A stretch of DNA of 64,000 bases from Pseudomonadota bacterium. Its GTDB lineage: Bacteria > Pseudomonadota > Gammaproteobacteria > Burkholderiales > Burkholderiaceae_C. The DNA lies in assembly GCA_020161065.1 (NCBI GenBank), contig JAIUPH010000005.1:62001-126000 (forward strand), given 5' to 3'. Position numbers and translations under genes: made by a program. The notes under the pieces were generated by a model that saw nothing but the letters and a program-made list of their open reading frames with translations, did no database searches and was not told the origin of the DNA. Positions 1 to 64,000 of the stretch are shown in pieces (positions within the stretch are counted from its first letter, which is position 1; each line of letters opens with the position of its first letter).

Positions 1-1
1 G

Positions 2-895
2 TGCGTGGGCCTGACGGCCTACGACCTGACCTGGGAGGTCGAAACCCTGCCGAGCGGCAGCGGCAAGAGCCGCGCCGCGAACTTCCGCCAGGGCGGCGGC
101 GGCATGGCCGCCAACGCCGCGGCCGCGGTGGCCCGGCTGGGCGGACGCGTGCATTTCTGGGGCCGCGCCGGCGACGACGCCGCCGGCCACGCGATGGCCG
201 ATGAACTGCGGGCGCTCGGCGTCGACGTCAGCGGCCTGCGGCTGTTCGCGGGCGCGCGCTCGTCGGTGTCGGGCGTCGTCGTCGATGCGCAAGGCGAGCG
301 CAGCATCGTCAACTTCCGCGGCGCGGCGCTGCCCGACGATGCGGCCTGGTTGCCGCTGGCCGTGGTCGCCGGCGCCGGCGCCGTGCTGGGCGACGTGCGC
401 TGGCCGGCGGGCGTGGCCGCCGCCTTCGCCACCGCGCGCCGGGCCGGCGTGCTCACCGTGCTGGATGGCGATGTCGCCGAGCCGGCCGTCTTCGATGCCT
501 TGCTGCCGCTATGCGACTACGCGGTGTTCTCGCAGCCCGGCCTGGCCGGCTATGCGCCGGGCCTGGGCGACGACGAAGCGCGGCTGCGCCACGCGCTGGC
601 GCGCGGCTGCCGCGTTGCGGCGGTGACGCTCGGCGAGCGCGGCGTCGTCTGGTCCGATGGCCCCGCGCTGCAGCGCCAGCCGGGCTTTCGCGTCACCGCG
701 GTCGACACCACCGGCGCCGGCGACGTGTTCCACGGCGCGCTGGCGCTGGCGCTGGCGGCGGGCGTGGACGCGGCCGAATCGTTCCGCTTCGCGGCCGCGG
801 TGGCCGCCTTGAAGTGCCAACAACCCGGTGGGCGCGCCGGCATCCCGGACCTGCCGCAGGTGCTGGCCGCGCTCGACCAACTCAAGGAGTCATGA
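2..895 (+). CDS. yihV: PfkB-family sulfofructose kinase, YihV-like (5' partial)
   Basis: PfkB/ribokinase-family sugar kinase. It looks closest to YihV, which phosphorylates 6-deoxy-6-sulfofructose with ATP in the cytosolic sulfo-EMP pathway. The frame is open from base 2 (CVGLTAYDL), so only about five N-terminal residues are probably missing; 297 are visible. The N-terminal PfkB signature GGGGMAANAAAAVARLGG and the C-terminal signature DTTGAGDVFHGAL with the catalytic Asp are present. LGDVRW, TVLDGD, FSQPGLA and PGGRAGIPD match my memory of YihV better than that of ribokinases or fructokinases. The TGA stop is followed one base later by the aldolase ATG, so the two are co-transcribed. An ordinary ketohexose kinase is the main alternative. 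Confidence 0.85.
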   Translation, partial: CVGLTAYDLTWEVETLPSGSGKSRAANFRQGGGGMAANAAAAVARLGGRVHFWGRAGDDAAGHAMADELRALGVDVSGLRLFAGARSSVSGVVVDAQGERSIVNFRGAALPDDAAWLPLAVVAGAGAVLGDVRWPAGVAAAFATARRAGVLTVLDGDVAEPAVFDALLPLCDYAVFSQPGLAGYAPGLGDDEARLRHALARGCRVAAVTLGERGVVWSDGPALQRQPGFRVTAVDTTGAGDVFHGALALALAAGVDAAESFRFAAAVAALKCQQPGGRAGIPDLPQVLAALDQLKES

Positions 896-896
896 C

Positions 897-1937
897 ATGC
901 AACTTCGCCTCGGCAAAACCTGGGGCCTGCGGCGCATGGCCGACGATGCCGGCCATTTCACGATGGTCGCGCTCGACCAGCGCCCGCCCATCGTCAACCT
1001 CGTGGCCGCCAAGCGCGGCATCGCGCCTTCGGAGGTCGGCTTCGCCGACATGACGGCGGTGAAGCGGCTGCTGGTCGAAGTGCTCGGCCAGGGTTCGAGC
1101 GCGATGCTGATGGACCCGAACTTCGCGTTGCCGGCGGCGCTGGACCAGTTGCCGCCGCACACCGGCCTCGTCATCACGCTCGAAGACCATCGCTTCCGCG
1201 ACACCGATGGCGGCCGGCTTTCGCATTCGATCCGCGACTGGAGCGTCGAGAAGATCAAGCGCGCCGGCGCCGACGGCGTCAAGGTGCTGGCCTGGTACCG
1301 GCCCGACGCGGCGGCCGACGTGCTGGCCCACCAGCGGCACTACGTGCGCAGCATCGGCGATGAATGCCGGCGCTGGGACATCCCCTACGTGCTGGAGTTG
1401 CTGGTCTACCCCTTCCCGAAGAGCGCCGGCCACACCACCGACTACGTCGAGGCGCCGGAGAAGATGCCGCAACTGGTGCTCGACAGCGTGGCCGAGTTCG
1501 CCAAGCCCGAGTACGGCGTCGACCTGTTCAAGCTGGAAGCGCCGCTGCCCGGCGCCACGCTGCCGGCGCCCGACGGCAGCGCCGCGCACCGCAGCGCGCA
1601 GCGCTGGTTCGACGACATGGGCGCGTTGTGCCGCGGCGCCGGCATCCCGTGGGTGATGCTGTCGGCCGGCGTCACGCCGCCGCAGTTCCTGCGCGTGATG
1701 GACTACGCCTACGCGGCCGGCGCCAACGGCTTCCTGGCCGGCCGCGCCATCTGGTGGGAGGCGATGCAGTCGTTCCCCGACCTCGCCGCCTGCCGCGCGC
1801 TGCTGCAGGCTCAGGGCGTCAACACCCTGGCCGAACTGGGCGCGCTGACGCGGCGCGCCGGCCACGCCTGGCGGCCCGACTACAGCGCGTTCGCCGCGAT
1901 GCATGCCGAAGGCGAGCTGTGCGCGGCTTACGCTTGA
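897..1937 (+). CDS. LacD/YihT-class class I aldolase (putative sulfofructose-phosphate aldolase)
   Basis: Class I (Schiff base) aldolase of the tagatose-1,6-bisphosphate aldolase LacD family, which also contains sulfofructose-phosphate aldolase YihT. The expected reaction here is sulfofructose 1-phosphate to DHAP plus sulfolactaldehyde. The probable Schiff-base lysine is K212 in LFKLEAPLPG. MVALDQRPP near residue 23, and SAGV and GANGFLAGRAIW near the C-terminus, match the family. At 346 aa it is longer than I remember for YihT (about 292) and LacD (about 330), so the substrate is not fixed by family. The adjacent YihV-like kinase and nearby YihU-like reductase favour a sulfosugar. The ATG at 897 sits just after the kinase stop; the AAGGAG inside the kinase end is a good ribosome site. 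Confidence 0.82.
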   Translation: MQLRLGKTWGLRRMADDAGHFTMVALDQRPPIVNLVAAKRGIAPSEVGFADMTAVKRLLVEVLGQGSSAMLMDPNFALPAALDQLPPHTGLVITLEDHRFRDTDGGRLSHSIRDWSVEKIKRAGADGVKVLAWYRPDAAADVLAHQRHYVRSIGDECRRWDIPYVLELLVYPFPKSAGHTTDYVEAPEKMPQLVLDSVAEFAKPEYGVDLFKLEAPLPGATLPAPDGSAAHRSAQRWFDDMGALCRGAGIPWVMLSAGVTPPQFLRVMDYAYAAGANGFLAGRAIWWEAMQSFPDLAACRALLQAQGVNTLAELGALTRRAGHAWRPDYSAFAAMHAEGELCAAYA

Positions 1938-1947
1938 AACGAGCGGA

Positions 1948-1975
1948 CACCCGGCGGCGCAGGCGCCGCCGGGTG
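1948..1975. terminator. Perfect 13-bp GC hairpin between convergent genes
   Basis: CACCCGGCGGCGC (1948-1960) and its exact reverse complement (1963-1975) are separated by two bases. It lies between the aldolase stop at 1937 and the leftward binding-protein stop at 2014, so it can serve both convergent transcripts. There is no clear U-tract on either side, so termination is inferred from position and stem stability. Confidence 0.6.
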
Positions 1976-2013
1976 GGTGGCTGATGCGCGCCGGGTGCGC
2001 GCCGGGTGCGCGC

Positions 2014-3078
2014 CTACTGCGTGCGGTTCGCGAAGGCCTTCAGCGTCGGGTTGTCGTCGACCAGCTTGAGGTATTGGCCGGTGATGTAGGTCTTGGCGTC
2101 GGGGATGTCGGTGATCGTGCCCACGCTCTTCAGGTAGCCCGACAAGGCGTCGAAAGCGCCGTCGACGACCGAGGGACCGGCGGCGCGCGAGAACAGCTTC
2201 ATCTGCTCGTCGAGCGTGAAGATCGGGCGCGCCATCTCCGACTTCAGGTGGCCGTCGTTGAGCTTGATGCCGTTGGCTTCGAAGAACTTGCGCAGCGCCG
2301 CCATGAACTCGGCCGGGTTGTTCTTCTGGTAGCTCACGGCGCGCAGGTACACCGCCAGGAACTTGGCCACCGCCTCGGGGTTCTGCTGCGCGAACTCCTT
2401 GCGCGTGATCAGCGCGCCGAGCACGCGCGCGCCCGCGTCCTTGCCGCTGCACACGGTCTCGGCGCCGACCTGGTCGCCCAGCGTGTAGGTGTTGGGCGCC
2501 CAGGTGCCGGCCAGCAGGCCGTTGCCGCCGGTGTAGGCCGACACCAGCTGCGCCGGCGCCAGCGGCACGATGTTGACCTCGCTGCGCTTGAGGCCCCACT
2601 TCTGCAGGCAGGCCATGGTGGCGTATTCGCCGGTCGAGTTCGGACTCAGCAGGATCTGCTGGCCTTTCACTTCGCGCGCCGGGTTGGCGCGAATCGCCGC
2701 CAGCTTGTCGGCGCGCGCGACCAGCGCGTTGGTGGCCGACTCGTCGTTGGTGAGGCCGATGGTCACGATGTCGTAGCGCTGCGCGCCCAGCACGGCCGGC
2801 GGCGAGCCGGTGCCGCCGACATCCCATGACCGGCTGGGCGCGCCGGCGATCTGCTGCGCGCCCGCCGGGTAGGCCACCAGCTCGGGCTTCAGGCCGGCCT
2901 CGGCCCACCAGTTCTTCTCGGTCGCCAGGAAGATCGGCAGCGCCCAGTACGCGACCTGGTAGCTGATCTTGATGGGCGTCGGCGCGGGCTGCGCCAGCGC
3001 GGGCAGAGGGCTGGCGGCGAATGCCGCCGCGGCCAGCGCGAGGGCGAAGGTGGGGCGCCGGAGGCGGCGGTGCGGCAT
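2014..3078 (-). CDS. NitT/TauT-type ABC transporter substrate-binding protein
   Basis: Periplasmic solute-binding protein of the SsuA/TauA/NMT1-like family, 354 aa. A Sec signal peptide is visible: basic MPHRRLRRP, a hydrophobic Ala/Leu stretch, then a PALAQ cleavage region near residue 27. The mature part opens with IKISYQVAYWALPIFLATEK, usual for sulfonate, nitrate or riboflavin-precursor binders. The ATG at 3078 is preceded by AGGAGACCC, which decides it over longer upstream starts. It is encoded opposite to its likely partners, the two permeases and ATPase at 5377-7825, and shares the promoter region with the LacI gene. An organosulfonate ligand is inferred from the locus; the fold alone does not tell. 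Confidence 0.85.
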   Translation of the reverse strand: MPHRRLRRPTFALALAAAAFAASPLPALAQPAPTPIKISYQVAYWALPIFLATEKNWWAEAGLKPELVAYPAGAQQIAGAPSRSWDVGGTGSPPAVLGAQRYDIVTIGLTNDESATNALVARADKLAAIRANPAREVKGQQILLSPNSTGEYATMACLQKWGLKRSEVNIVPLAPAQLVSAYTGGNGLLAGTWAPNTYTLGDQVGAETVCSGKDAGARVLGALITRKEFAQQNPEAVAKFLAVYLRAVSYQKNNPAEFMAALRKFFEANGIKLNDGHLKSEMARPIFTLDEQMKLFSRAAGPSVVDGAFDALSGYLKSVGTITDIPDAKTYITGQYLKLVDDNPTLKAFANRTQ

Positions 3079-3141
3079 GGTGGGTCTCCTTCTTCGAGTG
3101 GGCGCGCCGTGGACGAACGGTTTCCGTTTTGCGTGTAGATC

Positions 3142-3155
3142 TGAAAGCGCGTTCA
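3142..3155. promoter_or_regulatory. Predicted LacI-family operator O1
   Basis: TGAAAGCGCGTTCA differs by one base from the palindrome TGAAAGCGCTTTCA typical of LacI/GalR operators. It lies 64 bases upstream of the binding-protein start and about 120 bases upstream of the LacI start, in the divergent control region. A second copy lies at 3274-3287. Confidence 0.55.
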
Positions 3156-3272
3156 ATCTATCCTGATCGCCGCGGCAGAGGCTGTCAATCCATCTTTCCC
3201 TTGCAGCGCGCTGAAATTGGGTTTTCCCCAATGACGGCGGCGGCGCGTGGATGCTGCAATCCGGCCGAAATC

Positions 3273-4481
3273 ATGAATGCGCTTTCAGACGATTGGGTGG
3301 CCGACGCGCCGGCCGGACCGACCTGCACGCTGAAGGACCTGGCGGCGCGCAGCGGCATCTCGGCGGCCACGCTGTCGCGCGTGCTCAACCATCCGCAGAT
3401 CGTCCGCCCCGACCTGCGCGCGCGCGCCGAGTCGGTGCTGGCGCAGGCCGGCTACGTGCCGCACGGCGCGGCGCGGTCGCTGGCCTCGCGGCGCACGCGC
3501 ACCTTCGGCGCCGTGGTGCCCACGGTCGACAGCGCGCTGTTCGCCAAGATCGTCGAAGGCCTGCAACTTCGCGGCCGCGCTGAGGGCTACCAGCTGCTGG
3601 TGGCCAGCAGCGGCTACTCGCCGGCGCGCGAGGCCTCGCAAGTGCGCTCGCTGGTCGAGCGCGGCGTCGACGGCGTGGTGCTGGTCGGCGCCGTGCATGC
3701 CGAGTCGACGATCCAGATGCTGCAGGCGCGCGGCATCCCGTTCGTCTCCACCTGCCACCACGATCCGCGCGCCCCGTGGCCGACGGTGGGCTGGGACAAC
3801 GTGGCCTCGGCCGAGCGCGTGGCCGACTACCTGCTGGACATCGGCCACCGGCGCTTCGCCGTGATTGCCGGCATCACCGCCGACAACGACCGCGCGGCCG
3901 ATCGCGTCAACGGATTTCGCCAGGCCATCGAGCGCCGCGGCGGCCTGCTGCCGGCGGCCGACATCCTGCAGCGGCCCTACACCGTGGTGGAAGGCCGCGG
4001 CGCCATGGCCGCGCTGCTGCGCCGCCCGACGCCGCCGACCGCGGTGCTGTGCGGCAACGACATCCTCGCCTTCGGCGCGCTGCAGGAATGCCTGTGGCAG
4101 GGCGTCGACGTGCCGGGCCGCATCTCCGTCACCGGCTTCGACGACATCGAGATGGCGGCCCATTGCTGGCCCGGCATCACCACGCTGCACGTGCCGGCCA
4201 CCGCCATCGGCGAACGCGCGGCCGGCGTGCTGCTGGCGGCCATTGCGGGCGAGGCCGCCGGCGGCGACGACCACGTGAACCTGGAGCTCGAACTCATCCT
4301 GCGCGGCACGACGGCGCCGCCGCCCGGCGCGCGCCCGGTGGCGCGGCGCGCGGCCGCGCCGGCGCGGGCGGTGACGTCGGCGAAGTTGGCGAAGGCGGCG
4401 AAGGCGGTGAGCGCAACGAAGGCCACGAAAGCCACGAAAGCGACGAAGGCGACGAAAGCGACGAAGGCGAGGCGCTCATGA
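3273..4481 (+). CDS. LacI-family transcriptional regulator with Lys/Thr/Ala repeat tail
   Basis: LacI/GalR repressor, 402 aa from the ATG at 3273. It has an N-terminal helix-turn-helix (TLKDLAARSGISAATLSRVL, about residues 17-36) followed by a type I periplasmic-binding-like sensor domain with motifs such as VGWDNVASAERVADYLL and VTGFDDIEMA. An in-frame ATG at 3231 is an alternative; neither has a strong ribosome site. The C-terminus is unusual: after a low-complexity Ala/Arg stretch it ends in repeated Lys-Ala-Thr triplets. The stop overlaps the next ATG (ATGA at 4478-4481), coupling it to the reductase. Operators O1 and O2 suggest autoregulation and control of the divergent binding-protein gene. 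The inducer is probably a sulfosugar or its phosphate (inference). Confidence 0.88.
   Translation: MNALSDDWVADAPAGPTCTLKDLAARSGISAATLSRVLNHPQIVRPDLRARAESVLAQAGYVPHGAARSLASRRTRTFGAVVPTVDSALFAKIVEGLQLRGRAEGYQLLVASSGYSPAREASQVRSLVERGVDGVVLVGAVHAESTIQMLQARGIPFVSTCHHDPRAPWPTVGWDNVASAERVADYLLDIGHRRFAVIAGITADNDRAADRVNGFRQAIERRGGLLPAADILQRPYTVVEGRGAMAALLRRPTPPTAVLCGNDILAFGALQECLWQGVDVPGRISVTGFDDIEMAAHCWPGITTLHVPATAIGERAAGVLLAAIAGEAAGGDDHVNLELELILRGTTAPPPGARPVARRAAAPARAVTSAKLAKAAKAVSATKATKATKATKATKATKARRS
3274..3287. promoter_or_regulatory. Predicted LacI-family operator O2 at the regulator start codon
   Basis: TGAATGCGCTTTCA is a one-mismatch copy of TGAAAGCGCTTTCA. It begins one base after the A of the proposed LacI start codon at 3273. 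The centre-to-centre distance to O1 is 132 bp, compatible with looping by a dimer of dimers. Confidence 0.5.
4416..4470 (+). repeat. 9-bp tandem coding repeat (Thr-Lys-Ala units)
   Basis: About six consecutive copies of ACG-AAR-GCS encode a (TKA)n tail at the C-terminus of the LacI regulator. Third-position differences between copies show the repeat is not perfectly fresh. Slippage could change its length in register without disturbing the frame. Confidence 0.8.
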
Positions 4482-5380
4482 CGCGGGTGGCATTCCTCGG
4501 TCTCGGCGTGATGGGCGGCGCGATGCTGCGCAACCTGGTGCGTGCCGGCTTCGACGTGGCCGGCTACGACGTGTCGAGCGCCGCGCTGCAGCGCGTGGCC
4601 GACGCCGGCTGCCGCATCGCGGCGTCGCCGGCCGATGCCGCCGCCGGCGCCGACGTGCTGATCACCATGCTGCCCACCTCGCAGCACGTGCGCGAGGCGC
4701 TGTTCGGCCGCGACGGCGCCGCCGCCGCGCTGCCGCGCGGCGCGGTGGTGATCGAGATGAGCACCGGCGACGCCGTGCAGACCGACCGCATCGCCGAGGA
4801 ACTGGCCGCGCTGGGCCTGCGCTGCATCGACGCGCCGGTGGGCCGCACGCCGCGCGAAGCCGCCGCGGGCAAGGCGCTGATCATGGCCGGCGCCGATGCC
4901 GACGACCTGGCGCGCGTGCGCCCGCTGTTCGATGCGATGGCCGACACGGTGGTGCACGTCGGCCCGCGCGGCAGCGGCATCCGGCTCAAGCTGGTCAACA
5001 ACTACATGTCGATGGTCGGCATGGTGCTCACCGCCGAAGCGCTGATGTTCGCCGCCAAGCTGGGGCTGGACCGCGACACCACGGTGCGCGTGCTGTCCAA
5101 CACCACGGCCGGGCGCGGCCAGTTGCTGACCAACTTTCCGCGCAAGGTGCTGGCCGGCGACGTGACGGCGGACTTCCCGCTGCGCATGGGCCTGAAGGAC
5201 ATCCACCTGGCGCTGAACCTCGCCAACTCGGTGGGCGCGCCGCTGGGGCTGGGCGGCTACGCGCGCGAGATGTTCGCGCTGGCCCGCTCCTGGGGCCGCG
5301 AAGAGCAGGACTGCACCGCCATGCTGCTGCTGCTGGAAGACGTGGCGCACCTGCCGCGCGACGGCGAGGCCGCGGCATGA
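4478..5380 (+). CDS. yihU: Beta-hydroxyacid dehydrogenase, sulfolactaldehyde reductase YihU-like
   Basis: NAD(P)-dependent 3-hydroxyisobutyrate-dehydrogenase-family reductase, 300 aa. The Rossmann motif GLGVMG is at residues 8-13. DAPVGRT (119-124) and GIRLKLVNNYMS (167-178) match YihU closely. R123, K171, N174 and N175 coincide, from memory, with sulfolactaldehyde-binding residues of E. coli YihU. Ordinary HIBADH proteins usually read SGG or SGA where this one has VGRT. The expected reaction is sulfolactaldehyde plus NADH to 2,3-dihydroxypropane-1-sulfonate (DHPS), or the reverse. It overlaps the LacI gene upstream and the first permease downstream by ATGA, so it belongs to the transporter operon. 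Tartronate semialdehyde reductase is the main alternative. Confidence 0.85.
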   Translation: MTRVAFLGLGVMGGAMLRNLVRAGFDVAGYDVSSAALQRVADAGCRIAASPADAAAGADVLITMLPTSQHVREALFGRDGAAAALPRGAVVIEMSTGDAVQTDRIAEELAALGLRCIDAPVGRTPREAAAGKALIMAGADADDLARVRPLFDAMADTVVHVGPRGSGIRLKLVNNYMSMVGMVLTAEALMFAAKLGLDRDTTVRVLSNTTAGRGQLLTNFPRKVLAGDVTADFPLRMGLKDIHLALNLANSVGAPLGLGGYAREMFALARSWGREEQDCTAMLLLLEDVAHLPRDGEAAA

Positions 5381-6210
5381 ACGGCGCCGCGGTGCCCGGC
5401 ACCGCAGCGCCGCCGCGCGCGGCGGCCGTGCCGCGCCGCTGGACCGGGCAGCGGCGCTTCTTCATCGGCGCCGCGGCCTTCGCGATCGCCATCGCCGCGT
5501 GGTTCCTGCTGGCGCGCCTGGGCGTCGTCAGCGGCGGGCGCTTCCCGACGCCCAGCGACGTGTGGCGCAGCGCGCGCCAGATCGCGTTCGAGCCGGGCTA
5601 CGCCGGCGGCACCTTGTGGCAGCACGTCTTCCACAGCACGCGCCTGGTGCTGCTGGGCTTCGCGGTGGCCATCGGCACCGGCGTGCCGCTGGGCCTGCTG
5701 ATGGGCACCAGCCGGCGCGCCGACCTGCTGATCGGCCCGATCTTCTCGATGCTGCGGCCGATCCCGCCGCTGGCCTGGATTCCGCTGGCCATCCTGTGGC
5801 TGGGCCTCGGCGACGGCGCCAAGATCTTCCTGATCTGGGTGTCGGCCTTCACGCCGGCGCTGATCAACACCTACGCCGGCGTGCGCAGTGTCGACCCCAC
5901 CTTGATCGAGGCGGCGCGCGTGCACGGCGCGGGCCCCGGCCGGCTGGTGCGCGACGTGCTGGTGCCCGGCTCGCTGCCGATGATCTTCACCGGCCTGCGG
6001 CTGTCGCTGCAGACGGCGTGGATGACGCTGGTCGCGGCCGAACTGGTGGGCGCCTTCACGGGGCTGGGCAAGGTGCTGGCCACCGCCTCGCTGGACATCA
6101 ACCCCGGCATGATCCTCTACGCGATGGCCTGGGTCGGCGTGATGGGCGCCCTCTCCACCAAGCTGCTGGCGCGCATCGAGAACAAGGTCTTGCCATGGCT
6201 GAAGCACTGA
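5377..6210 (+). CDS. NitT/TauT-type ABC transporter permease 1
   Basis: Inner-membrane permease of the SsuC/TauC family, 277 aa, with about six predicted membrane segments. The cytoplasmic EAA-type loop is visible as EAARVHGAGPGRLVRDVLVPG near residues 180-200. The start overlaps the reductase stop by ATGA. A second, divergent permease follows at once, so the channel may be a heterodimer, whereas SsuABC and TauABC use one permease. It should pair with the ATPase at 7022 and the binding protein at 2014. Confidence 0.88.
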   Translation: MNGAAVPGTAAPPRAAAVPRRWTGQRRFFIGAAAFAIAIAAWFLLARLGVVSGGRFPTPSDVWRSARQIAFEPGYAGGTLWQHVFHSTRLVLLGFAVAIGTGVPLGLLMGTSRRADLLIGPIFSMLRPIPPLAWIPLAILWLGLGDGAKIFLIWVSAFTPALINTYAGVRSVDPTLIEAARVHGAGPGRLVRDVLVPGSLPMIFTGLRLSLQTAWMTLVAAELVGAFTGLGKVLATASLDINPGMILYAMAWVGVMGALSTKLLARIENKVLPWLKH

Positions 6211-7022
6211 GCGTGCCGGTCGTCGCCGTCGGCGCCGCGGCGCGCCGGGCGCGGGCGCGCTCGCGCGAGGCCTGGCTGCTGCCGGCGCTGGGCGTGCTCG
6301 GCTTCTTCGCCTTGTGGCAGGCGGTGGCGATGAGCGGCTGGGTGCCCGAGCGCTACCTGCCGGGCCCGCTGACGGTGGCACGCACGATCGTGGAGCTGTC
6401 GACGAAGCCTTACTCGGGCGCCACGCTATGGGGGCACTTGTCGTCGAGCCTCGTGCGCTTCGGCACCGGCTTCGCGCTGGCCGCGGCCATCGGCATTCCG
6501 CTGGGCTTGCTGATGGGCTGGTACCGCTGGCTGGACGATGTCGTCAGCCCCTTCTTCGAAGCGCTGCGCTTCATCGCGCCGATCGCCTGGGTGCCGTTCG
6601 CCGGCCTGTGGTTCGGCACCGGCATCGGCGGGCCGACGCTGGTGATCTTCTCCGGCGCCTTTCCGCCCTGCCTGATCAACGCCTACCGCGGCGCCAAGTA
6701 CGTCGACCGGCGCCTGGTCGAAGCGGCGCGCACGCTGGGCGCCGGCGGCCCGCGCATCGTGGCCGAGGTGCTGCTGCCGGCGTCGCTGCCGGCCATCGTC
6801 GCCGGGCTGCGCGTCAGCGCCGGCATCGGCTGGCAGTCGCTGATCGGCGCCGAGCTGATCGTCGTCGCCAGCGGCGTCGGCTACATGATGGTGCAAGGCC
6901 AGTTGAACGTGCTCACGCCGGTGGTGATGGCGGGCATGGTGGCCATCGGCATCGTCGGCGTCGTCATCGACGTCGTGCTGCGCTGGTTCGAGAACCGCAT
7001 CCGCAAGAGCTGGGGACGCTGA
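6195..7022 (+). CDS. NitT/TauT-type ABC transporter permease 2
   Basis: Second SsuC/TauC-family permease, 275 aa. The hydrophobic segments and the loop [21 protein letters not shown] near residues 175-195 are visible. It starts at ATG 6195, sixteen bases inside the preceding permease, and its stop shares one base with the ATPase start, which indicates tight translational coupling. It is clearly homologous to permease 1 but well diverged, so this is an old pair. Ligand assignment to an organosulfonate is contextual. Confidence 0.88.
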
Positions 7023-7825
7023 TGGGCTGCATCCGCTTCGAGAACGTGCACCGCGACTTCACGCGCGGCGGCGAATCCTTCCAGGCGCTGGTCGACGTCA
7101 ACCTGGAGGTGGCCGACCGCGAGTTCGTCGCCATCGTCGGCCCCTCGGGCTGCGGCAAGACGACGCTGATGCGCATGGTGGCGGGGCTCGAATTTCCCAG
7201 CGCCGGGCGCGTGACGGTCGACGGCCACGAGATCACCGACGCCGGGCCCGACCGCGCCGTCGTCTTCCAGGCCTTCGCCTTGTTCCCGTGGAAGTCGGTG
7301 GCCGACAACATCGGCTTCGGCCTCAAGTGCAAGGGCCTGCCGCAGGCGCAGCGCTCCGAGGTGATCGCCCGCTACATCGAGTTGATGGGCCTGGTCGGCT
7401 ACGAGAACGCCTTTCCGCACCAGCTCTCGGGCGGCATGCAGCAGCGCGTGGCCATCGCGCGCAGCTACGCGCTCGACCCCGGCGTGCTGCTGATGGACGA
7501 GCCCTTCGGCGCGCTCGATGCGCAGACCCGCGTGGTGATGCAGGAAGAGCTGATCCGCCTGGCGCGGCAGAACCCGCGCACCGTGCTGTTCATCACCCAC
7601 GCGGTGGAAGAGGCGGTCTACCTGGCCGACCGCGTCGTCGTGATGAGCCGGCGGCCGGGGCGCATCAAGGAGATCGTCGACGTCGGCCGCGTGCGCCGCG
7701 CCGAGGGCTGGGACCGGCTCGACCACATCGAGGAGGTGATGGACACCGCCTCCTTCGTGCACCTGCGCACCCACATCTGGCGCCTGCTGCGCGAGCAGCA
7801 GCAGGTGGACGCCGTTGCCGTCTGA
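7022..7825 (+). CDS. NitT/TauT-type ABC transporter ATPase
   Basis: ABC ATPase of the SsuB/TauB/NrtD class, 267 aa. Walker [10 protein letters not shown] is near residues 41-49, the signature LSGGMQQR near 138-145, Walker [13 protein letters not shown] near 158-169 and the switch histidine in FITHAVEEA. It energises the two permeases encoded directly upstream. The gene is followed by 60 bases rich in CAC/ACC before hpsN. No TOBE extension is present, as usual for this class. Confidence 0.9.
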
Positions 7826-9966
<2,141 letters not shown>

Positions 9967-9987
9967 CAGCGGCCCACCGAGACTGCG

Positions 9988-10989
9988 ATGAAAGCCCTCG
10001 TCTACACCCAACCCGGCGAAGTGGCGCTGCAAGACGTGCCCGAGCCCGTTGCCGCGCCGGGCGAAGTCGTGCTGCGCATCGACGCCGTGGGCGTCTGCGG
10101 TTCCGACATGCATGCCTGGCACGGCCACGACCCGCGGCGCCAGCCGGGCCTGGTGCTCGGTCACGAGTTCGTCGGCACCATCGAGACGTCGGCAGCGCCC
10201 GGCTTCGCGCCCGGCCGGCGCTACACCGGCAACCCACTCATCACCTGCGGGCATTGCGACTACTGCGTGCAGGGCCGCAACAACCTGTGCGTCAACCGCA
10301 CGATGGTCGGCATGACGCGGCCCGGCGCCTTTGCCGAGCGCATGAGCCTGCCGGCGGCCTCGCTGATCGCCATGCCGCAAGACCTGTCGACGCGCGCCGC
10401 GGCGCTGACCGAGCCGGCGGCCACTGCCTGGCACGCCATCGAGATGTCGATGCGCGCGCTGGTGCGGCCGCTGCACGAGTGCCAGGTGCTGGTCATCGGC
10501 GGCGGCGCCATCGGCCTGCTGGCGGCGCTGCTGCTGCGCCACCTGGGCGTCGCCGGCCTGACGGTGTCGGAAGCCAACCCCTTGCGCCGCGACGCCGTGG
10601 CGCGGCAGGTGGGCTGCGCCACGCTGGACCCGCGCGCCGCGGCGCCGCCGGAGTCGGCCTTCGACTACGTGATCGACGCCGTCGGCGCCGCCGCCACGCG
10701 CCGCCAGGCGCTGGCCAGCGTGCGCCCCGGCGGCGTGCTGATGCACGTGGGCCTGCAGGACTGGGCCAGCGAGATCGACATGCGCCGCCTCACGCTGGCC
10801 GAGATCACGCTGCTGGGCACCTACACCTACACCACCGCCGACCTGCGCGCCACGGTGGCGGCGCTGGCGCGCGGCGCCTTCGGCGACCTCTCGTGGGTGG
10901 AAGAGCGGCCGCTGGCGCAGGGCCAGCAGGCCTTTCTCGACCTCGACGCCGGGCGCTGCGCGGCGGCCAAGGTGGTGCTCGTTCCTTGA
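9988..10989 (+). CDS. Zn-dependent medium-chain dehydrogenase (possible HpsO/HpsP-type)
   Basis: MDR-family alcohol/polyol dehydrogenase, 333 aa. Catalytic Zn ligands C37 and H59-E60 (GHE) are present, as are the structural zinc cysteines C87, C90, C93 and C101 in CGHCDYCVQGRNNLC. The Rossmann motif is VIGGGAIGL. It resembles L-threonine, L-idonate or sorbitol dehydrogenases. It lies 21 bases after the SDR. With hpsN and the SDR it could form the DHPS-epimerising pair of an hpsNOP operon. Alternatively it could act as a butanediol-type dehydrogenase feeding the E1/E2 complex that follows. Confidence 0.85.
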   Translation: MKALVYTQPGEVALQDVPEPVAAPGEVVLRIDAVGVCGSDMHAWHGHDPRRQPGLVLGHEFVGTIETSAAPGFAPGRRYTGNPLITCGHCDYCVQGRNNLCVNRTMVGMTRPGAFAERMSLPAASLIAMPQDLSTRAAALTEPAATAWHAIEMSMRALVRPLHECQVLVIGGGAIGLLAALLLRHLGVAGLTVSEANPLRRDAVARQVGCATLDPRAAAPPESAFDYVIDAVGAAATRRQALASVRPGGVLMHVGLQDWASEIDMRRLTLAEITLLGTYTYTTADLRATVAALARGAFGDLSWVEERPLAQGQQAFLDLDAGRCAAAKVVLVP

Positions 10990-11034
10990 CCCGTTGAACG
11001 CTCGATTGACCGAACCCGATTGCCGACCGAACCG

Positions 11035-13218
11035 ATGAAGACCGTCGAACTGAAGCCCGAAGTGCCGTGGTCGCGCGCCGTCGCGACCGAGGCGGATTGG
11101 AAAGCCATCCCCGCGCCCGAACTGCGCCGCATGATCGAGCAGATCCTGCTGATCCGCCGCTTCGAAGAGAACCTGCTCGACCTGGGCACCGAGGGCCTGC
11201 TGCACGGCCCGGCGCACGCCAGCATCGGCCAGGAAGGCGCGGCGGTCGGCTGCATGGCGGCGCTGCAGTCGGCCGACAAGATCAACGGCACCCACCGCAT
11301 GCACCACCAGTTCCTCGCCAAGGCGCTGAACCATGCCACGCCGGCGGGCTACGACCCCGCGGCCGACGCCTTCGCGCCGGCGATGCAGGACGTGGTGTAC
11401 CGCACGCTGGCTGAGATCCTCGGCCTCACGCCCGGCTACGGCGGCGGGCGCGGCGGCTCGATGCACCTGAAGTGCGACGACTGCGGCGTGCTCGGCTCCA
11501 ACGCCATCGTCGGCGGCAACATCCCGCACGCCGCCGGCTACGCGCTGGCCGAGAAGCTGCGCGCCAGCGGCAACGTGGCGGTGGCCTTCTTCGGCGACGG
11601 CGCCATGCAGAACGGCGCCGCCTACGAGGCGATGAACCTCGCCGGCCTGTACCGGCTGCCGGTGATCTTCTTCTGCGAGAACAACCTCTACGCGGTGTCG
11701 ACCCACGTGCGCGAGCAGACGGCCGAGCCGCGGCTGTCGGGCCGCGGCATCGCGCTGGGCATTCCGGGCCTGTCGGTCGACGGCATGAACCCGGTGCTGG
11801 TGCGCGCCGCGGTGGCGCGCGCCCGCCAGGCCATGGCCGAAGAGCCGCGGCCCTGGCTGATCGAGGCCGAGACCTACCGCTTCCTGCACCAGTCGGGCCC
11901 GCTGCCCGGCAGCGCCTTCGGCTACCGCGACAAGGACGAAGAGGCGGCCTGGCGCGCGCGCGACCCGGCCGTGCAGATGTGGGCGCAGCTGGTCGAGCGC
12001 GGCATCGTGCAAGCCGCCGAGCGGCCGCGTTATGAAGAGCGCGTTGCCGCCGCGGTGCAGGCCGCCACCGCGCGCCTGGTGGAAGCCGCCGCCGGCGGCG
12101 GCCGGCGCCTGCTGCCGGCGCTGTGGCCGCGCGCCGAGACGGTGGAGCAGGGCATCCGCGGCGACCTGTCGGAGCTGGCCGGATCGAACGTGCGCGAGCA
12201 GGGCGAGCCGGGCGAACCCGGTGCGGCGGCCGCCGCGGCCGCCGCGCCGATGAAGTTCGTCGACGCCATCTCGCTGGCCGCGCGCGAGGCGATGAAGCGC
12301 GACGAGCGCATCGTCATCCTCGGCGAAGACGTGCACCACCTGCGCGGCGGCACCGCGGGCGCGACCAAGGGCATTGCCGAGCTGTTCCCAGCGCGGCTGC
12401 TGGGCACGCCGATCTGCGAGAACGGCTTCACCGGCCTGGCGCTGGGCGCCGCGCTCAACGGGCTGCGGCCGATCGTCGAGATCATGTACCCCGACTTCGC
12501 GCTCGGCGCCGCCGACCAGCTGTTCAACCAGGCGGCCAAGGTGCGGCACATGTTCGGCGGCGCGGCGGCCGTGCCGCTGGTGGTGCGCAGCCGCGTCTCG
12601 GCCGGCAGCGGCTACGGCTCGCAGCATTCGATGGACGCGGTGGGCCTGTTTGCCCAGTACCCCGGCTGGCGCATCGTCGTGCCGGCCACGCCGCACGACT
12701 ACATCGGCCTCTTCAATGCCGCGGTGCGCTGCGACGACCCGGTGCTGATCATCGAGCACCAGTCGCTGTTCCAGACCGCGGGCCCGGTGACGGCCGACGA
12801 CGTCGACTACATCGTGCCTTTCGGCCGCGCCCGCATCGCGCGCGCCGGCACCGCCTGCACGGTGCTGGCCTATGGCGGCGGCGTGCTCGAAGCGCAGGCC
12901 GCGGCCGAGGCCACCGGCATCGACGCCGAGATCATCGACCTGCGCACGGTCGACCCGCTGGGCCTGGACTGGGACACGGTCGGGCGCAGCTTGGCGCGCA
13001 CGCACCGCTTGCTGATCGCCGAAGAAACGGCGCGCGGCACCTCGCTCGGCGCGCACCTGGTGCGGCGCGCGCAGGAGCTGTTCTTCGACGAGCTCGACCA
13101 CGAGATCGTGCACACCAGCGGCACGCATTCGTCGCCGGTCGTCTCCAAGGTGCTGGAACGGGCCGCGCTGGCGCGGCGCGAAGAGTTCGCCGCCGGCCTG
13201 CGCGCGGTGGTGGCGTGA
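11035..13218 (+). CDS. TPP-dependent dehydrogenase E1, alpha-beta fusion (acetoin/2-oxoacid dehydrogenase type)
   Basis: E1 component with both subunits in one 727-aa chain. The alpha half (about 1-390) carries the thiamine diphosphate motif GDG (187-189) through NN (216-217). A short Gly/Ala linker leads to the beta half, which begins MKFVDAISLAAREAMKRDE at residue 406 and contains LGEDV and GLALGAAL. Separate alpha and beta chains are commoner in AcoAB, Bkd and Pdh systems. The ATG at 11035 is preferred to a TTG five codons upstream. It is followed by a VOC protein and a lipoyl E2 with a hydrolase domain like AcoC, which points to cleavage of an alpha-hydroxyketone or diketone. No E3 is in the window. 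The substrate is unknown. Confidence 0.87.
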   Translation: MKTVELKPEVPWSRAVATEADWKAIPAPELRRMIEQILLIRRFEENLLDLGTEGLLHGPAHASIGQEGAAVGCMAALQSADKINGTHRMHHQFLAKALNHATPAGYDPAADAFAPAMQDVVYRTLAEILGLTPGYGGGRGGSMHLKCDDCGVLGSNAIVGGNIPHAAGYALAEKLRASGNVAVAFFGDGAMQNGAAYEAMNLAGLYRLPVIFFCENNLYAVSTHVREQTAEPRLSGRGIALGIPGLSVDGMNPVLVRAAVARARQAMAEEPRPWLIEAETYRFLHQSGPLPGSAFGYRDKDEEAAWRARDPAVQMWAQLVERGIVQAAERPRYEERVAAAVQAATARLVEAAAGGGRRLLPALWPRAETVEQGIRGDLSELAGSNVREQGEPGEPGAAAAAAAAPMKFVDAISLAAREAMKRDERIVILGEDVHHLRGGTAGATKGIAELFPARLLGTPICENGFTGLALGAALNGLRPIVEIMYPDFALGAADQLFNQAAKVRHMFGGAAAVPLVVRSRVSAGSGYGSQHSMDAVGLFAQYPGWRIVVPATPHDYIGLFNAAVRCDDPVLIIEHQSLFQTAGPVTADDVDYIVPFGRARIARAGTACTVLAYGGGVLEAQAAAEATGIDAEIIDLRTVDPLGLDWDTVGRSLARTHRLLIAEETARGTSLGAHLVRRAQELFFDELDHEIVHTSGTHSSPVVSKVLERAALARREEFAAGLRAVVA

Positions 13219-13225
13219 GGTGACG

Positions 13226-13717
13226 ATGACCACCACCAACAAACCCCTGCTCGACGGCCTGGTGATGCGGCCGCATCACACGGCGCTGTGCGTCGACGAC
13301 TTCGAGGCCGCGCGAGCGTTCTTCACCGAGCTGATCGGCATGCGCGTCGAAGGCGAGATGGACCAGCGCGGCGAGCCCGAACTGGGCCTGGTGGTCGGCC
13401 TGCCCGGCGCCTTGATCCGCTGGGCGATGCTGGAGCTGCAGGGCTACCGCGTCGAGCTGTTCAAGTACTACCGGCCGCACGATGGCCGGCGCATCGGCCT
13501 GCGCCAATGCGACCGCGCGCTGACGCACATCGCCTTCCAGGTCAGCGATGCCGACGAGACCTACGCGCGGCTGCGCGCCGCCGGCGTCGAGACCTACTCG
13601 GCGCCGCAAAACCTGCGCGGGGGGCGCACGCGGCCTTTCTATGCCGTGGGGCCGGAAGGCATCGCGGTCGAGTTCATCCAGTTGCGCGACGCTGCCGAGT
13701 TGCCGGCTGCGGCCTGA
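13226..13717 (+). CDS. VOC (glyoxalase/bleomycin-resistance) superfamily protein
   Basis: Single-chain VOC protein of 163 aa with two beta-alpha-beta-beta-beta modules. Candidate metal ligands lie in HHTALCVDD (about residues 18-26), LTHIAFQV, and the C-terminal Glu of GIAVEFIQL. Methylmalonyl-CoA epimerase and lactoylglutathione lyase have this layout. The ATG at 13226 has GAGGTG upstream; a GTG two codons earlier is also possible. It sits between E1 and E2, eight bases after E1, so it probably acts on the same substrate, perhaps as an epimerase, isomerase or lyase. The precise reaction cannot be read from the sequence. Confidence 0.8.
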   Translation: MTTTNKPLLDGLVMRPHHTALCVDDFEAARAFFTELIGMRVEGEMDQRGEPELGLVVGLPGALIRWAMLELQGYRVELFKYYRPHDGRRIGLRQCDRALTHIAFQVSDADETYARLRAAGVETYSAPQNLRGGRTRPFYAVGPEGIAVEFIQLRDAAELPAAA

Positions 13718-13733
13718 CCGATTTCGACGTCGC

Positions 13734-15074
13734 ATGTACAAGACCGTGATCCGACTGCCGCGACTGGGCGGCAACGAAGCCGAAGCCAAGATCCTGGCCT
13801 GGAAGAAAGCGCCCGGCGAGCCTTTCGCCAGCGACGAGACGCTGCTGGAAGTGGAGACCGACAAGGCCGTGGTCGAAGTGCCGGCGCCGGCCGCCGGCGT
13901 GCTGCGGCGCCGGCTGAAAGAGGCCGACGACCATGCCGACTACGACGAGGCGCTGGCCGAGGTCGAGCTCGAAGGCGAGGGCCCCAGCGATGGCGCGAGC
14001 GGCGAGCCGGAAGCGGCCGCCCCCGCGGCGCCGAGCCCGCCGCCGCCCTTGACGGCGGCGGCCGATGGCGGCGAAGCGGACCACGCGACGGCCGGCGTCG
14101 GCATGGCCGTCGGTGGCGGTGACCCGACGCGCCGCATCGCCTCGCCCGCCGCGCGCCGCGCGGCCCGCGACGCCGGCATCGAACTGGTTGGCCTGCGCGG
14201 CAGCGGCCCGCGCGGCCGCATCGTGCTGCGCGACCTGCCTTCGGCCGCGGCGGTGACGGCGGCGGCCGGCGACTGGCACCTGCGGCGCTGGAACGCCGCC
14301 GCCGGCGCCAGCGTGGCGCCGTCGACCGTGGTGCTGATCCACGGCCTGTACGGCGACGTCGACACCTGGGCCGGCCTGGCCAAGGGCTTGGCCGATGCCG
14401 GACAGCCGGTGCTGGCGCTGGACCTGCCGCTGCACGGCGCGACGCGCGCGACGGCGCGCTCGCTGCCCGAGATGGTGGCGGGCGTGCGCGCGCTGCTCGA
14501 CGCGCAGGTTCCCGGCCCGCGGCTGCTGGTCGGCCACTCGCTGGGCGGCGCGGTGGCGATCCGGCTCGCGCAGGCCGATGGCGGGCGCCGCATCGACGGC
14601 CTGGCGTTGATTGCGCCGGCAGGCCTGGGCACCGAGATCGACCAGGGCTTTATCGACGGCATGCTGAACGCGCGCGAGCCCGGCCTGCTGCGGCGCGAGT
14701 TGCAGAAGCTGACCAGCCGGCCGCAACCGCTGGGCGAAGCCTGGATCGCGGAGTTGCATGCGCGCCTGCGCGAACGCGCGGACGACCTGCGCTCGCTGAT
14801 CGACGGCTTCGCCGTGCGCGGCACGCAGCAGATCGACCTGCGCGCCGACCTCGCGGCGCTGGCCGCGCAAGGCCTGCCGGTCGCCGTGCTGTGGGGGCGG
14901 CGCGACCGCATCCTGCCGTGGCGCCAGGCGCTGGACCTGCCGCCGTCCGTGGCCTTGCACCTGTTCGCCGAAGCCGGCCACATGCCGCAGACCGAGCAGA
15001 CCGCCGTGGTGCTGCAGGTGCTGCAGCAACTCGCGCGGCTGGCGCCGCCGGGACCGGCCCTGCGCGCGGCTTGA
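13734..15074 (+). CDS. Lipoyl-E2 fused to alpha/beta hydrolase (AcoC-like)
   Basis: Acyltransferase component of 446 aa. An N-terminal lipoyl domain (about 1-80) has the lipoyl lysine K44 in ETDKA. An Ala/Pro-rich linker leads to a peripheral-subunit-binding domain (about 133-168, ASPAARRAARDAGIEL), then an alpha/beta hydrolase (about 195-440) with the HG oxyanion turn, nucleophile S269 in GHSLGG and a late His in EAGHMPQ. The CAT domain of ordinary E2 proteins is absent. This layout is that of AcoC from acetoin dehydrogenase complexes. It should receive an acyl group from the E1 fusion and release an acyl-CoA or free acid. The E3 must be encoded elsewhere. Confidence 0.87.
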   Translation: MYKTVIRLPRLGGNEAEAKILAWKKAPGEPFASDETLLEVETDKAVVEVPAPAAGVLRRRLKEADDHADYDEALAEVELEGEGPSDGASGEPEAAAPAAPSPPPPLTAAADGGEADHATAGVGMAVGGGDPTRRIASPAARRAARDAGIELVGLRGSGPRGRIVLRDLPSAAAVTAAAGDWHLRRWNAAAGASVAPSTVVLIHGLYGDVDTWAGLAKGLADAGQPVLALDLPLHGATRATARSLPEMVAGVRALLDAQVPGPRLLVGHSLGGAVAIRLAQADGGRRIDGLALIAPAGLGTEIDQGFIDGMLNAREPGLLRRELQKLTSRPQPLGEAWIAELHARLRERADDLRSLIDGFAVRGTQQIDLRADLAALAAQGLPVAVLWGRRDRILPWRQALDLPPSVALHLFAEAGHMPQTEQTAVVLQVLQQLARLAPPGPALRAA

Positions 15075-15138
15075 GCCGAGCCGAAGCGGCGAAACAAGCG
15101 CGTCAAGCGTCACAGGCGCCACAGGCGCCACAGGCTCC

Positions 15139-15948
15139 TCACACCGGCCGCGACAACAGGTGCACGTAGTCGTGGCGGGCCGTGTTGATGGTCGACAGGC
15201 GAAACTCGACCGGCTTGTCGCCGAAGGTCAGCGCGGTGCGGTGGACCTCCATCACCGGCGAGCCGGCCTGCACGCCCAGGATGCGTGTGGCGGTGCGGTC
15301 GGCGCCCACGGCGCGGGCGCGCTCGTGCGCCCGCGTCACGGTGATCGCGAACACCGTCTGGTAGAGGTGGTAGATGGTGCTGGGCCGCTCGCGAAAGCGC
15401 CGCTCGGTCAGCCCCTTGTACAGCGACGCGGGCAGCGCCAACCGGTCGTGAATGACGGCCTGCCCCTGCAGCAGCAAACGGTTCTCGATCTCGAAGATCG
15501 GCTCGCCGGCCTTCAGCCCCAGCGCCGCGGCCTGCGTCTCGCCGGCGCGGGCGCGGTCGAAGTGCAGCAGCTCGACCTTGGGCACTTCCTGCAGGCCGTC
15601 GCAGCGCTCGACGTGGAAGAACTGGAACAGGAAGCGGTCGGCATTGTGGACGGCGACGAAGGTGCCGCGGCCATGCTGGCGCACGACGATGTGCTCGGCG
15701 ACCAGTTCGTCCACCGCATGGCGCACCGTGCCGATGGAAACGCCGAAGGCGCGCGCCAGGTCGGCCTCGCTGGGCAGGGCCGAGCCCGGCGTGCACGATC
15801 CGTGCTCGATGGCCTGCAGCAGCGCGCGCTTGACGGCCCGGTACAGCGAGCCCGCCACCGTGCCCGGCTGCACGCGCTCGAACCGGGCCTCCGTCGGGGT
15901 CGCCGTTCGGGCCGCCGTCCGCATCGACGCACGCGGCTTGGTCGTCAT
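15139..15948 (-). CDS. GntR-family (HutC subfamily) transcriptional regulator
   Basis: GntR regulator of 269 aa. The winged helix is at about residues 33-98 (ALPSEADLARAFGVSIGTVRHAVDELVAE, split here as PSEADLARAFGVS and TVRHAVDEL). It is followed by a UTRA ligand-binding domain ending near HRTALTFGDKPVEFRLS. The ATG at 15948 is chosen over a TTG at 15969. The gene points away from suyA across a 114-base gap holding a palindrome at 15970-15983, so it probably controls suyAB and itself. Published suy clusters that I recall use IclR- or LysR-type regulators, so a GntR regulator here is somewhat different. Confidence 0.87.
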   Translation of the reverse strand: MTTKPRASMRTAARTATPTEARFERVQPGTVAGSLYRAVKRALLQAIEHGSCTPGSALPSEADLARAFGVSIGTVRHAVDELVAEHIVVRQHGRGTFVAVHNADRFLFQFFHVERCDGLQEVPKVELLHFDRARAGETQAAALGLKAGEPIFEIENRLLLQGQAVIHDRLALPASLYKGLTERRFRERPSTIYHLYQTVFAITVTRAHERARAVGADRTATRILGVQAGSPVMEVHRTALTFGDKPVEFRLSTINTARHDYVHLLSRPV

Positions 15949-15969
15949 GATTTTGGCGCTACCATCCAA

Positions 15970-15983
15970 GTCATCTAAATGAC
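15970..15983. promoter_or_regulatory. Predicted GntR operator upstream of suyAB
   Basis: GTCATCTAAATGAC has five-base inverted arms GTCAT/ATGAC around CTAA. It lies 22 bases upstream of the GntR start and about 80 bases upstream of suyA. It is the only clear dyad in this divergent gap. Confidence 0.45.
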
Positions 15984-16062
15984 CTATTTGACGCGCCAGT
16001 CTACAGGGCCCGACACTGCGCCGTCACGACTTCAACGCATTTCGCTGCCAGGAGCACTTCAG

Positions 16063-16344
16063 ATGATTCACTTCGTGTTGCACGACGCCAAGGACACGGT
16101 GGCCGTGGTCGTCGTCGAGGGCGTGAAAGCCGGCCAGACGCTCAGCGGCTGGATCATGGACGAAGACCGCATGACCAGCCTCGAAGCGCGCCAGGACATC
16201 CCCATCGGCCACAAGATCGCGCTGAAGGACATGGCCACCGGCGACACCGTGTGGAAGTACGGCATCGACATGGGCAAGGTGGTGGCGCCGATCAAGGCGG
16301 GCGAGCACGCCCACGTGCAGAACATCAAGACCAAGCGCTGGTAA
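16063..16344 (+). CDS. suyA: Sulfolactate sulfo-lyase small subunit SuyA
   Basis: Small SAF-domain protein of 93 aa, equivalent to the N-terminal domain of altronate/galactarate dehydratases. Together with SuyB it forms (R)-sulfolactate sulfo-lyase, which splits 3-sulfolactate into pyruvate and sulfite. Motifs [19 protein letters not shown] and [14 protein letters not shown] are typical. A CAGGAG ribosome site at 16049-16054 selects the ATG at 16063. suyB starts 16 bases after its stop. The assignment as SuyA and not a UxaA fragment rests mainly on its SuyB partner and the surrounding sulfonate genes. Confidence 0.9.
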
Positions 16345-16360
16345 GCAACAAGGAACGTAC

Positions 16361-17536
16361 ATGCCCGTCATCCAATCCGACACCACCTTCCTCGGCTACC
16401 GGCGCGAGAACGGCCGCGTGGGCGTGCGCAACCACGTCGTCATCCTGCCGCTGGACGACTTGTCCAACGCCGCGGCCGAGGCCGTCGCCCACAACATCAA
16501 GGGCGCGCTGGCGATCCCGCACCCCTACGGCCGGCTGCAGTTCGGCGCCGACCTCGACCTGCACTTCCGCACCCTCATCGGCGCCGGCTGCAACCCCAAC
16601 GTCGCCGCCGTCGTGGTGATCGGCATCGAGGACGGCTGGACCAAGAAGGTGGTCGACGGCATCGCCGCCACCGGCAAGCCGGTGGTCGGCTTCGGCATCG
16701 AAGGCCATGGCGACCACGACACCATCATGCGTGCCAGCAAGGCGGCGCGCGAGTTCGTCCAGTGGGCCAGCGAGAAGCAGCGCGAGGCCTGCCCGATTGC
16801 CGAGCTGTGGGTCTCCACCAAGTGCGGCGAGAGCGACACCACCAGCGGCTGCGGCGCCAACCCGACCGTCGGCAACGCCTTCGACAAGCTGCACCCGCTG
16901 GGCAACTACCTGTGCTTCGGCGAGACCAGCGAGATCACCGGCGGCGAGCGCATCGTCGCCGAGCGCTGCAAGACGCCCGAGATCGCCGAGCGCTTCATGT
17001 TCATGTTCAACCGCTACCAGGACATGATCAACCGCCACAAGACCACCGACCTGAGCGAAAGCCAGCCGACCAAGGGCAACATCGCCGGCGGCCTGACGAC
17101 CATCGAAGAAAAGGCGCTCGGCAACATCCAGAAGATCGGCAAGAAGTGCACGGTCGACGGCGTCATCGACAAGGCCGAGCTGCCCACGCACCCGGGGCTG
17201 TGGTTCATGGATTCGTCGTCGGCGGCGGCCGAGATGGTGACGCTGTGCGCCGCCAGCGGCTACGTCGTCCACTTCTTCCCCACCGGCCAGGGCAACGTGA
17301 TCGGCAACCCCATCCTGCCGGTGATCAAGATCTGCGCCAACCCGCGCACGGTGCGGCTGATGAGCGAGCACGTCGACGTCGACAGCTCCGGGCTGCTGCA
17401 GCGCGAGATCACGCTCGACCAGGCCGGCGACAAGCTGCTCGAATGCATGCTGCGCACCGCCAACGGCCGGCTGACGGCGGCCGAGGCGCTGGGCCATCGC
17501 GAGTTCGTGCTGACGCGTTTGTACGAAAGCGCCTGA
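16361..17536 (+). CDS. suyB: Sulfolactate sulfo-lyase large subunit SuyB
   Basis: Large subunit of 391 aa of the UxaA/GarD dehydratase superfamily. The opening [20 protein letters not shown] and the stretch [20 protein letters not shown] agree closely with my memory of characterised SuyB proteins. [19 protein letters not shown] contains conserved cysteines expected to hold the catalytic Fe site. It carries out C-S bond cleavage of sulfolactate, the desulfonation step of the locus. It lies directly after suyA and seven bases before slcC. A generic altronate dehydratase is less likely because the small and large parts are separate and flanked by slcC and comC homologues. Confidence 0.9.
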
Positions 17537-17542
17537 GGCCGC

Positions 17543-18475
17543 ATGGCGCGCATCGTCATCGCCGAGTTCATGGACGACGCGGCCGTCGCGCGGCTGCAGG
17601 CCGCGCACGACGTGCTGTACGACGCGCAACTCGTCGACGACGCGCCGCGCCTGCTGGCCGCAGCGGCCGCCGCCGATGCGCTGATCGTGCGCAACCGCAC
17701 GCAGGTGCGCGGCGAACTGCTGGGCGCGCTGGCGCGCTGCCGCGTGGTCGGCCGGCTCGGCGTGGGGCTCGACAACATCGACGTGGCGGGCTGCGAGCAG
17801 CGTGGCATGCAGGTGATCCCGGCGACCGGCGCCAACGCGCTGAGCGTCGCCGAATACGTGATCGGCACCGCGATGCTGCTGCTGCGCGGCGCCTACGGCG
17901 CCAGCGCCGAGGTGGCGGCCGGCCGCTGGCCGCGCGCCCAGCTGTCCAACGGCCGCGAGCTGGCGGGCAAGACGCTGGGGCTGGTGGGCTTCGGCGCGAT
18001 CGGCCAGACCACGGCGCGGCTGGCGCGCGCGCTGTCGATGGACGTGATCGCCTTCGATTCGATGCTCGACCGCGGCCACCCGTCGTACGACGAACTGGGC
18101 GTGGCCTGCGAAGGCTTGCAGGCCGTGCTGGCGCGCGCCGATGTCGTGAGCCTGCACGTGCCGCTGGTCGAGTCGACGCGCAACTTGATCGACGCCGACC
18201 GCCTGGCCGGCATGAAGCCGGGGGCCGTGCTCATCAACACCTCGCGCGGCGGCATCGTCGACGAAGCGGCGCTGGCGCAGGCGCTGCGCAGCGGCCACCT
18301 GGGCGGCGCGGCGCTCGATGTCTTCGAGACCGAGCCGCTGCCGGCGCACAGCGCGCTGGCCGACGTACCCCACCTGCTGCTGACGCCGCATGTCGCCGGC
18401 GTGACGCACGAGTCGAACCAGCGCGTCAGCAGCGTCATCGCCGACCAGGTGCTGGAGGCGCTGGCGCGCGCATGA
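17543..18475 (+). CDS. slcC: D-2-hydroxyacid dehydrogenase, (S)-sulfolactate dehydrogenase SlcC-like
   Basis: NAD-dependent D-isomer-specific 2-hydroxyacid dehydrogenase, 310 aa. The Rossmann motif GFGAIG is near residues 152-157; the catalytic Arg is in NTSRGGIVDE, with a Glu in FETEPLP and a His in LLTPHVAG. SlcC of Chromohalobacter oxidises (S)-sulfolactate to sulfopyruvate, and with ComC it converts the S to the R form needed by SuyAB. Its position between suyB and a ComC-type gene is the main reason for this call. Phosphoglycerate dehydrogenase or hydroxypyruvate reductase would share these motifs. Confidence 0.83.
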   Translation: MARIVIAEFMDDAAVARLQAAHDVLYDAQLVDDAPRLLAAAAAADALIVRNRTQVRGELLGALARCRVVGRLGVGLDNIDVAGCEQRGMQVIPATGANALSVAEYVIGTAMLLLRGAYGASAEVAAGRWPRAQLSNGRELAGKTLGLVGFGAIGQTTARLARALSMDVIAFDSMLDRGHPSYDELGVACEGLQAVLARADVVSLHVPLVESTRNLIDADRLAGMKPGAVLINTSRGGIVDEAALAQALRSGHLGGAALDVFETEPLPAHSALADVPHLLLTPHVAGVTHESNQRVSSVIADQVLEALARA

Positions 18476-19530
18476 CCACGATGACGCTGGAGCAGGCGGC
18501 CGCAGCGGTTGCCTCGGCATTGCGACGAGCCGGCGCCAACGACGGCATGGCGCAAGCCGCGGCGCGCGCGCTGGTGCTGGCCGAAGCGCAAGGCCTGGCC
18601 TCGCATGGCCTGAGCCGCGTGCCGCAGTACGTGGCGCACCTGAAGCTGGGCCGCGTGAACGGGCAGGCCGTGCCCTCGCTGCTGGGCGGACGCGGCGGCG
18701 CCGTGCGCGTCGATGCCCACGAAGGCCTGGCCTTTGCGGCCTGCGAGCTGGCCGTGGACGAAGCGATCCGCCGCGCGCGCGAGTTCGGCATCAGCTTCGC
18801 CGGCGTGACCAACAGCCACCACGCGGGCGTCATCGTCGACCACCTGCGGCCGGTGGTGGCGGCCGGCATGGTCGGGCTCGGCTTCGCCAACTCGCCGGCG
18901 GCGATGCCGGCGGCCGGCGGGCGCCACCCCATCTTCGGCACCAACCCGGTGGCGGCGGCCTTCCCGCGCCGCGTGGCCGGCGCCACAGGCGCCAACGCCG
19001 CCAACGCGGCCGCGGCGGACCCGCTGCTGATCGACCTCAGCCTCGCCGAAGTGGCGCGCGGCAAGGTCATGCTGGCGGCCAAGCAAGGGCGGCCCATTCC
19101 GCCCGGCTGGGCGCTCGATGCCCAGGGACAGCCGACCACCGATGCGCAAGCGGCGCTGCAGGGCTCGATGCTGCCGGTGGGCGCGGCCAGCAGTGCCAAG
19201 GGCGCGATGCTGGCGCTGGTGGTCGAGCTGCTGGTCACCGCGTTGATCGGCGCGCAGTTCGGCTTCGAGGCATCGAGCTTCTTCGTCGACGAAGGCAACC
19301 GGCCGCGCATCGGCCAGGCCTTCATCGTCGTCGACCCCGCGGCGCTGGCCGGCGCCGAGGCCTACTTCCAGCGCGTGGAAGTGCTGGTGGCCGAGATGCT
19401 GGTCGACGATGGCGTGCGCCTGCCCGGCGCGCGCCGCGAGGCCTTGCGCCGCCAGGCCGAACGCGACGGCATCGACGTGCCGCCAACGCTGTTGCCCCCG
19501 CCGCCTTCTTCCGACCACCAGGAGACCTGA
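18472..19530 (+). CDS. comC: Malate/L-lactate dehydrogenase-family (R)-sulfolactate dehydrogenase ComC-like
   Basis: Ldh2/ComC-family NAD(P)H oxidoreductase, 352 aa. The conserved SHGLSRVPQYV is near residues 43-53, the catalytic-site motif TNSHHAGVIVDHLRP near 112-126, and FGTNPVAAAFPR near 158-169. ComC reduces sulfopyruvate to (R)-sulfolactate. Combined with SlcC it racemises sulfolactate, as described in Chromohalobacter. The start overlaps the slcC stop by ATGA. An Ala/Asn-rich insertion (about residues 176-185) lies just after the substrate region. Ureidoglycolate or malate dehydrogenase activity is the family alternative. Confidence 0.83.
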   Translation: MTTMTLEQAAAAVASALRRAGANDGMAQAAARALVLAEAQGLASHGLSRVPQYVAHLKLGRVNGQAVPSLLGGRGGAVRVDAHEGLAFAACELAVDEAIRRAREFGISFAGVTNSHHAGVIVDHLRPVVAAGMVGLGFANSPAAMPAAGGRHPIFGTNPVAAAFPRRVAGATGANAANAAAADPLLIDLSLAEVARGKVMLAAKQGRPIPPGWALDAQGQPTTDAQAALQGSMLPVGAASSAKGAMLALVVELLVTALIGAQFGFEASSFFVDEGNRPRIGQAFIVVDPAALAGAEAYFQRVEVLVAEMLVDDGVRLPGARREALRRQAERDGIDVPPTLLPPPPSSDHQET

Positions 19531-19532
19531 AG

Positions 19533-20519
19533 ATGATTCGACGAGCCCTGCTTCGAAGCGCCGCGTTCATGGCGATAGCCGCGGCCGGCGCCATCGCTGC
19601 CGCGCCCGCCGTCGCGCAGGACTACCCGAAGCCGGGCAGCACGATCCGCTACGTCGTGCCGTTCCCGCCCGGCGGGCTGACCGACGTGATGGCGCGGCTG
19701 GTCGCGCAGCAGCTCGGCAGCAACTGGAAGCTCAACGTGGTGGTCGACAACAAGCCGGGCAGCGGCGGCATGATCGGCGCCGATGCGGTGGCCAAGGCGG
19801 CGCCGGACGGCTCGACCATCCTCGCCGTGACGATGGCGCATGCGGTCAACGCGACGCTGTTCCGCGACCGCGCGCCTTACGACTTCGAGCGCGACCTGCG
19901 CGCCGTGGCGCTGCTGGCGGGCAGCCCGATGCTCGTGGTCGTGCCGACCGCCAGCCCGATCCGCGACCTGAAGGACCTGGTGGCGCAGGCCCGCGCGCGG
20001 CCGCTGAACGCCGGCTCCAGCGGCAACGGCACGCCGCCGCACCTGACGCTGGCGCTGTTCAACCTGCAGAACCAGACGAAGATCCAGCACATCCCGTACA
20101 AGGGCGGCGCGCCGTCGATGACCGACCTGATCGGCGGCCAGCTCGACGTCATCTTCAGCAACTTTCCCGAGTCGGTGGCGCACGTCAAGGCCGGCAAGCT
20201 GCGCGCGCTGGCGATCACCAGCGCACAGCGTCACCCGGCGCTGCCCGACGTGCCGACGGCGGCCGAAGCCGGCATGCCGCAACTGACGGTGGAAAACTGG
20301 ACGGCCATCATGGCGCCGGCCGGCATGCCCGACGCCGCGGTGCAGGCGCTCGGCAACGAGGTCGTCAAGATCATGGCGGCGCCCGACATGGACGAGAAGG
20401 CCAAGGCCCAGGGCTTCCGCGTCGATGCGCGCGGGCCCAAGGCCTTCGGCGAGTTCGTGCACAGCGAGGTCAAACGTTGGGCCGGCGTGGTGCAGGGCGC
20501 GGGCATTCGCGCCGAATAG
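19533..20519 (+). CDS. TctC/Bug-family tripartite tricarboxylate transporter substrate-binding protein
   Basis: Periplasmic Bug/TctC protein of 328 aa with a Sec signal peptide (hydrophobic Ala-rich core, cleavage near APAVAQ at about residue 29). Typical family motifs are VPFPPGGLTDVMARLV, NKPGSGGMIGADAVAKA and PYKGGAPSMTDLIGGQ. A GGAGACCTGAAG ribosome site precedes the ATG. In some sulfolactate loci the equivalent gene (slcH) is followed by membrane genes slcFG; here no TctA or TctB follows, so it may use a distant membrane pair or act as a sensor. Orphan Bug proteins are common in Burkholderiales. Confidence 0.88.
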   Translation: MIRRALLRSAAFMAIAAAGAIAAAPAVAQDYPKPGSTIRYVVPFPPGGLTDVMARLVAQQLGSNWKLNVVVDNKPGSGGMIGADAVAKAAPDGSTILAVTMAHAVNATLFRDRAPYDFERDLRAVALLAGSPMLVVVPTASPIRDLKDLVAQARARPLNAGSSGNGTPPHLTLALFNLQNQTKIQHIPYKGGAPSMTDLIGGQLDVIFSNFPESVAHVKAGKLRALAITSAQRHPALPDVPTAAEAGMPQLTVENWTAIMAPAGMPDAAVQALGNEVVKIMAAPDMDEKAKAQGFRVDARGPKAFGEFVHSEVKRWAGVVQGAGIRAE

Positions 20520-20541
20520 CGGCGCTGCCCACAACCCTCCG

Positions 20542-21627
20542 CTACATCAGCGCCACGCCCTTCACCTGGGCGTACAGCGCCTCGCCCGGGCGCAGCGCCA
20601 GCGCCTCCTGGCTCTTGCGGGTGATGCGGGCCAGCAGCCGGGCGCCGCCGTCGTCGGCCGCGCGCGGCTCGCCGATGCGAAGCTGCAGCAGCACGGTGCC
20701 GTGGTCGACCTGCAGCTCGTCCAGCCGGGCCGGCAGCACGTTGACGATGCTGGTCTGCTGCGGCCGCTGGCGCGTCACGCTGACGTCGCGCGCCAGCACG
20801 CGCGCGCGCACGCGGCTGCCCACGGCGGCCGGGCTGGCGCCGACCCACAGCGTGCCGCCGGCGAAGCCGATCTGCGTGAGTGCATAGGCCGGGTCGTGGG
20901 CCAGCACCTGGGCCTCGATCACCACGCCGGCGTCGTCGGCATGGGCCAGCGGCAGGTCGGGCCGGGCCAGCAGTTCGGCCAACGGGCCGGCGGCCAGCAC
21001 GCGGCCGGCGTCCATCAGCACCAGGTGGTCGGCCAGGCGCGCCACCTCGTCCATCGCGTGGCTGACGTAGACGACGGGCAGCGCCAGCTCGCGTTGCAGC
21101 CGCTCCAGGTAGGGCAGGATCTCGGCCTTGCGCGGCGCGTCCAGCGCGGCCAGCGGCTCGTCCAGCAGCAGCAGCTCGGGGCCGGTGGCCAAGGCGCGGG
21201 CAATGGCCACGCGCTGGCGCTCGCCGCCGGACAAGGTGTCGGGCCGGCGCGGCATCAGCGCGGCGATGCCCAGCAGATCGACCACCGCGTCCAGCGACAC
21301 GCGCTGGCCGCTGCCGGGGCTGCGGCGGCGGCCGTAGGCCAGGTTGCCGGCCACGCTCAGGTGCGGGAACAGCGCCGCTTCCTGGATGACGTAGCCGATG
21401 GCGCGGCGGTGCGTGGGCACGAAGACGCCGGCGGCGTCGTCCTGCCACACGGTGGCGCCCAGCGCCACGCGGCCCTGCGCGCGCTCCAGCCCGGCCAGCG
21501 CGCGCAGCAGCGTGGTCTTGCCGCAGCCCGAGGGGCCGAACAGCGCGCTGACGCCGGCGCCGGGCAGGCGCAGGTCGACATCGAGCGTGAAGCCGCCGCG
21601 CGGCAGCCGCAGGCGTGCGTCGATCAT
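20542..21627 (-). CDS. modC: Molybdate ABC transporter ATPase ModC
   Basis: Molybdate transporter ATPase, 361 aa. Walker [12 protein letters not shown] is near residues 31-41, the signature LSGGERQRV near 128-136, and Walker [13 protein letters not shown]. It is followed by a C-terminal TOBE/Mop-like domain (about 290-360) that binds molybdate. The ATG at 21627 overlaps the modB stop. It is the last gene of the leftward operon modE-modA-modB-modC. It supplies molybdenum for enzymes such as PadB and HcrABC in this window. Confidence 0.95.
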
Positions 21628-22313
21628 GCGGCGGCGACGGGCCGCCGCCGCCGGTTCAGCATCGACAACGCCACCAGCACCAGCAGCGCGAACACCACCA
21701 TGCCGGCGGCCAGGCGGTGCGCGGCCTCGAACTCGGTGGCCTCCACGTGCTCGTAGATGGCCACCGACAGCACGCGCGTGGCGCCGGGGATGTTGCCGCC
21801 GATCATCAGCACCACGCCGAACTCGCCCACCGTGTGCGCGAAGCCCAGCACCGAGGCCGTCAGCAGCCCCGGCCGCGCCAGCGGCAGCGCCACGCTGAAG
21901 AAGCGGTCCAGCGCGCCGGCGCGCAGCGTGGCGGCGGCTTCCAGCGTGCGCTCGGGAATGGCCTCGAAGGCCTGCTGCAGCGGCTGCACGACGAAGGGCA
22001 TCGAGTAGATCACCGAGGCCAGCACCAGTCCGCTGAACGTGAAAGGCAGCCGCCCGAGCCCCAGCGCCTGCGTGAGCTGCCCCACCGGCCCGTGCGGGCC
22101 CATCAGCAGCAGCAGGTAAAAGCCCAGCACCGACGGCGGCAGCACCAGCGGCAGCGTGACCAGCGCGGCGGCCAGCGGCTTGGCGCGCGAGCGCGTGCGC
22201 GCCAGCCACCAGGCGATGGGCGTGCCGACGATCAGCAGCAGCACCGTGGTCAGCGCCGCCAGCTCGGCGGTCAGCCGCACGGCCTGCCAGTCGGCGGCGG
22301 TCATCGCGCCCAA
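21624..22313 (-). CDS. modB: Molybdate ABC transporter permease ModB
   Basis: Inner-membrane permease of 229 aa with five or six hydrophobic segments. The ModB-type loop [22 protein letters not shown] and the motif [18 protein letters not shown] near residues 165-185 are characteristic. The ATG at 22313 is used; MTAADWQ three codons later (22304) is also possible. The gene lies 7 bases after modA and overlaps modC by four bases. Confidence 0.95.
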
Positions 22314-22320
22314 GCGGCGC

Positions 22321-23079
22321 CTAGCGGTAGCCGTACGAGGCGATGACCTCGCGCGCCGGCGCCGACTTCAGGTAGCTCAGCAGCGCCGCGGCGGCGGGGT
22401 TCTTCTCGCCGGCCTTCAGCAGCACGGCGTCTTGCTTGATCTCGCCGTACAAGGCCTGCGGCACGCGCCACATCGAGCCCTGCGCCGGCTTGCCGGGAAC
22501 GGCCACTTGAGACAGCGCGACGAAGCCCAGCTCGGCGTTGCCGCTGGCCACGAACTGGTAGGCCTGGGCGATGCTGTCGCCGGTGACGAGCTTGGGCGTC
22601 AGCGCCTCGGTCAGGCCCTGCGCCTTGATGACCTCCATCGCCGCGGCGCCGTAGGGCGCGGTCTTCGGGTTGGCGATCGACAGCTTGCCGAACTTGCCGC
22701 TGCCCAGCACGGCGCCCTGGTCGTCCACCAGCCCCGGCTGCGAGCTCCACAGCACGAGCTGGCCGATCGCGTAGGTGAAGTTGCTGCCGGCCACGCCATG
22801 GCCTTCGGCGACCAGCTTCTTGGGCGTCTCGTCGTCGGCGGCCAGCAGCACCTCGAAAGGCGCGCCGCCGGCGACGATCTGCGTGTACAGCTTGCCGGTG
22901 GCGCCGGCCGAGATCTTCAGCACGTGGCCGGTGCTGTTGCCGAAGCCTTCGGCAATCTTCTGCAGCGGGCCGGCGAAGTTGGCCGCCACGGCGACCACCA
23001 CGTCGGCGGCGCTGGCGGTCGGGCCGGCCAGCAGGCCCAGCGCCAGGGTGGCGGCGGCCATCAGGGTGCGTTGTTTCAT
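22321..23079 (-). CDS. modA: Molybdate-binding periplasmic protein ModA
   Basis: Periplasmic binding protein of 252 aa with a signal peptide ([19 protein letters not shown], cleaved near TASAAD). The mature N-terminus [20 protein letters not shown] carries the oxyanion-binding region of Mod[23 protein letters not shown] with the conserved Ser and the AAMEVI segment follow. It captures molybdate or tungstate for ModBC. It follows modE by 38 bases, so it probably shares the promoter upstream of modE. Confidence 0.94.
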
Positions 23080-23117
23080 CGGTGCTTCTCCAGGGGGTGA
23101 TGAGGATGGGGGCGGGT

Positions 23118-23942
23118 TCAATCGACGACGGCCAGGATCACGCTGGACACCTTGAACGCGGCGCAGGCGCGCACGCCCTCGGCCAGCGCCAGGTTGTCCA
23201 GCGATTCGCGGGTGATCACGGCGCAGGCGCTGCGGCCGCGGCCGAGGTCGAGCGTGACCTCGGCGTTGACCGGGCCGCTGACGATGCGCTGCACCGTGCC
23301 CCACAGCCGGTTGCGCGCGCTGAGGCGCAGGCCCTCGTCGGTCAGCAGCAGCAGCGACGAGGCCTTGACGAGCGCGATCACCTCGCTGCCGATCGCCAGG
23401 CCCAGTTGCTCGGCCGATTCGCGGGTCACGACGGCGGCGATCTCCAGCCCTTCGTCGACGTGCACCAGCACCTCGAAATCGACCGCGCTCTCGCGCAGCC
23501 CGGCCACGCGGCCGGCGAACTGGTTGCGCGCGCTGGTGCGCACCGTCATGCGCCGCAGCAGGCGGCGAAAGGCCGGCACGTCGCCGCCGGGCTCGGTCGC
23601 GAAGCGCTCGGCCAGGCGGTCCAGCGCGGCCTGGTACTCGGCCTGCACGGCGCGGTACATCGCCACCACGCGGCGGCCGTGGTCGGTGAGCCGCGTGCCG
23701 CCGCCGGCGCGGCCGCCGGTGCTGCGCTCCACCAGCGGCTGGTCGGCCAGGTTGTTCATCGCGTCGACCGCGTCCCAGGCCGCCTTGTACGACAGCGGCA
23801 CATGCTTGGCGGCCTGCGAGATCGAGCCGTGGCGCTCGATCTGCTCCAGCAGCCGCACCCGCGTGTCGCCCAGGAAGGCGCCGAGGTCGGTGCTGACCTC
23901 CAGGTGGCCGGTGAGCCGGGGGGCGGCGTGGCGGGGCTTCAC
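23118..23942 (-). CDS. modE: Molybdate-responsive regulator ModE
   Basis: ModE-type regulator of 274 aa. The N-terminal winged helix (about 15-110) includes HGSISQAAKHVPLSYKAAWD and the basic GGRAGGGTRLTDHG. It is followed by two TOBE/Mop domains, each starting SARNQFAGRV or SARNRLWGTV, that bind molybdate. It normally represses mod genes when molybdate is present. It heads the leftward operon and faces the molbindin gene across a 171-base gap with a probable ModE box. Confidence 0.95.
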   Translation of the reverse strand: MKPRHAAPRLTGHLEVSTDLGAFLGDTRVRLLEQIERHGSISQAAKHVPLSYKAAWDAVDAMNNLADQPLVERSTGGRAGGGTRLTDHGRRVVAMYRAVQAEYQAALDRLAERFATEPGGDVPAFRRLLRRMTVRTSARNQFAGRVAGLRESAVDFEVLVHVDEGLEIAAVVTRESAEQLGLAIGSEVIALVKASSLLLLTDEGLRLSARNRLWGTVQRIVSGPVNAEVTLDLGRGRSACAVITRESLDNLALAEGVRACAAFKVSSVILAVVD

Positions 23943-24071
23943 GGTTGTAGCGTTGGCGATATAGCGAAGGGCCGGTCGGGCACGATCGGCGGGTTCGGCG
24001 GCCGCCCGTCATGGTTGACCCGATACAGGCGCCGGGCCGATGATGGTCAACCACCGACAAGCGGCAAGCGT

Positions 24072-24092
24072 CGTATTGTCGTCGATACAACG
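24072..24092. promoter_or_regulatory. Probable ModE box upstream of the molbindin gene
   Basis: Arms CGTATTGT (24072-24079) and ATACAACG (24085-24092) with a short CG-rich centre resemble, from memory, the E. coli ModE box (CGTTATAT-type arms around TGTCG). It ends 21 bases before the molbindin ATG and lies in the modE/molbindin divergent gap. A weaker related stretch (GCGATATAGCG) lies at 23956-23966, nearer modE. Confidence 0.5.
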
Positions 24093-24113
24093 CAACCCAC
24101 CGGCCAAAGCCCC

Positions 24114-24539
24114 ATGAAGATCTCTGCACGCAACCAGTTCCAGGGCCGCATCACGCGGCTGACCCCGGGCCCGATCAACAGCGAGGTGGTGCTGGCGCTG
24201 CCCGGCGGCGACGAGCTGGTGGCCGTGGTCACCAGCGCCAGCGCGCGCGAGCTCGGCCTGGCGGTGGGCGGCAGCGCCACCGCCATCGTCAAGGCGCCCT
24301 GGGTCATCGTCGTCGCCGGCGAAGGCGGCTTGCGCTTTTCGGCGCGCAACCAGTGGCGCGGCAGCGTCAGCGCCGTCAAGCCCGGCGCGGTGAACGCCGA
24401 CGTGGCCATCACGCTGCCCGGCGGCGCCGTGGTGCACGCGGTGATCACGCTCGACGCGCTGGCCGAACTGGGCCTGGCCGTCGGCACGCCGGCGCGCGCG
24501 ATCGTCAAGGCCAGCCACGTGGTGCTGGCGGTGGACTGA
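24114..24539 (+). CDS. Two-domain molbindin (Mop/ModG-type)
   Basis: Cytoplasmic molybdate-binding protein of 141 aa built of two Mop/TOBE domains. Each begins SARNQ (residues 3-7 and about 77-81) and each has a PGAVN/PGPIN plus VALPGG-type core and an IVKA ending. ModG-type tandem molbindins store or buffer molybdate. It is divergent from modE and preceded by the predicted ModE box, so it is likely co-regulated with uptake. It is similar in sequence to the TOBE half of ModE and may derive from it. Confidence 0.9.
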   Translation: MKISARNQFQGRITRLTPGPINSEVVLALPGGDELVAVVTSASARELGLAVGGSATAIVKAPWVIVVAGEGGLRFSARNQWRGSVSAVKPGAVNADVAITLPGGAVVHAVITLDALAELGLAVGTPARAIVKASHVVLAVD

Positions 24540-24550
24540 AGCGGCGCGCT

Positions 24551-24567
24551 CCGGCGTTCGGCGCCGG
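24551..24567. terminator. Hairpin between molbindin and RidA genes
   Basis: CCGGCG, loop TTCGG, CGCCGG, followed by TCTTGCG. It lies 11 bases after the molbindin stop and before the convergent RidA stop at 24575. The stem is GC-rich; the T-tract is weak. Confidence 0.5.
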
Positions 24568-24574
24568 TCTTGCG

Positions 24575-24976
24575 TCAGGCCGCGGGCACCGCCGCCGTCG
24601 CCTCCAGCTCGATCTTGCCCGGATGGTCCAGCAGGTCCGAGACGAAGATCATGCTCATCGCCGGGTAGTGGCTGCCCATCAGCTGGCGCCAGATGGCGCC
24701 GAGCTGCTGGCGCGCGGCCAGGTAGGCGGGCTTGTCGCAGCAGTAGGCCGTCATGCGGCAGACGTGCTCGGGCCGGCCGCCGGCTTCGGCCAGCACGGCC
24801 AGCACGTTGCGCAAGGCCTGCTCGAACTGCGGGACGAGGGCATCGCTCGCGAACACCTGCTGCGCGTTCCAGCCCACCTGGCCGGCGATGAACACCAGCC
24901 GCGCGCCCGGCGGCGCGGCAATGCCGTTGGCATAGCCGATCGGCGGCTTCCAGCCGGCGGGCAACAGGGTTTGCAA
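24575..24976 (-). CDS. RidA/YjgF-family protein (TTG start)
   Basis: RidA-family protein of 133 aa. RidA enzymes hydrolyse reactive enamines and imines; relatives act in diverse catabolic pathways. The motif GARLVFIAGQVGWNAQ near the N-terminus and MSMIFVSDLLDHPGKIELEATAAV at the end are recognisable. No ATG fits. The start is taken as TTG at 24976, preceded by a strong CGGAGGAGA eight bases upstream. It is the last gene of the kor operon, 29 bases after the ferritin-like gene. The usual C-terminal Arg of imine deaminases (EVEAVA region) is not apparent, so the activity is uncertain. Confidence 0.8.
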   Translation of the reverse strand: MQTLLPAGWKPPIGYANGIAAPPGARLVFIAGQVGWNAQQVFASDALVPQFEQALRNVLAVLAEAGGRPEHVCRMTAYCCDKPAYLAARQQLGAIWRQLMGSHYPAMSMIFVSDLLDHPGKIELEATAAVPAA

Positions 24977-25005
24977 GGCGGGTCTCCTCCGGGCTGAGTC
25001 GTTGG

Positions 25006-25551
25006 TCAGTCCATGTGGCGCGGCGGATCGGGGTCGACCGACCAGTCGCTGTCGGGCTGCGGCACCTTGGCCAGCCATTCCAGCACCAGCGCGACGTGCT
25101 CGGCTTCTTCGCGCCGCATCTCCTCGGCGGCCTGGCGCACGGCTTCGTCGGCGGCCGTGCCGGCCATCTCGGCGAAGAAGGCCTCGGCGCGCTGCTCGGC
25201 CGACAGCGCGGCCTGCAGCGCGTGCCAGGGGTGCATCAGGTAGTGCATGTCTTCGATCGGCACCACCTCGGGCGACTCGGGCGTGCCCCAGACGCCGCTT
25301 TGCCGCGGCACCACCACGTCGGCGGCCCAGCCCATGTCGGCCAGGATCTGTTCGACGTGCAGCTGCTCGTAGCCGGCCATCTTGCGGAACAGCGCGGCCA
25401 CGTCCAGGTTGTTGTGCGTCTCCATCATGTCGGCCAGCTCGGTGTAGCGCGCCACGGCTTCGCGCTCCATCGTCAGCGCCTGGCCCATCAGTTCGTTCAG
25501 CGATCGCGGCGCGGGCCTGGCGCCGCCGCCGCCGAAGCGGGCGCGCGTCAT
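25006..25551 (-). CDS. Ferritin-like/rubrerythrin-type diiron protein
   Basis: Ferritin-like protein of 181 aa. Helical segments carry ExxH-type pairs: EREAVARYTELADMM, YEQLHVEQILADM and EEMRREEAEHVALVLEW. These fit a four-helix diiron site like that in rubrerythrin or bacterioferritin-type peroxide scavengers. No rubredoxin domain is present. It overlaps the korB stop by ATGA and is therefore translated with the 2-oxoacid:ferredoxin oxidoreductase. Protection of oxygen-sensitive Kor and Bcr iron-sulfur proteins is a reasonable inference. Its exact activity is not known. Confidence 0.75.
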   Translation of the reverse strand: MTRARFGGGGARPAPRSLNELMGQALTMEREAVARYTELADMMETHNNLDVAALFRKMAGYEQLHVEQILADMGWAADVVVPRQSGVWGTPESPEVVPIEDMHYLMHPWHALQAALSAEQRAEAFFAEMAGTAADEAVRQAAEEMRREEAEHVALVLEWLAKVPQPDSDWSVDPDPPRHMD

Positions 25552-26381
25552 ACGGCGAACGCCTGTTCGATCTGCGCCAGCGAGGCGCTGGCCGCCGGCG
25601 TCCTGGCATAGGGCGCGCGCTTGCCGGCGTAGAGCACGCCGAGGTTGAAGCCGTCGTCGGTCATGATGCGGCGCGCGGCGCGCGCGGGGTCGTCGGTCTC
25701 GGGCACCGCGGCGCGGTGCACCACGTCCTTCCAGCCGCGCTGCTCGGGGCGGAAGGTCACGCAGGGGCTGAGGATCTCGACGAACGAGAAGCCCGGGTGG
25801 CGGATGGCCTGGGCCACGAGGTCGGCCGTGCCGTTGGGGTCGCCCGAGAAAGCGCGCGCGACGAAGTTGGCGCCGGCGGCCAGCGCGATCACCAGCGGGT
25901 GGAACGAGCGCAGCCCCGTGCCGCCGGGCGAGAGCTTGTTGTCCCAGTCGGGCTCGGTGGTCGGGCTGGCCTGGCCCTTGGTCATGCCGTAGACGTGGTT
26001 GTCCATCACCAGGTAGGTGAGGTCGAGGTTGCGCCGGCAGGCGTGCATGAAGTGGTTGCCGCCGATCGAGTAGCCGTCGCCGTCGCCGCCGGTGACGACC
26101 ACGGTGAGCTCGGGCCGCGCGGCCTTCAGGCCGGTGCCGGCGGCCAGCGCGCGGCCGTGCACGCCGTGGAAGCCGTAGCAGGTGGTGTAGGCCGGGATGC
26201 GCGAGCTGCAGCCGATGCCCGAGACCACCGCCACCTCGTGCGGCGGCCGCCCCAGCTGGGCCAGCGCCTTGGTCAGCGAGCCCAGCACCGTGTAGTCGCC
26301 GCAGCCCGGGCACCAGATGGGCTTGTAGTCGGACTTGAAGTCGGCGGCGCTCAGCCGGGTGGCGTCGGTCATGTCGTTCAT
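25548..26381 (-). CDS. korB: 2-oxoglutarate:ferredoxin oxidoreductase beta subunit KorB
   Basis: TPP-binding beta subunit of 277 aa. The iron-sulfur/TPP entry motif WCPGCGDYTVL is near residues 24-34, followed by SGIGCSSRIPAY and the TPP signature GGDGDGYSIGGNH through DNHVYGMTKGQ. It oxidatively decarboxylates a 2-oxoacid, reducing ferredoxin. The ATG at 26381 overlaps the korA stop. In Thauera the KorAB enzyme recharges the ferredoxin consumed by benzoyl-CoA reductase, and the divergent bcr operon here supports that. Phenylglyoxylate as substrate is an alternative, since padEFGHI are not in the window. Confidence 0.9.
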   Translation of the reverse strand: MNDMTDATRLSAADFKSDYKPIWCPGCGDYTVLGSLTKALAQLGRPPHEVAVVSGIGCSSRIPAYTTCYGFHGVHGRALAAGTGLKAARPELTVVVTGGDGDGYSIGGNHFMHACRRNLDLTYLVMDNHVYGMTKGQASPTTEPDWDNKLSPGGTGLRSFHPLVIALAAGANFVARAFSGDPNGTADLVAQAIRHPGFSFVEILSPCVTFRPEQRGWKDVVHRAAVPETDDPARAARRIMTDDGFNLGVLYAGKRAPYARTPAASASLAQIEQAFAV

Positions 26382-28168
26382 GCGAGAACTCCGGATTCGG
26401 CGTGGGCGGCGGCCCAGTCGACGAAGGCGCTGCACAGCTCGCCCGGGCGCAGCGGCAGCGGCCCGGCGCGGTGCAGCCCGGCGGGGCGGCCGGGCAGGTC
26501 GCAGCGGCTGCGCAGGTAGCGCAGCAACTGGCCGCCGTGGTTCTGCTCGACCACCAGCACCTGGCGCACGCCGGCCAGCGCCTGCGCGACGAGTTCGGGC
26601 TTCAGCGGCGCCAGCAGGCGGATGGACAGCAGCCGCAGCGGCGTGCCGGCGGCCGCCGCGCGTTCCACCGCCTCGCGCGCCGCCGCGGTGGTCGAGCCGA
26701 AGGTGACGATGGCCAGCTCGGCTTCGGCATCGCCTTCGATGTCGGCCCAGCGCGGCCCGTAGTCGTGCAGCAGCAGCTTGCGCTGCCGCTTGTCCAACTG
26801 CCTGGCGTGGTCGCGCGCCTGGCTGCTGGGAATGCCGCGCTCGGTGTGCTCCAGGCCGTCGGCCGTGTAGGTGACGCCCGGCGTGCCGGGAATGGCCATC
26901 GGCGAAACGCCCGAGGGCGTGTCGGCATAACGAAGATAATCAACGGCATGCGCTTCGGCCACCAGGCGCTGCGCCGGCACCGCCGCTTGCGCCGGCCGGT
27001 CGATCACCGCGCGCGACTGGCCCATGAACTGGTCCGACAGCAGCAGCGCCGGCGACTGCAGCGCCTCGGCCAGCTGCACCGCCCATTCGGTGGTGGCCAG
27101 GCAGTCGGCGATGCCGTTGGGCGCCAGCACCAGGCGCGGCGCGTCGCCGTGCAGGCCGTCGACGGCGAACGAGAGGTCGCTCTGCTCGCTCTTCGCCGGG
27201 ATGCCGGTGGACGGCCCGCCGCGCATCACGTCGACCACGACGATCGGCACCTCGGCCGCCACCGCCAGGCCGATGCCTTCGGTCATCAGCGCCAGCCCGG
27301 GGCCGGCGGTGGCGGTGAGCGAAGGCACGCCGCCGTACGAGGCGCCGATGATCATGTTGACCGAGGCCAGCTCGTCCTCGGCCTGCAGCAGGCTGCCGCC
27401 CAGGCGGGTGAGCGCCGGCGCCATCCACTCCAGCAGCTCGGTGGCCGGCGTGATGGGGTAGGCGGCGACGAAGCGCACGCCGCCGCGCAAGGCGCCGCAG
27501 CCGGCGGCCTCGTTGCCCGACAGCAGCCAACGCGCGCCGCCGGCGGCCGCTGGCGTGGCGGCGGCCAGCGGCGGCGGCCGCTCGCCGGCGATGCCTTGGG
27601 CCAGCGCCACGCCTTGCTGCAGCGCCGCGAGGTTGGCCGCCAGCGCCTCGGCCGAGCGCTTCCAGCTGGCGCGCAAGGCGGCTTCCAGCGCCGCCACCGG
27701 CACGCCGGCGAGCGCGCCCGCCAGCCCCAGCGCCACCATGTTGACCCAGCCGCCGCCGGCGGCCTTGGCGGTCTTCTTCAGCGGCAGCGCCAGCAGCCGC
27801 GCGCCCTGGCGGACGAAGACCTCGGGCGCCTCGCCGGCATCGGCGTCGCCGATCAGCAGGCTGCCGGGGCCGATGGGGATCTCGTCGCCGAAGCGGTTGA
27901 GGTTGAGCCAGTCGATGGCCAGCAGCACGTCGAAGCGGTCGTCCAGCGTGGCCAGCGCTCGCGGGCCCAGGCGCAGCAGCGCTGCCGCCTCGCCGCCGCG
28001 GATCTGCGGGCCGCTGGTGCGCACCATCAGCCCGTAGAGGCCGGCGCGGGCGGCGGCGTCGAGCAGCAGCGTGCCGGCGGTCATCACGCCGGCGCCGCCG
28101 CTGCCCGCGATGGCCAGCGAGAAGCTGCGGGCGGCGCCCGGCCGGGCGGGGTCTGGCGGGAGGGGCAT
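26378..28168 (-). CDS. korA: 2-oxoglutarate:ferredoxin oxidoreductase gamma-alpha fusion KorA
   Basis: 596-aa fusion of the gamma domain (about 12-200: [34 protein letters not shown]) and the alpha domain (about 220-590: [46 protein letters not shown]). This is the standard architecture for two-subunit Kor enzymes. The ATG at 28168 follows a 196-base divergent region shared with had. It works with KorB in the cytosol to reduce the low-potential ferredoxin encoded at 36101. An FNR-like box lies 66 bases upstream. Confidence 0.92.
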
Positions 28169-28233
28169 GACGGTGTTCCGGTTCGAGGCCTCACGGGGCC
28201 CTGCAAGTGAACGCGGGGCTTGGCGCGGCGAAT

Positions 28234-28247
28234 CTGATCCAGCGCAA
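28234..28247 (-). promoter_or_regulatory. FNR-like box in the kor/had divergent promoter
   Basis: On the minus strand it reads TTGCGCTGGATCAG, close to the FNR/CRP-family pattern TTGAT-N4-ATCAA and to the boxes at 55723-55736 and 62275-62288. It lies between korA and had, so it could serve either gene. One end is imperfect. Confidence 0.45.
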
Positions 28248-28294
28248 ACGCGACCGGTGTCGGAGGCCCGGCATCGGGGAAAACACGTAAAGAC

Positions 28295-28306
28295 GTACTG
28301 CAATAC
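28295..28306. promoter_or_regulatory. Near-palindrome in the kor/had promoter related to the hcr operator
   Basis: GTACTGCAATAC is a near palindrome. Extended on the minus strand it reads GGTATTGCAGTAC, differing by one base from GGTATTGCGGTAC at the hcr palindrome (62298-62310). It contains a TGCA core reminiscent of BzdR/BoxR-type sites for benzoyl-CoA. It lies 58 bases upstream of had, in the only AT-rich part of the gap. Confidence 0.4.
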
Positions 28307-28364
28307 CAAAATAACCTGCGAACCCGACGATTCCCCGTTTTCGCCGCCACCCGGAACCGACGCG

Positions 28365-29432
28365 ATGACCCTCGACGCCCACCGCTGGATGTTCACCGCC
28401 CCCGGCGCGCCGCTGCAGCGCGCCGGCTTCGTGGCCCATGCCGGCCCCGGCGAGGTGGTGGTGGCCGTGGCCGGCTGCGGCGTCTGCCACACCGACCTGG
28501 GCTACTACTACGACGGCGTGCGCACCAACCAGCCGCTGCCGCTGGCGCTGGGCCACGAGATCAGCGGCCGCGTGGTGGCCGCCGGCGCCGGCGCCGAAAG
28601 CTGGCTGGGCCGCGCCGTCATCGTGCCGGCCGTGCTGCCCTGCGGCGAATGCGAGCTGTGCCGGCGCGGCCTGGCCACCATCTGCCGCGCGCAGAAGATG
28701 CCGGGCAACGACATCCAGGGCGGCTTCGGCTCGCACATCGTGGTGCCGGCGCGCGGGCTGTGCGCGGTGGACGAGCCGCGATTGGCGGCCGCGGGCCTGA
28801 GCCTGGCGCAGGTGTCGATCGTCGCCGACGCGCTGACCACGCCTTACCAGGCGGTGCGCCGCGCCGGGGTGGAGATCGGCGACCTGGCCGTGGTGGTCGG
28901 CGCCGGCGGCGTCGGCGGCTACTGCGCCCAGGTGGCGCGCGCCTTCGGCGCCCGGGTGGTGGCGATCGACGTCGACGACCGCAAGCTCGAGGCCGCCAGC
29001 GCCGACGGCGGCGCCGCGCTGGCGCTGAACGCGCGCGAGCTGGACGCCAAGGCGCTGAAGAAGGCGGTGGCCGAGTTCGCGCGCGGCGCCGGGTTGCGCA
29101 GCACCGAATGGAAGATCTTCGAGTGTTCGGGCACGGCGGCCGGCCAGCTCAGCGCCTTCAACCTGCTGGTGCACGGCGCCACGCTGTCGGTGGTGGGCTT
29201 CACGATGGACAAGGTCGAGCTGCGGCTGTCCAACCTGATGGCCTTCGACGCCCGCGCCATCGGCAACTGGGGCTGCCCGCCCGAGCTGTACCCGGCCGCG
29301 CTGGACCTCGTGCTCGACGGCCGCGTGCGCCTGGCGCCCTTCGTCGAGACGCACCCGCTGGACCGCATCAACGAGGTGTTCCACGCCGTGCATGCGCGCG
29401 AGATCACGCGCCGCGCGGTGATGGTGCCTTGA
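28365..29432 (+). CDS. had: 6-hydroxycyclohex-1-ene-1-carbonyl-CoA dehydrogenase Had
   Basis: Zn-dependent MDR dehydrogenase of 355 aa that oxidises 6-hydroxycyclohex-1-ene-1-carbonyl-CoA with NAD to the 6-oxo compound in the Thauera-type benzoyl-CoA pathway. Catalytic Zn ligands are in GCGVCHTDL (Cys about 38) and GHE (about 66). The structural cysteines are in [15 protein letters not shown], and the Rossmann motif is [10 protein letters not shown]. The specific opening [14 protein letters not shown] is as I remember for Had. It heads the rightward operon had-oah-dch-bcrCBAD-fdx, and its product feeds Oah directly downstream. Confidence 0.93.
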
Positions 29433-29456
29433 CCCCCTTCATGAGGAGAACCTGAC

Positions 29457-30560
29457 GTGAGCGTCGAATTCAAGAACCACGACATCGTCGACGACATCGC
29501 CCGCCCCGGCGTGCGCTACGAAAGGCGCCCGGCGCGGCTGCCCAACGGCGAGGCGGCCGAAGGCCTCTACAACGCCTGGATCACGCTGGACAACGCCAGC
29601 CAGTTCAACAGCTACACGACGGACATGGTGAAGGGCGTGATCCTCGCCTTCCGCGCCGCCGGCAACGACCGCGCGGTGAACTGCGTGGTCTTCACCGGCG
29701 CGGGGGACAAGGCCTTTTGCACCGGCGGCAACACCAAGGAGTACGCCGAGTACTACGCCGGCCAGCCGCAGGAGTACCGCCAGTACATGCGGTTGTTCAA
29801 CGACATGGTCAGCGCCATCCTGGCCTGCGACAAGCCGGTGATCTGCCGCGTCAACGGCATGCGCATCGGCGGCGGGCAGGAGATCGGCATGGCCTGCGAC
29901 TTCTCGGTGGCGCAGGACCTGGCGCGCTTCGGCCAGGCCGGACCCAAGCACGGCAGCGCGCCCATCGGCGGCGCCACCGACTTCCTGCCGGTGGTGGTGG
30001 GCGCCGAGCGCGCGATGGCCGCCTGCGTGCTGTGCGAGCCTTTCAGCGCGCACAAGGCCTACCAGATGGGCATCCTGACCGACGTGGTGCCGGCGTTGAA
30101 GGTCGACGGCCGCTTCATCGCCAACCCGGCGGTGGAGACGCAGCGCCTGTACGACGAATACGGCCGCAACGCTTACGGCGAGCCGAAGACCGGCACCGCG
30201 CTGGACGAAGGCAAGGCGCTGATGAAGCGCGGCACGGTCGACCTGTCGCGGCTGGACGCGCGCGTCGAAGAGCTGTGCGCCAAGATGCTGCTGACCTTCC
30301 CCGACTGCACGACCAAGACCATCGAGGAACTGCGCAAGCCCAAGCTCGACGCCTGGAACCGCAACAAGGAAAACTCGCGCGCCTGGCTGGCGCTGAACAT
30401 GATGACCGAGGCGCGCTCGGGCTTCACCGCGTTCAACGAAGGCCCGAAAGACGACCGCGAGGTCGACTTCGTGCTGCTGCGCCAGAAGCTGGCCGCCGGC
30501 CAGAGCTGGGTGGGCCCGCTGCACGACGAGATCCAGCCCGGGGCGCGGCGGCATGGCTGA
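29457..30560 (+). CDS. oah: 6-oxocyclohex-1-ene-1-carbonyl-CoA hydrolase Oah
   Basis: Crotonase-superfamily ring-opening hydrolase of 367 aa that adds two waters to 6-oxocyclohex-1-ene-1-carbonyl-CoA, giving 3-hydroxypimelyl-CoA. Motifs are FTGAGDKAFCTGGNTKEYAE, CRVNGMRIGGGQEIGMACDF and FGQAGPKHGSAPIGGATD; the last region is typical of Oah and longer than in ordinary enoyl-CoA hydratases. The start is GTG at 29457, with AGGAGAACC nine bases upstream. It overlaps dch by eight bases. Confidence 0.94.
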   Translation: MSVEFKNHDIVDDIARPGVRYERRPARLPNGEAAEGLYNAWITLDNASQFNSYTTDMVKGVILAFRAAGNDRAVNCVVFTGAGDKAFCTGGNTKEYAEYYAGQPQEYRQYMRLFNDMVSAILACDKPVICRVNGMRIGGGQEIGMACDFSVAQDLARFGQAGPKHGSAPIGGATDFLPVVVGAERAMAACVLCEPFSAHKAYQMGILTDVVPALKVDGRFIANPAVETQRLYDEYGRNAYGEPKTGTALDEGKALMKRGTVDLSRLDARVEELCAKMLLTFPDCTTKTIEELRKPKLDAWNRNKENSRAWLALNMMTEARSGFTAFNEGPKDDREVDFVLLRQKLAAGQSWVGPLHDEIQPGARRHG

Positions 30561-31332
30561 GTCGCCGGTCCGGGTGGGCCTGGAGCGCGACGGCGCCTTG
30601 CTGCGCCTGACGCTCGACCGCCCCAAGGCCAACATCTGCGACGCGGAGATGATCGGCGCGCTGCAGGCGGCGCTGGATGCGCATGACGCGCATCCAGCGC
30701 AGCCCGCGCTGCGCGGCGTGCTGCTCGACGCCGCAGGCCCGCACTTCAGCTTCGGCGCCAGCGTGGAAGAACACCTGGCCGAGCGCTGCGCCGCCATGCT
30801 GGCGGCGCTGCACGCGCTGGTCCTGCGCATCGCCGGCTGGCGCGTGCCGGTGCTGGTGGCCGTGCGCGGCCAATGCCTGGGCGGCGGGCTGGAGATCGCC
30901 CTGGCCGGCGGGCCGATCTTCGCGGCGCCCGATGCGCAGTTCGGCCAGCCCGAGGTCAAGCTCGGCGTGTTCGCGCCGGCGGCGAGCTGCCTGCTGCCCT
31001 GGCGCGTCAGCGCCATCGCGGCCGAAGAGCTGCTGTGCAGCGGCCGCAGCATCGACGCACCTCGCGCGTTGGCCATCGGCTTGGTGCACGCGCTGGCCGA
31101 CGACCCCGCGGCCGCCGCGCTGGCCTACTTCGACGAACACCTCGCGCCGCGCAGCGCCGCGGCGCTGGCCCATGCGCTGCAGGCCGTGCGCGCGCCGCGG
31201 CTGGCCGCGCTGCGCGCCGACCTGGCGCGCGTGGAACAGCTCTACCTGCAAAGCCTGATGCAGACCCGCGACGCCAACGAAGGCCTGGCCGCCTTCCTCG
31301 CCCGCCGCGCAGCGAACTGGGAGCACCGATGA
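30553..31332 (+). CDS. dch: Cyclohexa-1,5-diene-1-carbonyl-CoA hydratase Dch
   Basis: Crotonase-family hydratase of 259 aa converting the product of benzoyl-CoA reductase to 6-hydroxycyclohex-1-ene-1-carbonyl-CoA. The LDRPKANICDAEM opening, FSFGASVEEHL oxyanion region and GQCLGGGLEIALAGG match the Dch type, in which GASVEEH replaces the GADLKE seen in many hydratases. It overlaps oah upstream and bcrC downstream (ATGATG around 31329), so it is strongly coupled in the operon. Confidence 0.93.
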   Translation: MAESPVRVGLERDGALLRLTLDRPKANICDAEMIGALQAALDAHDAHPAQPALRGVLLDAAGPHFSFGASVEEHLAERCAAMLAALHALVLRIAGWRVPVLVAVRGQCLGGGLEIALAGGPIFAAPDAQFGQPEVKLGVFAPAASCLLPWRVSAIAAEELLCSGRSIDAPRALAIGLVHALADDPAAAALAYFDEHLAPRSAAALAHALQAVRAPRLAALRADLARVEQLYLQSLMQTRDANEGLAAFLARRAANWEHR

Positions 31333-32513
31333 TGAGCAAGCCCCTGCCCGAAGTCACCCGCATCGTGCAGCGCTGCGAGGCGCTGTTCGAAGACCTCGAT
31401 TTCGAAGCCGTCAAGCAATGGAAGGCTGCCGAGCCCGGCCGCAAGGCCATCGGCTACATGCCGGTGTACGTGCCGCGCGAGCTGGTCCACGCCGCCGGCT
31501 ACCTGCCGGTGGGCATTCTCGGCGGCGGCGACCAGATCGAGGTGATCCAGGGCGACGCCTATTACCAGAGCTATATCTGCCGCATCCCGCGCAGCACCAT
31601 CGAGCTGGGCCTGACCGGCCGGCTCGACTGCCTGGACGGCATGCTGTTCCCCAGCATCTGCGACGTGATCCGCAACCTCTCGGGCATGTGGCAGATGCTG
31701 TTCAAGGACAAGTACGTGCGCTACGTGGACGTGCCGCAGAACTACCAGGACGAGGTGGGCGGTGTCTTCTACCAGCAGGAGATGCAGCACATCCGCGATG
31801 ACTTGGGGCGCATGCGCGGCACGCCCATCACCGATGCCGAGTTGAATGCATCGATCGCCGTCTACAACGACAACCGCCAGGCCATCCGCGAGCTGTACGC
31901 CTACCGCGCCGCCAAGCCCTGGCAGGCGCCCACCTCCGAGGTCTACCTGCTGCTGCGCGCCGGCATGGTGCTGCCGGTGGAGCAGCACACCCAGCTCGTG
32001 CGCGACTACCTGGCCGCCGCCGAGCAGGTGAGCCGCCCCAAGCGCGACAACGCGCGCGTGGTGATCAACGGGTCGTTTTGCGAACAGCCGCCGCTGGCGC
32101 TGATCAAGTCCATCGAGATGGCCGGCTGCTACGTCGTCGACGACGACTTCCTGCTCGTCACGCGCTGGCTGCTCGACGACGTGCCGGCCGACGGCAACCC
32201 GCTGCTGGAACTGTCCAAGGCCTTCCTGCACCGCAGCGCCAGCACGGCGGCCAAGTACGACGCCACGCGCGAAGAGAAGGGCGTGTTCCTGATGAAGCAG
32301 GTGAAGACGCGCGGCGCCGAAGGCGTGATCTTCGCCGCGCCTTCGTTCTGCGACCCCGCGCTGCTGGAGCGGCCGATGCTGCAGGACGTGCTGTCGCAGC
32401 ACGGCATTCCGCACACCGCGTTCAAGTACGCCGAGAACACCGGCCAGATGGCGCCGGTGCGCGAGCAGGCGGGCACTTTCGCCGACTCCATCAAGCTCTG
32501 GAACGCCGCTTGA
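31329..32513 (+). CDS. bcrC: Benzoyl-CoA reductase subunit BcrC (gamma)
   Basis: Subunit of ATP-dependent class I benzoyl-CoA reductase, 394 aa, of the 2-hydroxyacyl-CoA dehydratase (HgdB/BcrC) family. BcrB and BcrC hold the active site where the ring is reduced by two electrons. Motifs include GYMPVYVPRELVHAAGYLPVG, the Cys in FPSICDVIRNLSG, and GAEGVIFAAPSFCDP near the C-terminus. Two consecutive ATGs occur at 31329 and 31332. The order bcrC-bcrB-bcrA-bcrD-fdx is that of Thauera. Confidence 0.95.
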   Translation: MMSKPLPEVTRIVQRCEALFEDLDFEAVKQWKAAEPGRKAIGYMPVYVPRELVHAAGYLPVGILGGGDQIEVIQGDAYYQSYICRIPRSTIELGLTGRLDCLDGMLFPSICDVIRNLSGMWQMLFKDKYVRYVDVPQNYQDEVGGVFYQQEMQHIRDDLGRMRGTPITDAELNASIAVYNDNRQAIRELYAYRAAKPWQAPTSEVYLLLRAGMVLPVEQHTQLVRDYLAAAEQVSRPKRDNARVVINGSFCEQPPLALIKSIEMAGCYVVDDDFLLVTRWLLDDVPADGNPLLELSKAFLHRSASTAAKYDATREEKGVFLMKQVKTRGAEGVIFAAPSFCDPALLERPMLQDVLSQHGIPHTAFKYAENTGQMAPVREQAGTFADSIKLWNAA

Positions 32514-32535
32514 GATCCACCGGGAGACATACCGC

Positions 32536-33894
32536 ATGAACATGCAAACCATCGCGATGCCCGCCCCCACGGGGTCGGCCAAGAAGCCGCAGAACGTCCA
32601 GAAGGAAGACGCGATGTGGCTGCAGAAGGAACTCATCAACCAGAACTACCTGGAGCTGGCCACCGCGCGCGAGAACCGCCGCAAGGTCTCGGCCACCTTC
32701 GTGCCCGGCAACCTGAACGAGTTGCTGATGTGCTTCGACTTCGCGCGCAGCCTGCCGGAGACCAATGCGCTGCAGAACGGCATGCGCAAGAAGAGCGGCA
32801 AGATGATCATGGACGCCGAGCGCGACGGCCAGAGCGAAGACGTCTGCACCTACGTGAAGGCCGACCTCGGCATGATGATGGGCGGCGAGATCGGCCCCAC
32901 CGGCGCGCCGATGCCGCGGCCCGACGTGCTGCTGCTCAGCTACACCGGCTGCTTCACCTTCATGAAGTGGTTCGAGCTGATCCGCCACAAGTACGGCTGC
33001 GAGACGGTGATGCTGCACGTGCCGTATCAAGGCGAAGGCCGGATCGCGCCCAACATGCGCGACTACGTGGTCAAGCAGTTGAAGGAGACCGTGATCCCGG
33101 CGCTGGAGCGCATCTCGGGCGTCAAGTTCGACATCGACCGCTTGCGCCAGTACCTGCGCGAATCGGTCAAGGCCGAGGAAGACCTGGTGCGCGTGCTGCA
33201 GTCGGCCAAGAACCGGCCGAGCCCGATCGACGGCTACTTCGGCGCGGTGTACTACATCGGTCCCATCTTCACCGCCTTTCGCGGCACGCCGCAGGCCACG
33301 CAGTACTACGCCACGCTGCGCGCCGAGATCGACGAGCGCGTGCGCCTTGGCAAGGGCCCGGTCACGCCCGACGGCGACATGGGCGAGGAGAAGTACCGCC
33401 TGATCGTCGAAGGCCCGCCCAACTGGACGAGCTTTCGCGACTTCTGGAAGATGTTCTACGACGAAGGCGCGGTGGTCGTCTCGTCCACCTACGCCAAGGT
33501 GGGCGGGCTGTACGACTTCGGCTTCCGCCACGACCCCGAGCGGCCGCTGGAATCGCTGGCCGAGTATTGCCTGGGCTGCTACACCAACCTGAACCTGCCC
33601 TCGCGCGTGGACATGATCTGCAAGTACATCGACGAGTACCAGGCCGACGGGCTGCTGATCAACTCGATCAAGAGCTGCAACAGCTTCTCGGCCGGCCAGC
33701 TGCTGATCCTGCGCGAGGTGGAAAAGCGCACCGGCAAGCCGGCCGCCTTCATCGAGACCGATCTCGTCGACCCGCGCTACTTCTCGGCCGCCAACGTGAA
33801 GAATCGCTTGGAGAGTTATTTCCAGATGGTCAAGCAAAAGCGAACCTACGGCCATGCGGCGCCCGCGCCCGTGATCCCGATCCACGCGCATTGA
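32536..33894 (+). CDS. bcrB: Benzoyl-CoA reductase subunit BcrB (beta)
   Basis: Second catalytic subunit, 452 aa, of the 2-hydroxyacyl-CoA dehydratase family. Conserved cysteines appear in LLSYTGCFTFMKWFELIRH, AEYCLGCYTNLN and NSIKSCNSFSAGQ. With BcrC it binds the iron-sulfur cluster and benzoyl-CoA. A CGGGAGA ribosome site precedes the ATG at 32536. Its length and context are those of Thauera BcrB, with nothing truncated. Confidence 0.95.
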   Translation: MNMQTIAMPAPTGSAKKPQNVQKEDAMWLQKELINQNYLELATARENRRKVSATFVPGNLNELLMCFDFARSLPETNALQNGMRKKSGKMIMDAERDGQSEDVCTYVKADLGMMMGGEIGPTGAPMPRPDVLLLSYTGCFTFMKWFELIRHKYGCETVMLHVPYQGEGRIAPNMRDYVVKQLKETVIPALERISGVKFDIDRLRQYLRESVKAEEDLVRVLQSAKNRPSPIDGYFGAVYYIGPIFTAFRGTPQATQYYATLRAEIDERVRLGKGPVTPDGDMGEEKYRLIVEGPPNWTSFRDFWKMFYDEGAVVVSSTYAKVGGLYDFGFRHDPERPLESLAEYCLGCYTNLNLPSRVDMICKYIDEYQADGLLINSIKSCNSFSAGQLLILREVEKRTGKPAAFIETDLVDPRYFSAANVKNRLESYFQMVKQKRTYGHAAPAPVIPIHAH

Positions 33895-33912
33895 GCGGGG
33901 AGAGACGACACC

Positions 33913-35244
33913 ATGCGTTGCTTCATCGGCATCGACCTCGGATCGACCACCACCAAGGCGGTGGTCATCGACGAGCAGCAGAACGTCATCGGCCGCGGCA
34001 TCACCAACTCGCGCTCGAACTACGACACCGCGGCCGCGGTGGCGCGCACCGAGGCGTTGATCAACGGCCGCTTCCACCTCTTCCGCGGGGCGCTGCAGCA
34101 AAGCGGCGCGCTGAACGGTTCGCTGGAGACCTTCATCGGCCAGCTCGAACGCGACTTCCGCGCCGAGCAGTACCTGGAGCAGCTGGCCGACCTGGAAGCC
34201 ACCTGCCGGCGCAACCTGGCGCATTCCAACTTCGCCGGCCCGGTGGCCGAGGCGCTGGACGAGGTGTTCAAGCGCCTGGCGGCCGAGGCGCCGGCGCTGT
34301 TCGCGCCCGGCGCCAAGCGCAAGAGCGACTTCTTCCGCGACATCGCCGGCAGCCAGTACCTGGCCATCGGCGAAGAGGTGGCCAAGTCGCTGGGCATGCG
34401 CTACGACCATCTGCTGAACCTGTTCGACCGTTCGATCATCGAAGTGGAGAACCGCGTCTACGCCGACTCGGTGCGCCGCCACCTGCTGGCGGCGCTGGAG
34501 CGCACCTTCACCGCGCTGCCCGAGACGCAAAGCCGCCGCGACGCGGTGGCCGCGCCGATCAAGCAGGTGCTGGACACCGAGATGGAAGAGACCTACACGG
34601 TCGGCACCGGCTACGGCCGCGCGCGGCTGCCGTTCAGCAAGGAGCACATCCGCAGCGAGATCCTGTGCCACGGCCTGGGCGCCCACGTCATGTACCCCGG
34701 CACCGCCACCGTGCTGGACATCGGCGGCCAGGACACCAAGGCGATCCAGGTCGACCCGGCCGGCATCGTCGAGAGCTTCCAGATGAACGACCGCTGTGCC
34801 GCCGGATGCGGGCGTTATCTGGGCTACATCGCCGACGAGATGAACATGGGCCTGCACGAGCTGGGCCCGCTGGCCATGCAAAGCACCAAGGCCATCCGCA
34901 TCAACAGCACCTGCACCGTGTTCGCCGGCGCCGAGCTGCGCGACCGGCTGGCCTTAGGCGACAAGCGCGAGGACATCATGGCCGGGCTGCACCGCGCCAT
35001 CATCCTGCGCGCCATGTCGATCCTGGCGCGCTCGGGCGGCATCCGCAACGAGTTCACCTTCACCGGCGGCGTGGCCAAGAACGAGGCCGCCGTCAAGGCG
35101 CTGCTGGAACTGGTGAAAGAGAACTACGGCGAGCTGACGCTCAACATCAACCCCGACTCGATCTACACCGGCGCCCTGGGCGGCGCCACCTTCGCGTGGC
35201 GCGCGGTGGTGGAAGAGGGCAAGACCGCGGAGGCCAGGACATGA
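33913..35244 (+). CDS. bcrA: Benzoyl-CoA reductase subunit BcrA (alpha, ATPase)
   Basis: ASKHA-fold ATPase subunit of 443 aa (BadF/BadG/HgdC family). The phosphate-binding motif [16 protein letters not shown] is at the N-terminus. [13 protein letters not shown] and [14 protein letters not shown] contain the Cys ligands of the [4Fe-4S] cluster shared with Bcr[16 protein letters not shown] is the adenosine motif. It couples ATP hydrolysis to electron transfer from ferredoxin to the BcrBC site. A GGGGAGA ribosome site is visible, and the stop overlaps the bcrD start. Confidence 0.95.
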
Positions 35245-36083
35245 CGCTCACCATCGGCATCGACATCGGCTCCGGCGCCGTCAAGACGGTGCTGTTTCGC
35301 AGCCCCGAAGAAGGTGGCCGCCCCGAATGGCTGGCCAAGCGCTGCGAGCGCATCCGCCGCCGCGACCCCATGACGCTGGCCCGCGAAGGCTACGAAGGCG
35401 TGCTGGCCGACGCCGGCGTGGCGGCCGCCGACGTGGCCTACACCGCCACCACCGGCGAGGGCGAGAACGTCAAGTTCAGCACCGGGCACTTCTATTCGAT
35501 GACCACGCATGCGCGCGGCGGCGTCTACCTCGACCCCGAGGCGCGCGCGGTGGTCGACATCGGCGCCCTCAACGGCCGCGCCATCAGCGTGGACGAGCGC
35601 GGCAAGGTGCTGAGCTACAAGATGACCAGCCAGTGCGCCTCGGGCTCGGGCCAGTTCCTGGAGAACATCGCGCGCTACCTGGGCGTGGCGGTGGAGGAGA
35701 TCGGGCCGCTGTCCAAGACTTCGCAAGACCCCGAGAAGGTCAGCTCGATCTGCGCCGTGCTGGCCGAGACCGACGTCATCAACATGGTCAGCCGCGGCAT
35801 CGCGACGCCCGACATCCTGAAGGGCATCCACCTCTCGATGGCCTCGCGCATCGTCAAGCTGCTGAAGGTCACCGGCGTGAAGACCGGCACCGCGCTGCTG
35901 ACCGGCGGCCTGGCGCTGGACGCCGGGCTGCTGGCCGCCATCCAGGAAGAGATGGTCAACGAGAAGGTCAACGTGCAGGCCCGCGCGCACCCCGATTCCA
36001 TCTACGCCGGCGCCATCGGCGCCGCGCTGTGGGGCGCCTACCGGCACGCCAGGCTCAACCAGCTGGAAGCGGCGGCCGCCTAA
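35241..36083 (+). CDS. bcrD: Benzoyl-CoA reductase subunit BcrD (delta, ATPase)
   Basis: Smaller ASKHA ATPase subunit of 280 aa. [29 protein letters not shown] and the cluster region [19 protein letters not shown] with its conserved Cys are present, as is [13 protein letters not shown] near the end. It pairs with BcrA in the ATP-hydrolysing activator module. It starts within the bcrA stop (ATGA-type overlap) and ends 17 bases before the ferredoxin gene. Confidence 0.95.
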
Positions 36084-36100
36084 CCCGGAGATTCGACACC

Positions 36101-36346
36101 ATGGCCCTTCTGATCGACGACAACTGCACCGCCTGCGACGCCTGCAAGCCGGTGTGCCCCAACGAAGCCATCAGCGTGGGCGACCCGATCTACCTGATCG
36201 ACCCGCTGCGCTGCACCGAATGCGTGGGCGCCGAGGACGAACCGCAATGCAAGCTGGTGTGCCCCGCGGACTGCATCGTGCAGCACCCCGATTTCGTGGA
36301 GTCGCCGGAGGAGTTGCTGGCGAAGTATGAGGGCTTGCATGGGTGA
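36101..36346 (+). CDS. fdx: 2[4Fe-4S] ferredoxin of benzoyl-CoA reductase
   Basis: 81-aa ferredoxin with motifs CTACDACKPVCP and CTECVGAEDEPQCKLVCP. The second motif has the longer loop between its second and third cysteines seen in Alvin-type ferredoxins, and the C-terminal extension is typical of Bcr-linked ferredoxins. It donates low-potential electrons to BcrAD and is reduced by KorAB. It closes the bcr operon; an inverted repeat lies about 50 bases after it. Confidence 0.94.
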   Translation: MALLIDDNCTACDACKPVCPNEAISVGDPIYLIDPLRCTECVGAEDEPQCKLVCPADCIVQHPDFVESPEELLAKYEGLHG

Positions 36347-36395
36347 GGGGTGGGGGCTGGCCTTGCTGAGGCTTGCGGTGCGCTTCGGGTGCGGT

Positions 36396-36441
36396 CCGGG
36401 ACAAACTCCCCTCTGGCATTCGAGAGAGTCCTCTGTCCCGG
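36396..36441. terminator. Inverted repeat after the bcr operon
   Basis: CCGGGACA (36396-36403) and TGTCCCGG (36434-36441) are perfect 8-bp arms, with an inner CTCT/AGAG pairing in the 30-base loop. It sits between the ferredoxin stop and the convergent STAND gene stop at 36485. No T-tract follows, so function as a terminator is tentative. Confidence 0.4.
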
Positions 36442-36484
36442 TCTGGTCGGCTGATGAAAGCGGCGAATGCGCCTGTGGACCTCC

Positions 36485-39400
36485 TCACGCCTCGTTGCGA
36501 CGCTCCAACCATGACTTCGCCTGCTCTCGGCCACCGACGATCTCCACCAGCGCGCCGACCACATAGCGCGCCACGTTCTCGTACCCACTGCGTTGCCCGG
36601 CATCGAGCGCTGCTGACATTGCCTCGTCTCGCTCGGCTTCCTGATGCAGCGCATGCAGGCAGCGCGCCAATTCGGTCAGCGTGTAGGCCGTGCCGCTAAG
36701 GTCCTGCTCGCGCACATAGAGTGCCAATGCCGATCGATAGATATCCACTGCCGCTTGAAACCGGCGCTGTTCTCGCAACGAGTCGCCCTGCGATTGCATC
36801 GTATTGGCCTGCCCCAGGCCGGATTGCTCACGCTCATACAGCTTGAGCGCGCGCTCGTACAGCGCGCGGGCCTCACCGGGCCGGCTGAGCCGGCTTTCCA
36901 AGTCCCCCAGCGCCTGAAGCGTATTGGCCTGCCCCAGGCCCTCTTGCTCACGCTCAAACAGCTTGAGCGCGCGCTCGTACAGCGCGCGGGCCTCATCGGG
37001 CCGGCCGAGCCGGCTTTCCAAGTCCCCCAGCGCCTGAAGCGTATTGGCCTGCCCCAGGCCGTCTTGCTCACGCTCATACAGCTTGAGCGCGCGCTCGTAC
37101 AGCGCGCGGGCCTCATCGGGCCGGCCGAGCCGGCTTTCCAAGTCTCCCAGAGCCCGAAGCGTATTGGCCTGCCCCAGGCCGGCTTGCTCAGGCTCATACA
37201 GCTTGAGCGCGCGCTCGTACAGCGCGCGGGCCTCATCGGGCCGGCCGAGCCGGCTTTCCAAGTGCCCCAGCGCCTTGAGCGTATTGGCCTGCCCCAGGCC
37301 GGCTTGCTCAGGCTCATACAGCTTGAGCGCGCGCTCGTACAGCGCGCGGGCCTCATCGGGTCGGCCGAGCCGGCTTTCCAAGTCCCCAAGCGCCTTGAGC
37401 GTATCGGCCTGCCCAAGACCATTTTGCTCACGCTCATACAGCTTGAGCGCGCGCTCGTACAGCGCGCGGGCCTCATCGGGCCGGCCGAGCTGAGCTTCCA
37501 GCGCGCCCGAAATCAGGACCGCCGACGCAGGACGTGGCAAATGCCGAGCCAAGCGTTCAAGCAGTTCAAGAGCCTCTGCGGGACCTTGGAACTGGTATTG
37601 ATTGATCAACGCATCATGCACGCGCTGCAACCATTCCAGTGCCGGCGACTGCGAATCCGCTTCCTGAATCATGGTACGGGCCAGCGCGCCGAAGTGACGG
37701 GTCAGCCAGAGGCGAGCATGCAGGGCCTCATCGGTCGAGGCAATCGAGCCCGCAACGACACATACCCCTGTGAACAAGTCGTGCAGCGCGACTCGGGCAC
37801 GTGCCCAATCGAAGCCGTCACGCCCCTTCGCCGCACGATCCAGCGCATAACGCGCCAACGGCGGCAGCATCACCCATCGATCTTCGCGTCGGGAAAGCAC
37901 GTGGTGACGCGCCAGCCAGGGCCGCACGTTAGACCACTGGCCGGTCGCTTCGATTTGGGCGAGCAGGCCCTCGGGCATGCCGCCGCCGAATACCGCGCAT
38001 GCGGTCCACAAATCCAAAGCGCCGGCATGCCGCTCCAGTGCCTGAGCAGTCAGATACAGGCTGCCAGGCAGGCTGCTCAACCGGCCTGCATCCTGCGGAT
38101 CTTCCACGGCTTGGGCGCCAGCCTCGGACCAGCGGCGTTGCAGTTCGGCGAAGCCGTACACATCGCCAAGCCGCGCCATCAGCGTGACGCTCAGTGCGTG
38201 CGCGCCGAGATCCTGCAGCACGAAACGGCTCAGTTCGGCCTCGGGTGGCAACGGCGGCCCGGCCCACAGATCGCGGAAAAGATTCAGTGCCGCCGAGTCG
38301 GGCAAGACGCCGATCTCGATGGGTTGGCCGAATACTGCGGCGAGCCGCACGCGGGAAGAAACCAGTAGTCGAACGCCGTTGCAGCGCGCCAGCGCACGCA
38401 GCGCTTGCACGCCTTCTGGATGGTCGGCGACGCTTTCGAGGTTGTCGAGGTAGTAGAGCCCGGTTGGCAGCACGGCCAACAGTTGCGGCAATGAGTCCAC
38501 CGGCTTAACACCAATGGCATTGGCCATGCGCGTCAGCAGATCCCCCATGCCCGCTCGGTCGGGCAATTCGACGTAGTACGCGGCGGTGCCCGGCGCTTCC
38601 GCCAGCCAAGCCTTCAATGCGGCCTTGCACACCTCGGTCTTGCCGATGCCGCCGACACCTGAGACCTCTTTGGTGGTAATCACGACTGCGTCTGACGAGC
38701 CTCGCAGGAAACTCAATACCTGCGCGATCTCTGCCTCCCGCCCATACACGTGGCGCTCCCGCGGGCGCAAACGCGCATCGGTAGGGCCTTGGAGCAGACC
38801 CGTCTCCTGGCTAACGCGCAGCAAGCTGAAGTCGATCTCGGGCAAGGGAACGCTTGGCTCGATCGTTGGCGCGGCCCCCTCGGTTTCTGAATGCCGCTTT
38901 GCAGCACCATCCGCCACTTCGTTGATGAACTTCACGAGTGACTTGTGGATCTGCGCTGAATCGTTCAACGGCTTACAGATGGAACGATGGTCTGCCTCGC
39001 CAATCCTGGTAGGAGGCTCGTCCGCCAAGCCGGGGTCGGCACTGCCCACGTCGACCACCATGACCTTCAAGACTCTCAGGCCCCAGAACCTGCTGGAGAT
39101 CGGCGTCCTTTTCGTCTCCGCGTAGGCGCAGGTTCGCAAGGCTCCGCTGGAGAAGTGGCTTCGGAACTGCGTACTCAGGCGCCTGAGGTGGGCCTCGTGG
39201 CGGGCCAGATTGCCGATGTTCTCGTTGCCACGAATGAAGAATTGAACGGCCCGGCCCACCGAGGCCAGGCTCGAGCCGCTGTGAGGGGTGGCGATGAAGG
39301 ACACGCCCAGCACCCGATTGCCGACGTTTCGGGCCTTTGGATTGCCGGGGCTGACGCCATCCATCAGCAAGGTCTTGATGACCAATCCGCCCAGACTATG

Positions 39401-39697
39401 TCCGATGAGAACCAACTGCCTTCGGTCCAGCCGGGGTTCCGAGTACAGCAGGTCGGCGATCTCGATGGCTTGGTCCGGCAAGGGCGGCGCCGCGCCTGTC
39501 CAAGCAGTCAGCGCAGCGTTGTAGTCCACCAGCCAGACATCGCACCGCGTATCACGACCCAGCCAGTTAGGCCAGCAGTTCTGGATTGCAAGACTTGGGT
39601 CCCGCCAACATGCAGACGCGTTGTCGCGAAGGCCATGAATCATCACCAACGCCGGCCGATTCCCATCGCCTTCGTGAACCTGGTTGATCGCGGCCAT
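36485..39697 (-). CDS. Alpha/beta-hydrolase - STAND NTPase - TPR protein (NLR-like)
   Basis: 1070-aa, three-part protein. Residues 1-260 are a DUF676/PGAP1/SesB-like lipase fold with HG turn H21-G22 and nucleophile S101 in GHSLGG. Residues about 320-620 form a STAND/NB-ARC NTPase with Walker A GVGGIGKT (347-354), Walker B GLYYLDNLE, the SSR sensor and LPDSAALNLF. Residues about 700-1050 hold TPRs, six of them near-identical 40-residue units (731-970). The ATG at 39697 follows GGAGGGAGAG. GC content is visibly lower than in its neighbours and it stands alone, which suggests transfer. The layout parallels fungal NLRs with SesB effectors and bacterial STAND immune proteins. Antiphage function is an inference; a signalling ATPase is the alternative. 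Confidence 0.88.
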   Translation of the reverse strand: MAAINQVHEGDGNRPALVMIHGLRDNASACWRDPSLAIQNCWPNWLGRDTRCDVWLVDYNAALTAWTGAAPPLPDQAIEIADLLYSEPRLDRRQLVLIGHSLGGLVIKTLLMDGVSPGNPKARNVGNRVLGVSFIATPHSGSSLASVGRAVQFFIRGNENIGNLARHEAHLRRLSTQFRSHFSSGALRTCAYAETKRTPISSRFWGLRVLKVMVVDVGSADPGLADEPPTRIGEADHRSICKPLNDSAQIHKSLVKFINEVADGAAKRHSETEGAAPTIEPSVPLPEIDFSLLRVSQETGLLQGPTDARLRPRERHVYGREAEIAQVLSFLRGSSDAVVITTKEVSGVGGIGKTEVCKAALKAWLAEAPGTAAYYVELPDRAGMGDLLTRMANAIGVKPVDSLPQLLAVLPTGLYYLDNLESVADHPEGVQALRALARCNGVRLLVSSRVRLAAVFGQPIEIGVLPDSAALNLFRDLWAGPPLPPEAELSRFVLQDLGAHALSVTLMARLGDVYGFAELQRRWSEAGAQAVEDPQDAGRLSSLPGSLYLTAQALERHAGALDLWTACAVFGGGMPEGLLAQIEATGQWSNVRPWLARHHVLSRREDRWVMLPPLARYALDRAAKGRDGFDWARARVALHDLFTGVCVVAGSIASTDEALHARLWLTRHFGALARTMIQEADSQSPALEWLQRVHDALINQYQFQGPAEALELLERLARHLPRPASAVLISGALEAQLGRPDEARALYERALKLYEREQNGLGQADTLKALGDLESRLGRPDEARALYERALKLYEPEQAGLGQANTLKALGHLESRLGRPDEARALYERALKLYEPEQAGLGQANTLRALGDLESRLGRPDEARALYERALKLYEREQDGLGQANTLQALGDLESRLGRPDEARALYERALKLFEREQEGLGQANTLQALGDLESRLSRPGEARALYERALKLYEREQSGLGQANTMQSQGDSLREQRRFQAAVDIYRSALALYVREQDLSGTAYTLTELARCLHALHQEAERDEAMSAALDAGQRSGYENVARYVVGALVEIVGGREQAKSWLERRNEA
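36788..37507 (-). repeat. Six 120-bp tandem repeats encoding identical TPR units
   Basis: Six consecutive 120-bp units (40 codons each) differ by only a few bases. Each encodes the core GRPDEARALYERALKLYE. Near-identity at synonymous positions indicates recent duplication or gene conversion. Changes cluster at the turn residues just after that core (for example RE, PE, QNG, QAG, QDG, QEG). Confidence 0.92.
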
Positions 39698-39860
39698 GCT
39701 CTCCCTCCAGACGCCAGCGATGTCTAGCCTTGATTGTTTCGCGTCGCACTCTAACGCTTCTGGCCCCCCGACCGACCGCCTCCGGGCGGCCCGTGTCAGA
39801 GAGCGACCGCCTCTTCAGCTTGCTTGCGATCCCAAGTGCGCGCCAGCCCCCGTCCGCCCC

Positions 39861-40754
39861 TCAATCAATCAACTCCCCCCCATCATGAAACGGATGCGGC
39901 CCGTCGAATCGCCCGATGGCGGCCACGTGCGTCACCAGGCGGCCGGGGCCGCTCCAGGCGTGGAGGTGAAAACCCGGCGGCTCCAGGATCCAGGCCGACG
40001 CGGCGTCCGGCGCCAGGTCCAGGCAGACCTGGTGCGCCGGGCTCGGGGCGGTGGAGGCCACGGTGCCGCCGAAGCGGCTGTAGATCGTGCGGTGCAGGTG
40101 TCCGCAGATCACGCGCTCGACCGTCGGATGCCGGGCCACGATCTCGGCCAGCGCGTCGGCGCCTTCGAGCAGGCCGATGCGGTCCATGTGGCCGATCAGC
40201 GTTTCGAAAGGTGGGTGGTGCATGGCGATGACCACGCTCTCGCCGCGATGGCGGTCCAGCGTGTCGGCCAGCCACTGCAGGCGTTTGGCGCACAGCCGGC
40301 CATGCGACGCGCCGGGTTCGACGGTGTCCAGCGCCACCAGCCGCAGGCCTTGTTCGCCCGGCCGCAGGCTTTGTTCGCCCGGCCGCAGGGCCGGCTCGTC
40401 GGGCCGCCGGCCTTGCCCGTCCAGCTGCACGCTGTACTGCACGAACTCGCCGTCGCCCAGGTCGGCCTGCGCCGCGAAGCGGTGCCGCAGTTGCGCGCGG
40501 TCGTCGTGGTTGCCGGGCAGCAGGAACAGCGGCATCGACAAGGGCGCCAGCAGCTCGGCCAGGTGCTCGTATTCGGCGGCGCGGCCGAAGTCGGTGAGGT
40601 CGCCCGTTAGCACCACCGCGTGCGGGCGTTGCGGCAGCGCTTCGATGGCCTGCACGGCGGCGCGCAGGTAAGGCGCGGTGTCCAGGCGGCCGTAGGCCAG
40701 GCGGCCGGGCTCGCGGATGTGCAGGTCGGTCAGTTGGGCCAGCAGCGTGGTCAT
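39861..40754 (-). CDS. Calcineurin-like phosphodiesterase (GpdQ/CpdA type)
   Basis: Metallophosphoesterase of 297 aa. Metal ligands are visible in order: D10-x-H12 (TDLHI), GDLTD near residue 51, GNHDD near 82, a central His in AMHHPPFE, and GHLHRTIY. This is the class III phosphodiesterase pattern shared by GpdQ glycerophosphodiesterases and CpdA cAMP phosphodiesterases. No signal peptide is seen, so it is cytosolic. It overlaps the ABC ATPase gene by ATGA and closes the transporter operon, suggesting it hydrolyses the imported phosphodiester. A short LRPGEQ duplication (about 40,340-40,390) inserts in a loop. Confidence 0.85.
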   Translation of the reverse strand: MTTLLAQLTDLHIREPGRLAYGRLDTAPYLRAAVQAIEALPQRPHAVVLTGDLTDFGRAAEYEHLAELLAPLSMPLFLLPGNHDDRAQLRHRFAAQADLGDGEFVQYSVQLDGQGRRPDEPALRPGEQSLRPGEQGLRLVALDTVEPGASHGRLCAKRLQWLADTLDRHRGESVVIAMHHPPFETLIGHMDRIGLLEGADALAEIVARHPTVERVICGHLHRTIYSRFGGTVASTAPSPAHQVCLDLAPDAASAWILEPPGFHLHAWSGPGRLVTHVAAIGRFDGPHPFHDGGELID

Positions 40755-41833
40755 GAAGCGTCCTCCAGCGCGGCGGCCATCAGCCGGCGCGGGTCGATGG
40801 TGACGGCCACGGTGTCGCCGGCGGCCACCGGGCAGTCGCGCGGCTGGTCGGACACGATGGCTTCGGCCTGGCCGGCCACCGCCAGCCGCAGTTGCACGCG
40901 GTCGCCGAGGAAGGTGCGTTGCAGCACGCGCGCCTGGCCCCAGCCGGTGCCGGGCGCGGCACCGGCGTGCACCTGCACGTCTTCGGGCCGCACCAGCAGC
41001 GTGGCGGAGGCGCCCAGCGCCGGCGGGCAGGGCAGCTCGATGCCGCCCAGCGCCAGGCCGCGCCCGGCCTCGCGTTGCAGGCGGTTCACGCGGCCCAGGA
41101 ATTCGGCGACGAAGGGGTGGCCGGGCTCGCGGTAGAGGTCTTCGCCGCGGCCCACCTGCACGATGCGGCCGGCCTGCATCACGGCCAGCCGGTCGGCGAT
41201 GGCCAGCGCCTCGTTCTGGTCGTGCGTGACGTGCACGGCGGTGATGTGCAACTGGCGCAGCAGCTGCGCCAGCTCGTCGCGCAGCGCCTCCTTGAGCTTG
41301 GCGTCCAGCGCGGTGAGCGGCTCGTCCAGCAGCAGCACGCGCGGCTGCACCGCCACCGCGCGCGCCAGCGCCACGCGTTGGCGCTGGCCGCCGGACAACT
41401 GCGCCGGCCGCCGCTGCTCCAGGCCGCCCAGGCGCACCAGGTCGATGACCTCGCCGACGCGGCGGCGCAGCGCCTCGGGCGCGACGCCGCGCACGCGCAG
41501 GCCGTAGCCGATGTTGGCGGCCACCGTCATCTGCGGGAACAGCGCGTAGTGCTGGAACACCATGCCGACGGCGCGCTGCTCGATCGGCCGCGCGGTCACG
41601 TCGTCGCCGTTGAAGGCGATGCGGCCGCCGGCGTCGGGGTCGACCAGGCCGGCGATGACGCGCAGCAGCGTCGTCTTGCCGCAGCCCGAGGGGCCCAGCA
41701 GCGCCAGCACCTCGCCGGGTTCGACCACCAGCGTGGTGCGCTGCAGCGCCTGCGCGCCGCCGGGGTAGGTCTTGGCGCAGTCGACCACGTCGACGCGCGT
41801 GCGTTCAGCGGCGCGGTCCGGGGGATGATCCAT
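40751..41833 (-). CDS. ABC transporter ATPase (PotA/FbpC/phosphonate type)
   Basis: ATPase of 360 aa. Walker [12 protein letters not shown] is near residues 48-58, the signature LSGGQRQRV near 149-157, Walker B LLLDEPLTALD, and the H-loop HVTHDQNEA. A C-terminal TOBE domain follows (about 250-355), as in polyamine, iron, phosphonate or glycerol-phosphate importers. It overlaps the permease gene by 29 bases and the phosphodiesterase by four. The ligand cannot be told from the ATPase. Confidence 0.9.
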   Translation of the reverse strand: MDHPPDRAAERTRVDVVDCAKTYPGGAQALQRTTLVVEPGEVLALLGPSGCGKTTLLRVIAGLVDPDAGGRIAFNGDDVTARPIEQRAVGMVFQHYALFPQMTVAANIGYGLRVRGVAPEALRRRVGEVIDLVRLGGLEQRRPAQLSGGQRQRVALARAVAVQPRVLLLDEPLTALDAKLKEALRDELAQLLRQLHITAVHVTHDQNEALAIADRLAVMQAGRIVQVGRGEDLYREPGHPFVAEFLGRVNRLQREAGRGLALGGIELPCPPALGASATLLVRPEDVQVHAGAAPGTGWGQARVLQRTFLGDRVQLRLAVAGQAEAIVSDQPRDCPVAAGDTVAVTIDPRRLMAAALEDAS

Positions 41834-42638
41834 GGGCGTTCTCGATCCAGCGCGCCAGCGCCTGCATGCCCCACAGCATGGGCAGGATGACGATGAAGAA
41901 GACCAGCGTGTAGGCCGAGCCGATCTCGATGCGCATCGACGCGTAGCTGTCGGCCAGCCCCACCGGCAGCGTGCGCGTGAGCGGCGTGTGCAGCATCCAG
42001 GTGAGGTTGAACTCGCCCACCGAGAGCGTGAACACCATCAGGCTGCCGGCCACGATGGACGGCGCCACCGCCGGCACCAGCACGCCGAGAAAGCGCTGCA
42101 CGAAGCGCGCGCCGAGCGAGCGCGCCGCTTCGTCCAGCGACTGCAGGTCGTCGCGCGCGAAGGCCGCCGACACCGTGCGCACCATGAAGGGCAGCGTGAA
42201 CACCACGTGGCCCACCAGGATGAAGGCAAAGCTCTGCCGAAAGCCGCGCAGCTGGCCGTAGGCGAGGATCAGCGCCAGCGCGGTGGCCAGGCCCGGCACG
42301 GCCACCGGCAGCGTCAGCAGTTCTTCGAACAGCCGCGCCGCGCGCGAGCGGCTGCGCGCCAGCGCCCACGCGCAAGGCACGCCGACGAGCAGCGCCACCA
42401 CCACGCAGGCCAGCGCCAGCAGCAGCGAGCGCCATGCGGTGGCGCCGTACAGTGCCCACACCTCGGCGATCCAGCGCGTGGTGAGCCCGCTGGCCAGGCC
42501 GCGGCTGAAGTTGTTGGTGAGGCCGGCGCTGACCGACAGCAGCATCGGCAGCACGGTGAACAGCGTCACTGCCACCGTCAACGCCAGCAGCACCGGCGCG
42601 TCGACGCGGCCTTGGTGGTGCCGCCGCCGTCGCGTCAT
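41805..42638 (-). CDS. ABC transporter permease (PotC/ThiP-like)
   Basis: Inner-membrane permease of 277 aa with about six hydrophobic segments. The EAA loop is DEAARSLGARFVQRFLGVLVPA near residues 165-185. Start ATG 42638, overlapping the other permease stop. It is the second permease of the SBP-permease-permease-ATPase-phosphodiesterase operon read leftward from about 45,500. Confidence 0.88.
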   Translation of the reverse strand: MTRRRRHHQGRVDAPVLLALTVAVTLFTVLPMLLSVSAGLTNNFSRGLASGLTTRWIAEVWALYGATAWRSLLLALACVVVALLVGVPCAWALARSRSRAARLFEELLTLPVAVPGLATALALILAYGQLRGFRQSFAFILVGHVVFTLPFMVRTVSAAFARDDLQSLDEAARSLGARFVQRFLGVLVPAVAPSIVAGSLMVFTLSVGEFNLTWMLHTPLTRTLPVGLADSYASMRIEIGSAYTLVFFIVILPMLWGMQALARWIENAHGSSPGPRR

Positions 42639-43432
42639 GCGCCGGCTCCCACCGTCGCGGCGCCGAAGCGGCGCGCGGCAAACAGCACGGCCCAGGTCAT
42701 GAGCCCCAGCGCCAGCGACAGCGAGGCCGCGAGCGCGAAGTTGGCGTAGTTGGTGAACTCGTTGTAGATGGTGATGGGCAGCACCTCGTAGCGGCTGGCC
42801 AGCGTGAAGGCGGTGCCGAAGGCGCCCATCGCGGTGGCGAACAGGATGGCGCCGACCGCCAGCGCGGTGGGCTGCAGCGCCGGCCACCACACGTCGCGCA
42901 CCAGGTGCCAGCGCCGCGCGCCGAGCGAGCGCGCGGCTTCTTCCAACTCGTGCTCCATGCGCTCGGCCACCGCGGTGAACGAGGCGATGGCGCGCGGCAG
43001 CGAGAAGTACACGTAGGCCAGGAAGAGCCCGGTGATGCCGTAGGCGAAGGTGATGCGCTCGCCGACCAGCGCCTCGGTGAAGCCGGCCACCGGCCCTTGC
43101 CGGCCGCCGACCAGGATGACGAAGAAGCCGACGATGACGCCGGGAAACGACAGCGGCAGCGTCAGCACCGCCAGCAGCAGGCGGCGCCCCGCGAACGAGC
43201 GGCGGCCGAGGTACAGGCCCACCGCCGCGGCGATGGCCAGCGCCACCAGCGTGACGGCCGCCGACAGCAGCGTGGTCTGCACCAGGCTTTGCAGGTAGCG
43301 CGGCTCGGTCAGCACCGCGAAGTAGGTGGCCGCGCCCTTGGTGGCCGGCAGCAGTGCCAGTTCCACCATGGGCAGCAGCCAGAAGGCCGCGAACACCACG
43401 GCCGCCGGCGCGACGCAGGCCGCGAGCAGCAA
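42635..43432 (-). CDS. ABC transporter permease (PotB-like)
   Basis: Inner-membrane permease of 265 aa. The loop EEAARSLGARRWHLVRDVWWPA is near residues 175-195. The best start is TTG at 43432, one base after the binding-protein stop, with GAGG about 12 bases upstream. Translation is probably coupled to that stop. It works with the permease at 41805 as a heterodimer. Confidence 0.85.
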   Translation of the reverse strand: MLLAACVAPAAVVFAAFWLLPMVELALLPATKGAATYFAVLTEPRYLQSLVQTTLLSAAVTLVALAIAAAVGLYLGRRSFAGRRLLLAVLTLPLSFPGVIVGFFVILVGGRQGPVAGFTEALVGERITFAYGITGLFLAYVYFSLPRAIASFTAVAERMEHELEEAARSLGARRWHLVRDVWWPALQPTALAVGAILFATAMGAFGTAFTLASRYEVLPITIYNEFTNYANFALAASLSLALGLMTWAVLFAARRFGAATVGAGA

Positions 43433-43433
43433 G

Positions 43434-44447
43434 TTACTGGGCCTCGCGCAGGTAGCGGTCGGAGAAGGCCTTCTGCACCTCGGCCATGCGGCCGTAGTCG
43501 ATGGTGCGGGCGCGCGCGTACTCGCTGGCCGGCAGGAAGTTGGCCTGCGCCTCCTTGCTGATGGCCGAGGTGCGCACCGGCCGCAGAAAGGCGTTGGCCC
43601 AGATCGCCTGGCCTTCGTTGGAGAGGATGAAGTCCAGCGCCTTGTGGCCGTTGGCGGTGTTGGGCCCGCGGGCCACCGCGCTCATCACGTAGGGCACGAC
43701 CACGGTGCCTTCGGCCGGGATCACGAACTCGACGTTGGCCTTGTCCTTGTACTTGGCGCGGTAGGCGTTGAAGTCGTAGTCGAGCAGGATGGCGATCTCG
43801 CCCGACAGCACGCGCGCATACGAGGTCTGCTTGGGCACGATGGGCTCGTTCTTCTTCAGCGCCTTGAACCACTCGATGGCCGGGCCGAAGTTGTCCAGGT
43901 TGCCGCCGCGGGCGCTGTTGACCGCCACCGCGCCGACGTAGCCGACGAAGGCCGAGGCCGGGTCGAGGTAGCCCACCAGGCCCTTGTACTCGGGCTTCAG
44001 CAGGTCGGCCCACGAGCGCGGCACCGGCTTGCCCTTGAGCGCATCGACGTTGACCATGAAGCCCAGCGTGCCCGAGTGGATGGTGAACCAGTGGCCATCG
44101 GGGTCTTTCAGGCCATCGGGGATCTCGGCCCAGCCGGCCGGCTTGTAGGCGGCCGTGACGCCTTCCTTCTTGGCCTGGATGCCGAAGGTCACGCCGAAGT
44201 AGGCGATGTCGGCCACCGGGCTGGCCTTCTCGGCGACCAGTTGCGCCAGCGTCTGGCCCGAGTTCTTGTTGTCCGGCGGCACGGTGATGCCGGTCTTGGC
44301 CTTGATGGCGCGCAGCTGGCTGCCCCAGTCTGCCCATTCGGGCGGGCAGTTGTAGCAGATGGCCGTCTGCGCCCAGGCACCGGCGCCGGCGAGCAGCCCG
44401 ATTGCGACCGCGGCGGCCTTCAGCAGTCGGCGGGGAGAAGCGTTCAT
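43434..44447 (-). CDS. ABC transporter periplasmic binding protein (iron/polyamine/phosphonate class)
   Basis: Type II periplasmic binding protein of 337 aa with a signal peptide (MNASPRRLLKAAAVAIGLLA, cleaved near GAWAQ). The early mature sequence AICYNCPPEWADWGSQL has two cysteines that could form a disulfide. Extracellular family-1 motifs such as SWADLLKPEYKGLVGYLDP and LSNEGQAIWANAFLRPVR are typical. It overlaps the LacI gene by ATGA. Given the terminal phosphodiesterase, a glycerophosphodiester or phosphonate ligand is the leading guess. Confidence 0.87.
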   Translation of the reverse strand: MNASPRRLLKAAAVAIGLLAGAGAWAQTAICYNCPPEWADWGSQLRAIKAKTGITVPPDNKNSGQTLAQLVAEKASPVADIAYFGVTFGIQAKKEGVTAAYKPAGWAEIPDGLKDPDGHWFTIHSGTLGFMVNVDALKGKPVPRSWADLLKPEYKGLVGYLDPASAFVGYVGAVAVNSARGGNLDNFGPAIEWFKALKKNEPIVPKQTSYARVLSGEIAILLDYDFNAYRAKYKDKANVEFVIPAEGTVVVPYVMSAVARGPNTANGHKALDFILSNEGQAIWANAFLRPVRTSAISKEAQANFLPASEYARARTIDYGRMAEVQKAFSDRYLREAQ

Positions 44448-45517
44448 GGTGTGGTCCTTCGTCGTGGCAGGGGTTGGGTGGGCGCGGCCGACGTCGCGCG
44501 GGCACGGGCGATCGATTCGCCCTCGCGGAAATGCAGCGCCAGCGTCTCGCTGTGGCCGGCACGCAGCGGCGCCGCGCCGGCCAGCGCCTGCACCAGCAGT
44601 TCGACGCTGCGCCGCCCGATCTCGATGCTGGGCTGCACGATGGTCGACAGCGCCGGCGTCATGTCGTCGCCGAGCGCGATGCCGTCGAACCCGGCCACCG
44701 ACAAGTCCTCGGGCACCCGCAGTCCCACCTGGCGCGCGGCGCGCAGGCAGCGGATGGCCAGCAGGTCGTTCGAGCAGACCACCGCGGTCGGCGCCTGCGG
44801 CATGACGCGGCGCGCCGCCAGGTACTGCGCCATGCGCTCGGTGGCGCCGTCCATGAAGGGCACTTCCAGCAACTGCGGCTTCAGGCCGGCGGCGGCCATG
44901 CCTTGCAGGTAGCCGCGATGGCGTTGCTGCGCGCGGTCGGACGCGGCCAGCGCGCCGCTGACCATCAGGATGTGGCGGTGCCCCAGCGCCTGCAGCCGCG
45001 CCACCAGCGCCGTCACCGCCGCGCGGCCGTCGACCGACACGCAGGGGTGGCGCGCATGGCGGTTGTAGACCAGCACGTACGGCGACTTCGCCGCGCGCAG
45101 CCGCGCCAGCACGGTGGACCGCGCCGCGTTGGCCACGCAAAGGATGAGCGCATCGACGCCGCGCGCCAGCAGCAGGTTGGCCGCGCGCGTCTCGTGCGCC
45201 AGCTGGTAGTCGGTGGTGAAAGGCACGATCGAATAGCCGGCCGCCGTGGCCGCCTGCGCGATGCCTTGCAGGCATTCGGCGAAGACGGGGTTGGCCAGCG
45301 TCGGCAGCACCACGCCGAGCGCCCGCGTGCGCTGCGTGCGCAGCGAACGTGCGCTGATGTTGGGCCGGTAGCCCAGGGCCGCGGCGGCCGCGTGCACGCG
45401 CTGGCGCAACTCGGGGCGCACGGTGTCCGGCGCGTTGAACACGCGCGAGATCGTGGCGGGCGACACCCCGGCTTCCTGGGAAACGTCGCGGATCGTCATC
45501 GGTGGCGAGGCCGGCAT
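44444..45517 (-). CDS. LacI-family transcriptional regulator of the ABC operon
   Basis: LacI/GalR repressor, 357 aa from the ATG at 45517, or 351 from the canonical MTIRDVSQEAG start at 45499; neither has a clear ribosome site. The HTH reads TIRDVSQEAGVSPATISRVF. The sensor domain contains VLPTLANPVFAECLQGI and VAGFDGIALGDDMTP. It is the first gene of a six-gene leftward operon, each gene overlapping or nearly touching the next. A perfect operator-like palindrome lies just upstream at 45529-45542, implying autoregulation. Confidence 0.9.
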   Translation of the reverse strand: MPASPPMTIRDVSQEAGVSPATISRVFNAPDTVRPELRQRVHAAAAALGYRPNISARSLRTQRTRALGVVLPTLANPVFAECLQGIAQAATAAGYSIVPFTTDYQLAHETRAANLLLARGVDALILCVANAARSTVLARLRAAKSPYVLVYNRHARHPCVSVDGRAAVTALVARLQALGHRHILMVSGALAASDRAQQRHRGYLQGMAAAGLKPQLLEVPFMDGATERMAQYLAARRVMPQAPTAVVCSNDLLAIRCLRAARQVGLRVPEDLSVAGFDGIALGDDMTPALSTIVQPSIEIGRRSVELLVQALAGAAPLRAGHSETLALHFREGESIARARATSAAPTQPLPRRRTTP

Positions 45518-45528
45518 GCGGTGGGACT

Positions 45529-45542
45529 TGAAATCGATTTCA
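45529..45542. promoter_or_regulatory. Predicted LacI-family operator (perfect palindrome)
   Basis: TGAAATCGATTTCA is a perfect 14-bp palindrome with the central CG of LacI/GalR operators. It begins 12 bases upstream of the LacI gene and so covers the operon promoter. Confidence 0.6.
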
Positions 45543-45626
45543 GTGTCGACGGCAAGCGTGACCGCTGCGTGACATCCGCGCGCCGGGAGTTTCCCTTAGG
45601 CGGCGGGGTGCGCCGGCGGGGCCCGC

Positions 45627-46289
45627 TCAGCCCCCGCCTTGCACGATGCGCATGAACTCGGCCAGACGCGCGGCGTTCAGCCGGCCATCGACGCGCACGC
45701 TCGAACAGAGGTCGAGGCCGAAAGGCTGCACCGCATCGATCGCCTGGCGGACGTTGGCGGCGCGCAGGCCGCCGGCCAGGAACACGGGCACGGGCGAGCG
45801 CTCGCGGATGCGGCGGCTGATCTGCCAGTCGTGGACGCGGCCGGTGCCGCCCAGTTCCTTCACCGGCAGCGAGGGGTTGCCCGAGTCGAGCAGCAGCGCG
45901 TCGACGAAGCGCGCGGCCTCCAGCGCTTCGTCGAGCGAAGCCTCGTGCTGCACGTGGATGACCTGCACCAGCTTGACGAGCGGCATCTCGCGCCGCAGGC
46001 GCTGCAACTCGGCGGGCGCGACGGCGTCGACCAGTTGAATCGTCGAGGTGCGGCACACCGCGTGCTGCTCAGCGATGGCGTCGGCGCTGCGGCGCGCCGT
46101 CAGCAAAAAGGTCGAGATCGGCGGCGGCACCGCCGCGGCGATCTCGGCGATCAACTCGTCGCCGATCACCCCCGGCCCGCTGGGCATGTCGGACACCAGG
46201 CCGAGCGCGGCGGCGCCGTGGTCGATGGCCAGCCGGGCTTCGTCGAGGCTGGAGATGCAGCAGATCTTGACGCGCGGCGCGAGGGTCAT
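45627..46289 (-). CDS. Phosphoribosylanthranilate isomerase (TrpF)-like protein
   Basis: TIM-barrel protein of 220 aa of the TrpF family. The catalytic Cys is in VKICCISS (about residue 10), the Asp in DALLLDSGN, followed by GGTGRVHDW and the phosphate-binding PVFLAGGLRAANV. Usual TrpF features such as KICGIT and the QLHG segment are changed (QLVDAV). No other trp genes are nearby, so it may be a paralogue with another sugar-phosphate isomerisation. It lies between the GNAT gene and the LacI operon on the same strand. Confidence 0.75.
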   Translation of the reverse strand: MTLAPRVKICCISSLDEARLAIDHGAAALGLVSDMPSGPGVIGDELIAEIAAAVPPPISTFLLTARRSADAIAEQHAVCRTSTIQLVDAVAPAELQRLRREMPLVKLVQVIHVQHEASLDEALEAARFVDALLLDSGNPSLPVKELGGTGRVHDWQISRRIRERSPVPVFLAGGLRAANVRQAIDAVQPFGLDLCSSVRVDGRLNAARLAEFMRIVQGGG

Positions 46290-46345
46290 GTCGGGGCTTT
46301 CATCGATCGTCGTTCAGGATAGGTGCGGAAGGGGTGAGGCCGGGC

Positions 46346-46864
46346 TCAGCCCGCAGCCGTGAATGCCGCGTGGTAGGCCACCGCGCCTTGCGGCCGCGCC
46401 GGTCCGAACGGCAAGGCCATGAAGTGATCGGCCGGCACGCCGGGCAGCACCAGCCCGGGCTGCACCGCGAAGCCGAAGCGGCGGTAGTAGGCCGGGTCGC
46501 CCAGCACCACGCAGCCGGCCGCGCCCATCTCGGCCAAGCGCGCCAGGCCGGCGCGCACCAGCCGCGAGCCGATGCCCCGGCGCTGCAGGCCCGGCGCCAC
46601 GGCGATCGGCCCCAGGCCGTACCAGTGGGCCGTGCCGTCGCCTGTCGTGCCGATCGTGCCGATCGTCACCGCGGACAGCGCGACATGCCCGGCCAAGGCG
46701 CCGTCCGCTTCGGCCACCAGCGAGACCGCCAGCGCGCCGGCCGCCCGCAGCGCGGCGACGATGCCGGCCTCGGACCCATCGGCATGCGGCGCGCCGGCGA
46801 AGGCGCGTTCGATGAGCGAGGCAATGGCCGACGCGTCGGTCGGGTCTTCGGGGCGGATCAGCAT
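46346..46864 (-). CDS. GNAT-family N-acetyltransferase
   Basis: Acetyltransferase of 172 aa. The acetyl-CoA motif LGPIAVAPGLQRRGIGSRLVRAGL (written here as GPIAVAPGLQ and RRGIGSRLV) and CVVLGDPAYYRRFGF are characteristic of the YhbS-type branch. Start ATG 46864 (MLIRPEDPTDAS) is chosen because the open frame upstream is low-complexity and C-rich. The substrate is unknown. It is 56 bases upstream of the TrpF-like gene on the same strand. Confidence 0.85.
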   Translation of the reverse strand: MLIRPEDPTDASAIASLIERAFAGAPHADGSEAGIVAALRAAGALAVSLVAEADGALAGHVALSAVTIGTIGTTGDGTAHWYGLGPIAVAPGLQRRGIGSRLVRAGLARLAEMGAAGCVVLGDPAYYRRFGFAVQPGLVLPGVPADHFMALPFGPARPQGAVAYHAAFTAAG

Positions 46865-46875
46865 GGGCGGCGCGC

Positions 46876-46914
46876 GGGGGTGGTGCGTGGGGGTGGTGCG
46901 TGGGGGTGGCGCGC
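46876..46914. repeat. 13-bp G-rich tandem repeat
   Basis: Three units of GGGGGTGGTGCGT (the last diverged to GGGGGTGGCGCGC) lie in the gap between the GNAT and padB genes, 12 bases upstream of the GNAT start. The runs of five G on the plus strand could form a quadruplex or simply be a slippage product. Confidence 0.75.
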
Positions 46915-47054
46915 AGGATGCTGCCACAGCAAGCCGCAAACGGCGGCAAGGAATGGCCGCGCGCGGGCGCCTGCCGCGATCGCCGCCTTCCGCATCCACT
47001 GACCACCGCCATTGCGCGAACGACCCGCGTGCCTTAGCATCGTTCAAAAGGCGC

Positions 47055-47070
47055 ATTCGCGCACCAGAAT
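47055..47070. promoter_or_regulatory. Weak dyad upstream of padB
   Basis: ATTCGCGCACCAGAAT has ATTC/GAAT ends 16 bases apart and matches the pad operator at 55694-55709 (read on the minus strand) at about 11 of 16 positions. It lies 53 bases upstream of padB. It is only a possible degenerate copy of the shared operator. Confidence 0.2.
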
Positions 47071-47123
47071 ACGCAACTCGACGTGGCGCCGCGGCGGCCG
47101 GTGCCGGCGGCAGGAGACCAGGC

Positions 47124-49892
47124 ATGGGCAAGACCCGCTCCGTTCCGAGCTACTGCTTCAACTGCGTGTCGGGGCCCGACTTCCTGCGCGTGCGGGTCGA
47201 GGACGGCGTGGCCCGCTGCGTCGAGCCCAACCACGAAGGCGCCGACGTGCATCCGGCGCTCGGCCGGCCCTGCGTGCGCGCCTACGGCCTGGTGCAGAAG
47301 ACCTACAACCCGCACCGCGTGCTGACGCCCATGAAGCGCAGCAACCCGAAGAAGGGCCGCGACGAAGACCCCGGCTTCGTGCCCATTACCTGGGACGAGG
47401 CGCTGGACCTCGTGGCGGCCAAGCTGCAGGACATCCGCGCGCGCGGGCTGATCGACGAGCAGGGCCTGCCGCGCGTGGCCGCCACCTTCGGCCACGGCGG
47501 CACGCCGGCCAGCTACATGGGCACGCTGCCGGCCTTCCTGGGCGCCTGGGGTCCGGTCGACTACAGCATGGGCTCGGGGCAGGGCGTCAAGTGCACGCAC
47601 TCCGAGCATCTCTATGGCGAGTTCTGGCACCGCGGCTTCACGGTCTGCGCCGACACGCCCAACACCAGCTACATCGTCGCCTTCGGCGCCAACGTCGAGG
47701 TGACCGGCGGCGTCTGCGCCGTCAAGCGCCATGCCGATGCGCGCATCCGCGGCGTCAAGCGCGTCTACGTCGAGCCGCATCTGTCGGTCACCGGCGGCTG
47801 TTCGTCGGAGTGGGTGCCGATCAAGCCGAAGACCGACCCCGCCTTCATGCTGGCGATGATCCACGTGCTGCTGTGCGAGGCCGGCGTGCCGCGGCTGGAC
47901 ACCGCCTTCCTGCGCGAGCGCACCGCGTCGCCGTACCTGGTGGGCCCCGACGGCTACTACCTGCGCGACCCGGCGTCGCGCCAGCCGCTGGTATGGGACG
48001 AAGGCAGCGCCGCCGCCGTGCCTTTCGACACCCCCGGCGCACGGCCGGCGCTGGAAGGCCGCTACGCCGTGCCGCAGGCGGTGACGCAAGGGCCCGATGG
48101 CGAGGTGACGGCGTTCAGCGACGTGCAGGGCTGCACCGGCCTGACGATGACGGCCGACGCCATGCGCCCGTACTCGCCCGAATGGGCGCAGGCCATCTGC
48201 GACGTGCCGGCGGCCACCATCCGCCGCATCGCGCTGGAGTACCTGGCGCATGCGTGCATCGGGCAGACCATCGAGATCGACGGCCTCACGCTGCCGCACC
48301 GCCCGGTGGCGGTGACCTTGGGCAAGACCGTCAACAACGGCTGGGGCGCCTTCGAGGCCTGCTGGTCGCGCACCGTGCTGGCCATGCTGGTGGGCGCGCT
48401 CGAAGTGCCGGGCGGCACGCTGGGCACCACGGTGCGGTTGAACAAGCCGCACGACAACCGCCTGCTCAGCGTGGCGCCGGGCGAAGACGGCTTCATGGTG
48501 TGCAACTTCAACCCCACCACGCCCGACCGCTGGCAGGCCACGCCCAGCGGGCGCAACGCCCACCGCACGCTGGTGCCGCACGTCGGCCACTCGCCGTGGA
48601 GCCAGGCGCTGGGCCCCACGCACCTGGCCTGGATGTTCATGCGCGAGGCGCCGCCCAACTGGCCGCAGCCCAGCTTCCCCGAGATCTGGTTCACCTACCG
48701 CACCAACCCGGCCATCGCGTTCTGGCAGACCGGCCACCTCACCGAGACCATCGCGCGCATGCCCTTCGTCGTGGCCTTCGCCTACACGCAGGACGAGACC
48801 AACCACATGGCCGACCTGCTGCTGCCCGAGGCCACCGACCTCGAAGGCACGCAGCTCATCCGCTGCGGCGGCACCAAGTTCATCGAGCAGGCCTGGGCGC
48901 ACCGCGGCGTGGTGCTGCGCCAGCCGGTGGTGCAGCCGCAGGGCGAGGCGCGCGACTTCACCTGGATCGCCACCGAGCTGGCGCGCCGCACCGGCTTGTT
49001 GACGAGTTATGTCGAGCGCATCAACAAGGGCGCCGCGCTGCTGCCGCTGAAGGGCGAGGGCTGGGACTTCAGCCTGCCCACCGACCGCGCGCCCGCGGTC
49101 GACGCCATCTGGGACGCGGTGTGCAAGGCCGCCACCGCCGACCTCACCGGCGGCGCCGACGTGGTGGGGCTGGACGGCATGAAGCAGCGCGGCTTCTACA
49201 CCGTGCCGCACACCCGCGTCGACTGGTACCTGACGCCGACGATGCAGGCGCAAGGCCTGCGCTACGAGCTGCCGTACCAAGAGCGGCTGCTGCGCATCGG
49301 CCGCGAGCTTGAGCGCCGGCTGCACGGCCAGGGCGTGCACTGGTGGGACGAGCAGCTCCGCGAATACCGCGCGCTGCCCGAATGGCACGACGTGCCCGGC
49401 CTGTGGGAGCAGGCCGTGCGCGACGCCGGCGGCGACCCGGCCGACTACCCGTTCTGGGGCATCACCACCAAGAGCATGCAGTACAGCTCGGGCAACAACG
49501 TGGGCATTCCGCTGATGGACGAGGTGGCGCACAACATCCGCGGCCACGGCTGCGTGATCATGAATGTCAGCGCCGCGCGCCAGCTGGGGCTGGCCGACGG
49601 CGACTGGGTCGAGGTCGAATCCACCCACGGCCACACGCGCGGGCAGCTGGCGCTGGTGCAGGGCTGCCGGCCCGACACGGTGGTCATCCCGGGCCAGTTC
49701 AGCCACTGGAAGACGCCGTTCGCCAAGGACCTGAACTACCCCTCGCTGAACGCGGTGACGCCGATGTCGGGCGTGGCGCTGCAGCTCACCGACGCCACCG
49801 GCTCGGGCGCCGACATCGTGCGCGTGCGCGTGCGCCGCGCCGCCGCGCCCGAGGCCGCGCCGCAACCCGCCGGCCACGAGGTGGCGGCGTGA
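47124..49892 (+). CDS. padB: Phenylacetyl-CoA:acceptor oxidoreductase molybdenum subunit PadB
   Basis: DMSO-reductase-family molybdopterin enzyme of 922 aa. PadBCD oxidises phenylacetyl-CoA to phenylglyoxylate with a quinone acceptor in anaerobic phenylacetate catabolism. The opening GKTRSVPSYCFNC is as I recall for PadB. Cluster residues are C11, C14 and C50; the usual third Cys of the C-x2-C-x3-C motif is absent (VSGPD). Family motifs GHGGTPASYMGTLPAFL and WFTYRTNPAIAFWQ follow, and a molybdopterin dinucleotide-binding domain occupies about 760-900. There is no Tat signal in the first residues. The start at 47124 has GGAGACCAGG upstream. Thiosulfate reductase or resorcinol hydroxylase would be alternatives without the pad neighbours. 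Confidence 0.88.
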   Translation: MGKTRSVPSYCFNCVSGPDFLRVRVEDGVARCVEPNHEGADVHPALGRPCVRAYGLVQKTYNPHRVLTPMKRSNPKKGRDEDPGFVPITWDEALDLVAAKLQDIRARGLIDEQGLPRVAATFGHGGTPASYMGTLPAFLGAWGPVDYSMGSGQGVKCTHSEHLYGEFWHRGFTVCADTPNTSYIVAFGANVEVTGGVCAVKRHADARIRGVKRVYVEPHLSVTGGCSSEWVPIKPKTDPAFMLAMIHVLLCEAGVPRLDTAFLRERTASPYLVGPDGYYLRDPASRQPLVWDEGSAAAVPFDTPGARPALEGRYAVPQAVTQGPDGEVTAFSDVQGCTGLTMTADAMRPYSPEWAQAICDVPAATIRRIALEYLAHACIGQTIEIDGLTLPHRPVAVTLGKTVNNGWGAFEACWSRTVLAMLVGALEVPGGTLGTTVRLNKPHDNRLLSVAPGEDGFMVCNFNPTTPDRWQATPSGRNAHRTLVPHVGHSPWSQALGPTHLAWMFMREAPPNWPQPSFPEIWFTYRTNPAIAFWQTGHLTETIARMPFVVAFAYTQDETNHMADLLLPEATDLEGTQLIRCGGTKFIEQAWAHRGVVLRQPVVQPQGEARDFTWIATELARRTGLLTSYVERINKGAALLPLKGEGWDFSLPTDRAPAVDAIWDAVCKAATADLTGGADVVGLDGMKQRGFYTVPHTRVDWYLTPTMQAQGLRYELPYQERLLRIGRELERRLHGQGVHWWDEQLREYRALPEWHDVPGLWEQAVRDAGGDPADYPFWGITTKSMQYSSGNNVGIPLMDEVAHNIRGHGCVIMNVSAARQLGLADGDWVEVESTHGHTRGQLALVQGCRPDTVVIPGQFSHWKTPFAKDLNYPSLNAVTPMSGVALQLTDATGSGADIVRVRVRRAAAPEAAPQPAGHEVAA

Positions 49893-49962
49893 TTCCGCGG
49901 GGCCGCCCGCAGGGCCAGCAAGGCCCGCATGCGGCCGCCGTGCCGCCAGCAGGAGCGCTCAC

Positions 49963-50619
49963 ATGACCCGTTACGTGATGGTGGCCGACCTGCGCCGCTG
50001 CGTCGGCTGCCAGACCTGCACCGCCGCCTGCAAGGAAACCTGCGGCACGCCGCCGGGCGTGCAGTGGCGCCGCGTGCTCGACATCGAGACCGGCGAATAC
50101 CCCGACGTGCGCCGCAGCTTCCTGCCCACCGGCTGCCAGCACTGCGACCAGCCGCCGTGCCTGACGGTGTGCCCGTCCACCGCCACGCGCCAGCGCGCCG
50201 ACGGCATCGTCACCATCGACGCGTCGCTGTGCATCGGCTGTTCGGCCTGCATCGTCGCCTGCCCCTACGAGGCGCGCTACCTGACGCAGGAAACCGCCTT
50301 CGCCTTCGGCGACCAGGCCATGCCGCACGAAGGCCGCCTGGCAGATAAGGCGCGGCTGGGCGTGGTCACCAAGTGCGACTTCTGCGCCGGCCGCGTCGAC
50401 GCCGGCGTGGCCAAGGGCCTGGTGCCCGGCGTCGACCCGGCGGCCACGCCGGTGTGCGCGCAAAGCTGCATCTCGGGCGCGCTGCAGTTCGGCGACCTCG
50501 ACGACCCCGAGAGCCCCGTGGCCCAACTGCTGGCCGAGAACCGCTGGTTCCGCATGCACGAAGAGCTGGGCACCGGCCCGGGTTTCTACTACCTGTGGGA
50601 CCAGGCGCCGCCCGCCTGA
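49963..50619 (+). CDS. padC: Phenylacetyl-CoA:acceptor oxidoreductase iron-sulfur subunit PadC
   Basis: DmsB/NrfC-type ferredoxin subunit of 218 aa with four [4Fe-4S] cysteine groups: CVGCQTCTAACKETC, CQHCDQPPCLTVCP, CIGCSACIVACP and KCDFCAGR with CAQSC. It should pass electrons from PadB to the membrane anchor PadD. It lies 70 bases after padB, with AGGAGCG upstream of the ATG. PadD is not adjacent but encoded on the other strand at 54429-55265. Confidence 0.9.
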   Translation: MTRYVMVADLRRCVGCQTCTAACKETCGTPPGVQWRRVLDIETGEYPDVRRSFLPTGCQHCDQPPCLTVCPSTATRQRADGIVTIDASLCIGCSACIVACPYEARYLTQETAFAFGDQAMPHEGRLADKARLGVVTKCDFCAGRVDAGVAKGLVPGVDPAATPVCAQSCISGALQFGDLDDPESPVAQLLAENRWFRMHEELGTGPGFYYLWDQAPPA

Positions 50620-50695
50620 AGCGCGCGCGGCCGGCCCAAAGCGCCGAAAAAGCAGGTACAACGGCCGACGTGCCAACGCACGAGGTCCGCCGCCG

Positions 50696-50712
50696 CTTCG
50701 CTGTGCGCGAAG
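50696..50712. other. Short hairpin between padC and the RraA-like gene
   Basis: CTTCGC, loop TGTGC, GCGAAG. It lies 77 bases after padC and 52 bases before the RraA-like gene. It could end the padBC transcript, be an operator, or be chance. Confidence 0.3.
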
Positions 50713-50764
50713 ATTGGCGGCGCCCGCATGCCGGTGCATGCGTTTGGATGGAGTGCCTGCAACG

Positions 50765-51457
50765 ATGTCGACCCCGCCGCAAGCCCAGACGGCCCACCAG
50801 GCCCAGCCTGCCGACCCGAACAGCGACCGCCTGCGCGGCTGCTACACCGGTGTCGTGCACGACGTCATGCGCGCCATGGGGCAGGCGAACTTCACGCTGC
50901 CGCCCGAGATCCGGCCGATCTTCCCCGAGGCGGCGATCGCCGGCCCGGCCTTCACCATCGACGGCCAGGTGCGCGCCGGCGCCGATGCGCACGAAACGCT
51001 GCTGGCCTGGACCGGCCTGCTGTCGCAATGCCCGGCCGGCCACCTGTGGGCTTCGCAGCCCAACGACCGCATCGTCGCCCACATGGGCGAGCTGTCGGCC
51101 GAGACGCTGAAGAACAAGGGCGTGCTCGGCTGCGTGGTCGACGGCTTCGTGCGCGACACGAACTTCCTGCTGGGCATCGGCTTCCAGACCTGGTGCCGCG
51201 GCTTCACGCCGCGCGACGTGGTCGGCCATTGGCTGCCGCGGGCGGTCGGCGTCGATATCCGCATCGGCGATGTCGTCATCGAGCCCGGGGACTACCTCGT
51301 CGGCGACCGTGACGGCATGATCCGCGTGCCCCGGGCGTTGCTGGCCGACGTGCTCGACCAATCCGAAGCGGCCATGGCCACCGAGAGCAAGGTGCGCCAG
51401 GCCATCCTCGAAGGGGTCGATCCGCAGCAGGCCTATCTTCGCTTCGGCAAGTTCTGA
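50765..51457 (+). CDS. RraA-family aldolase/decarboxylase-like protein
   Basis: RraA/HMG-aldolase-family protein of 230 aa. The conserved GVLGCVVDGFVRDTNFL holds the Arg-Asp pair used for metal and 2-oxo acid binding in 4-hydroxy-4-methyl-2-oxoglutarate aldolases and oxaloacetate decarboxylases. GDVVIEPGDYLVGDRDGMIRVP near the C-terminus is typical. The ATG at 50765 lacks a strong ribosome site; an upstream start is possible. It is 19 bases before a two-gene UxaA-type dehydratase, suggesting a dehydratase-aldolase sequence on a hydroxylated acid. The substrate is not known. Confidence 0.82.
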   Translation: MSTPPQAQTAHQAQPADPNSDRLRGCYTGVVHDVMRAMGQANFTLPPEIRPIFPEAAIAGPAFTIDGQVRAGADAHETLLAWTGLLSQCPAGHLWASQPNDRIVAHMGELSAETLKNKGVLGCVVDGFVRDTNFLLGIGFQTWCRGFTPRDVVGHWLPRAVGVDIRIGDVVIEPGDYLVGDRDGMIRVPRALLADVLDQSEAAMATESKVRQAILEGVDPQQAYLRFGKF

Positions 51458-51476
51458 AAACCCCGCGGCAGCCGCC

Positions 51477-51812
51477 ATGATCACCATCGACTCCCGGCTT
51501 CTCCTGCTCGACCCGTCGGACAACGTGCTGGTCGCGCGCGCGCGGCTGGCCGCCGGCGAGACCATCGCGGTGGACGGCGCGCTGCTCACGCTGACGGCCG
51601 AACTGCCGCTGGGCCACAAGCTGGCGGGGCGCCGCATCGCCGCCGGCGAGAAGATCCTGAAGTACGGGGCGCCGATCGGCTCGGCCACCGCCGACATCGC
51701 GCCCGGCGAGCATGTCCACGTGCACAACATGAAGAGCGAATACACGCCCACGCACCATCTCTACGACGCCCGGGCCAACGGGGGGCCGGCGTCGCGAAAG
51801 GCATTGCCGTGA
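51477..51812 (+). CDS. UxaA-family dehydratase small subunit (SAF domain)
   Basis: SAF-domain protein of 111 aa, a paralogue of SuyA at 16063. Motifs LPLGHKLAGRRIAAGEKILK and GEHVHVHNMKSEYTPTH match the N-terminal domain of altronate and galactarate dehydratases. It overlaps the large subunit by four bases. With the RraA gene before it and the large subunit after, it forms a three-gene unit. It could be a hexarate/hydroxyacid dehydratase or a second sulfo-lyase; the longer C-terminus differs from SuyA. Confidence 0.82.
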   Translation: MITIDSRLLLLDPSDNVLVARARLAAGETIAVDGALLTLTAELPLGHKLAGRRIAAGEKILKYGAPIGSATADIAPGEHVHVHNMKSEYTPTHHLYDARANGGPASRKALP

Positions 51813-53008
51813 GCATGATGACCGGCTACCCGCGCGCCGACGGCCGCAAGGGCATCCGCAACGTCGCCGTCGTCGCCTACCTCGTGGAATGCGCGCACCA
51901 CGTGGCGCGCGAAATCGCGCAGGGCTTTCGCAGCAGCGAGGTGCAGGTGATCGGCTTTCCCGGCTGCTTTCCCAACGCCTACGGGCAGCGCATGATGGAG
52001 CAGCTGGCCACGCACCCCAACGTGGGCGCGGTGCTGCTGGTGTCGCTGGGTTGCGAGAGCTTCAACCGTTATGCGCTGGCCGAGGCGGTGCGCGCCAGCG
52101 GCCGGCCGGTGCACATCGTCACGATCCAGGAGACGGGCGGCACGCGCTCGTCGATCGCCGCCGGCCGCCGCTGGCTCGAAGAGCAGCTGCCGGCGCTGGC
52201 CGCCGCGCCGCGCCTGCCGATGGCGCTGTCCGAGCTGGTGATCGGCACCGTGTGCGGCGGCTCCGACGGCACCTCGGGCATCACCGGCAACCCGGCCGCC
52301 GGCCGCGCCTTCGACCAGTTCGTCGCCGAAGGCGCGACCTGCATCTTCGAAGAGACCGGCGAGCTGATCGGCTGCGAGCACATCATGGCCGCGCGCGCCG
52401 TGACGCTCGAACTCGGCCGCGAGCTGGAGGCCGCGGTGGCCAAGGCGGCGCGCTACTACGCGACGCTGGGCTACGGCTCGTTCGCCGCCGGCAATGCCGA
52501 TGGCGGCCTGTCGACGATCGAGGAAAAGTCGATGGGCGCCTACGCCAAGTCGGGCGCCTCGCCGATCTGCGGCCTCGTCAAGCCCGGCGACGTGCCGCCG
52601 CGCGGCGGCCTGTACCTGCTGGACGTGGTGCCCGACGGCGAGGTGCGCTTCGGCTTCCCCAACATCAACGACAACGCCGAGATCGCCGAGCTGATCGCCT
52701 GTGGCAGCCATGCGGTGCTGTTCGTCACCGGGCGCGGGTCGGTGGTCGGCTCGCCGATCTCGCCGGTGGTCAAGATCTGCGCCAACCCCGAGACCTACCG
52801 CCGCATGGCCGAAGACATGGACGTCGATGCCGGCGCCATCCTCGAAGGCCGCGCCACGCTGGACGAGGTGGGCCGCGAGATCCACGACCTCGTCGTCGCG
52901 CTGGCCGACGGCCGGCGCACGGCGTCGGAAGAACTGGGCCACCAGGAATTCGTGCTGACCTACAAGGCCTTCGAGCCCATCGGCCCGGCGTGCCTGCCGG
53001 CCCGGTAG
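51809..53008 (+). CDS. UxaA-family dehydratase large subunit
   Basis: UxaA/GarD-type large subunit of 399 aa, homologous to SuyB at 16361 but clearly diverged. Conserved parts: GYPRADGRKGIRNVAVV, LVSLGCESFNR, IGTVCGGSDGTSGITGNPA (Cys for the metal site) and NGD-like AGNADGGLSTIEEKSMG. GTG at 51809 overlaps the small-subunit stop; ATG at 51815 is also possible. It lacks the SuyB-specific opening and reads more like altronate/galactarate dehydratases. The reaction is likely loss of water from a sugar acid-like substrate. Confidence 0.82.
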   Translation: MSMMTGYPRADGRKGIRNVAVVAYLVECAHHVAREIAQGFRSSEVQVIGFPGCFPNAYGQRMMEQLATHPNVGAVLLVSLGCESFNRYALAEAVRASGRPVHIVTIQETGGTRSSIAAGRRWLEEQLPALAAAPRLPMALSELVIGTVCGGSDGTSGITGNPAAGRAFDQFVAEGATCIFEETGELIGCEHIMAARAVTLELGRELEAAVAKAARYYATLGYGSFAAGNADGGLSTIEEKSMGAYAKSGASPICGLVKPGDVPPRGGLYLLDVVPDGEVRFGFPNINDNAEIAELIACGSHAVLFVTGRGSVVGSPISPVVKICANPETYRRMAEDMDVDAGAILEGRATLDEVGREIHDLVVALADGRRTASEELGHQEFVLTYKAFEPIGPACLPAR

Positions 53009-53016
53009 GGAGCGAC

Positions 53017-53031
53017 GGCCGCGCAACGGCC
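53017..53031. terminator. Possible weak terminator
   Basis: GGCCG, loop CGCAA, CGGCC, followed by TTGGTGTTG. It lies between the convergent dehydratase and ligase genes. The short stem makes this tentative. Confidence 0.3.
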
Positions 53032-53044
53032 TTGGTGTTGGCGG

Positions 53045-54397
53045 CTATGCCGCCGCGTCGCGCAGGTCGCGCACCCGCACCGCCTTGCCTTGCGAGCGCG
53101 GCACCGTGCCCGGCGCCAGCACGCGCACGTCGGCGCTGACGCCGATCATCGACTTCACGTGGTGCCGCGTGTCGGCGGCCTGCAGCGCGTAGTCGGCCGC
53201 GGGCAGCGAGGGCAGGGCCTCGACCTCCAGCCGCACGCTATCCAGCGCGCCCTGGCGTTCCAGCACCAGTTGGTAGTGCGGCGACAGCCCGGGCCGGCCG
53301 ACCAGCACGGCCTCGATCTGCGAAGGGTAGACGTTGACGCCGCGGATGATCAGCATGTCGTCGTTGCGGCCGGTCACGCGCAGGATGCGCACATGCGTGC
53401 GGCCGCAGGCGCAAGCGCGGCGATCGAGCCGCGTGATGTCGCGCGTGCGGTAGCGCAGCATCGGCAGCGCCTGCTTGGTCAGCGTGGTGATCACCAGCTC
53501 GCCCGGCTCGCCTTCGGGCACCGGCGCGCCGCTGTCGGGGTCGATCGTCTCGAACAGGAAGTGGTCTTCCCAGCCGTGCAGGCCGCAGCGCGCCACGCAT
53601 TCGCAGGCCACGCCGGGGCCCATGATTTCCGAGAGGCCGTAGATGTCGACCGCGCGCAGCCCCATGCGGGCCTCGATCTCGCGGCGCATCGCCTCGCTCC
53701 AGGGCTCGGCGCCGAACAGGCCGATGCGCAAGCCGCTGCCGCGCAGGTCCACGCCCTGCTGCTCGGCCACCTCGGCGATCGCCAGCGCATACGACGGCGT
53801 GGCGCACAGCACGCGCGGGCGGAAGTCCATGATCAGCGCCACCTGGCGCTCGGTGCCGCCGCCGGAGATCGGCACCACCGGGCAGCCCAGCCGCGTGGCG
53901 CCGTCGTGCGCGCCCAGGCCGCCGGTGAACAAGCCGTAGCCGTACGCGTTGTGCACCAGGTCGCCGGCGCGCACGCCGGCGCCGTGCATCGAGCGCGCCA
54001 CCAGGTCGGCCCAGGTCGACAAGTCCTGCGCGGTGTAGCCCACCACGGTGGGCTTGCCGGTGGTGCCCGACGAGGCATGCAGCCGCGCCAGCTGCGGCAG
54101 CGCGCGCGTGAACAGTCCGAAGGGATAGTGGTCGCGCAAATCGGTCTTCACCATGAACGGCAGCCGCTGCAGCGCGGCCGGCGAATCGACGTCGCGCGGG
54201 TCCGCCAGGCCCGCCGCCTGCAGCCGTTGGCGATGCCAGGGCACGTGGTCCCAGGCGTTGCGCAAGCTGTCCTGCAGGCGCTGCCACTGCAGTGGCTCAA
54301 GCCGTTCGCGCGGCAGGGTTTCGATCGCGGCGTGCAGGCCCGGCGCGGTGGGCGCGGTGGGTGCGGCAAGGTCGGCGGGGGAAGCGATGGCGCCCAT
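53045..54397 (-). CDS. padJ: Phenylacetate-CoA ligase (PaaK/PadJ)
   Basis: Adenylate-forming aryl-CoA ligase of 450 aa. The phosphate loop LHASSGTTGKPTVVGYT is near residues 90-106, YGLSEIMGPGVACEC near 235-250, the RTRDITRLD core near 325-333, and the C-terminal domain with RGVNVYPSQIEAVL near 358-371. It activates phenylacetate with ATP and CoA, giving the substrate of PadBCD. The ATG at 54397 has AAGGAG eight bases upstream and is preferred to a TTG at 54415. It is the last gene of the leftward operon thioesterase-padD-padJ. Confidence 0.92.
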   Translation of the reverse strand: MGAIASPADLAAPTAPTAPGLHAAIETLPRERLEPLQWQRLQDSLRNAWDHVPWHRQRLQAAGLADPRDVDSPAALQRLPFMVKTDLRDHYPFGLFTRALPQLARLHASSGTTGKPTVVGYTAQDLSTWADLVARSMHGAGVRAGDLVHNAYGYGLFTGGLGAHDGATRLGCPVVPISGGGTERQVALIMDFRPRVLCATPSYALAIAEVAEQQGVDLRGSGLRIGLFGAEPWSEAMRREIEARMGLRAVDIYGLSEIMGPGVACECVARCGLHGWEDHFLFETIDPDSGAPVPEGEPGELVITTLTKQALPMLRYRTRDITRLDRRACACGRTHVRILRVTGRNDDMLIIRGVNVYPSQIEAVLVGRPGLSPHYQLVLERQGALDSVRLEVEALPSLPAADYALQAADTRHHVKSMIGVSADVRVLAPGTVPRSQGKAVRVRDLRDAAA

Positions 54398-54428
54398 GAC
54401 GGCTCCTTCGGGCAACGCGGGTCGACGC

Positions 54429-55265
54429 TCAGTGCCGGCCTCGCACCGGCAGGTGCGGCAGCGCGAAGCCTTGCTTGAAGCCGGCGCGCGTGACGAGCAT
54501 GAACTTGAACAGCATGCCGCCGGCGGCGGCCAGGCCGCCGGCCAGCGCCTGCAGCAGGCCTTGCAGCGGCGGCGACAGCGGCGCCGCCAGCACCACGGCC
54601 ACCAGCGCCAGCGGCAGCAGGCTGCCGGCGTTGTAGCCGTGGCCGGCGCGGTCCACGGCGCGCAGCGCCGCGGCCGGCAGGTTGCCGGCCAGCCGGCGGT
54701 ACCAGCGCGCGCCGATCGCGAAGCGCAAGGCCAGCAGCGCGCCGAAGGCGATCCACGCCGCCATGCTGCCGGCGCCCCAGGCCGGCGCGGCCAGCCAGTA
54801 GAGGCCGGCGCCTTCGGTGACGCCGGTGGCCACCAGCAGCGGCACGGTCAGCGGCTCGCGCCAGGCCGGAATGCCGTGCGCCGCCTGCAGGATGCGCGCC
54901 TGGCAGTACAGGAAGGCGGCCGCCAGCAGCGCCGCCAGCGGCTGCAGCACGGGCCACGCCAGCGCGGCGGCGCCGCAGGCCAGCAGCGGCGGCGCCAGCG
55001 CCGCCTCGCGCGACATCCACGAAGTCTGCGGGTGCAAAAACACGTTCAGCGCGCGCCAGGGGCGGCCGATTTCGGCCCACACGCACAGCAGCCCGGCGGC
55101 CACCAGCAGCAGCGCCGCGGCCACCAGCCCCTGGCGCAGGCTGCCTTGCGCGCCGGCCAGCGTGGTGAACAGCAGCAGCCCGCAGCCGGCGCCGCCGCCG
55201 ATGAAGTTGCCGGCCGCGCGCGCGTCCCAATGCCGTTGCTGCCGGGGGTCGGCGTGGCGGTTCAC
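54429..55265 (-). CDS. padD: PadD membrane anchor (DmsC/NrfD-type)
   Basis: Integral membrane protein of 278 aa with about eight hydrophobic segments, resembling DmsC/NrfD quinone-reacting anchors. NFIGGGAGCGLLLFTTLAG at the N-terminus and SLLPLALVAVVLAAPL later are membrane helices. It presumably passes electrons from PadBC to quinone. The start is GTG at 55265, overlapping the thioesterase stop (GTGA). It is separated from padBC by the RraA/UxaA genes and lies on the opposite strand. Confidence 0.8.
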   Translation of the reverse strand: MNRHADPRQQRHWDARAAGNFIGGGAGCGLLLFTTLAGAQGSLRQGLVAAALLLVAAGLLCVWAEIGRPWRALNVFLHPQTSWMSREAALAPPLLACGAAALAWPVLQPLAALLAAAFLYCQARILQAAHGIPAWREPLTVPLLVATGVTEGAGLYWLAAPAWGAGSMAAWIAFGALLALRFAIGARWYRRLAGNLPAAALRAVDRAGHGYNAGSLLPLALVAVVLAAPLSPPLQGLLQALAGGLAAAGGMLFKFMLVTRAGFKQGFALPHLPVRGRH

Positions 55266-55669
55266 GCGAGCCCTGCCTTCTGCGCCTTGGCGGCCAGGCG
55301 CTGCTCGGTCTTCGCCACGTCGACGACGAAGCGCTGGTGGCGGCAGCGGCAGATGGCGTCGATGCCGTCGCTGCCGCTCACGTCGAAGCTCACGCTGCGG
55401 CCCTGCACCTCGGCGATGGCGAGCTGCAGCTCGACCGTCATGCCCATCAGCGTGGCGCCGGTGTGGTCGAGCTCGACGCGCGTGCCCACCGAATCCTCGC
55501 CGGCATCCAGGTGCGCCAGCAGCAGCTCGCGGCAGGCCAGCTCGATGTCGCGCAGCAGCGCCGGCGTGGCATAGACGCGGGCCCGGTCGCCCATGAAGTC
55601 GATCGTGCGCTCGCGGTCGACGGCCACGCGCACGGTGGCGGCCACGCCGGGCTGCAGGCTGGGTTTCAT
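55262..55669 (-). CDS. Thioesterase superfamily protein (FlK-like hotdog fold)
   Basis: Hotdog-fold thioesterase of 135 aa. The opening MKPSLQPGVAATVRVAVDRERTI, split here as LQPGVAATVRV and DRERTIDFMG, and VGTRVELDHTGATLMGMTV match fluoroacetyl-CoA-type thioesterases. CRCRHQRFVVD is cysteine-bearing. It is the first gene of the operon with padD and padJ, with TGGAGATG before the ATG at 55669. It may hydrolyse stalled phenylacetyl-CoA or related acyl-CoA to free CoA. Its position in a pad operon supports this; it is not tested. Confidence 0.82.
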   Translation of the reverse strand: MKPSLQPGVAATVRVAVDRERTIDFMGDRARVYATPALLRDIELACRELLLAHLDAGEDSVGTRVELDHTGATLMGMTVELQLAIAEVQGRSVSFDVSGSDGIDAICRCRHQRFVVDVAKTEQRLAAKAQKAGLA

Positions 55670-55693
55670 GGCGGCATCTCCAGGTAGTGCGGA

Positions 55694-55709
55694 AATGTGG
55701 TACCGGAAT
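55694..55709 (-). promoter_or_regulatory. Palindromic operator-like site in the pad promoter
   Basis: Read on the minus strand it is ATTCCGGTACCACATT, matching the perfect palindrome ATTGCGGTACCGCAAT at the hcr promoter (62301-62316) at 13 of 16 positions, with identical centre CGGTACC. It lies 25 bases upstream of the thioesterase start and 13 bases downstream of the FNR-like box. Confidence 0.5.
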
Positions 55710-55722
55710 GCGCCTGTAGGGC

Positions 55723-55736
55723 TTGATCCAGTGCAA
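55723..55736 (-). promoter_or_regulatory. FNR-like box of the pad operon
   Basis: On the minus strand TTGCACTGGATCAA; on the plus strand TTGATCCAGTGCAA. It fits FNR/Dnr-type sites. If centred at -41.5, transcription would start near 55688, giving a 19-base leader to the thioesterase ATG. Confidence 0.55.
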
Positions 55737-55772
55737 AGGCGCCGCCGCACCCCGGGCAGACCCCGATGGGCG

Positions 55773-56708
55773 TCAACCCAATCGGATCTTGTCGCGGCCC
55801 TTGAGCCCCAGCATCTGCCGCGCTTCGTCCGGCGTCGCGATCGCCATGCCCAGCGCTTCGAGCACGCCGCGGATCGTGCGCACCTGCTCGGCGTTGGAGG
55901 TGGCCAGGCGCCCGGGGCCCGACATCAGCGAGTCTTCGAGGCCCACGCGCACGTTGCCGCCCATCAGCGCGGCCTGGGTGACCAGCGGCATCTGGTGGCG
56001 GCCGGCGCCGAGCACGCTCCACTGGTAGCGCTCGCCGAACAGCTTGTCGGCGATGTGCTTCATGTGCACCAGGTTCTCCGGGTCGGCGCCGATGCCGCCG
56101 AGCACGCCCAGCACGAACTGCAGGAAGATCGGCCCCGTGACCAGGCCGCGATCGACGAAGTGCTTGAGGTTGTAGAGGTGGCCCACCTCGTAGCACTCGA
56201 ACTCGAAGCGCGTGCCATGGGCGCGGCCGAGGCGTTCGAAGATCTGCTCGATGTCGGCGAAGGTGTTGCGGAAGATGGCGCTGCGCGTGCCTTCGATGTA
56301 GACCTGCTCCCAGTCGTGCTCGAAGGTCTTCATCTTCTCCAGGATGGGGAAGATCGCGAAGTTCATCGAGCCCATGTTGCACGAGGCCATCTCGGCCGAC
56401 ACGTCGAGCGCGCCGGCCAGGCGCTGGTCCAGCGTCATGGTGACGGCGCCGCCGGTGGTGATGTTGATGACGGCGTCGGTGGCGGCGTGGATGCGCGGCA
56501 GGAATTGGCGGTAGGTCGTGGGGTCGAAGGCCGGGCGGCCGTCCTTCGGGTCGCGCGCATGCAGGTGCAGGATGGCCGCGCCGGCCTCGGCCGCCTCGAT
56601 CGCCTGGTCGGCGATCTGCTCGGGCGTGACCGGCAGGTGCGGCGACATGCTCGGCGTGTGGATCGAACCGGTGACGGCGCAGGTGATGATGACTTTTCTC
56701 GTGGCCAT
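55773..56708 (-). CDS. Beta-keto acid cleavage enzyme (BKACE, DUF849)
   Basis: BKACE-family protein of 311 aa. These Zn enzymes react a beta-keto acid with acetyl-CoA to give acetoacetate plus a new acyl-CoA. The Zn motif HLHARDP is at about residues 48-54, with GAGRHQMPLVTQAALMGGNVRVGLED near 230-255 containing the other ligands. It ends the operon encoding FMO, VOC dioxygenase and FAH hydrolase, 11 bases after the FAH gene. The beta-keto acid is probably a ring-cleavage product, but its identity is open. Confidence 0.9.
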   Translation of the reverse strand: MATRKVIITCAVTGSIHTPSMSPHLPVTPEQIADQAIEAAEAGAAILHLHARDPKDGRPAFDPTTYRQFLPRIHAATDAVINITTGGAVTMTLDQRLAGALDVSAEMASCNMGSMNFAIFPILEKMKTFEHDWEQVYIEGTRSAIFRNTFADIEQIFERLGRAHGTRFEFECYEVGHLYNLKHFVDRGLVTGPIFLQFVLGVLGGIGADPENLVHMKHIADKLFGERYQWSVLGAGRHQMPLVTQAALMGGNVRVGLEDSLMSGPGRLATSNAEQVRTIRGVLEALGMAIATPDEARQMLGLKGRDKIRLG

Positions 56709-56718
56709 GGCGGCTCTC

Positions 56719-57588
56719 CTATTGCGGCTCTGGGACGCAGACGTTCTCGATGTGGCCGATGCCTTCGATCTCCACCCGCATCACGTCGCCCACCTTGCGG
56801 AACTGCGGCGGCTTCATCGCGGCGCCCACGCCCGAGGGCGTTCCGGTGGCGATCAGGTCGCCGGGCTCCAGCGTCATCACCGTGGACAGGTACGCGATCT
56901 GCTCCCAGACGTTGTAGATCATCTCGCCGGTGCTCACGTCCTGCCTGACCTCGCCGTTGACCAGCATGCGCAGGCGCAGCGCGTGCGGGTCGGGCAGCTC
57001 GTCGGGCGTGACCAGCCACGGGCCCACCGGGCCGTGCGTGTTGAAGCTCTTGCCCAGCGTCATGGTGGGCGAGCGCATTTGCCAGTCGCGTACCGACACG
57101 TCGTTGGCCGCCATGTAGCCGGCCACCACCGAGGGCGCGTCGTCCACGCTCACATGGCGGCAGCGCTTGCCGATCACCACGCACAGCTCGGCCTCGTAGT
57201 CCACCTTGTCCGATGCGCGCGGGAGGTGCACGGCATCGAAGGGGCCGCTGACGCAAGAGACCTGCTTGTTGAACCAGACCTGGCTGTCCGGCACCTGGAT
57301 GCCGGCGGCCAGCGCCTCGTGCACGTGCTTCTTGTAGTTCATGCCGATGGCCAGGTACTTGGACGGGTTGGGCACCGGTGCCTGCAGCCGCACGTCGGCC
57401 AGGGGCCAGCTGACCGCGTTTTCCAGCTGCAGCGCGCGGACGCGGGCCATCGCCGCGGGGCCGGCTTGCAGCAGTTCGAGCAGGGTGCGCGGCAGCGCGC
57501 CGTCGCTGGCGGGCAGGTCGATGACCTGGTTGCCGGCAAGCTTGCCGATCGACGTGTGGCCGCGGCTGCTGAAGGTGACGAGTCGCAT
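56719..57588 (-). CDS. Fumarylacetoacetate hydrolase-family protein
   Basis: FAH-family hydrolase/isomerase of 289 aa. An N-terminal domain (MRLVTFSSRGHTSIGKLAG) precedes the catalytic domain with YLAIGMNYKKHVHEA, metal ligands in DYEAELCVVIG and NDVSVRDWQ, and the ending DLIATGTPSGVG. Members hydrolyse C-C bonds in beta-diketones or decarboxylate oxaloacetate-like ring-cleavage products. The ATG at 57588 is chosen at the conserved MRLV. It is six bases after the VOC dioxygenase gene. Confidence 0.9.
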   Translation of the reverse strand: MRLVTFSSRGHTSIGKLAGNQVIDLPASDGALPRTLLELLQAGPAAMARVRALQLENAVSWPLADVRLQAPVPNPSKYLAIGMNYKKHVHEALAAGIQVPDSQVWFNKQVSCVSGPFDAVHLPRASDKVDYEAELCVVIGKRCRHVSVDDAPSVVAGYMAANDVSVRDWQMRSPTMTLGKSFNTHGPVGPWLVTPDELPDPHALRLRMLVNGEVRQDVSTGEMIYNVWEQIAYLSTVMTLEPGDLIATGTPSGVGAAMKPPQFRKVGDVMRVEIEGIGHIENVCVPEPQ

Positions 57589-57593
57589 CGGGT

Positions 57594-58526
57594 TCAGGCC
57601 TCGGAATTGGCGAAGAAGATCGGGTCGATGGGCGGCCCCCAGAGGTAGAACGAGTCCTCGGGTGCATGGTCCAGCCCCTGCCAGTCCACGGCAGCGGGAA
57701 TGTAGTCCATGGTGGCCGACAGCTCGCACCAGCTGCCCCAGGGGTCCTGCGCGTAGTAGAAGTAGTTGGAGCCCAGCACGTGGCGGCCCACGCCCCAGCC
57801 CGTGGTGTAGCCGGCGGCCTGCAGGCGGCTCATGCCGCTGCCCACGTCCTCGACCGTCGGCACATCCCAGCTAAGGTGGTGCAGTGCCGCGCCCGGCCCC
57901 ATCGCCAGCGCGATCAGGTGGTGGTCGCTGCCATGCGGCGCATGCAGGAAGGCCACGCCGTCGCCCGAGCGGTCCGACAGGCGCAGGCCCAGCGCACCGA
58001 CGTAGAAGGCCATGCGAGCGGGCACCGAGGGCGTCATCAGCGCGATGTGCGACAGGCGTTGCGGCAGCGCCGCCCGCACCTGGCTGCGGTAGGGCGCGCA
58101 GCGCGTGCCATCGACCGGCAGTGACGGGCTCTGGTGCGCGGCGGCATCGATCGTCGTCTTCGGGCCGGGCCGCACCTGCACGGCCAGGCCATCGGGGTCG
58201 CGGAACCAGCGCCCCGAATCATCGGCGCCGGGCGGCGCCGCGATGGGCGCGAAACCCTGCGCTTCGATGTGCGCGTGCAGCCGTTCCGCATCGTCCGCGA
58301 AGCAATGGAAGCTCAGGCGGTCGAACTTCTTTTTCGGGCCCTCGCTCAGGCGGCCCCAGACCTGCTCGCCAGCCACCGTGCGCAGCACGAGGCTGCTGCC
58401 GTCGCGGCCGACGCGCAGGCCGAAGGCGGCGTAGAACCGCTCGGCGTCGGCGAGCGACGGCACGGTCATGTGGAACTCACCGATCGAGTGCACGCCCAGG
58501 CGGTCGTGCCGGCGGGATGGGGACAT
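57594..58526 (-). CDS. Two-domain VOC protein, extradiol ring-cleavage dioxygenase-like
   Basis: Type I extradiol-dioxygenase-like VOC protein of 310 aa with two paired modules. The C-terminal half has an H-H-E metal set: SHIALMTP, ALHHLSWDV and SWCELSATMDY. This fits an Fe(II) enzyme opening a catecholic ring. AAGGAGACC precedes the ATG at 58526. It lies between the flavin monooxygenase and the FAH hydrolase, the usual order for hydroxylation, ring cleavage and hydrolysis. The substrate is unknown. Confidence 0.85.
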   Translation of the reverse strand: MSPSRRHDRLGVHSIGEFHMTVPSLADAERFYAAFGLRVGRDGSSLVLRTVAGEQVWGRLSEGPKKKFDRLSFHCFADDAERLHAHIEAQGFAPIAAPPGADDSGRWFRDPDGLAVQVRPGPKTTIDAAAHQSPSLPVDGTRCAPYRSQVRAALPQRLSHIALMTPSVPARMAFYVGALGLRLSDRSGDGVAFLHAPHGSDHHLIALAMGPGAALHHLSWDVPTVEDVGSGMSRLQAAGYTTGWGVGRHVLGSNYFYYAQDPWGSWCELSATMDYIPAAVDWQGLDHAPEDSFYLWGPPIDPIFFANSEA

Positions 58527-58561
58527 CGCGGGGTCTCCTTGCTCGCTTCAGTGCCGCCGCC

Positions 58562-60340
58562 TCACGGCGCGGACAGGATGGACTGGAAGGCCTGCGTCAG
58601 CGTCGAGCGCGGGTCCGCGCTTTCGCCGAGCGAGCGGAAGGCAATGTAGCGGTCGGGCCGCACGATCACGACCCCCTTGGGGCTGATCGCCCGGTTCTTC
58701 AGCCACGCCATGCGCACGTCGATGTAGTCGCTGTCGGCCAGGCCCAGCGTGAAGGCCTTGATGGGCAGGCCCTTGGCTTGCGCCAGTTGGCGCGCGGCTT
58801 GCACCCAGGCGCCGCCTTCCTCGCCGGCGATGACCAGGAACTGCCCGCTGCCGACGAGGCTGGCCAGCGCCACGCGCTCGCCCTGCATCTCGACGAAGGC
58901 ATGCGGCAGTGGATGGCCGGGCTTGGTGCTCGGCTCGTAGAGGCGGATCGGGTCCAGCGGCACGTAGGCGGGGCTGCTGTCGTCGATCACCGCCGTCGAG
59001 TGGTAGCGATAGCCGAACTCCACGTTGTGGTGGTGGAACTCCATGGTCTGCGATGCGATGGCCGCATTCAGCGCATGCCGCTTCTCGGCGGAGCGCGGCA
59101 GGCTCTCGTCCCACAGCGGCAGCAGCTCGGCCCAGTTCTGCTCTTGCGTCTTGTCCTCCGACAGGTTGAGCGCCTGGTCGATCTTGAAGTGGTTCATCGC
59201 GTTGCCGATCGAGCAATCGATGTTGGCCTGGTCGACCGGCTTGCGCTCGGCCTCGTAGGTGTCGAGCAGGCCGTCGCCCGCCTTGCCGGCCAGCACCAGC
59301 GACAGCTTCCAGCACAGGTTGTAGACATCGTGGACGGCCGAGGTCAGGCCCAGGCCGCCGGTGGGCGGGTGGCGGTGCGCGGCATCGCCCACGAAGAAGA
59401 TGTTGCCCTTGCGGAAGCGGTCGGCGATGACGCCTTCCATCACCCAGGTGGAGATCTTGTGCACGGTGGCCTCGAGATCCTTCACGCCCAGCGTGGTGCG
59501 CATGCGCTCGAGCACCTTTTCGTCCTTCATCGCGTCGGCGCTGTCCGTCGCGTACTTCATGTGGAAGACCCACTCCTCCGATTTCGTGCCCCAGTGGTCG
59601 GGCCCCATGCTCACCAGCACGCCACTGGCGAACGAGCCGCCGTAAGCGGGGTTGACCAGCCAGCGGATCAGCACGTCGTCGTCGTGCAGCCAGGGCGAAA
59701 GGTCGGCCGTCATGTGGACCGACACCATCTTCATGATGTCGCGCGGGCCGGACATGCCGACGCCCACCATCTTGCCCACGGTGCGGCCGCCGTCGGCGGC
59801 CAGCAGGTAGCGCGCCTTGACCTGGAAGCGCTCGTTGCGGTCCTTGTCGAGGATGGTCGCGGTGACGCCGTCGGCACCGTCTTCCAGCGCCGTCAGCTCA
59901 TGGTGGAAGCGCACCTTGCCGGGGTTGCGCTGCTCGGCGTGGGCGCGCAGCAGCGGCTCCAGTCGGATCTGCGGCAGGTTGCAGGTGCGGCAGGCGCTGG
60001 CGGCGATGTAGTCGGGGTCGGTATAGCCGGCGCCCCAGGCTTCCAGGTGGCCCAGCGTGCGGCCATAGGCTTCGTGGTCGCCGGCCATGCCCGCATACCA
60101 GCCGGTGGCGCGCATGTTCTCGGCTGGCGTGCTGCGCTCGTAGATCGCATCGGCCACGCCCACCTCGGTGAAGATCTCCATCGCGCGCTGGTTCAGCACG
60201 TGGGCCTTCGGCAGGATCGAGGTGCCCGGGAACGCGCTGACCAGCAGGTGGTCGACGCCCAGCGACGACAGCGTCATCGACGCCGTCAGTCCGGCGCCAC
60301 CGCCGCCCACGATCAAGACCGGAACCTTCAGCATCGTCAT
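58562..60340 (-). CDS. FAD-dependent aromatic monooxygenase (TfdB/PheA type)
   Basis: Flavoprotein hydroxylase of 592 aa, the length of TfdB. The FAD motif VLIVGGGGAGLTASMTLS is at residues 5-22, the DG motif in YLLAADGGRTVGKMVG, and the GD motif GDAAHRHPPTGGLGLTSAVHD near 298-318. A thioredoxin-like C-terminal domain follows. It would hydroxylate a phenolic compound using NAD(P)H and O2, so this operon is aerobic. The ATG at 60340 has GAAGGAAGAG upstream. It is the first gene of its operon and divergent from the TetR gene. Confidence 0.9.
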   Translation of the reverse strand: MTMLKVPVLIVGGGGAGLTASMTLSSLGVDHLLVSAFPGTSILPKAHVLNQRAMEIFTEVGVADAIYERSTPAENMRATGWYAGMAGDHEAYGRTLGHLEAWGAGYTDPDYIAASACRTCNLPQIRLEPLLRAHAEQRNPGKVRFHHELTALEDGADGVTATILDKDRNERFQVKARYLLAADGGRTVGKMVGVGMSGPRDIMKMVSVHMTADLSPWLHDDDVLIRWLVNPAYGGSFASGVLVSMGPDHWGTKSEEWVFHMKYATDSADAMKDEKVLERMRTTLGVKDLEATVHKISTWVMEGVIADRFRKGNIFFVGDAAHRHPPTGGLGLTSAVHDVYNLCWKLSLVLAGKAGDGLLDTYEAERKPVDQANIDCSIGNAMNHFKIDQALNLSEDKTQEQNWAELLPLWDESLPRSAEKRHALNAAIASQTMEFHHHNVEFGYRYHSTAVIDDSSPAYVPLDPIRLYEPSTKPGHPLPHAFVEMQGERVALASLVGSGQFLVIAGEEGGAWVQAARQLAQAKGLPIKAFTLGLADSDYIDVRMAWLKNRAISPKGVVIVRPDRYIAFRSLGESADPRSTLTQAFQSILSAP

Positions 60341-60375
60341 GTCTCTTCCTTCGGTTGCTCGTGCAGGCCTTGCCA

Positions 60376-60388
60376 CACGCAGTGCGTG
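60376..60388. promoter_or_regulatory. Predicted TetR operator
   Basis: CACGCA-G-TGCGTG is a perfect dyad in the gap between the monooxygenase and TetR genes. It lies 36 bases upstream of the monooxygenase start and 98 bases upstream of the TetR start. Confidence 0.4.
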
Positions 60389-60485
60389 CGACTCTATGAA
60401 TCGCGCTTCGCCGAATGAAGGCCGGTTACCCGATGTCAAAATGACGGGCCGTCAGCCTGATGGCCAGCGCAAAGGAAGAGGGCTC

Positions 60486-61187
60486 ATGGGAAGCACGTCC
60501 GCAAGCGGGGCGCGTCCTTTACCCGATCACCGAATCGAAGTGGCGGCGCGCCGGCGCGAGAAGATGCGCAGCCGGCTGCTCGCGGCCACCTTCACCGTCT
60601 TCACGCGCGCTTCCGGCGCGGCGCCGGACATCGGCGACGTCGTGCACTGCGCGAAGGTGGCGCGCGGCACGTTCTACCTGTACTTCCAGACGCTCGACGA
60701 GGCCGTGCAGGCGCTGGTGCAGCAGCAAAGCGACGAGATGACGCGCGCCTGCCTGCCGCTGTACGAAATGCTGCGCGAACCCAGCCAACGGTTCGCCGTG
60801 GGCTGCCGCCTCTTCCTCAAGCGCGCCAACGCAGACCCGCAATGGGCTTCGTTCATGACGCGCACGCTGCCGCTGGACAACAAGCAGTTGATGGCCGGCT
60901 ACATGCACGACGACCTGAGGCAGGGCAAGGCGTTGGGGCAGTTCAACTACGTCGACGAGCGGGTGGCGCTGGACATCGAACTGAGCACGCTGATCGCCGG
61001 CATCGGTTCGCTGGGCAAGGGCGTTCCGAACCCGGAGCACTACATGGACGAGTGCATCCGCATGGCGCTCACGGGCCTGGGCTGCGACGCCGGCCGCTGC
61101 GAGCAAAGCCTGCGTTTCTCCCGCAAGCATCTCGACGGCTGGACCTGGGTCCGCGCGGGAACGCCGGGCCCGCGCTTCGAGCACTGA
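60486..61187 (+). CDS. TetR-family transcriptional regulator
   Basis: TetR-type regulator of 233 aa. The N-terminal DNA-binding region RRREKMRSRLLAATFTVFTR with VVHCAKVARGTFYLYFQTLDE (about 20-70; split in the standard helix pattern) is recognisable; the ARGTFYLYF turn is diagnostic. The C-terminal part binds an unknown effector. The ATG at 60486 follows AAGGAAGAGG; an in-frame ATG at 60441 is possible but poorly placed. It probably represses the divergent monooxygenase operon until its aromatic substrate or product appears. Confidence 0.87.
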   Translation: MGSTSASGARPLPDHRIEVAARRREKMRSRLLAATFTVFTRASGAAPDIGDVVHCAKVARGTFYLYFQTLDEAVQALVQQQSDEMTRACLPLYEMLREPSQRFAVGCRLFLKRANADPQWASFMTRTLPLDNKQLMAGYMHDDLRQGKALGQFNYVDERVALDIELSTLIAGIGSLGKGVPNPEHYMDECIRMALTGLGCDAGRCEQSLRFSRKHLDGWTWVRAGTPGPRFEH

Positions 61188-61203
61188 GCGCCGCCGAGCG
61201 CGG

Positions 61204-62169
61204 TCAATCGAGGTCGGCGGCCCAGGCGCCGGCGCCGGGCTCGTTGGCGGCCACGCGGTCCTGGCCGAACAGGCGGCGCACCTGCTCGCGCAGCCAGCGC
61301 TGGGCGGGGTCGCCGTTGACGCTGTGGTGCCAGACCATCATCACGTCGTACGAGGCGCCGTCGGGCAGCCGCCAGGCGCGCAGGTCGTGGCGCGCGGCCA
61401 CCGCGTCGGCAAACATCTGCGGCACGATGGCCACCAGGTCGGTGCCGCGCACCAGCTCGGGCACCGCGCCGTAGTGGCGCAGGCGCACGCGGCTGGGCGT
61501 GTCCAGCGCCAGCCGCTCCAGCACGCGCTGCACGCTGCCCAGCAGGCTGGCGGTCGGCGCGGCCAGCGCCAGCGCGGCGCGCGCCAGGTGCTGGCGCTCC
61601 AGCCGGCCGCCGGGCGCCGGCACGGCGGGCTGCCAGTCGAGCGCGGTCAGCGCCACGTAGTGCTCGTGGAACAGCAGCTCGCCGACCACGCCCTGGTGGT
61701 CGGGCCGCAGCATGCCGATGGCCAGGTCGATCTCCCGCGCCTCCAGCGCGGCGCTGACGCGCGCCGCCTCCACCGCCTCGTTCGACAGCCGGCTGCCCGG
61801 CGAGGCGCGGCGCAACTCGCGCGCCAGCGCCGGCAGGAACATCATCTCGCCCAGGTCCGACAGCGACAGCCGCCAGTGCATGCAGCCGGTGGCGGGGTCG
61901 AAGCTCTCGCCTTCGCACAGCGCGGCTTCCAGCTGCAGCAGGTGCGCCGCCACCAGCGGCGCGATGCGCTGCGCCAGCCGCGTGGGGTGCAGGCCGGCGG
62001 GCGAGCGCACGAACAGCGCGTCGCCGAAGCAGTGGCGCAGCCGCGCCAGCGCGTTGCTGGTGGCCGACTGCGACAGCGCGAGCTGCTGGCCCGCCTCGGT
62101 GACCGACCCGGTGCGGTGGATGGCGCACAGCACGCGCAGCAGGTTCAAGTCGAGCTGGCGGAAGTTCAT
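61204..62169 (-). CDS. LysR-family transcriptional regulator
   Basis: LysR-type regulator of 321 aa. The HTH is at about residues 4-62 ([20 protein letters not shown] and [14 protein letters not shown]), followed by a substrate-binding domain. The opening [10 protein letters not shown] is of the NodD/NahR type. ATG at 62169 (MNFRQLD). It diverges from hcrC across a 177-base gap with dyads at 62205-62219 and 62301-62316, so it is the obvious candidate regulator of 4-hydroxybenzoyl-CoA reductase. The effector is unknown. Confidence 0.88.
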
Positions 62170-62204
62170 CGCGAAGGCCCCCACATTCGCCGCACCGATC
62201 GGGC

Positions 62205-62219
62205 GGATTGCGACAATCC
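62205..62219. promoter_or_regulatory. Dyad near the LysR gene
   Basis: GGATTG-CGA-CAATCC is a perfect 6-bp-arm dyad 35 bases upstream of the LysR start. Its ATTGCG and CAAT ends echo those of the 62301 palindrome. It is a candidate LysR autoregulatory site. Confidence 0.4.
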
Positions 62220-62274
62220 ATTCGACGACGGGCGGCGTGCGCGGCTAGATTGGCCCGGCCGCGGTGCCTTCGGG

Positions 62275-62288
62275 TTGGCGTGGATCAA
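62275..62288 (+). promoter_or_regulatory. FNR-like box of the hcr operon
   Basis: TTGGCGTGGATCAA keeps TTG and the full ATCAA half of an FNR-type site and shares TGGATCA with the boxes at 55723-55736 and 28234-28247 (minus strand). It is 12 bases upstream of the palindrome at 62301. Confidence 0.45.
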
Positions 62289-62300
62289 CCCGGCAATGGT

Positions 62301-62316
62301 ATTGCGGTACCGCAAT
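62301..62316. promoter_or_regulatory. Perfect 16-bp palindrome at the hcr promoter
   Basis: ATTGCGGTACCGCAAT is a perfect palindrome. With the FNR-like box taken at -41.5, transcription would start near 62323, so this site would cover the -10 region, as expected for a repressor. It also fits the LysR T-N11-A pattern. Confidence 0.6.
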
Positions 62317-62346
62317 CGTGCTATGGAAAACCCGGAGGGCGTCGTC

Positions 62347-62820
62347 GTGGGCAAGCGGGTGCTGGGTCTGAACGTCAACGGCCGCGCGCACGAGGTGGCC
62401 GCCGCCGACGGCGCCTTGCTGATCGACGTGCTGCGCGACACGCTGCAGCTCACCGGCACCAAGCGCGGCTGCGACGGCGGCGAGTGCGGCGCCTGCACCG
62501 TGCTGGTCGACGGCCGGCCGCGGCTGGCCTGCTCGACGCTGGCGGTGCAAGTCGAAGGCCGGCGCATCGAAACCGTCGAGGGGCTGGCGCGCCAGGGGCG
62601 CTTGTCGGCCGTGCAGCAGGCCTTTCACGAGCAGCTGGGCGCGCAATGCGGCTTCTGCACGCCGGGCATGGTGATGGCCGCCGAAGGGCTGCTGCGCGCC
62701 AACCCGCGGCCGACGGTCGACGACATCAAGGCGGCGCTGGCCGGCAACCTGTGCCGCTGTACGGGCTACGTGAAGGTCATCGAGTCGGTGCAGGCGGCCG
62801 CGGCGAGGCTGGCCACATGA
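62347..62820 (+). CDS. hcrC: 4-hydroxybenzoyl-CoA reductase gamma subunit HcrC ([2Fe-2S])
   Basis: Xanthine-oxidase-family small subunit of 157 aa with two [2Fe-2S] clusters: [13 protein letters not shown] with a later C, and [11 protein letters not shown] with [14 protein letters not shown]. The text agrees with Thauera HcrC nearly throughout as I remember it (for example [25 protein letters not shown]). It dehydroxylates 4-hydroxybenzoyl-CoA to benzoyl-CoA with HcrAB. GTG at 62347 is chosen: GGAGGG lies seven bases upstream, the length matches HcrC, and the promoter elements lie too close to the ATG at 62323, which would add eight residues. Confidence 0.93.
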
Positions 62821-64000
62821 AGCCGCGCATGACGCGCCCCGGCGGCATCGGCATCCGCACGCCGCTGATCGACGGCTTCGACAAGGTCACCGGCCGCGCC
62901 CGCTACACGGCCGACATCGTGGTGCCGGGCGCGCTGGTCGGCCGCATCCTGCGCAGCCCGCATCCGCATGCGCTGATCGTCTCGATCGACACCGCCGCCG
63001 CGCGCGCGCTGCCCGGCGTGCACGCGGTGTGCACCGGCGACGACACGCCGGTGCCCTTCGGCGTGCTGCCGATCGCCGAGAACGAGTACCCGCTGGCGCG
63101 CGGCAAGGTGCGCTACCGCGGCGACCCGGTGGCGGCTATTGCCGCCGTCGACGAAGCCACCGCCGAGCGCGCGCTGTCGCTGATCGACGTGCAGTACGAA
63201 GTGCTGCCGGCCTACTTCACGACCAAGGCGGCGACGAAGCCCGGCGCCGTCGCGATCCACGACGACAAGCCGAACAACGTGCTGCGCGAGGTGCACGCCG
63301 AGTTCGGCGACGCCGCCGCCGGCTTCGCCGCGGCCGACCTCGTGCGCGAGAAGACCTTCACCTTCGCCGAGGTCAACCACGCGCACCTGGAGCCCAACGC
63401 CACGCTGGCCGAGTACGACGTCGAGCGCGACGGCGTCACGCTGCACACCACCACCCAGGTGCCTTACTACGTGCACCTGAAGGTCGCCGCCTGCCTGCAG
63501 ATCCAGCAGTCGCAGGTGCGCGTGGTCAAGCCCTTCCTCGGCGGCGGCTTCGGCGCGCGCACCGAGTGCCTGCACTTCGAGATCATCGCCGCGCTGCTGG
63601 CGCACAAGGCGCGCGGCGCGGTGCGGCTGCTGCAGACGCGCGAGGAAACCTTCATCGCCCACCGCGGCCGGCCGTGGACGCTGGTCAAGATGAAGATCGG
63701 CTTGATGCGCGACGGCCGCATCACGGCGCTGGCGCTGGAAGCCACGCAGGCCGGCGGCGCCTACGCCGGCTACGGGATCATCACCATCCTCTACACCGGG
63801 GCCTTGATGCACGGCCTCTACGACATCCCGGCGATCAAGCACGACGCCTGGCGCGTCTACACCAACACGCCGCCCTGCGGCGCGCAGCGCGGCCACGGCA
63901 CGGTGGACACGCGCGCCGCCTTCGAGGCGCTGTTGACCGACATGGCCGAAGAACTCGGCCTCGACGCCTTTGCCGTGCGCCAGCAGAACCTGCTGCCGCA
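62817..64000 (+). CDS. hcrA: 4-hydroxybenzoyl-CoA reductase alpha subunit HcrA (3' partial)
   Basis: Molybdopterin-binding large subunit; the first 394 residues are in the window and the usual length is about 770. [20 protein letters not shown] opens the domain. [27 protein letters not shown] (molybdopterin loop), [13 protein letters not shown] and [17 protein letters not shown] match Thauera HcrA as I remember it. It starts four bases inside the hcrC stop (ATGA). hcrB, the FAD and extra [4Fe-4S] subunit, should follow outside the window. It needs molybdenum, consistent with the mod operon. Confidence 0.94.

Follow-up and report, generated by a model that had tools for sequence, protein, structure and literature searches.

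A sulfoglycolysis-like kinase and aldolase next to DHPS and sulfolactate degradation genes: a candidate route from a sulfosugar to sulfite

The usual picture of sulfosugar breakdown is a relay: one species excretes DHPS or sulfolactate, and another desulfonates it. Could one bacterium run both halves from a single stretch of DNA? The question is raised by the 64,000-nucleotide stretch analysed here (the window), part of a 6.29-Mb genome, which a sequence-only reading had described as one locus that could take a sulfosugar to pyruvate and sulfite. A one-organism pathway of this kind is already in print for P. wurundjeri on sulfofucose (PMC12421959), and another has been predicted for Ensifer sp. 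HO-A22 (PMC10599462). The former report regards the presence of both halves in a single bacterium as unusual; the latter describes sulfoglycolytic and DHPS-degrading clusters around sulfolactaldehyde (SLA) dehydrogenases as mutually exclusive save for one Ensifer. With adjacent halves here, and with both halves present in the genomes of two sampled relatives, complete use becomes testable.

Layout of the locus

The genes form three neighbouring units, each with its own regulator (Table 1). Unit A comprises a sugar ABC importer, two dehydrogenases, a YihV-type kinase and a LacD-type aldolase, of which only the last two fall inside the window. Unit B holds a LacI gene, a YihU-like reductase, a sulfonate ABC importer, enzymes of HpsN, HpsO and HpsP types and an acetoin-dehydrogenase-like E1/VOC/E2 set, and unit C holds SuyAB, SlcC and ComC. 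All genes named in the sequence-only reading are open reading frames where it had placed them, but its list omitted the E1-VOC-E2 set. A binding protein gene and a LacI gene lie between aldolase and reductase. Its two transport systems (TauT-type ABC and TTT binding protein) and two regulators (LacI and GntR) are present in the window, with a third importer and another LacI gene, both of unit A, lying upstream. The "one locus" is made up of three separately regulated units, and in G094 and G053, the two sampled relatives with both halves, the halves lie on different contigs.

Table 1. Features of units A, B and C (window positions; positions with the prefix C30 lie upstream of the window)
Feature	Position	Strand	Remarks
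LacI regulator, unit A	C30:54816-55847	-	upstream of window
Sugar ABC binding protein, unit A	C30:56030-57319		upstream of window
SDR, unit A	C30:57306-58124		upstream of window
Two permeases, unit A	to C30:59822		upstream of window
MDR (zinc alcohol dehydrogenase), unit A	C30:59826-60809		upstream of window
ATPase, unit A	C30:60811-61881		upstream of window
YihV-type PfkB kinase	2..895	+	5' end outside window; last-but-one unit A gene
Class I aldolase, LacD/PRK12858-type	897..1937	+	predicted 6-sulfoketose-1-phosphate aldolase (to DHAP + sulfolactaldehyde)
TauA/SsuA-type periplasmic binding protein, unit B sulfonate importer	2014..3081	-	48% to P. versutus hps-cluster binding protein
LacI-family regulator, unit B	3273..4481	+	start codon approximate
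YihU-like sulfolactaldehyde reductase or DHPS dehydrogenase (predicted)	4484..5380	+	41% to YihU
TauT-type ABC importer	5377..7825	+	permeases 5377-6210, 6213-7022; ATPase 7022-7825
HpsN, DHPS 3-dehydrogenase	7886..9199	+	79% to C. pinatubonensis HpsN
HpsO-type SDR	9196..9966	+	68% to C. pinatubonensis HpsO
HpsP-type zinc alcohol dehydrogenase	9988..10989	+	61% to MDR of C. pinatubonensis hps cluster, taken as HpsP by gene order
Fused alpha/beta E1, acetoin/2-oxoacid-dehydrogenase-like	11020..13218	+	Pfam E1_dh, Transket_pyr, Transketolase_C
VOC (glyoxalase-like) protein	13220..13717	+	Pfam Glyoxalase
AcoC-like E2	13734..15074	+	Pfam lipoyl domain, E3-binding domain, alpha/beta hydrolase
GntR regulator, divergent to unit C	15139..15969	-	37% to P. 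versutus cluster GntR
SuyA	16063..16344	+	ORF opens 15979; start 16063 fits 93-aa Cupriavidus protein
SuyB, (R)-sulfolactate sulfo-lyase large subunit	16361..17536	+	85% C. pinatubonensis, 67% P. versutus
SlcC-type sulfolactate dehydrogenase	17543..18475	+	57% to P. versutus SlcC candidate
ComC-type sulfolactate dehydrogenase	18472..19530	+	46% to P. versutus ComC candidate
Tripartite tricarboxylate (TTT) binding protein	19533..20519	+	54% to TTT protein of Cupriavidus hps/suy cluster

DHPS and sulfolactate genes of units B and C

By sequence, units B and C match known DHPS and sulfolactate clusters, and the naming of HpsN with SDR and MDR partners and of SuyAB was borne out by identities to the Cupriavidus and Paracoccus clusters far beyond chance; SlcC and ComC are putative assignments. 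HpsN matched PDB 8v35 at 764 bits with Glu318, His319 and Asp352 kept; as judged by identity, the hps DHPS-degradation set (HpsN, HpsO and HpsP) is present. The TauT-type permeases and ATPase are 56%, 59% and 66% identical to P. versutus hps importer genes, and the unit B LacI resembles those encoded in the Cupriavidus and Paracoccus hps clusters at about 40% identity; the unit B binding protein scored 103.5 bits against SsuA_fam, below the cut-off of 163.5. In unit C, the adjacent SuyA (72% over 93 aa to the Cupriavidus protein) and SuyB are by homology the SuyAB sulfolactate sulfo-lyase, and both score far under the galactarate dehydratase model cut-off. The reference SuyB proteins are recorded as UxaA family and called SuyB by gene order, the SuyA/SuyB pair of C. 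pinatubonensis strain HN-2 being identified by its position in the hps-suy cluster; the P. versutus SlcC/ComC reference pair is itself annotated by family only. The best NCBIfam model for ComC was L-sulfolactate dehydrogenase (176 bits, cut-off 500), and no TTT permease was recognised by eye among the ORFs after 20519.

The C. pinatubonensis hps-suyAB and P. versutus pTAV3 hps/suy clusters both share HpsN-SDR-MDR and SuyAB with this locus, and the pTAV3 cluster also the TauT-type ABC importer and the SlcC/ComC types, while the TTT binding protein here is nearer to that of Cupriavidus than to that of P. versutus (29%). In contrast, the YihU-like gene, the E1-VOC-E2 set and unit A were unmatched in the 29 and 25 kb compared. 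The E2 protein scored 288.5 bits against NCBIfam PRK14875, below the cut-off of 307. Relatives of the E1-VOC-E2 set at 50-54% (L033, L034, L035-L037) lie in stretches where neither HpsN nor SuyAB was matched, but in G158 an E1 of 61-62% identity precedes VOC, a YihU-like gene and an E2 start. The sequence comparisons do not so far support a sulfonate-specific role for this set; purely as an idea, its substrate might be sulfopyruvate or the 2-oxo form of DHPS.

Kinase, aldolase and entry step of unit A

The longest reading of the kinase (335 aa, C30:61888-62895) starts 113 bases before base 1 and shares 48% identity with YihV of E. coli across 291 aa. Its best PDB match was sulfofructose kinase 7ag6 (251 bits; next 170), and it fell within the YihV clade (96/97), apart from RbsK, FruK, PsuK, PfkB and LacC, a placement that ruled out an ordinary ribokinase-type sugar kinase. 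Residues K27, N109 and R138, which we take to be sulfonate-binding, are kept in 15/15 unit A kinases and in 0/5 ordinary PfkB kinases. By homology it is a genuine relative of YihV.

The kinase, aldolase and reductase had been called YihV/YihT/YihU-type. This is apt for the kinase and reductase, neither of which groups with ordinary sugar enzymes (the former by tree, the latter with YihU as best match), but not for the aldolase, which by score is nearer LacD than YihT. The aldolase scored 379 bits against NCBIfam PRK12858 (cut-off 184) and shares Pfam PF01791 with YihT; YihT orthology was ruled out by an identity of 29% and by the long YihT branch in a tree that is poorly resolved near the window sequence. 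Lysine occupies the column of YihT K193, presumably the Schiff-base lysine, in both the aldolase and LacD, and YihT and LacD cannot be told apart by the Lys and Arg columns. The closest solved structure was PDB 8tnf (453 bits), a code for which the literature search returned no relevant paper. Homologues of this aldolase, paired with YihV-like kinases, adjoin SqvD-like, SuyAB, SlcC, SlaB-like and ComD genes. Based on the YihV-related kinase and these sulfonate-type neighbours, unit A probably makes SLA.

Genes like yihQ and yihS had been predicted before base 1; they are absent, and the genes found there encode the LacI regulator, sugar ABC importer, SDR and zinc alcohol dehydrogenase of unit A. 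This genome gave no match to GH31 (PF01055; control genomes positive in 6/14), to the YihS family (PF07221, a model also silent in the E. coli control), to YihS in a protein search run without a positive control, or to an SqvD-like isomerase, for which the same search was positive in G653 and G688. No such isomerase was found in 6/6 unit A genomes searched (this one and five others). Some sulfo-EMP bacteria are reported to lack GH31 (PMC8873060, PMC10755693). With no yihQ or yihS upstream and no GH31, YihS or SqvD match in the genome, there is no support for sulfoquinovose as the substrate, and we disfavour it. The earlier description thus stands in that a YihV-like kinase/aldolase upper half adjoins a DHPS/sulfolactate mineralisation set, but not with respect to sulfoquinovose. 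The unit A binding protein was closest to sugar-ABC binding proteins (102.6 and 82.5 bits, the second annotated for sorbitol), with the sulfoquinovosyl-glycerol binder SmoF only sixth (67.5 bits).

Both betaproteobacteria and rhizobia have further copies of unit A, with the zinc alcohol dehydrogenase in 15/15 loci seen; a scan of genome contigs returned only four loci. No isomerase was recognised in this cassette, which suggests that its substrate is a sulfosugar or sulfo-alditol yet to be named, in bacteria such as Variovorax, Shinella and Sinorhizobium. Shinella sp. HZN7 pShin-03 (L020) and Sinorhizobium medicae pSymA (L021) keep the unit A order from LacI to aldolase, but without the SDR in that part; an SSADH (SlaB-like), an SDR, a mandelate-racemase-family protein and a TauE-family exporter follow, and neither hps nor suy genes were matched in the stretch compared. 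SSADH/SlaB-like genes occur in 4/14 sister cassettes (L006, L020, L021, L022), and the L006 protein best matched the R. leguminosarum-type 8c54 (779 bits; next 697), by our own identification presumably the SLA dehydrogenase described in PMC10599462. In a Devosia relative whose aldolase is 44% identical, the kinase lacks the K27/N109/R138 triad.

Three further loci pair a YihV-like kinase and an aldolase of the same family with an SqvD-like isomerase: L027 (G688), beside SuyAB, SlcC and aldose-1-epimerase; L028 (G653); and L029 (G464), with SlaB-like, SlcC, aldose-1-epimerase and ComD genes and a distant sugar-ABC permease pair (29-31%). Unlike unit A, they have this isomerase and, in the stretches compared, neither the zinc dehydrogenase nor HpsN at 70 bits. 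Compared to E. coli sulfo-EMP (yihQRSTUV), the locus shares the YihV-type kinase, the class I aldolase family and the YihU-type reductase, but has a LacD-type aldolase, no YihQ/YihS match, and an ABC importer and two dehydrogenases in the isomerase's place; DHPS is not expected as the end product.

A possible DHPS bridge between the halves

The reductase best matched YihU 6sm7 (221 bits; next 140) and shares with YihU a PVGRT and a KL-NNYM stretch; it scored 280 bits against NCBIfam PRK15461, below the SLA-reductase cut-off of 348. We lean, by a little, towards a model in which unit A feeds SLA via a DHPS bridge of unit B into desulfonation by unit C. The unit A importer would take up a C6 sulfosugar or sulfo-alditol, which the zinc alcohol dehydrogenase and SDR would convert to a 6-deoxy-6-sulfo-ketohexose, an entry step that is conjecture since no isomerase or sulfosugar glycosidase was found. 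By homology and gene context, the kinase would phosphorylate C1 of the sulfo-ketohexose, and the aldolase would split the product into dihydroxyacetone phosphate and SLA. The YihU-like enzyme would reduce SLA to DHPS; we take it as the SLA reducer because a close SLA dehydrogenase, present in four sister cassettes, was not found here, the best SlaB match across the genome being a 59%-identical SSADH. HpsO/HpsP would then bring DHPS to the R form, HpsN would oxidise R-DHPS to (R)-sulfolactate, SuyAB would cleave this to pyruvate and sulfite, and SlcC/ComC would convert any S-sulfolactate; the HpsN, SuyAB and SlcC/ComC steps have been shown in other organisms and are assigned here by identity. 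HpsN is reported to favour R-DHPS about a millionfold, whereas sulfoglycolysis yields S-DHPS (PMC11382572), so that a detour through DHPS would make sense. In addition, unit B should import outside DHPS, and unit C possibly outside sulfolactate, so that the lower half would work with or without unit A.

More tentatively, unit A could represent a sulfoglycolytic branch not described before: in place of the aldose-ketose isomerase it would use a zinc alcohol dehydrogenase, usually accompanied by an SDR, so that a sulfo-alditol or epimeric sulfosugar enters the sulfo-EMP steps. Here it would be coupled to a reduce/invert/re-oxidise bridge, in which the YihU-like enzyme, HpsO/HpsP and HpsN would correct the C3-sulfonate stereochemistry before SuyAB. 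Inversion of DHPS by HpsO/HpsP has in print been no more than proposed, and it is disputed, with the site of action given as C2 (PMC11382572) or C3 (PMC11131964); if they act at C3, the inversion route fails.

The DHPS-bridge model is weakened by the separate regulators, by G094 and G053, in which units A and B do not share a contig, by G177, where unit A occurs but HpsN is unmatched at E 1e-140, and by the 59%-identical SSADH, which by homology might oxidise SLA. Its reductive step is weakened by the reductase score below cut-off, and the enzyme could run as a DHPS dehydrogenase like DhpA of Desulfovibrio DF1 (PMC6278857). Several of these points, the DhpA precedent among them, and the separate importers fit two unrelated neighbours, a reading that we regard as rather unlikely: unit A would be self-contained, its SLA leaving via a distant aldehyde dehydrogenase or excretion, while units B and C scavenge outside DHPS/sulfolactate with the YihU-like enzyme working oxidatively on S-DHPS. 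The same reading accommodates the YihU-like gene in G046 and G158, both without a unit A aldolase match, and the 28/31 hpsN genomes without that aldolase. It is harder to square with the lack of a close SlaB copy and with two co-occurrences, both from small counts uncorrected for relatedness: hpsN was found in 3/4 unit A genomes vs 28/395 others in the family sample (one-sided Fisher p = 0.0016), and a YihU-like gene in the hps region of 3/3 genomes with unit A and hpsN vs 2/11 inspected hpsN-only genomes (p = 0.027), the latter a hint that the halves are connected through reduction to DHPS.

That unit A degrades an unsulfonated hexitol or ketohexose, e.g., a tagatose-type sugar, and merely resembles sulfoglycolysis seems improbable. 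The LacD-type aldolase, alcohol dehydrogenases that suit a polyol, a binding protein nearer to sugar binders than to SmoF and the triad-less Devosia kinase would agree with it, but the identity of the kinase to YihV, the distribution of the triad and the SlaB-, TauE- and SuyAB-type neighbours of relatives argue against it. Most improbable is the standard sulfo-EMP route from sulfoquinovose, with its isomerase or glycosidase encoded unrecognised at some other place in the genome. The kinase and reductase are of that type, the isomerase tests were sequence-based with the control limits given above, and the glycosidase search was confined to GH31; against it stand the missing GH31 and SqvD-like genes and the constant zinc dehydrogenase.

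Cluster 2 of P. wurundjeri strain Merri (PMC12421959) likewise brings together SuyAB-SlcC-ComC, sulfosugar genes and an ABC importer. It holds a PF00294 kinase and a PF01791 aldolase, a likeness at the level of protein families, and a zinc dehydrogenase two locus numbers before the kinase, a unit A-like spacing. It differs in that the proven sulfofucose route is Entner-Doudoroff (SfcH/D/F/E) and in that HpsN is unmentioned in the main text of the report. Among the recognised genes of units A-C there is no SfcF dehydratase (MR/MLE) or SfcE aldolase (PF03328), and the nearest homologue here of the L006 MR/MLE gene (44%) lies on another contig. In the same report, sulfofucose raised the zinc dehydrogenase, which did not oxidise SLA, and did not significantly raise the kinase and aldolase; the latter result further weakens the DHPS-bridge model. 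There the kinase/aldolase pair is without known role and the SLA dehydrogenase step without an identified enzyme; the present locus suggests an alternative for that step, reduction of SLA to DHPS followed by an HpsN-type enzyme.

Layout of the locus and its lower half

The DNA covered here was the whole described region and 17 kb upstream of base 1, in a genome (G000) of 6.29 Mb on 41 contigs that is 98.7% complete; the window corresponds to C30:62001-126000. Reading the genes across both confirmed the gene set observed in the sequence-only reading, in three units (table). Inside the window, unit A, the sugar-importer cassette, comprises only its last two genes, for kinase and aldolase. Units B (DHPS genes) and C (sulfolactate genes) are tightly spaced, with few-base overlaps at 5377/5380, 7022, 9196/9199 and 18472/18475.

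The lower half was compared with the clusters of Cupriavidus pinatubonensis HN-2 plasmid p2 (L011) and Paracoccus versutus pTAV3 (L012). Identities to the two, respectively, were 79% and 61% for HpsN, 68% and 57% for the HpsO-type SDR, 61% and 46% for the HpsP-type MDR, 85% and 67% for SuyB, and 72% and 48% for SuyA; against P. versutus, the unit B importer (binding protein, permeases, ATPase) showed 48-66%, SlcC 57% and ComC 46%. The two records use hps names for hpsN and hpsO only; SuyAB and the MDR were named here from gene order, which agrees with the order hpsRNOUPsuyAB in PMC11382572. Glu318, His319 and Asp352, whose roles in HpsN are described in the same paper, are all kept in the window HpsN. 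The lower half is an already known system. Contig C33 encodes a sulfite-oxidase-type dimerisation domain (PF03404, 67 bits), and this protein is a possible outlet for sulfite.

Features of the locus and of comparison loci (L numbers); plain coordinates refer to the window
Feature	Position	Content or setting
Unit A		LacI (minus), sugar ABC binding protein, SDR, two permeases, zinc alcohol dehydrogenase (MDR), ATPase, kinase, aldolase
Unit B		TauA/SsuA-type binding protein (minus), LacI, YihU-like reductase, TauT-type permeases and ATPase, HpsN, HpsO-type SDR, HpsP-type MDR, fused E1, VOC, E2
Unit C		GntR (minus), SuyA, SuyB, SlcC, ComC, TTT binding protein
Fused E1, VOC, AcoC-like E2	11020-15074	inside the DHPS operon
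Molybdate importer (ModABC), ModE-like regulator	20542-24539	directly after unit C; read by eye
Anaerobic benzoyl-CoA-type set	about 25500-35250	2-oxoacid:ferredoxin oxidoreductase, 6-oxocyclohex-1-ene-carbonyl-CoA hydrolase-like, reductase and activator subunits; read by eye
Second small and large UxaA-type pair	51477-53008	like SuyA/SuyB; read by eye
Mandelate-racemase/muconate-lactonizing family gene	L006:11034-12194; L007:3268-4398; L016:5297-6376; L020:15307-16476; L023-L026	after the unit A aldolase
SqvD-like isomerase, L027 (G688:C11)	G688:C11:651926-653302	SuyA, SuyB, SlcC, aldose-1-epimerase, PF03601 membrane protein
SqvD-like isomerase, L028 (G653:C13)		YihV-like kinase, aldolase
SqvD-like isomerase, L029 (G464:C1)		aldose-1-epimerase, SSADH-like, SlcC, ComD
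Genes after the Neorhizobium unit A	L019:13873-21809	two annotated arylsulfatases, sulfatase-modifying factor, nitrate/sulfonate ABC importer

Kinase, aldolase and the recurring unit A

The window kinase shares 48% identity with YihV over 291 aa and 31% with RbsK. In a tree of 28 rows it grouped with YihV in a clade of 22 rows (support 96/97), outside of which stood RbsK, FruK, PsuK, PfkB and LacC on long outgroup branches. Columns K27/N109/R138 of YihV, its sulfonate-binding residues, are K, N and R in all 18 rows formed by the window kinase, 14 other unit A kinases and those of L027-L029; the full triad occurs in none of five ordinary kinases (FruK and PsuK share N109, and PfkB K27). The kinases of L042, L043 and L044 keep part of the triad, and L009 keeps none of its residues. 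One cluster in L043 (Deinococcus peraridilitoris pDEIPE01) holds an L-fucose-isomerase-family gene, a PfkB kinase and a 36% aldolase, together with a TIM-barrel gene and an SSADH, and by annotation resembles a sulfoquinovose cluster. At 379 bits, the aldolase clears the cut-off of 184 for NCBIfam PRK12858; its identity to YihT is 29%, and it was therefore rejected as a YihT orthologue. The earlier sulfosugar assignment of these two genes is largely supported for the kinase by its clade and identity to YihV; for the aldolase, gene context favours it, and orthology to YihT does not hold.

The aldolase was found in 4 of 399 family genomes (E up to 1e-20) and 9 of 398 phylum genomes (E up to 1e-50), the own genome included in each. 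Five of the other eight phylum genomes carry unit A (L022-L026), and three present another setting (L027-L029), with a YihV-like kinase beside the aldolase in each. The neighbours in these three loci are the main reason for thinking that the aldolase product is sulfolactaldehyde (SLA). The L029 isomerase scores 252 bits against NCBIfam SftI, under the cut-off of 700, and its ComD 160 bits against TIGR03845, above the cut-off of 148. Judged by gene content, L027 (SuyAB/SlcC) and L029 (SlaB-like/SlcC/ComD) are candidates for further single-locus sulfosugar desulfonation pathways.

Unit A was counted at 15 loci (the window, L006, L007, L008, L014, L016 and L018-L026), of which L007 starts within the MDR and L022 stops within the binding protein. 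All 15 have the MDR, the ATPase, the kinase and the aldolase, and 13 have an adjoining SDR; L007 is cut there, and no SDR was found next to unit A in L014. The MDR is a distant match to 8wwd (97 bits, about equal to threonine 3-dehydrogenase), presumably HpsP from its PDB entry series, and the SDR to HpsO (8wwf, 104 bits), more weakly than to other SDRs. Among the 14 sister loci, an SSADH/SlaB-like gene occurs in four (L006, L020, L021, L022), a TauE-family gene in L018, L020 and L021, and a mandelate-racemase-family gene in nine (L006, L007, L016, L020, L021 and L023-L026; two frames in L024); the latter does not follow the aldolase in the window. These genes have the same Pfam pair as the sulfofucose dehydratase SfcF. 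The hps locus of G053 (L046) also holds a member of this family.

A SqvD-like isomerase was found in none of six unit A genomes searched (G000, G094, G053, G177, G779, G726), while the same search was positive in G653 and G688. Unit A is therefore read as sulfo-EMP-like with the isomerase replaced, and the sulfoquinovose reading is not supported. Sulfo-EMP and sulfo-EMP2, each with an isomerase, and hybrids of both are reviewed in PMC12890257. A YihV-kinase cassette with a dehydrogenase instead of an isomerase was not found in the literature searched by titles and abstract openings, subscription papers and supplements aside. The closest published system is that of P. wurundjeri (PMC12421959).

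Proposed route from SLA to sulfite

Sulfoquinovose sulfoglycolysis yields S-DHPS or S-sulfolactate, and HpsN favours R-DHPS about a millionfold (PMC11382572). Because the closest SlaB relative in G000, at 59% identity, is not close, we propose a route of reduction, inversion and oxidation: the YihU-like enzyme would reduce SLA to DHPS, HpsO/HpsP would then invert it, and HpsN would oxidize it to (R)-sulfolactate, the substrate for SuyAB. Inversion by HpsO/HpsP is disputed, C3 oxidation by both enzymes being reported in PMC11131964. The main rival, in which the YihU-like enzyme would oxidize DHPS, follows from the precedent of DhpA, a YihU relative working as a DHPS dehydrogenase (PMC6278857). 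By its gene content, the locus could plausibly carry a sulfosugar through to pyruvate and sulfite.

Co-occurrence of the two halves

hpsN was found in 31 of 399 family genomes (E up to 1e-140), namely in three of four with unit A (G000, G094 and G053, not G177) versus 28 of 395 others (one-sided Fisher p = 0.0016, with small counts and kinship ignored). The hps loci were inspected in 14 of the 31, comprising G000, G094 and twelve chosen by hand; some contigs are truncated (L053), the second hpsN copies of G201 and G337 were left out, and that of G005 was covered in part. The hps region includes a YihU-like gene in G000, G094 (84%), G053 (78%), G046 (81%) and G158 (56%), i.e., in 3/3 of these hpsN genomes with unit A versus 2/11 without (p = 0.027, likewise with small counts and kinship ignored). 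Unit A and the hps locus lie on C59 and C47 in G053 and on C208 and C185 in G094, where other genes precede the hps locus. The halves have so far been seen side by side in G000 only, and their co-occurrence is wider.

The E1-VOC-E2 set was also found in G094 (L030/L031) and, together with a YihU-like gene, in G158 (L032); related E1 genes at L033-L037 had no HpsN or SuyAB match nearby. In G158 the YihU-like gene is on another contig than the hps locus (L052), but L032 carries an E2 start and L052 opens with an E2 end, which suggests that the two adjoin.
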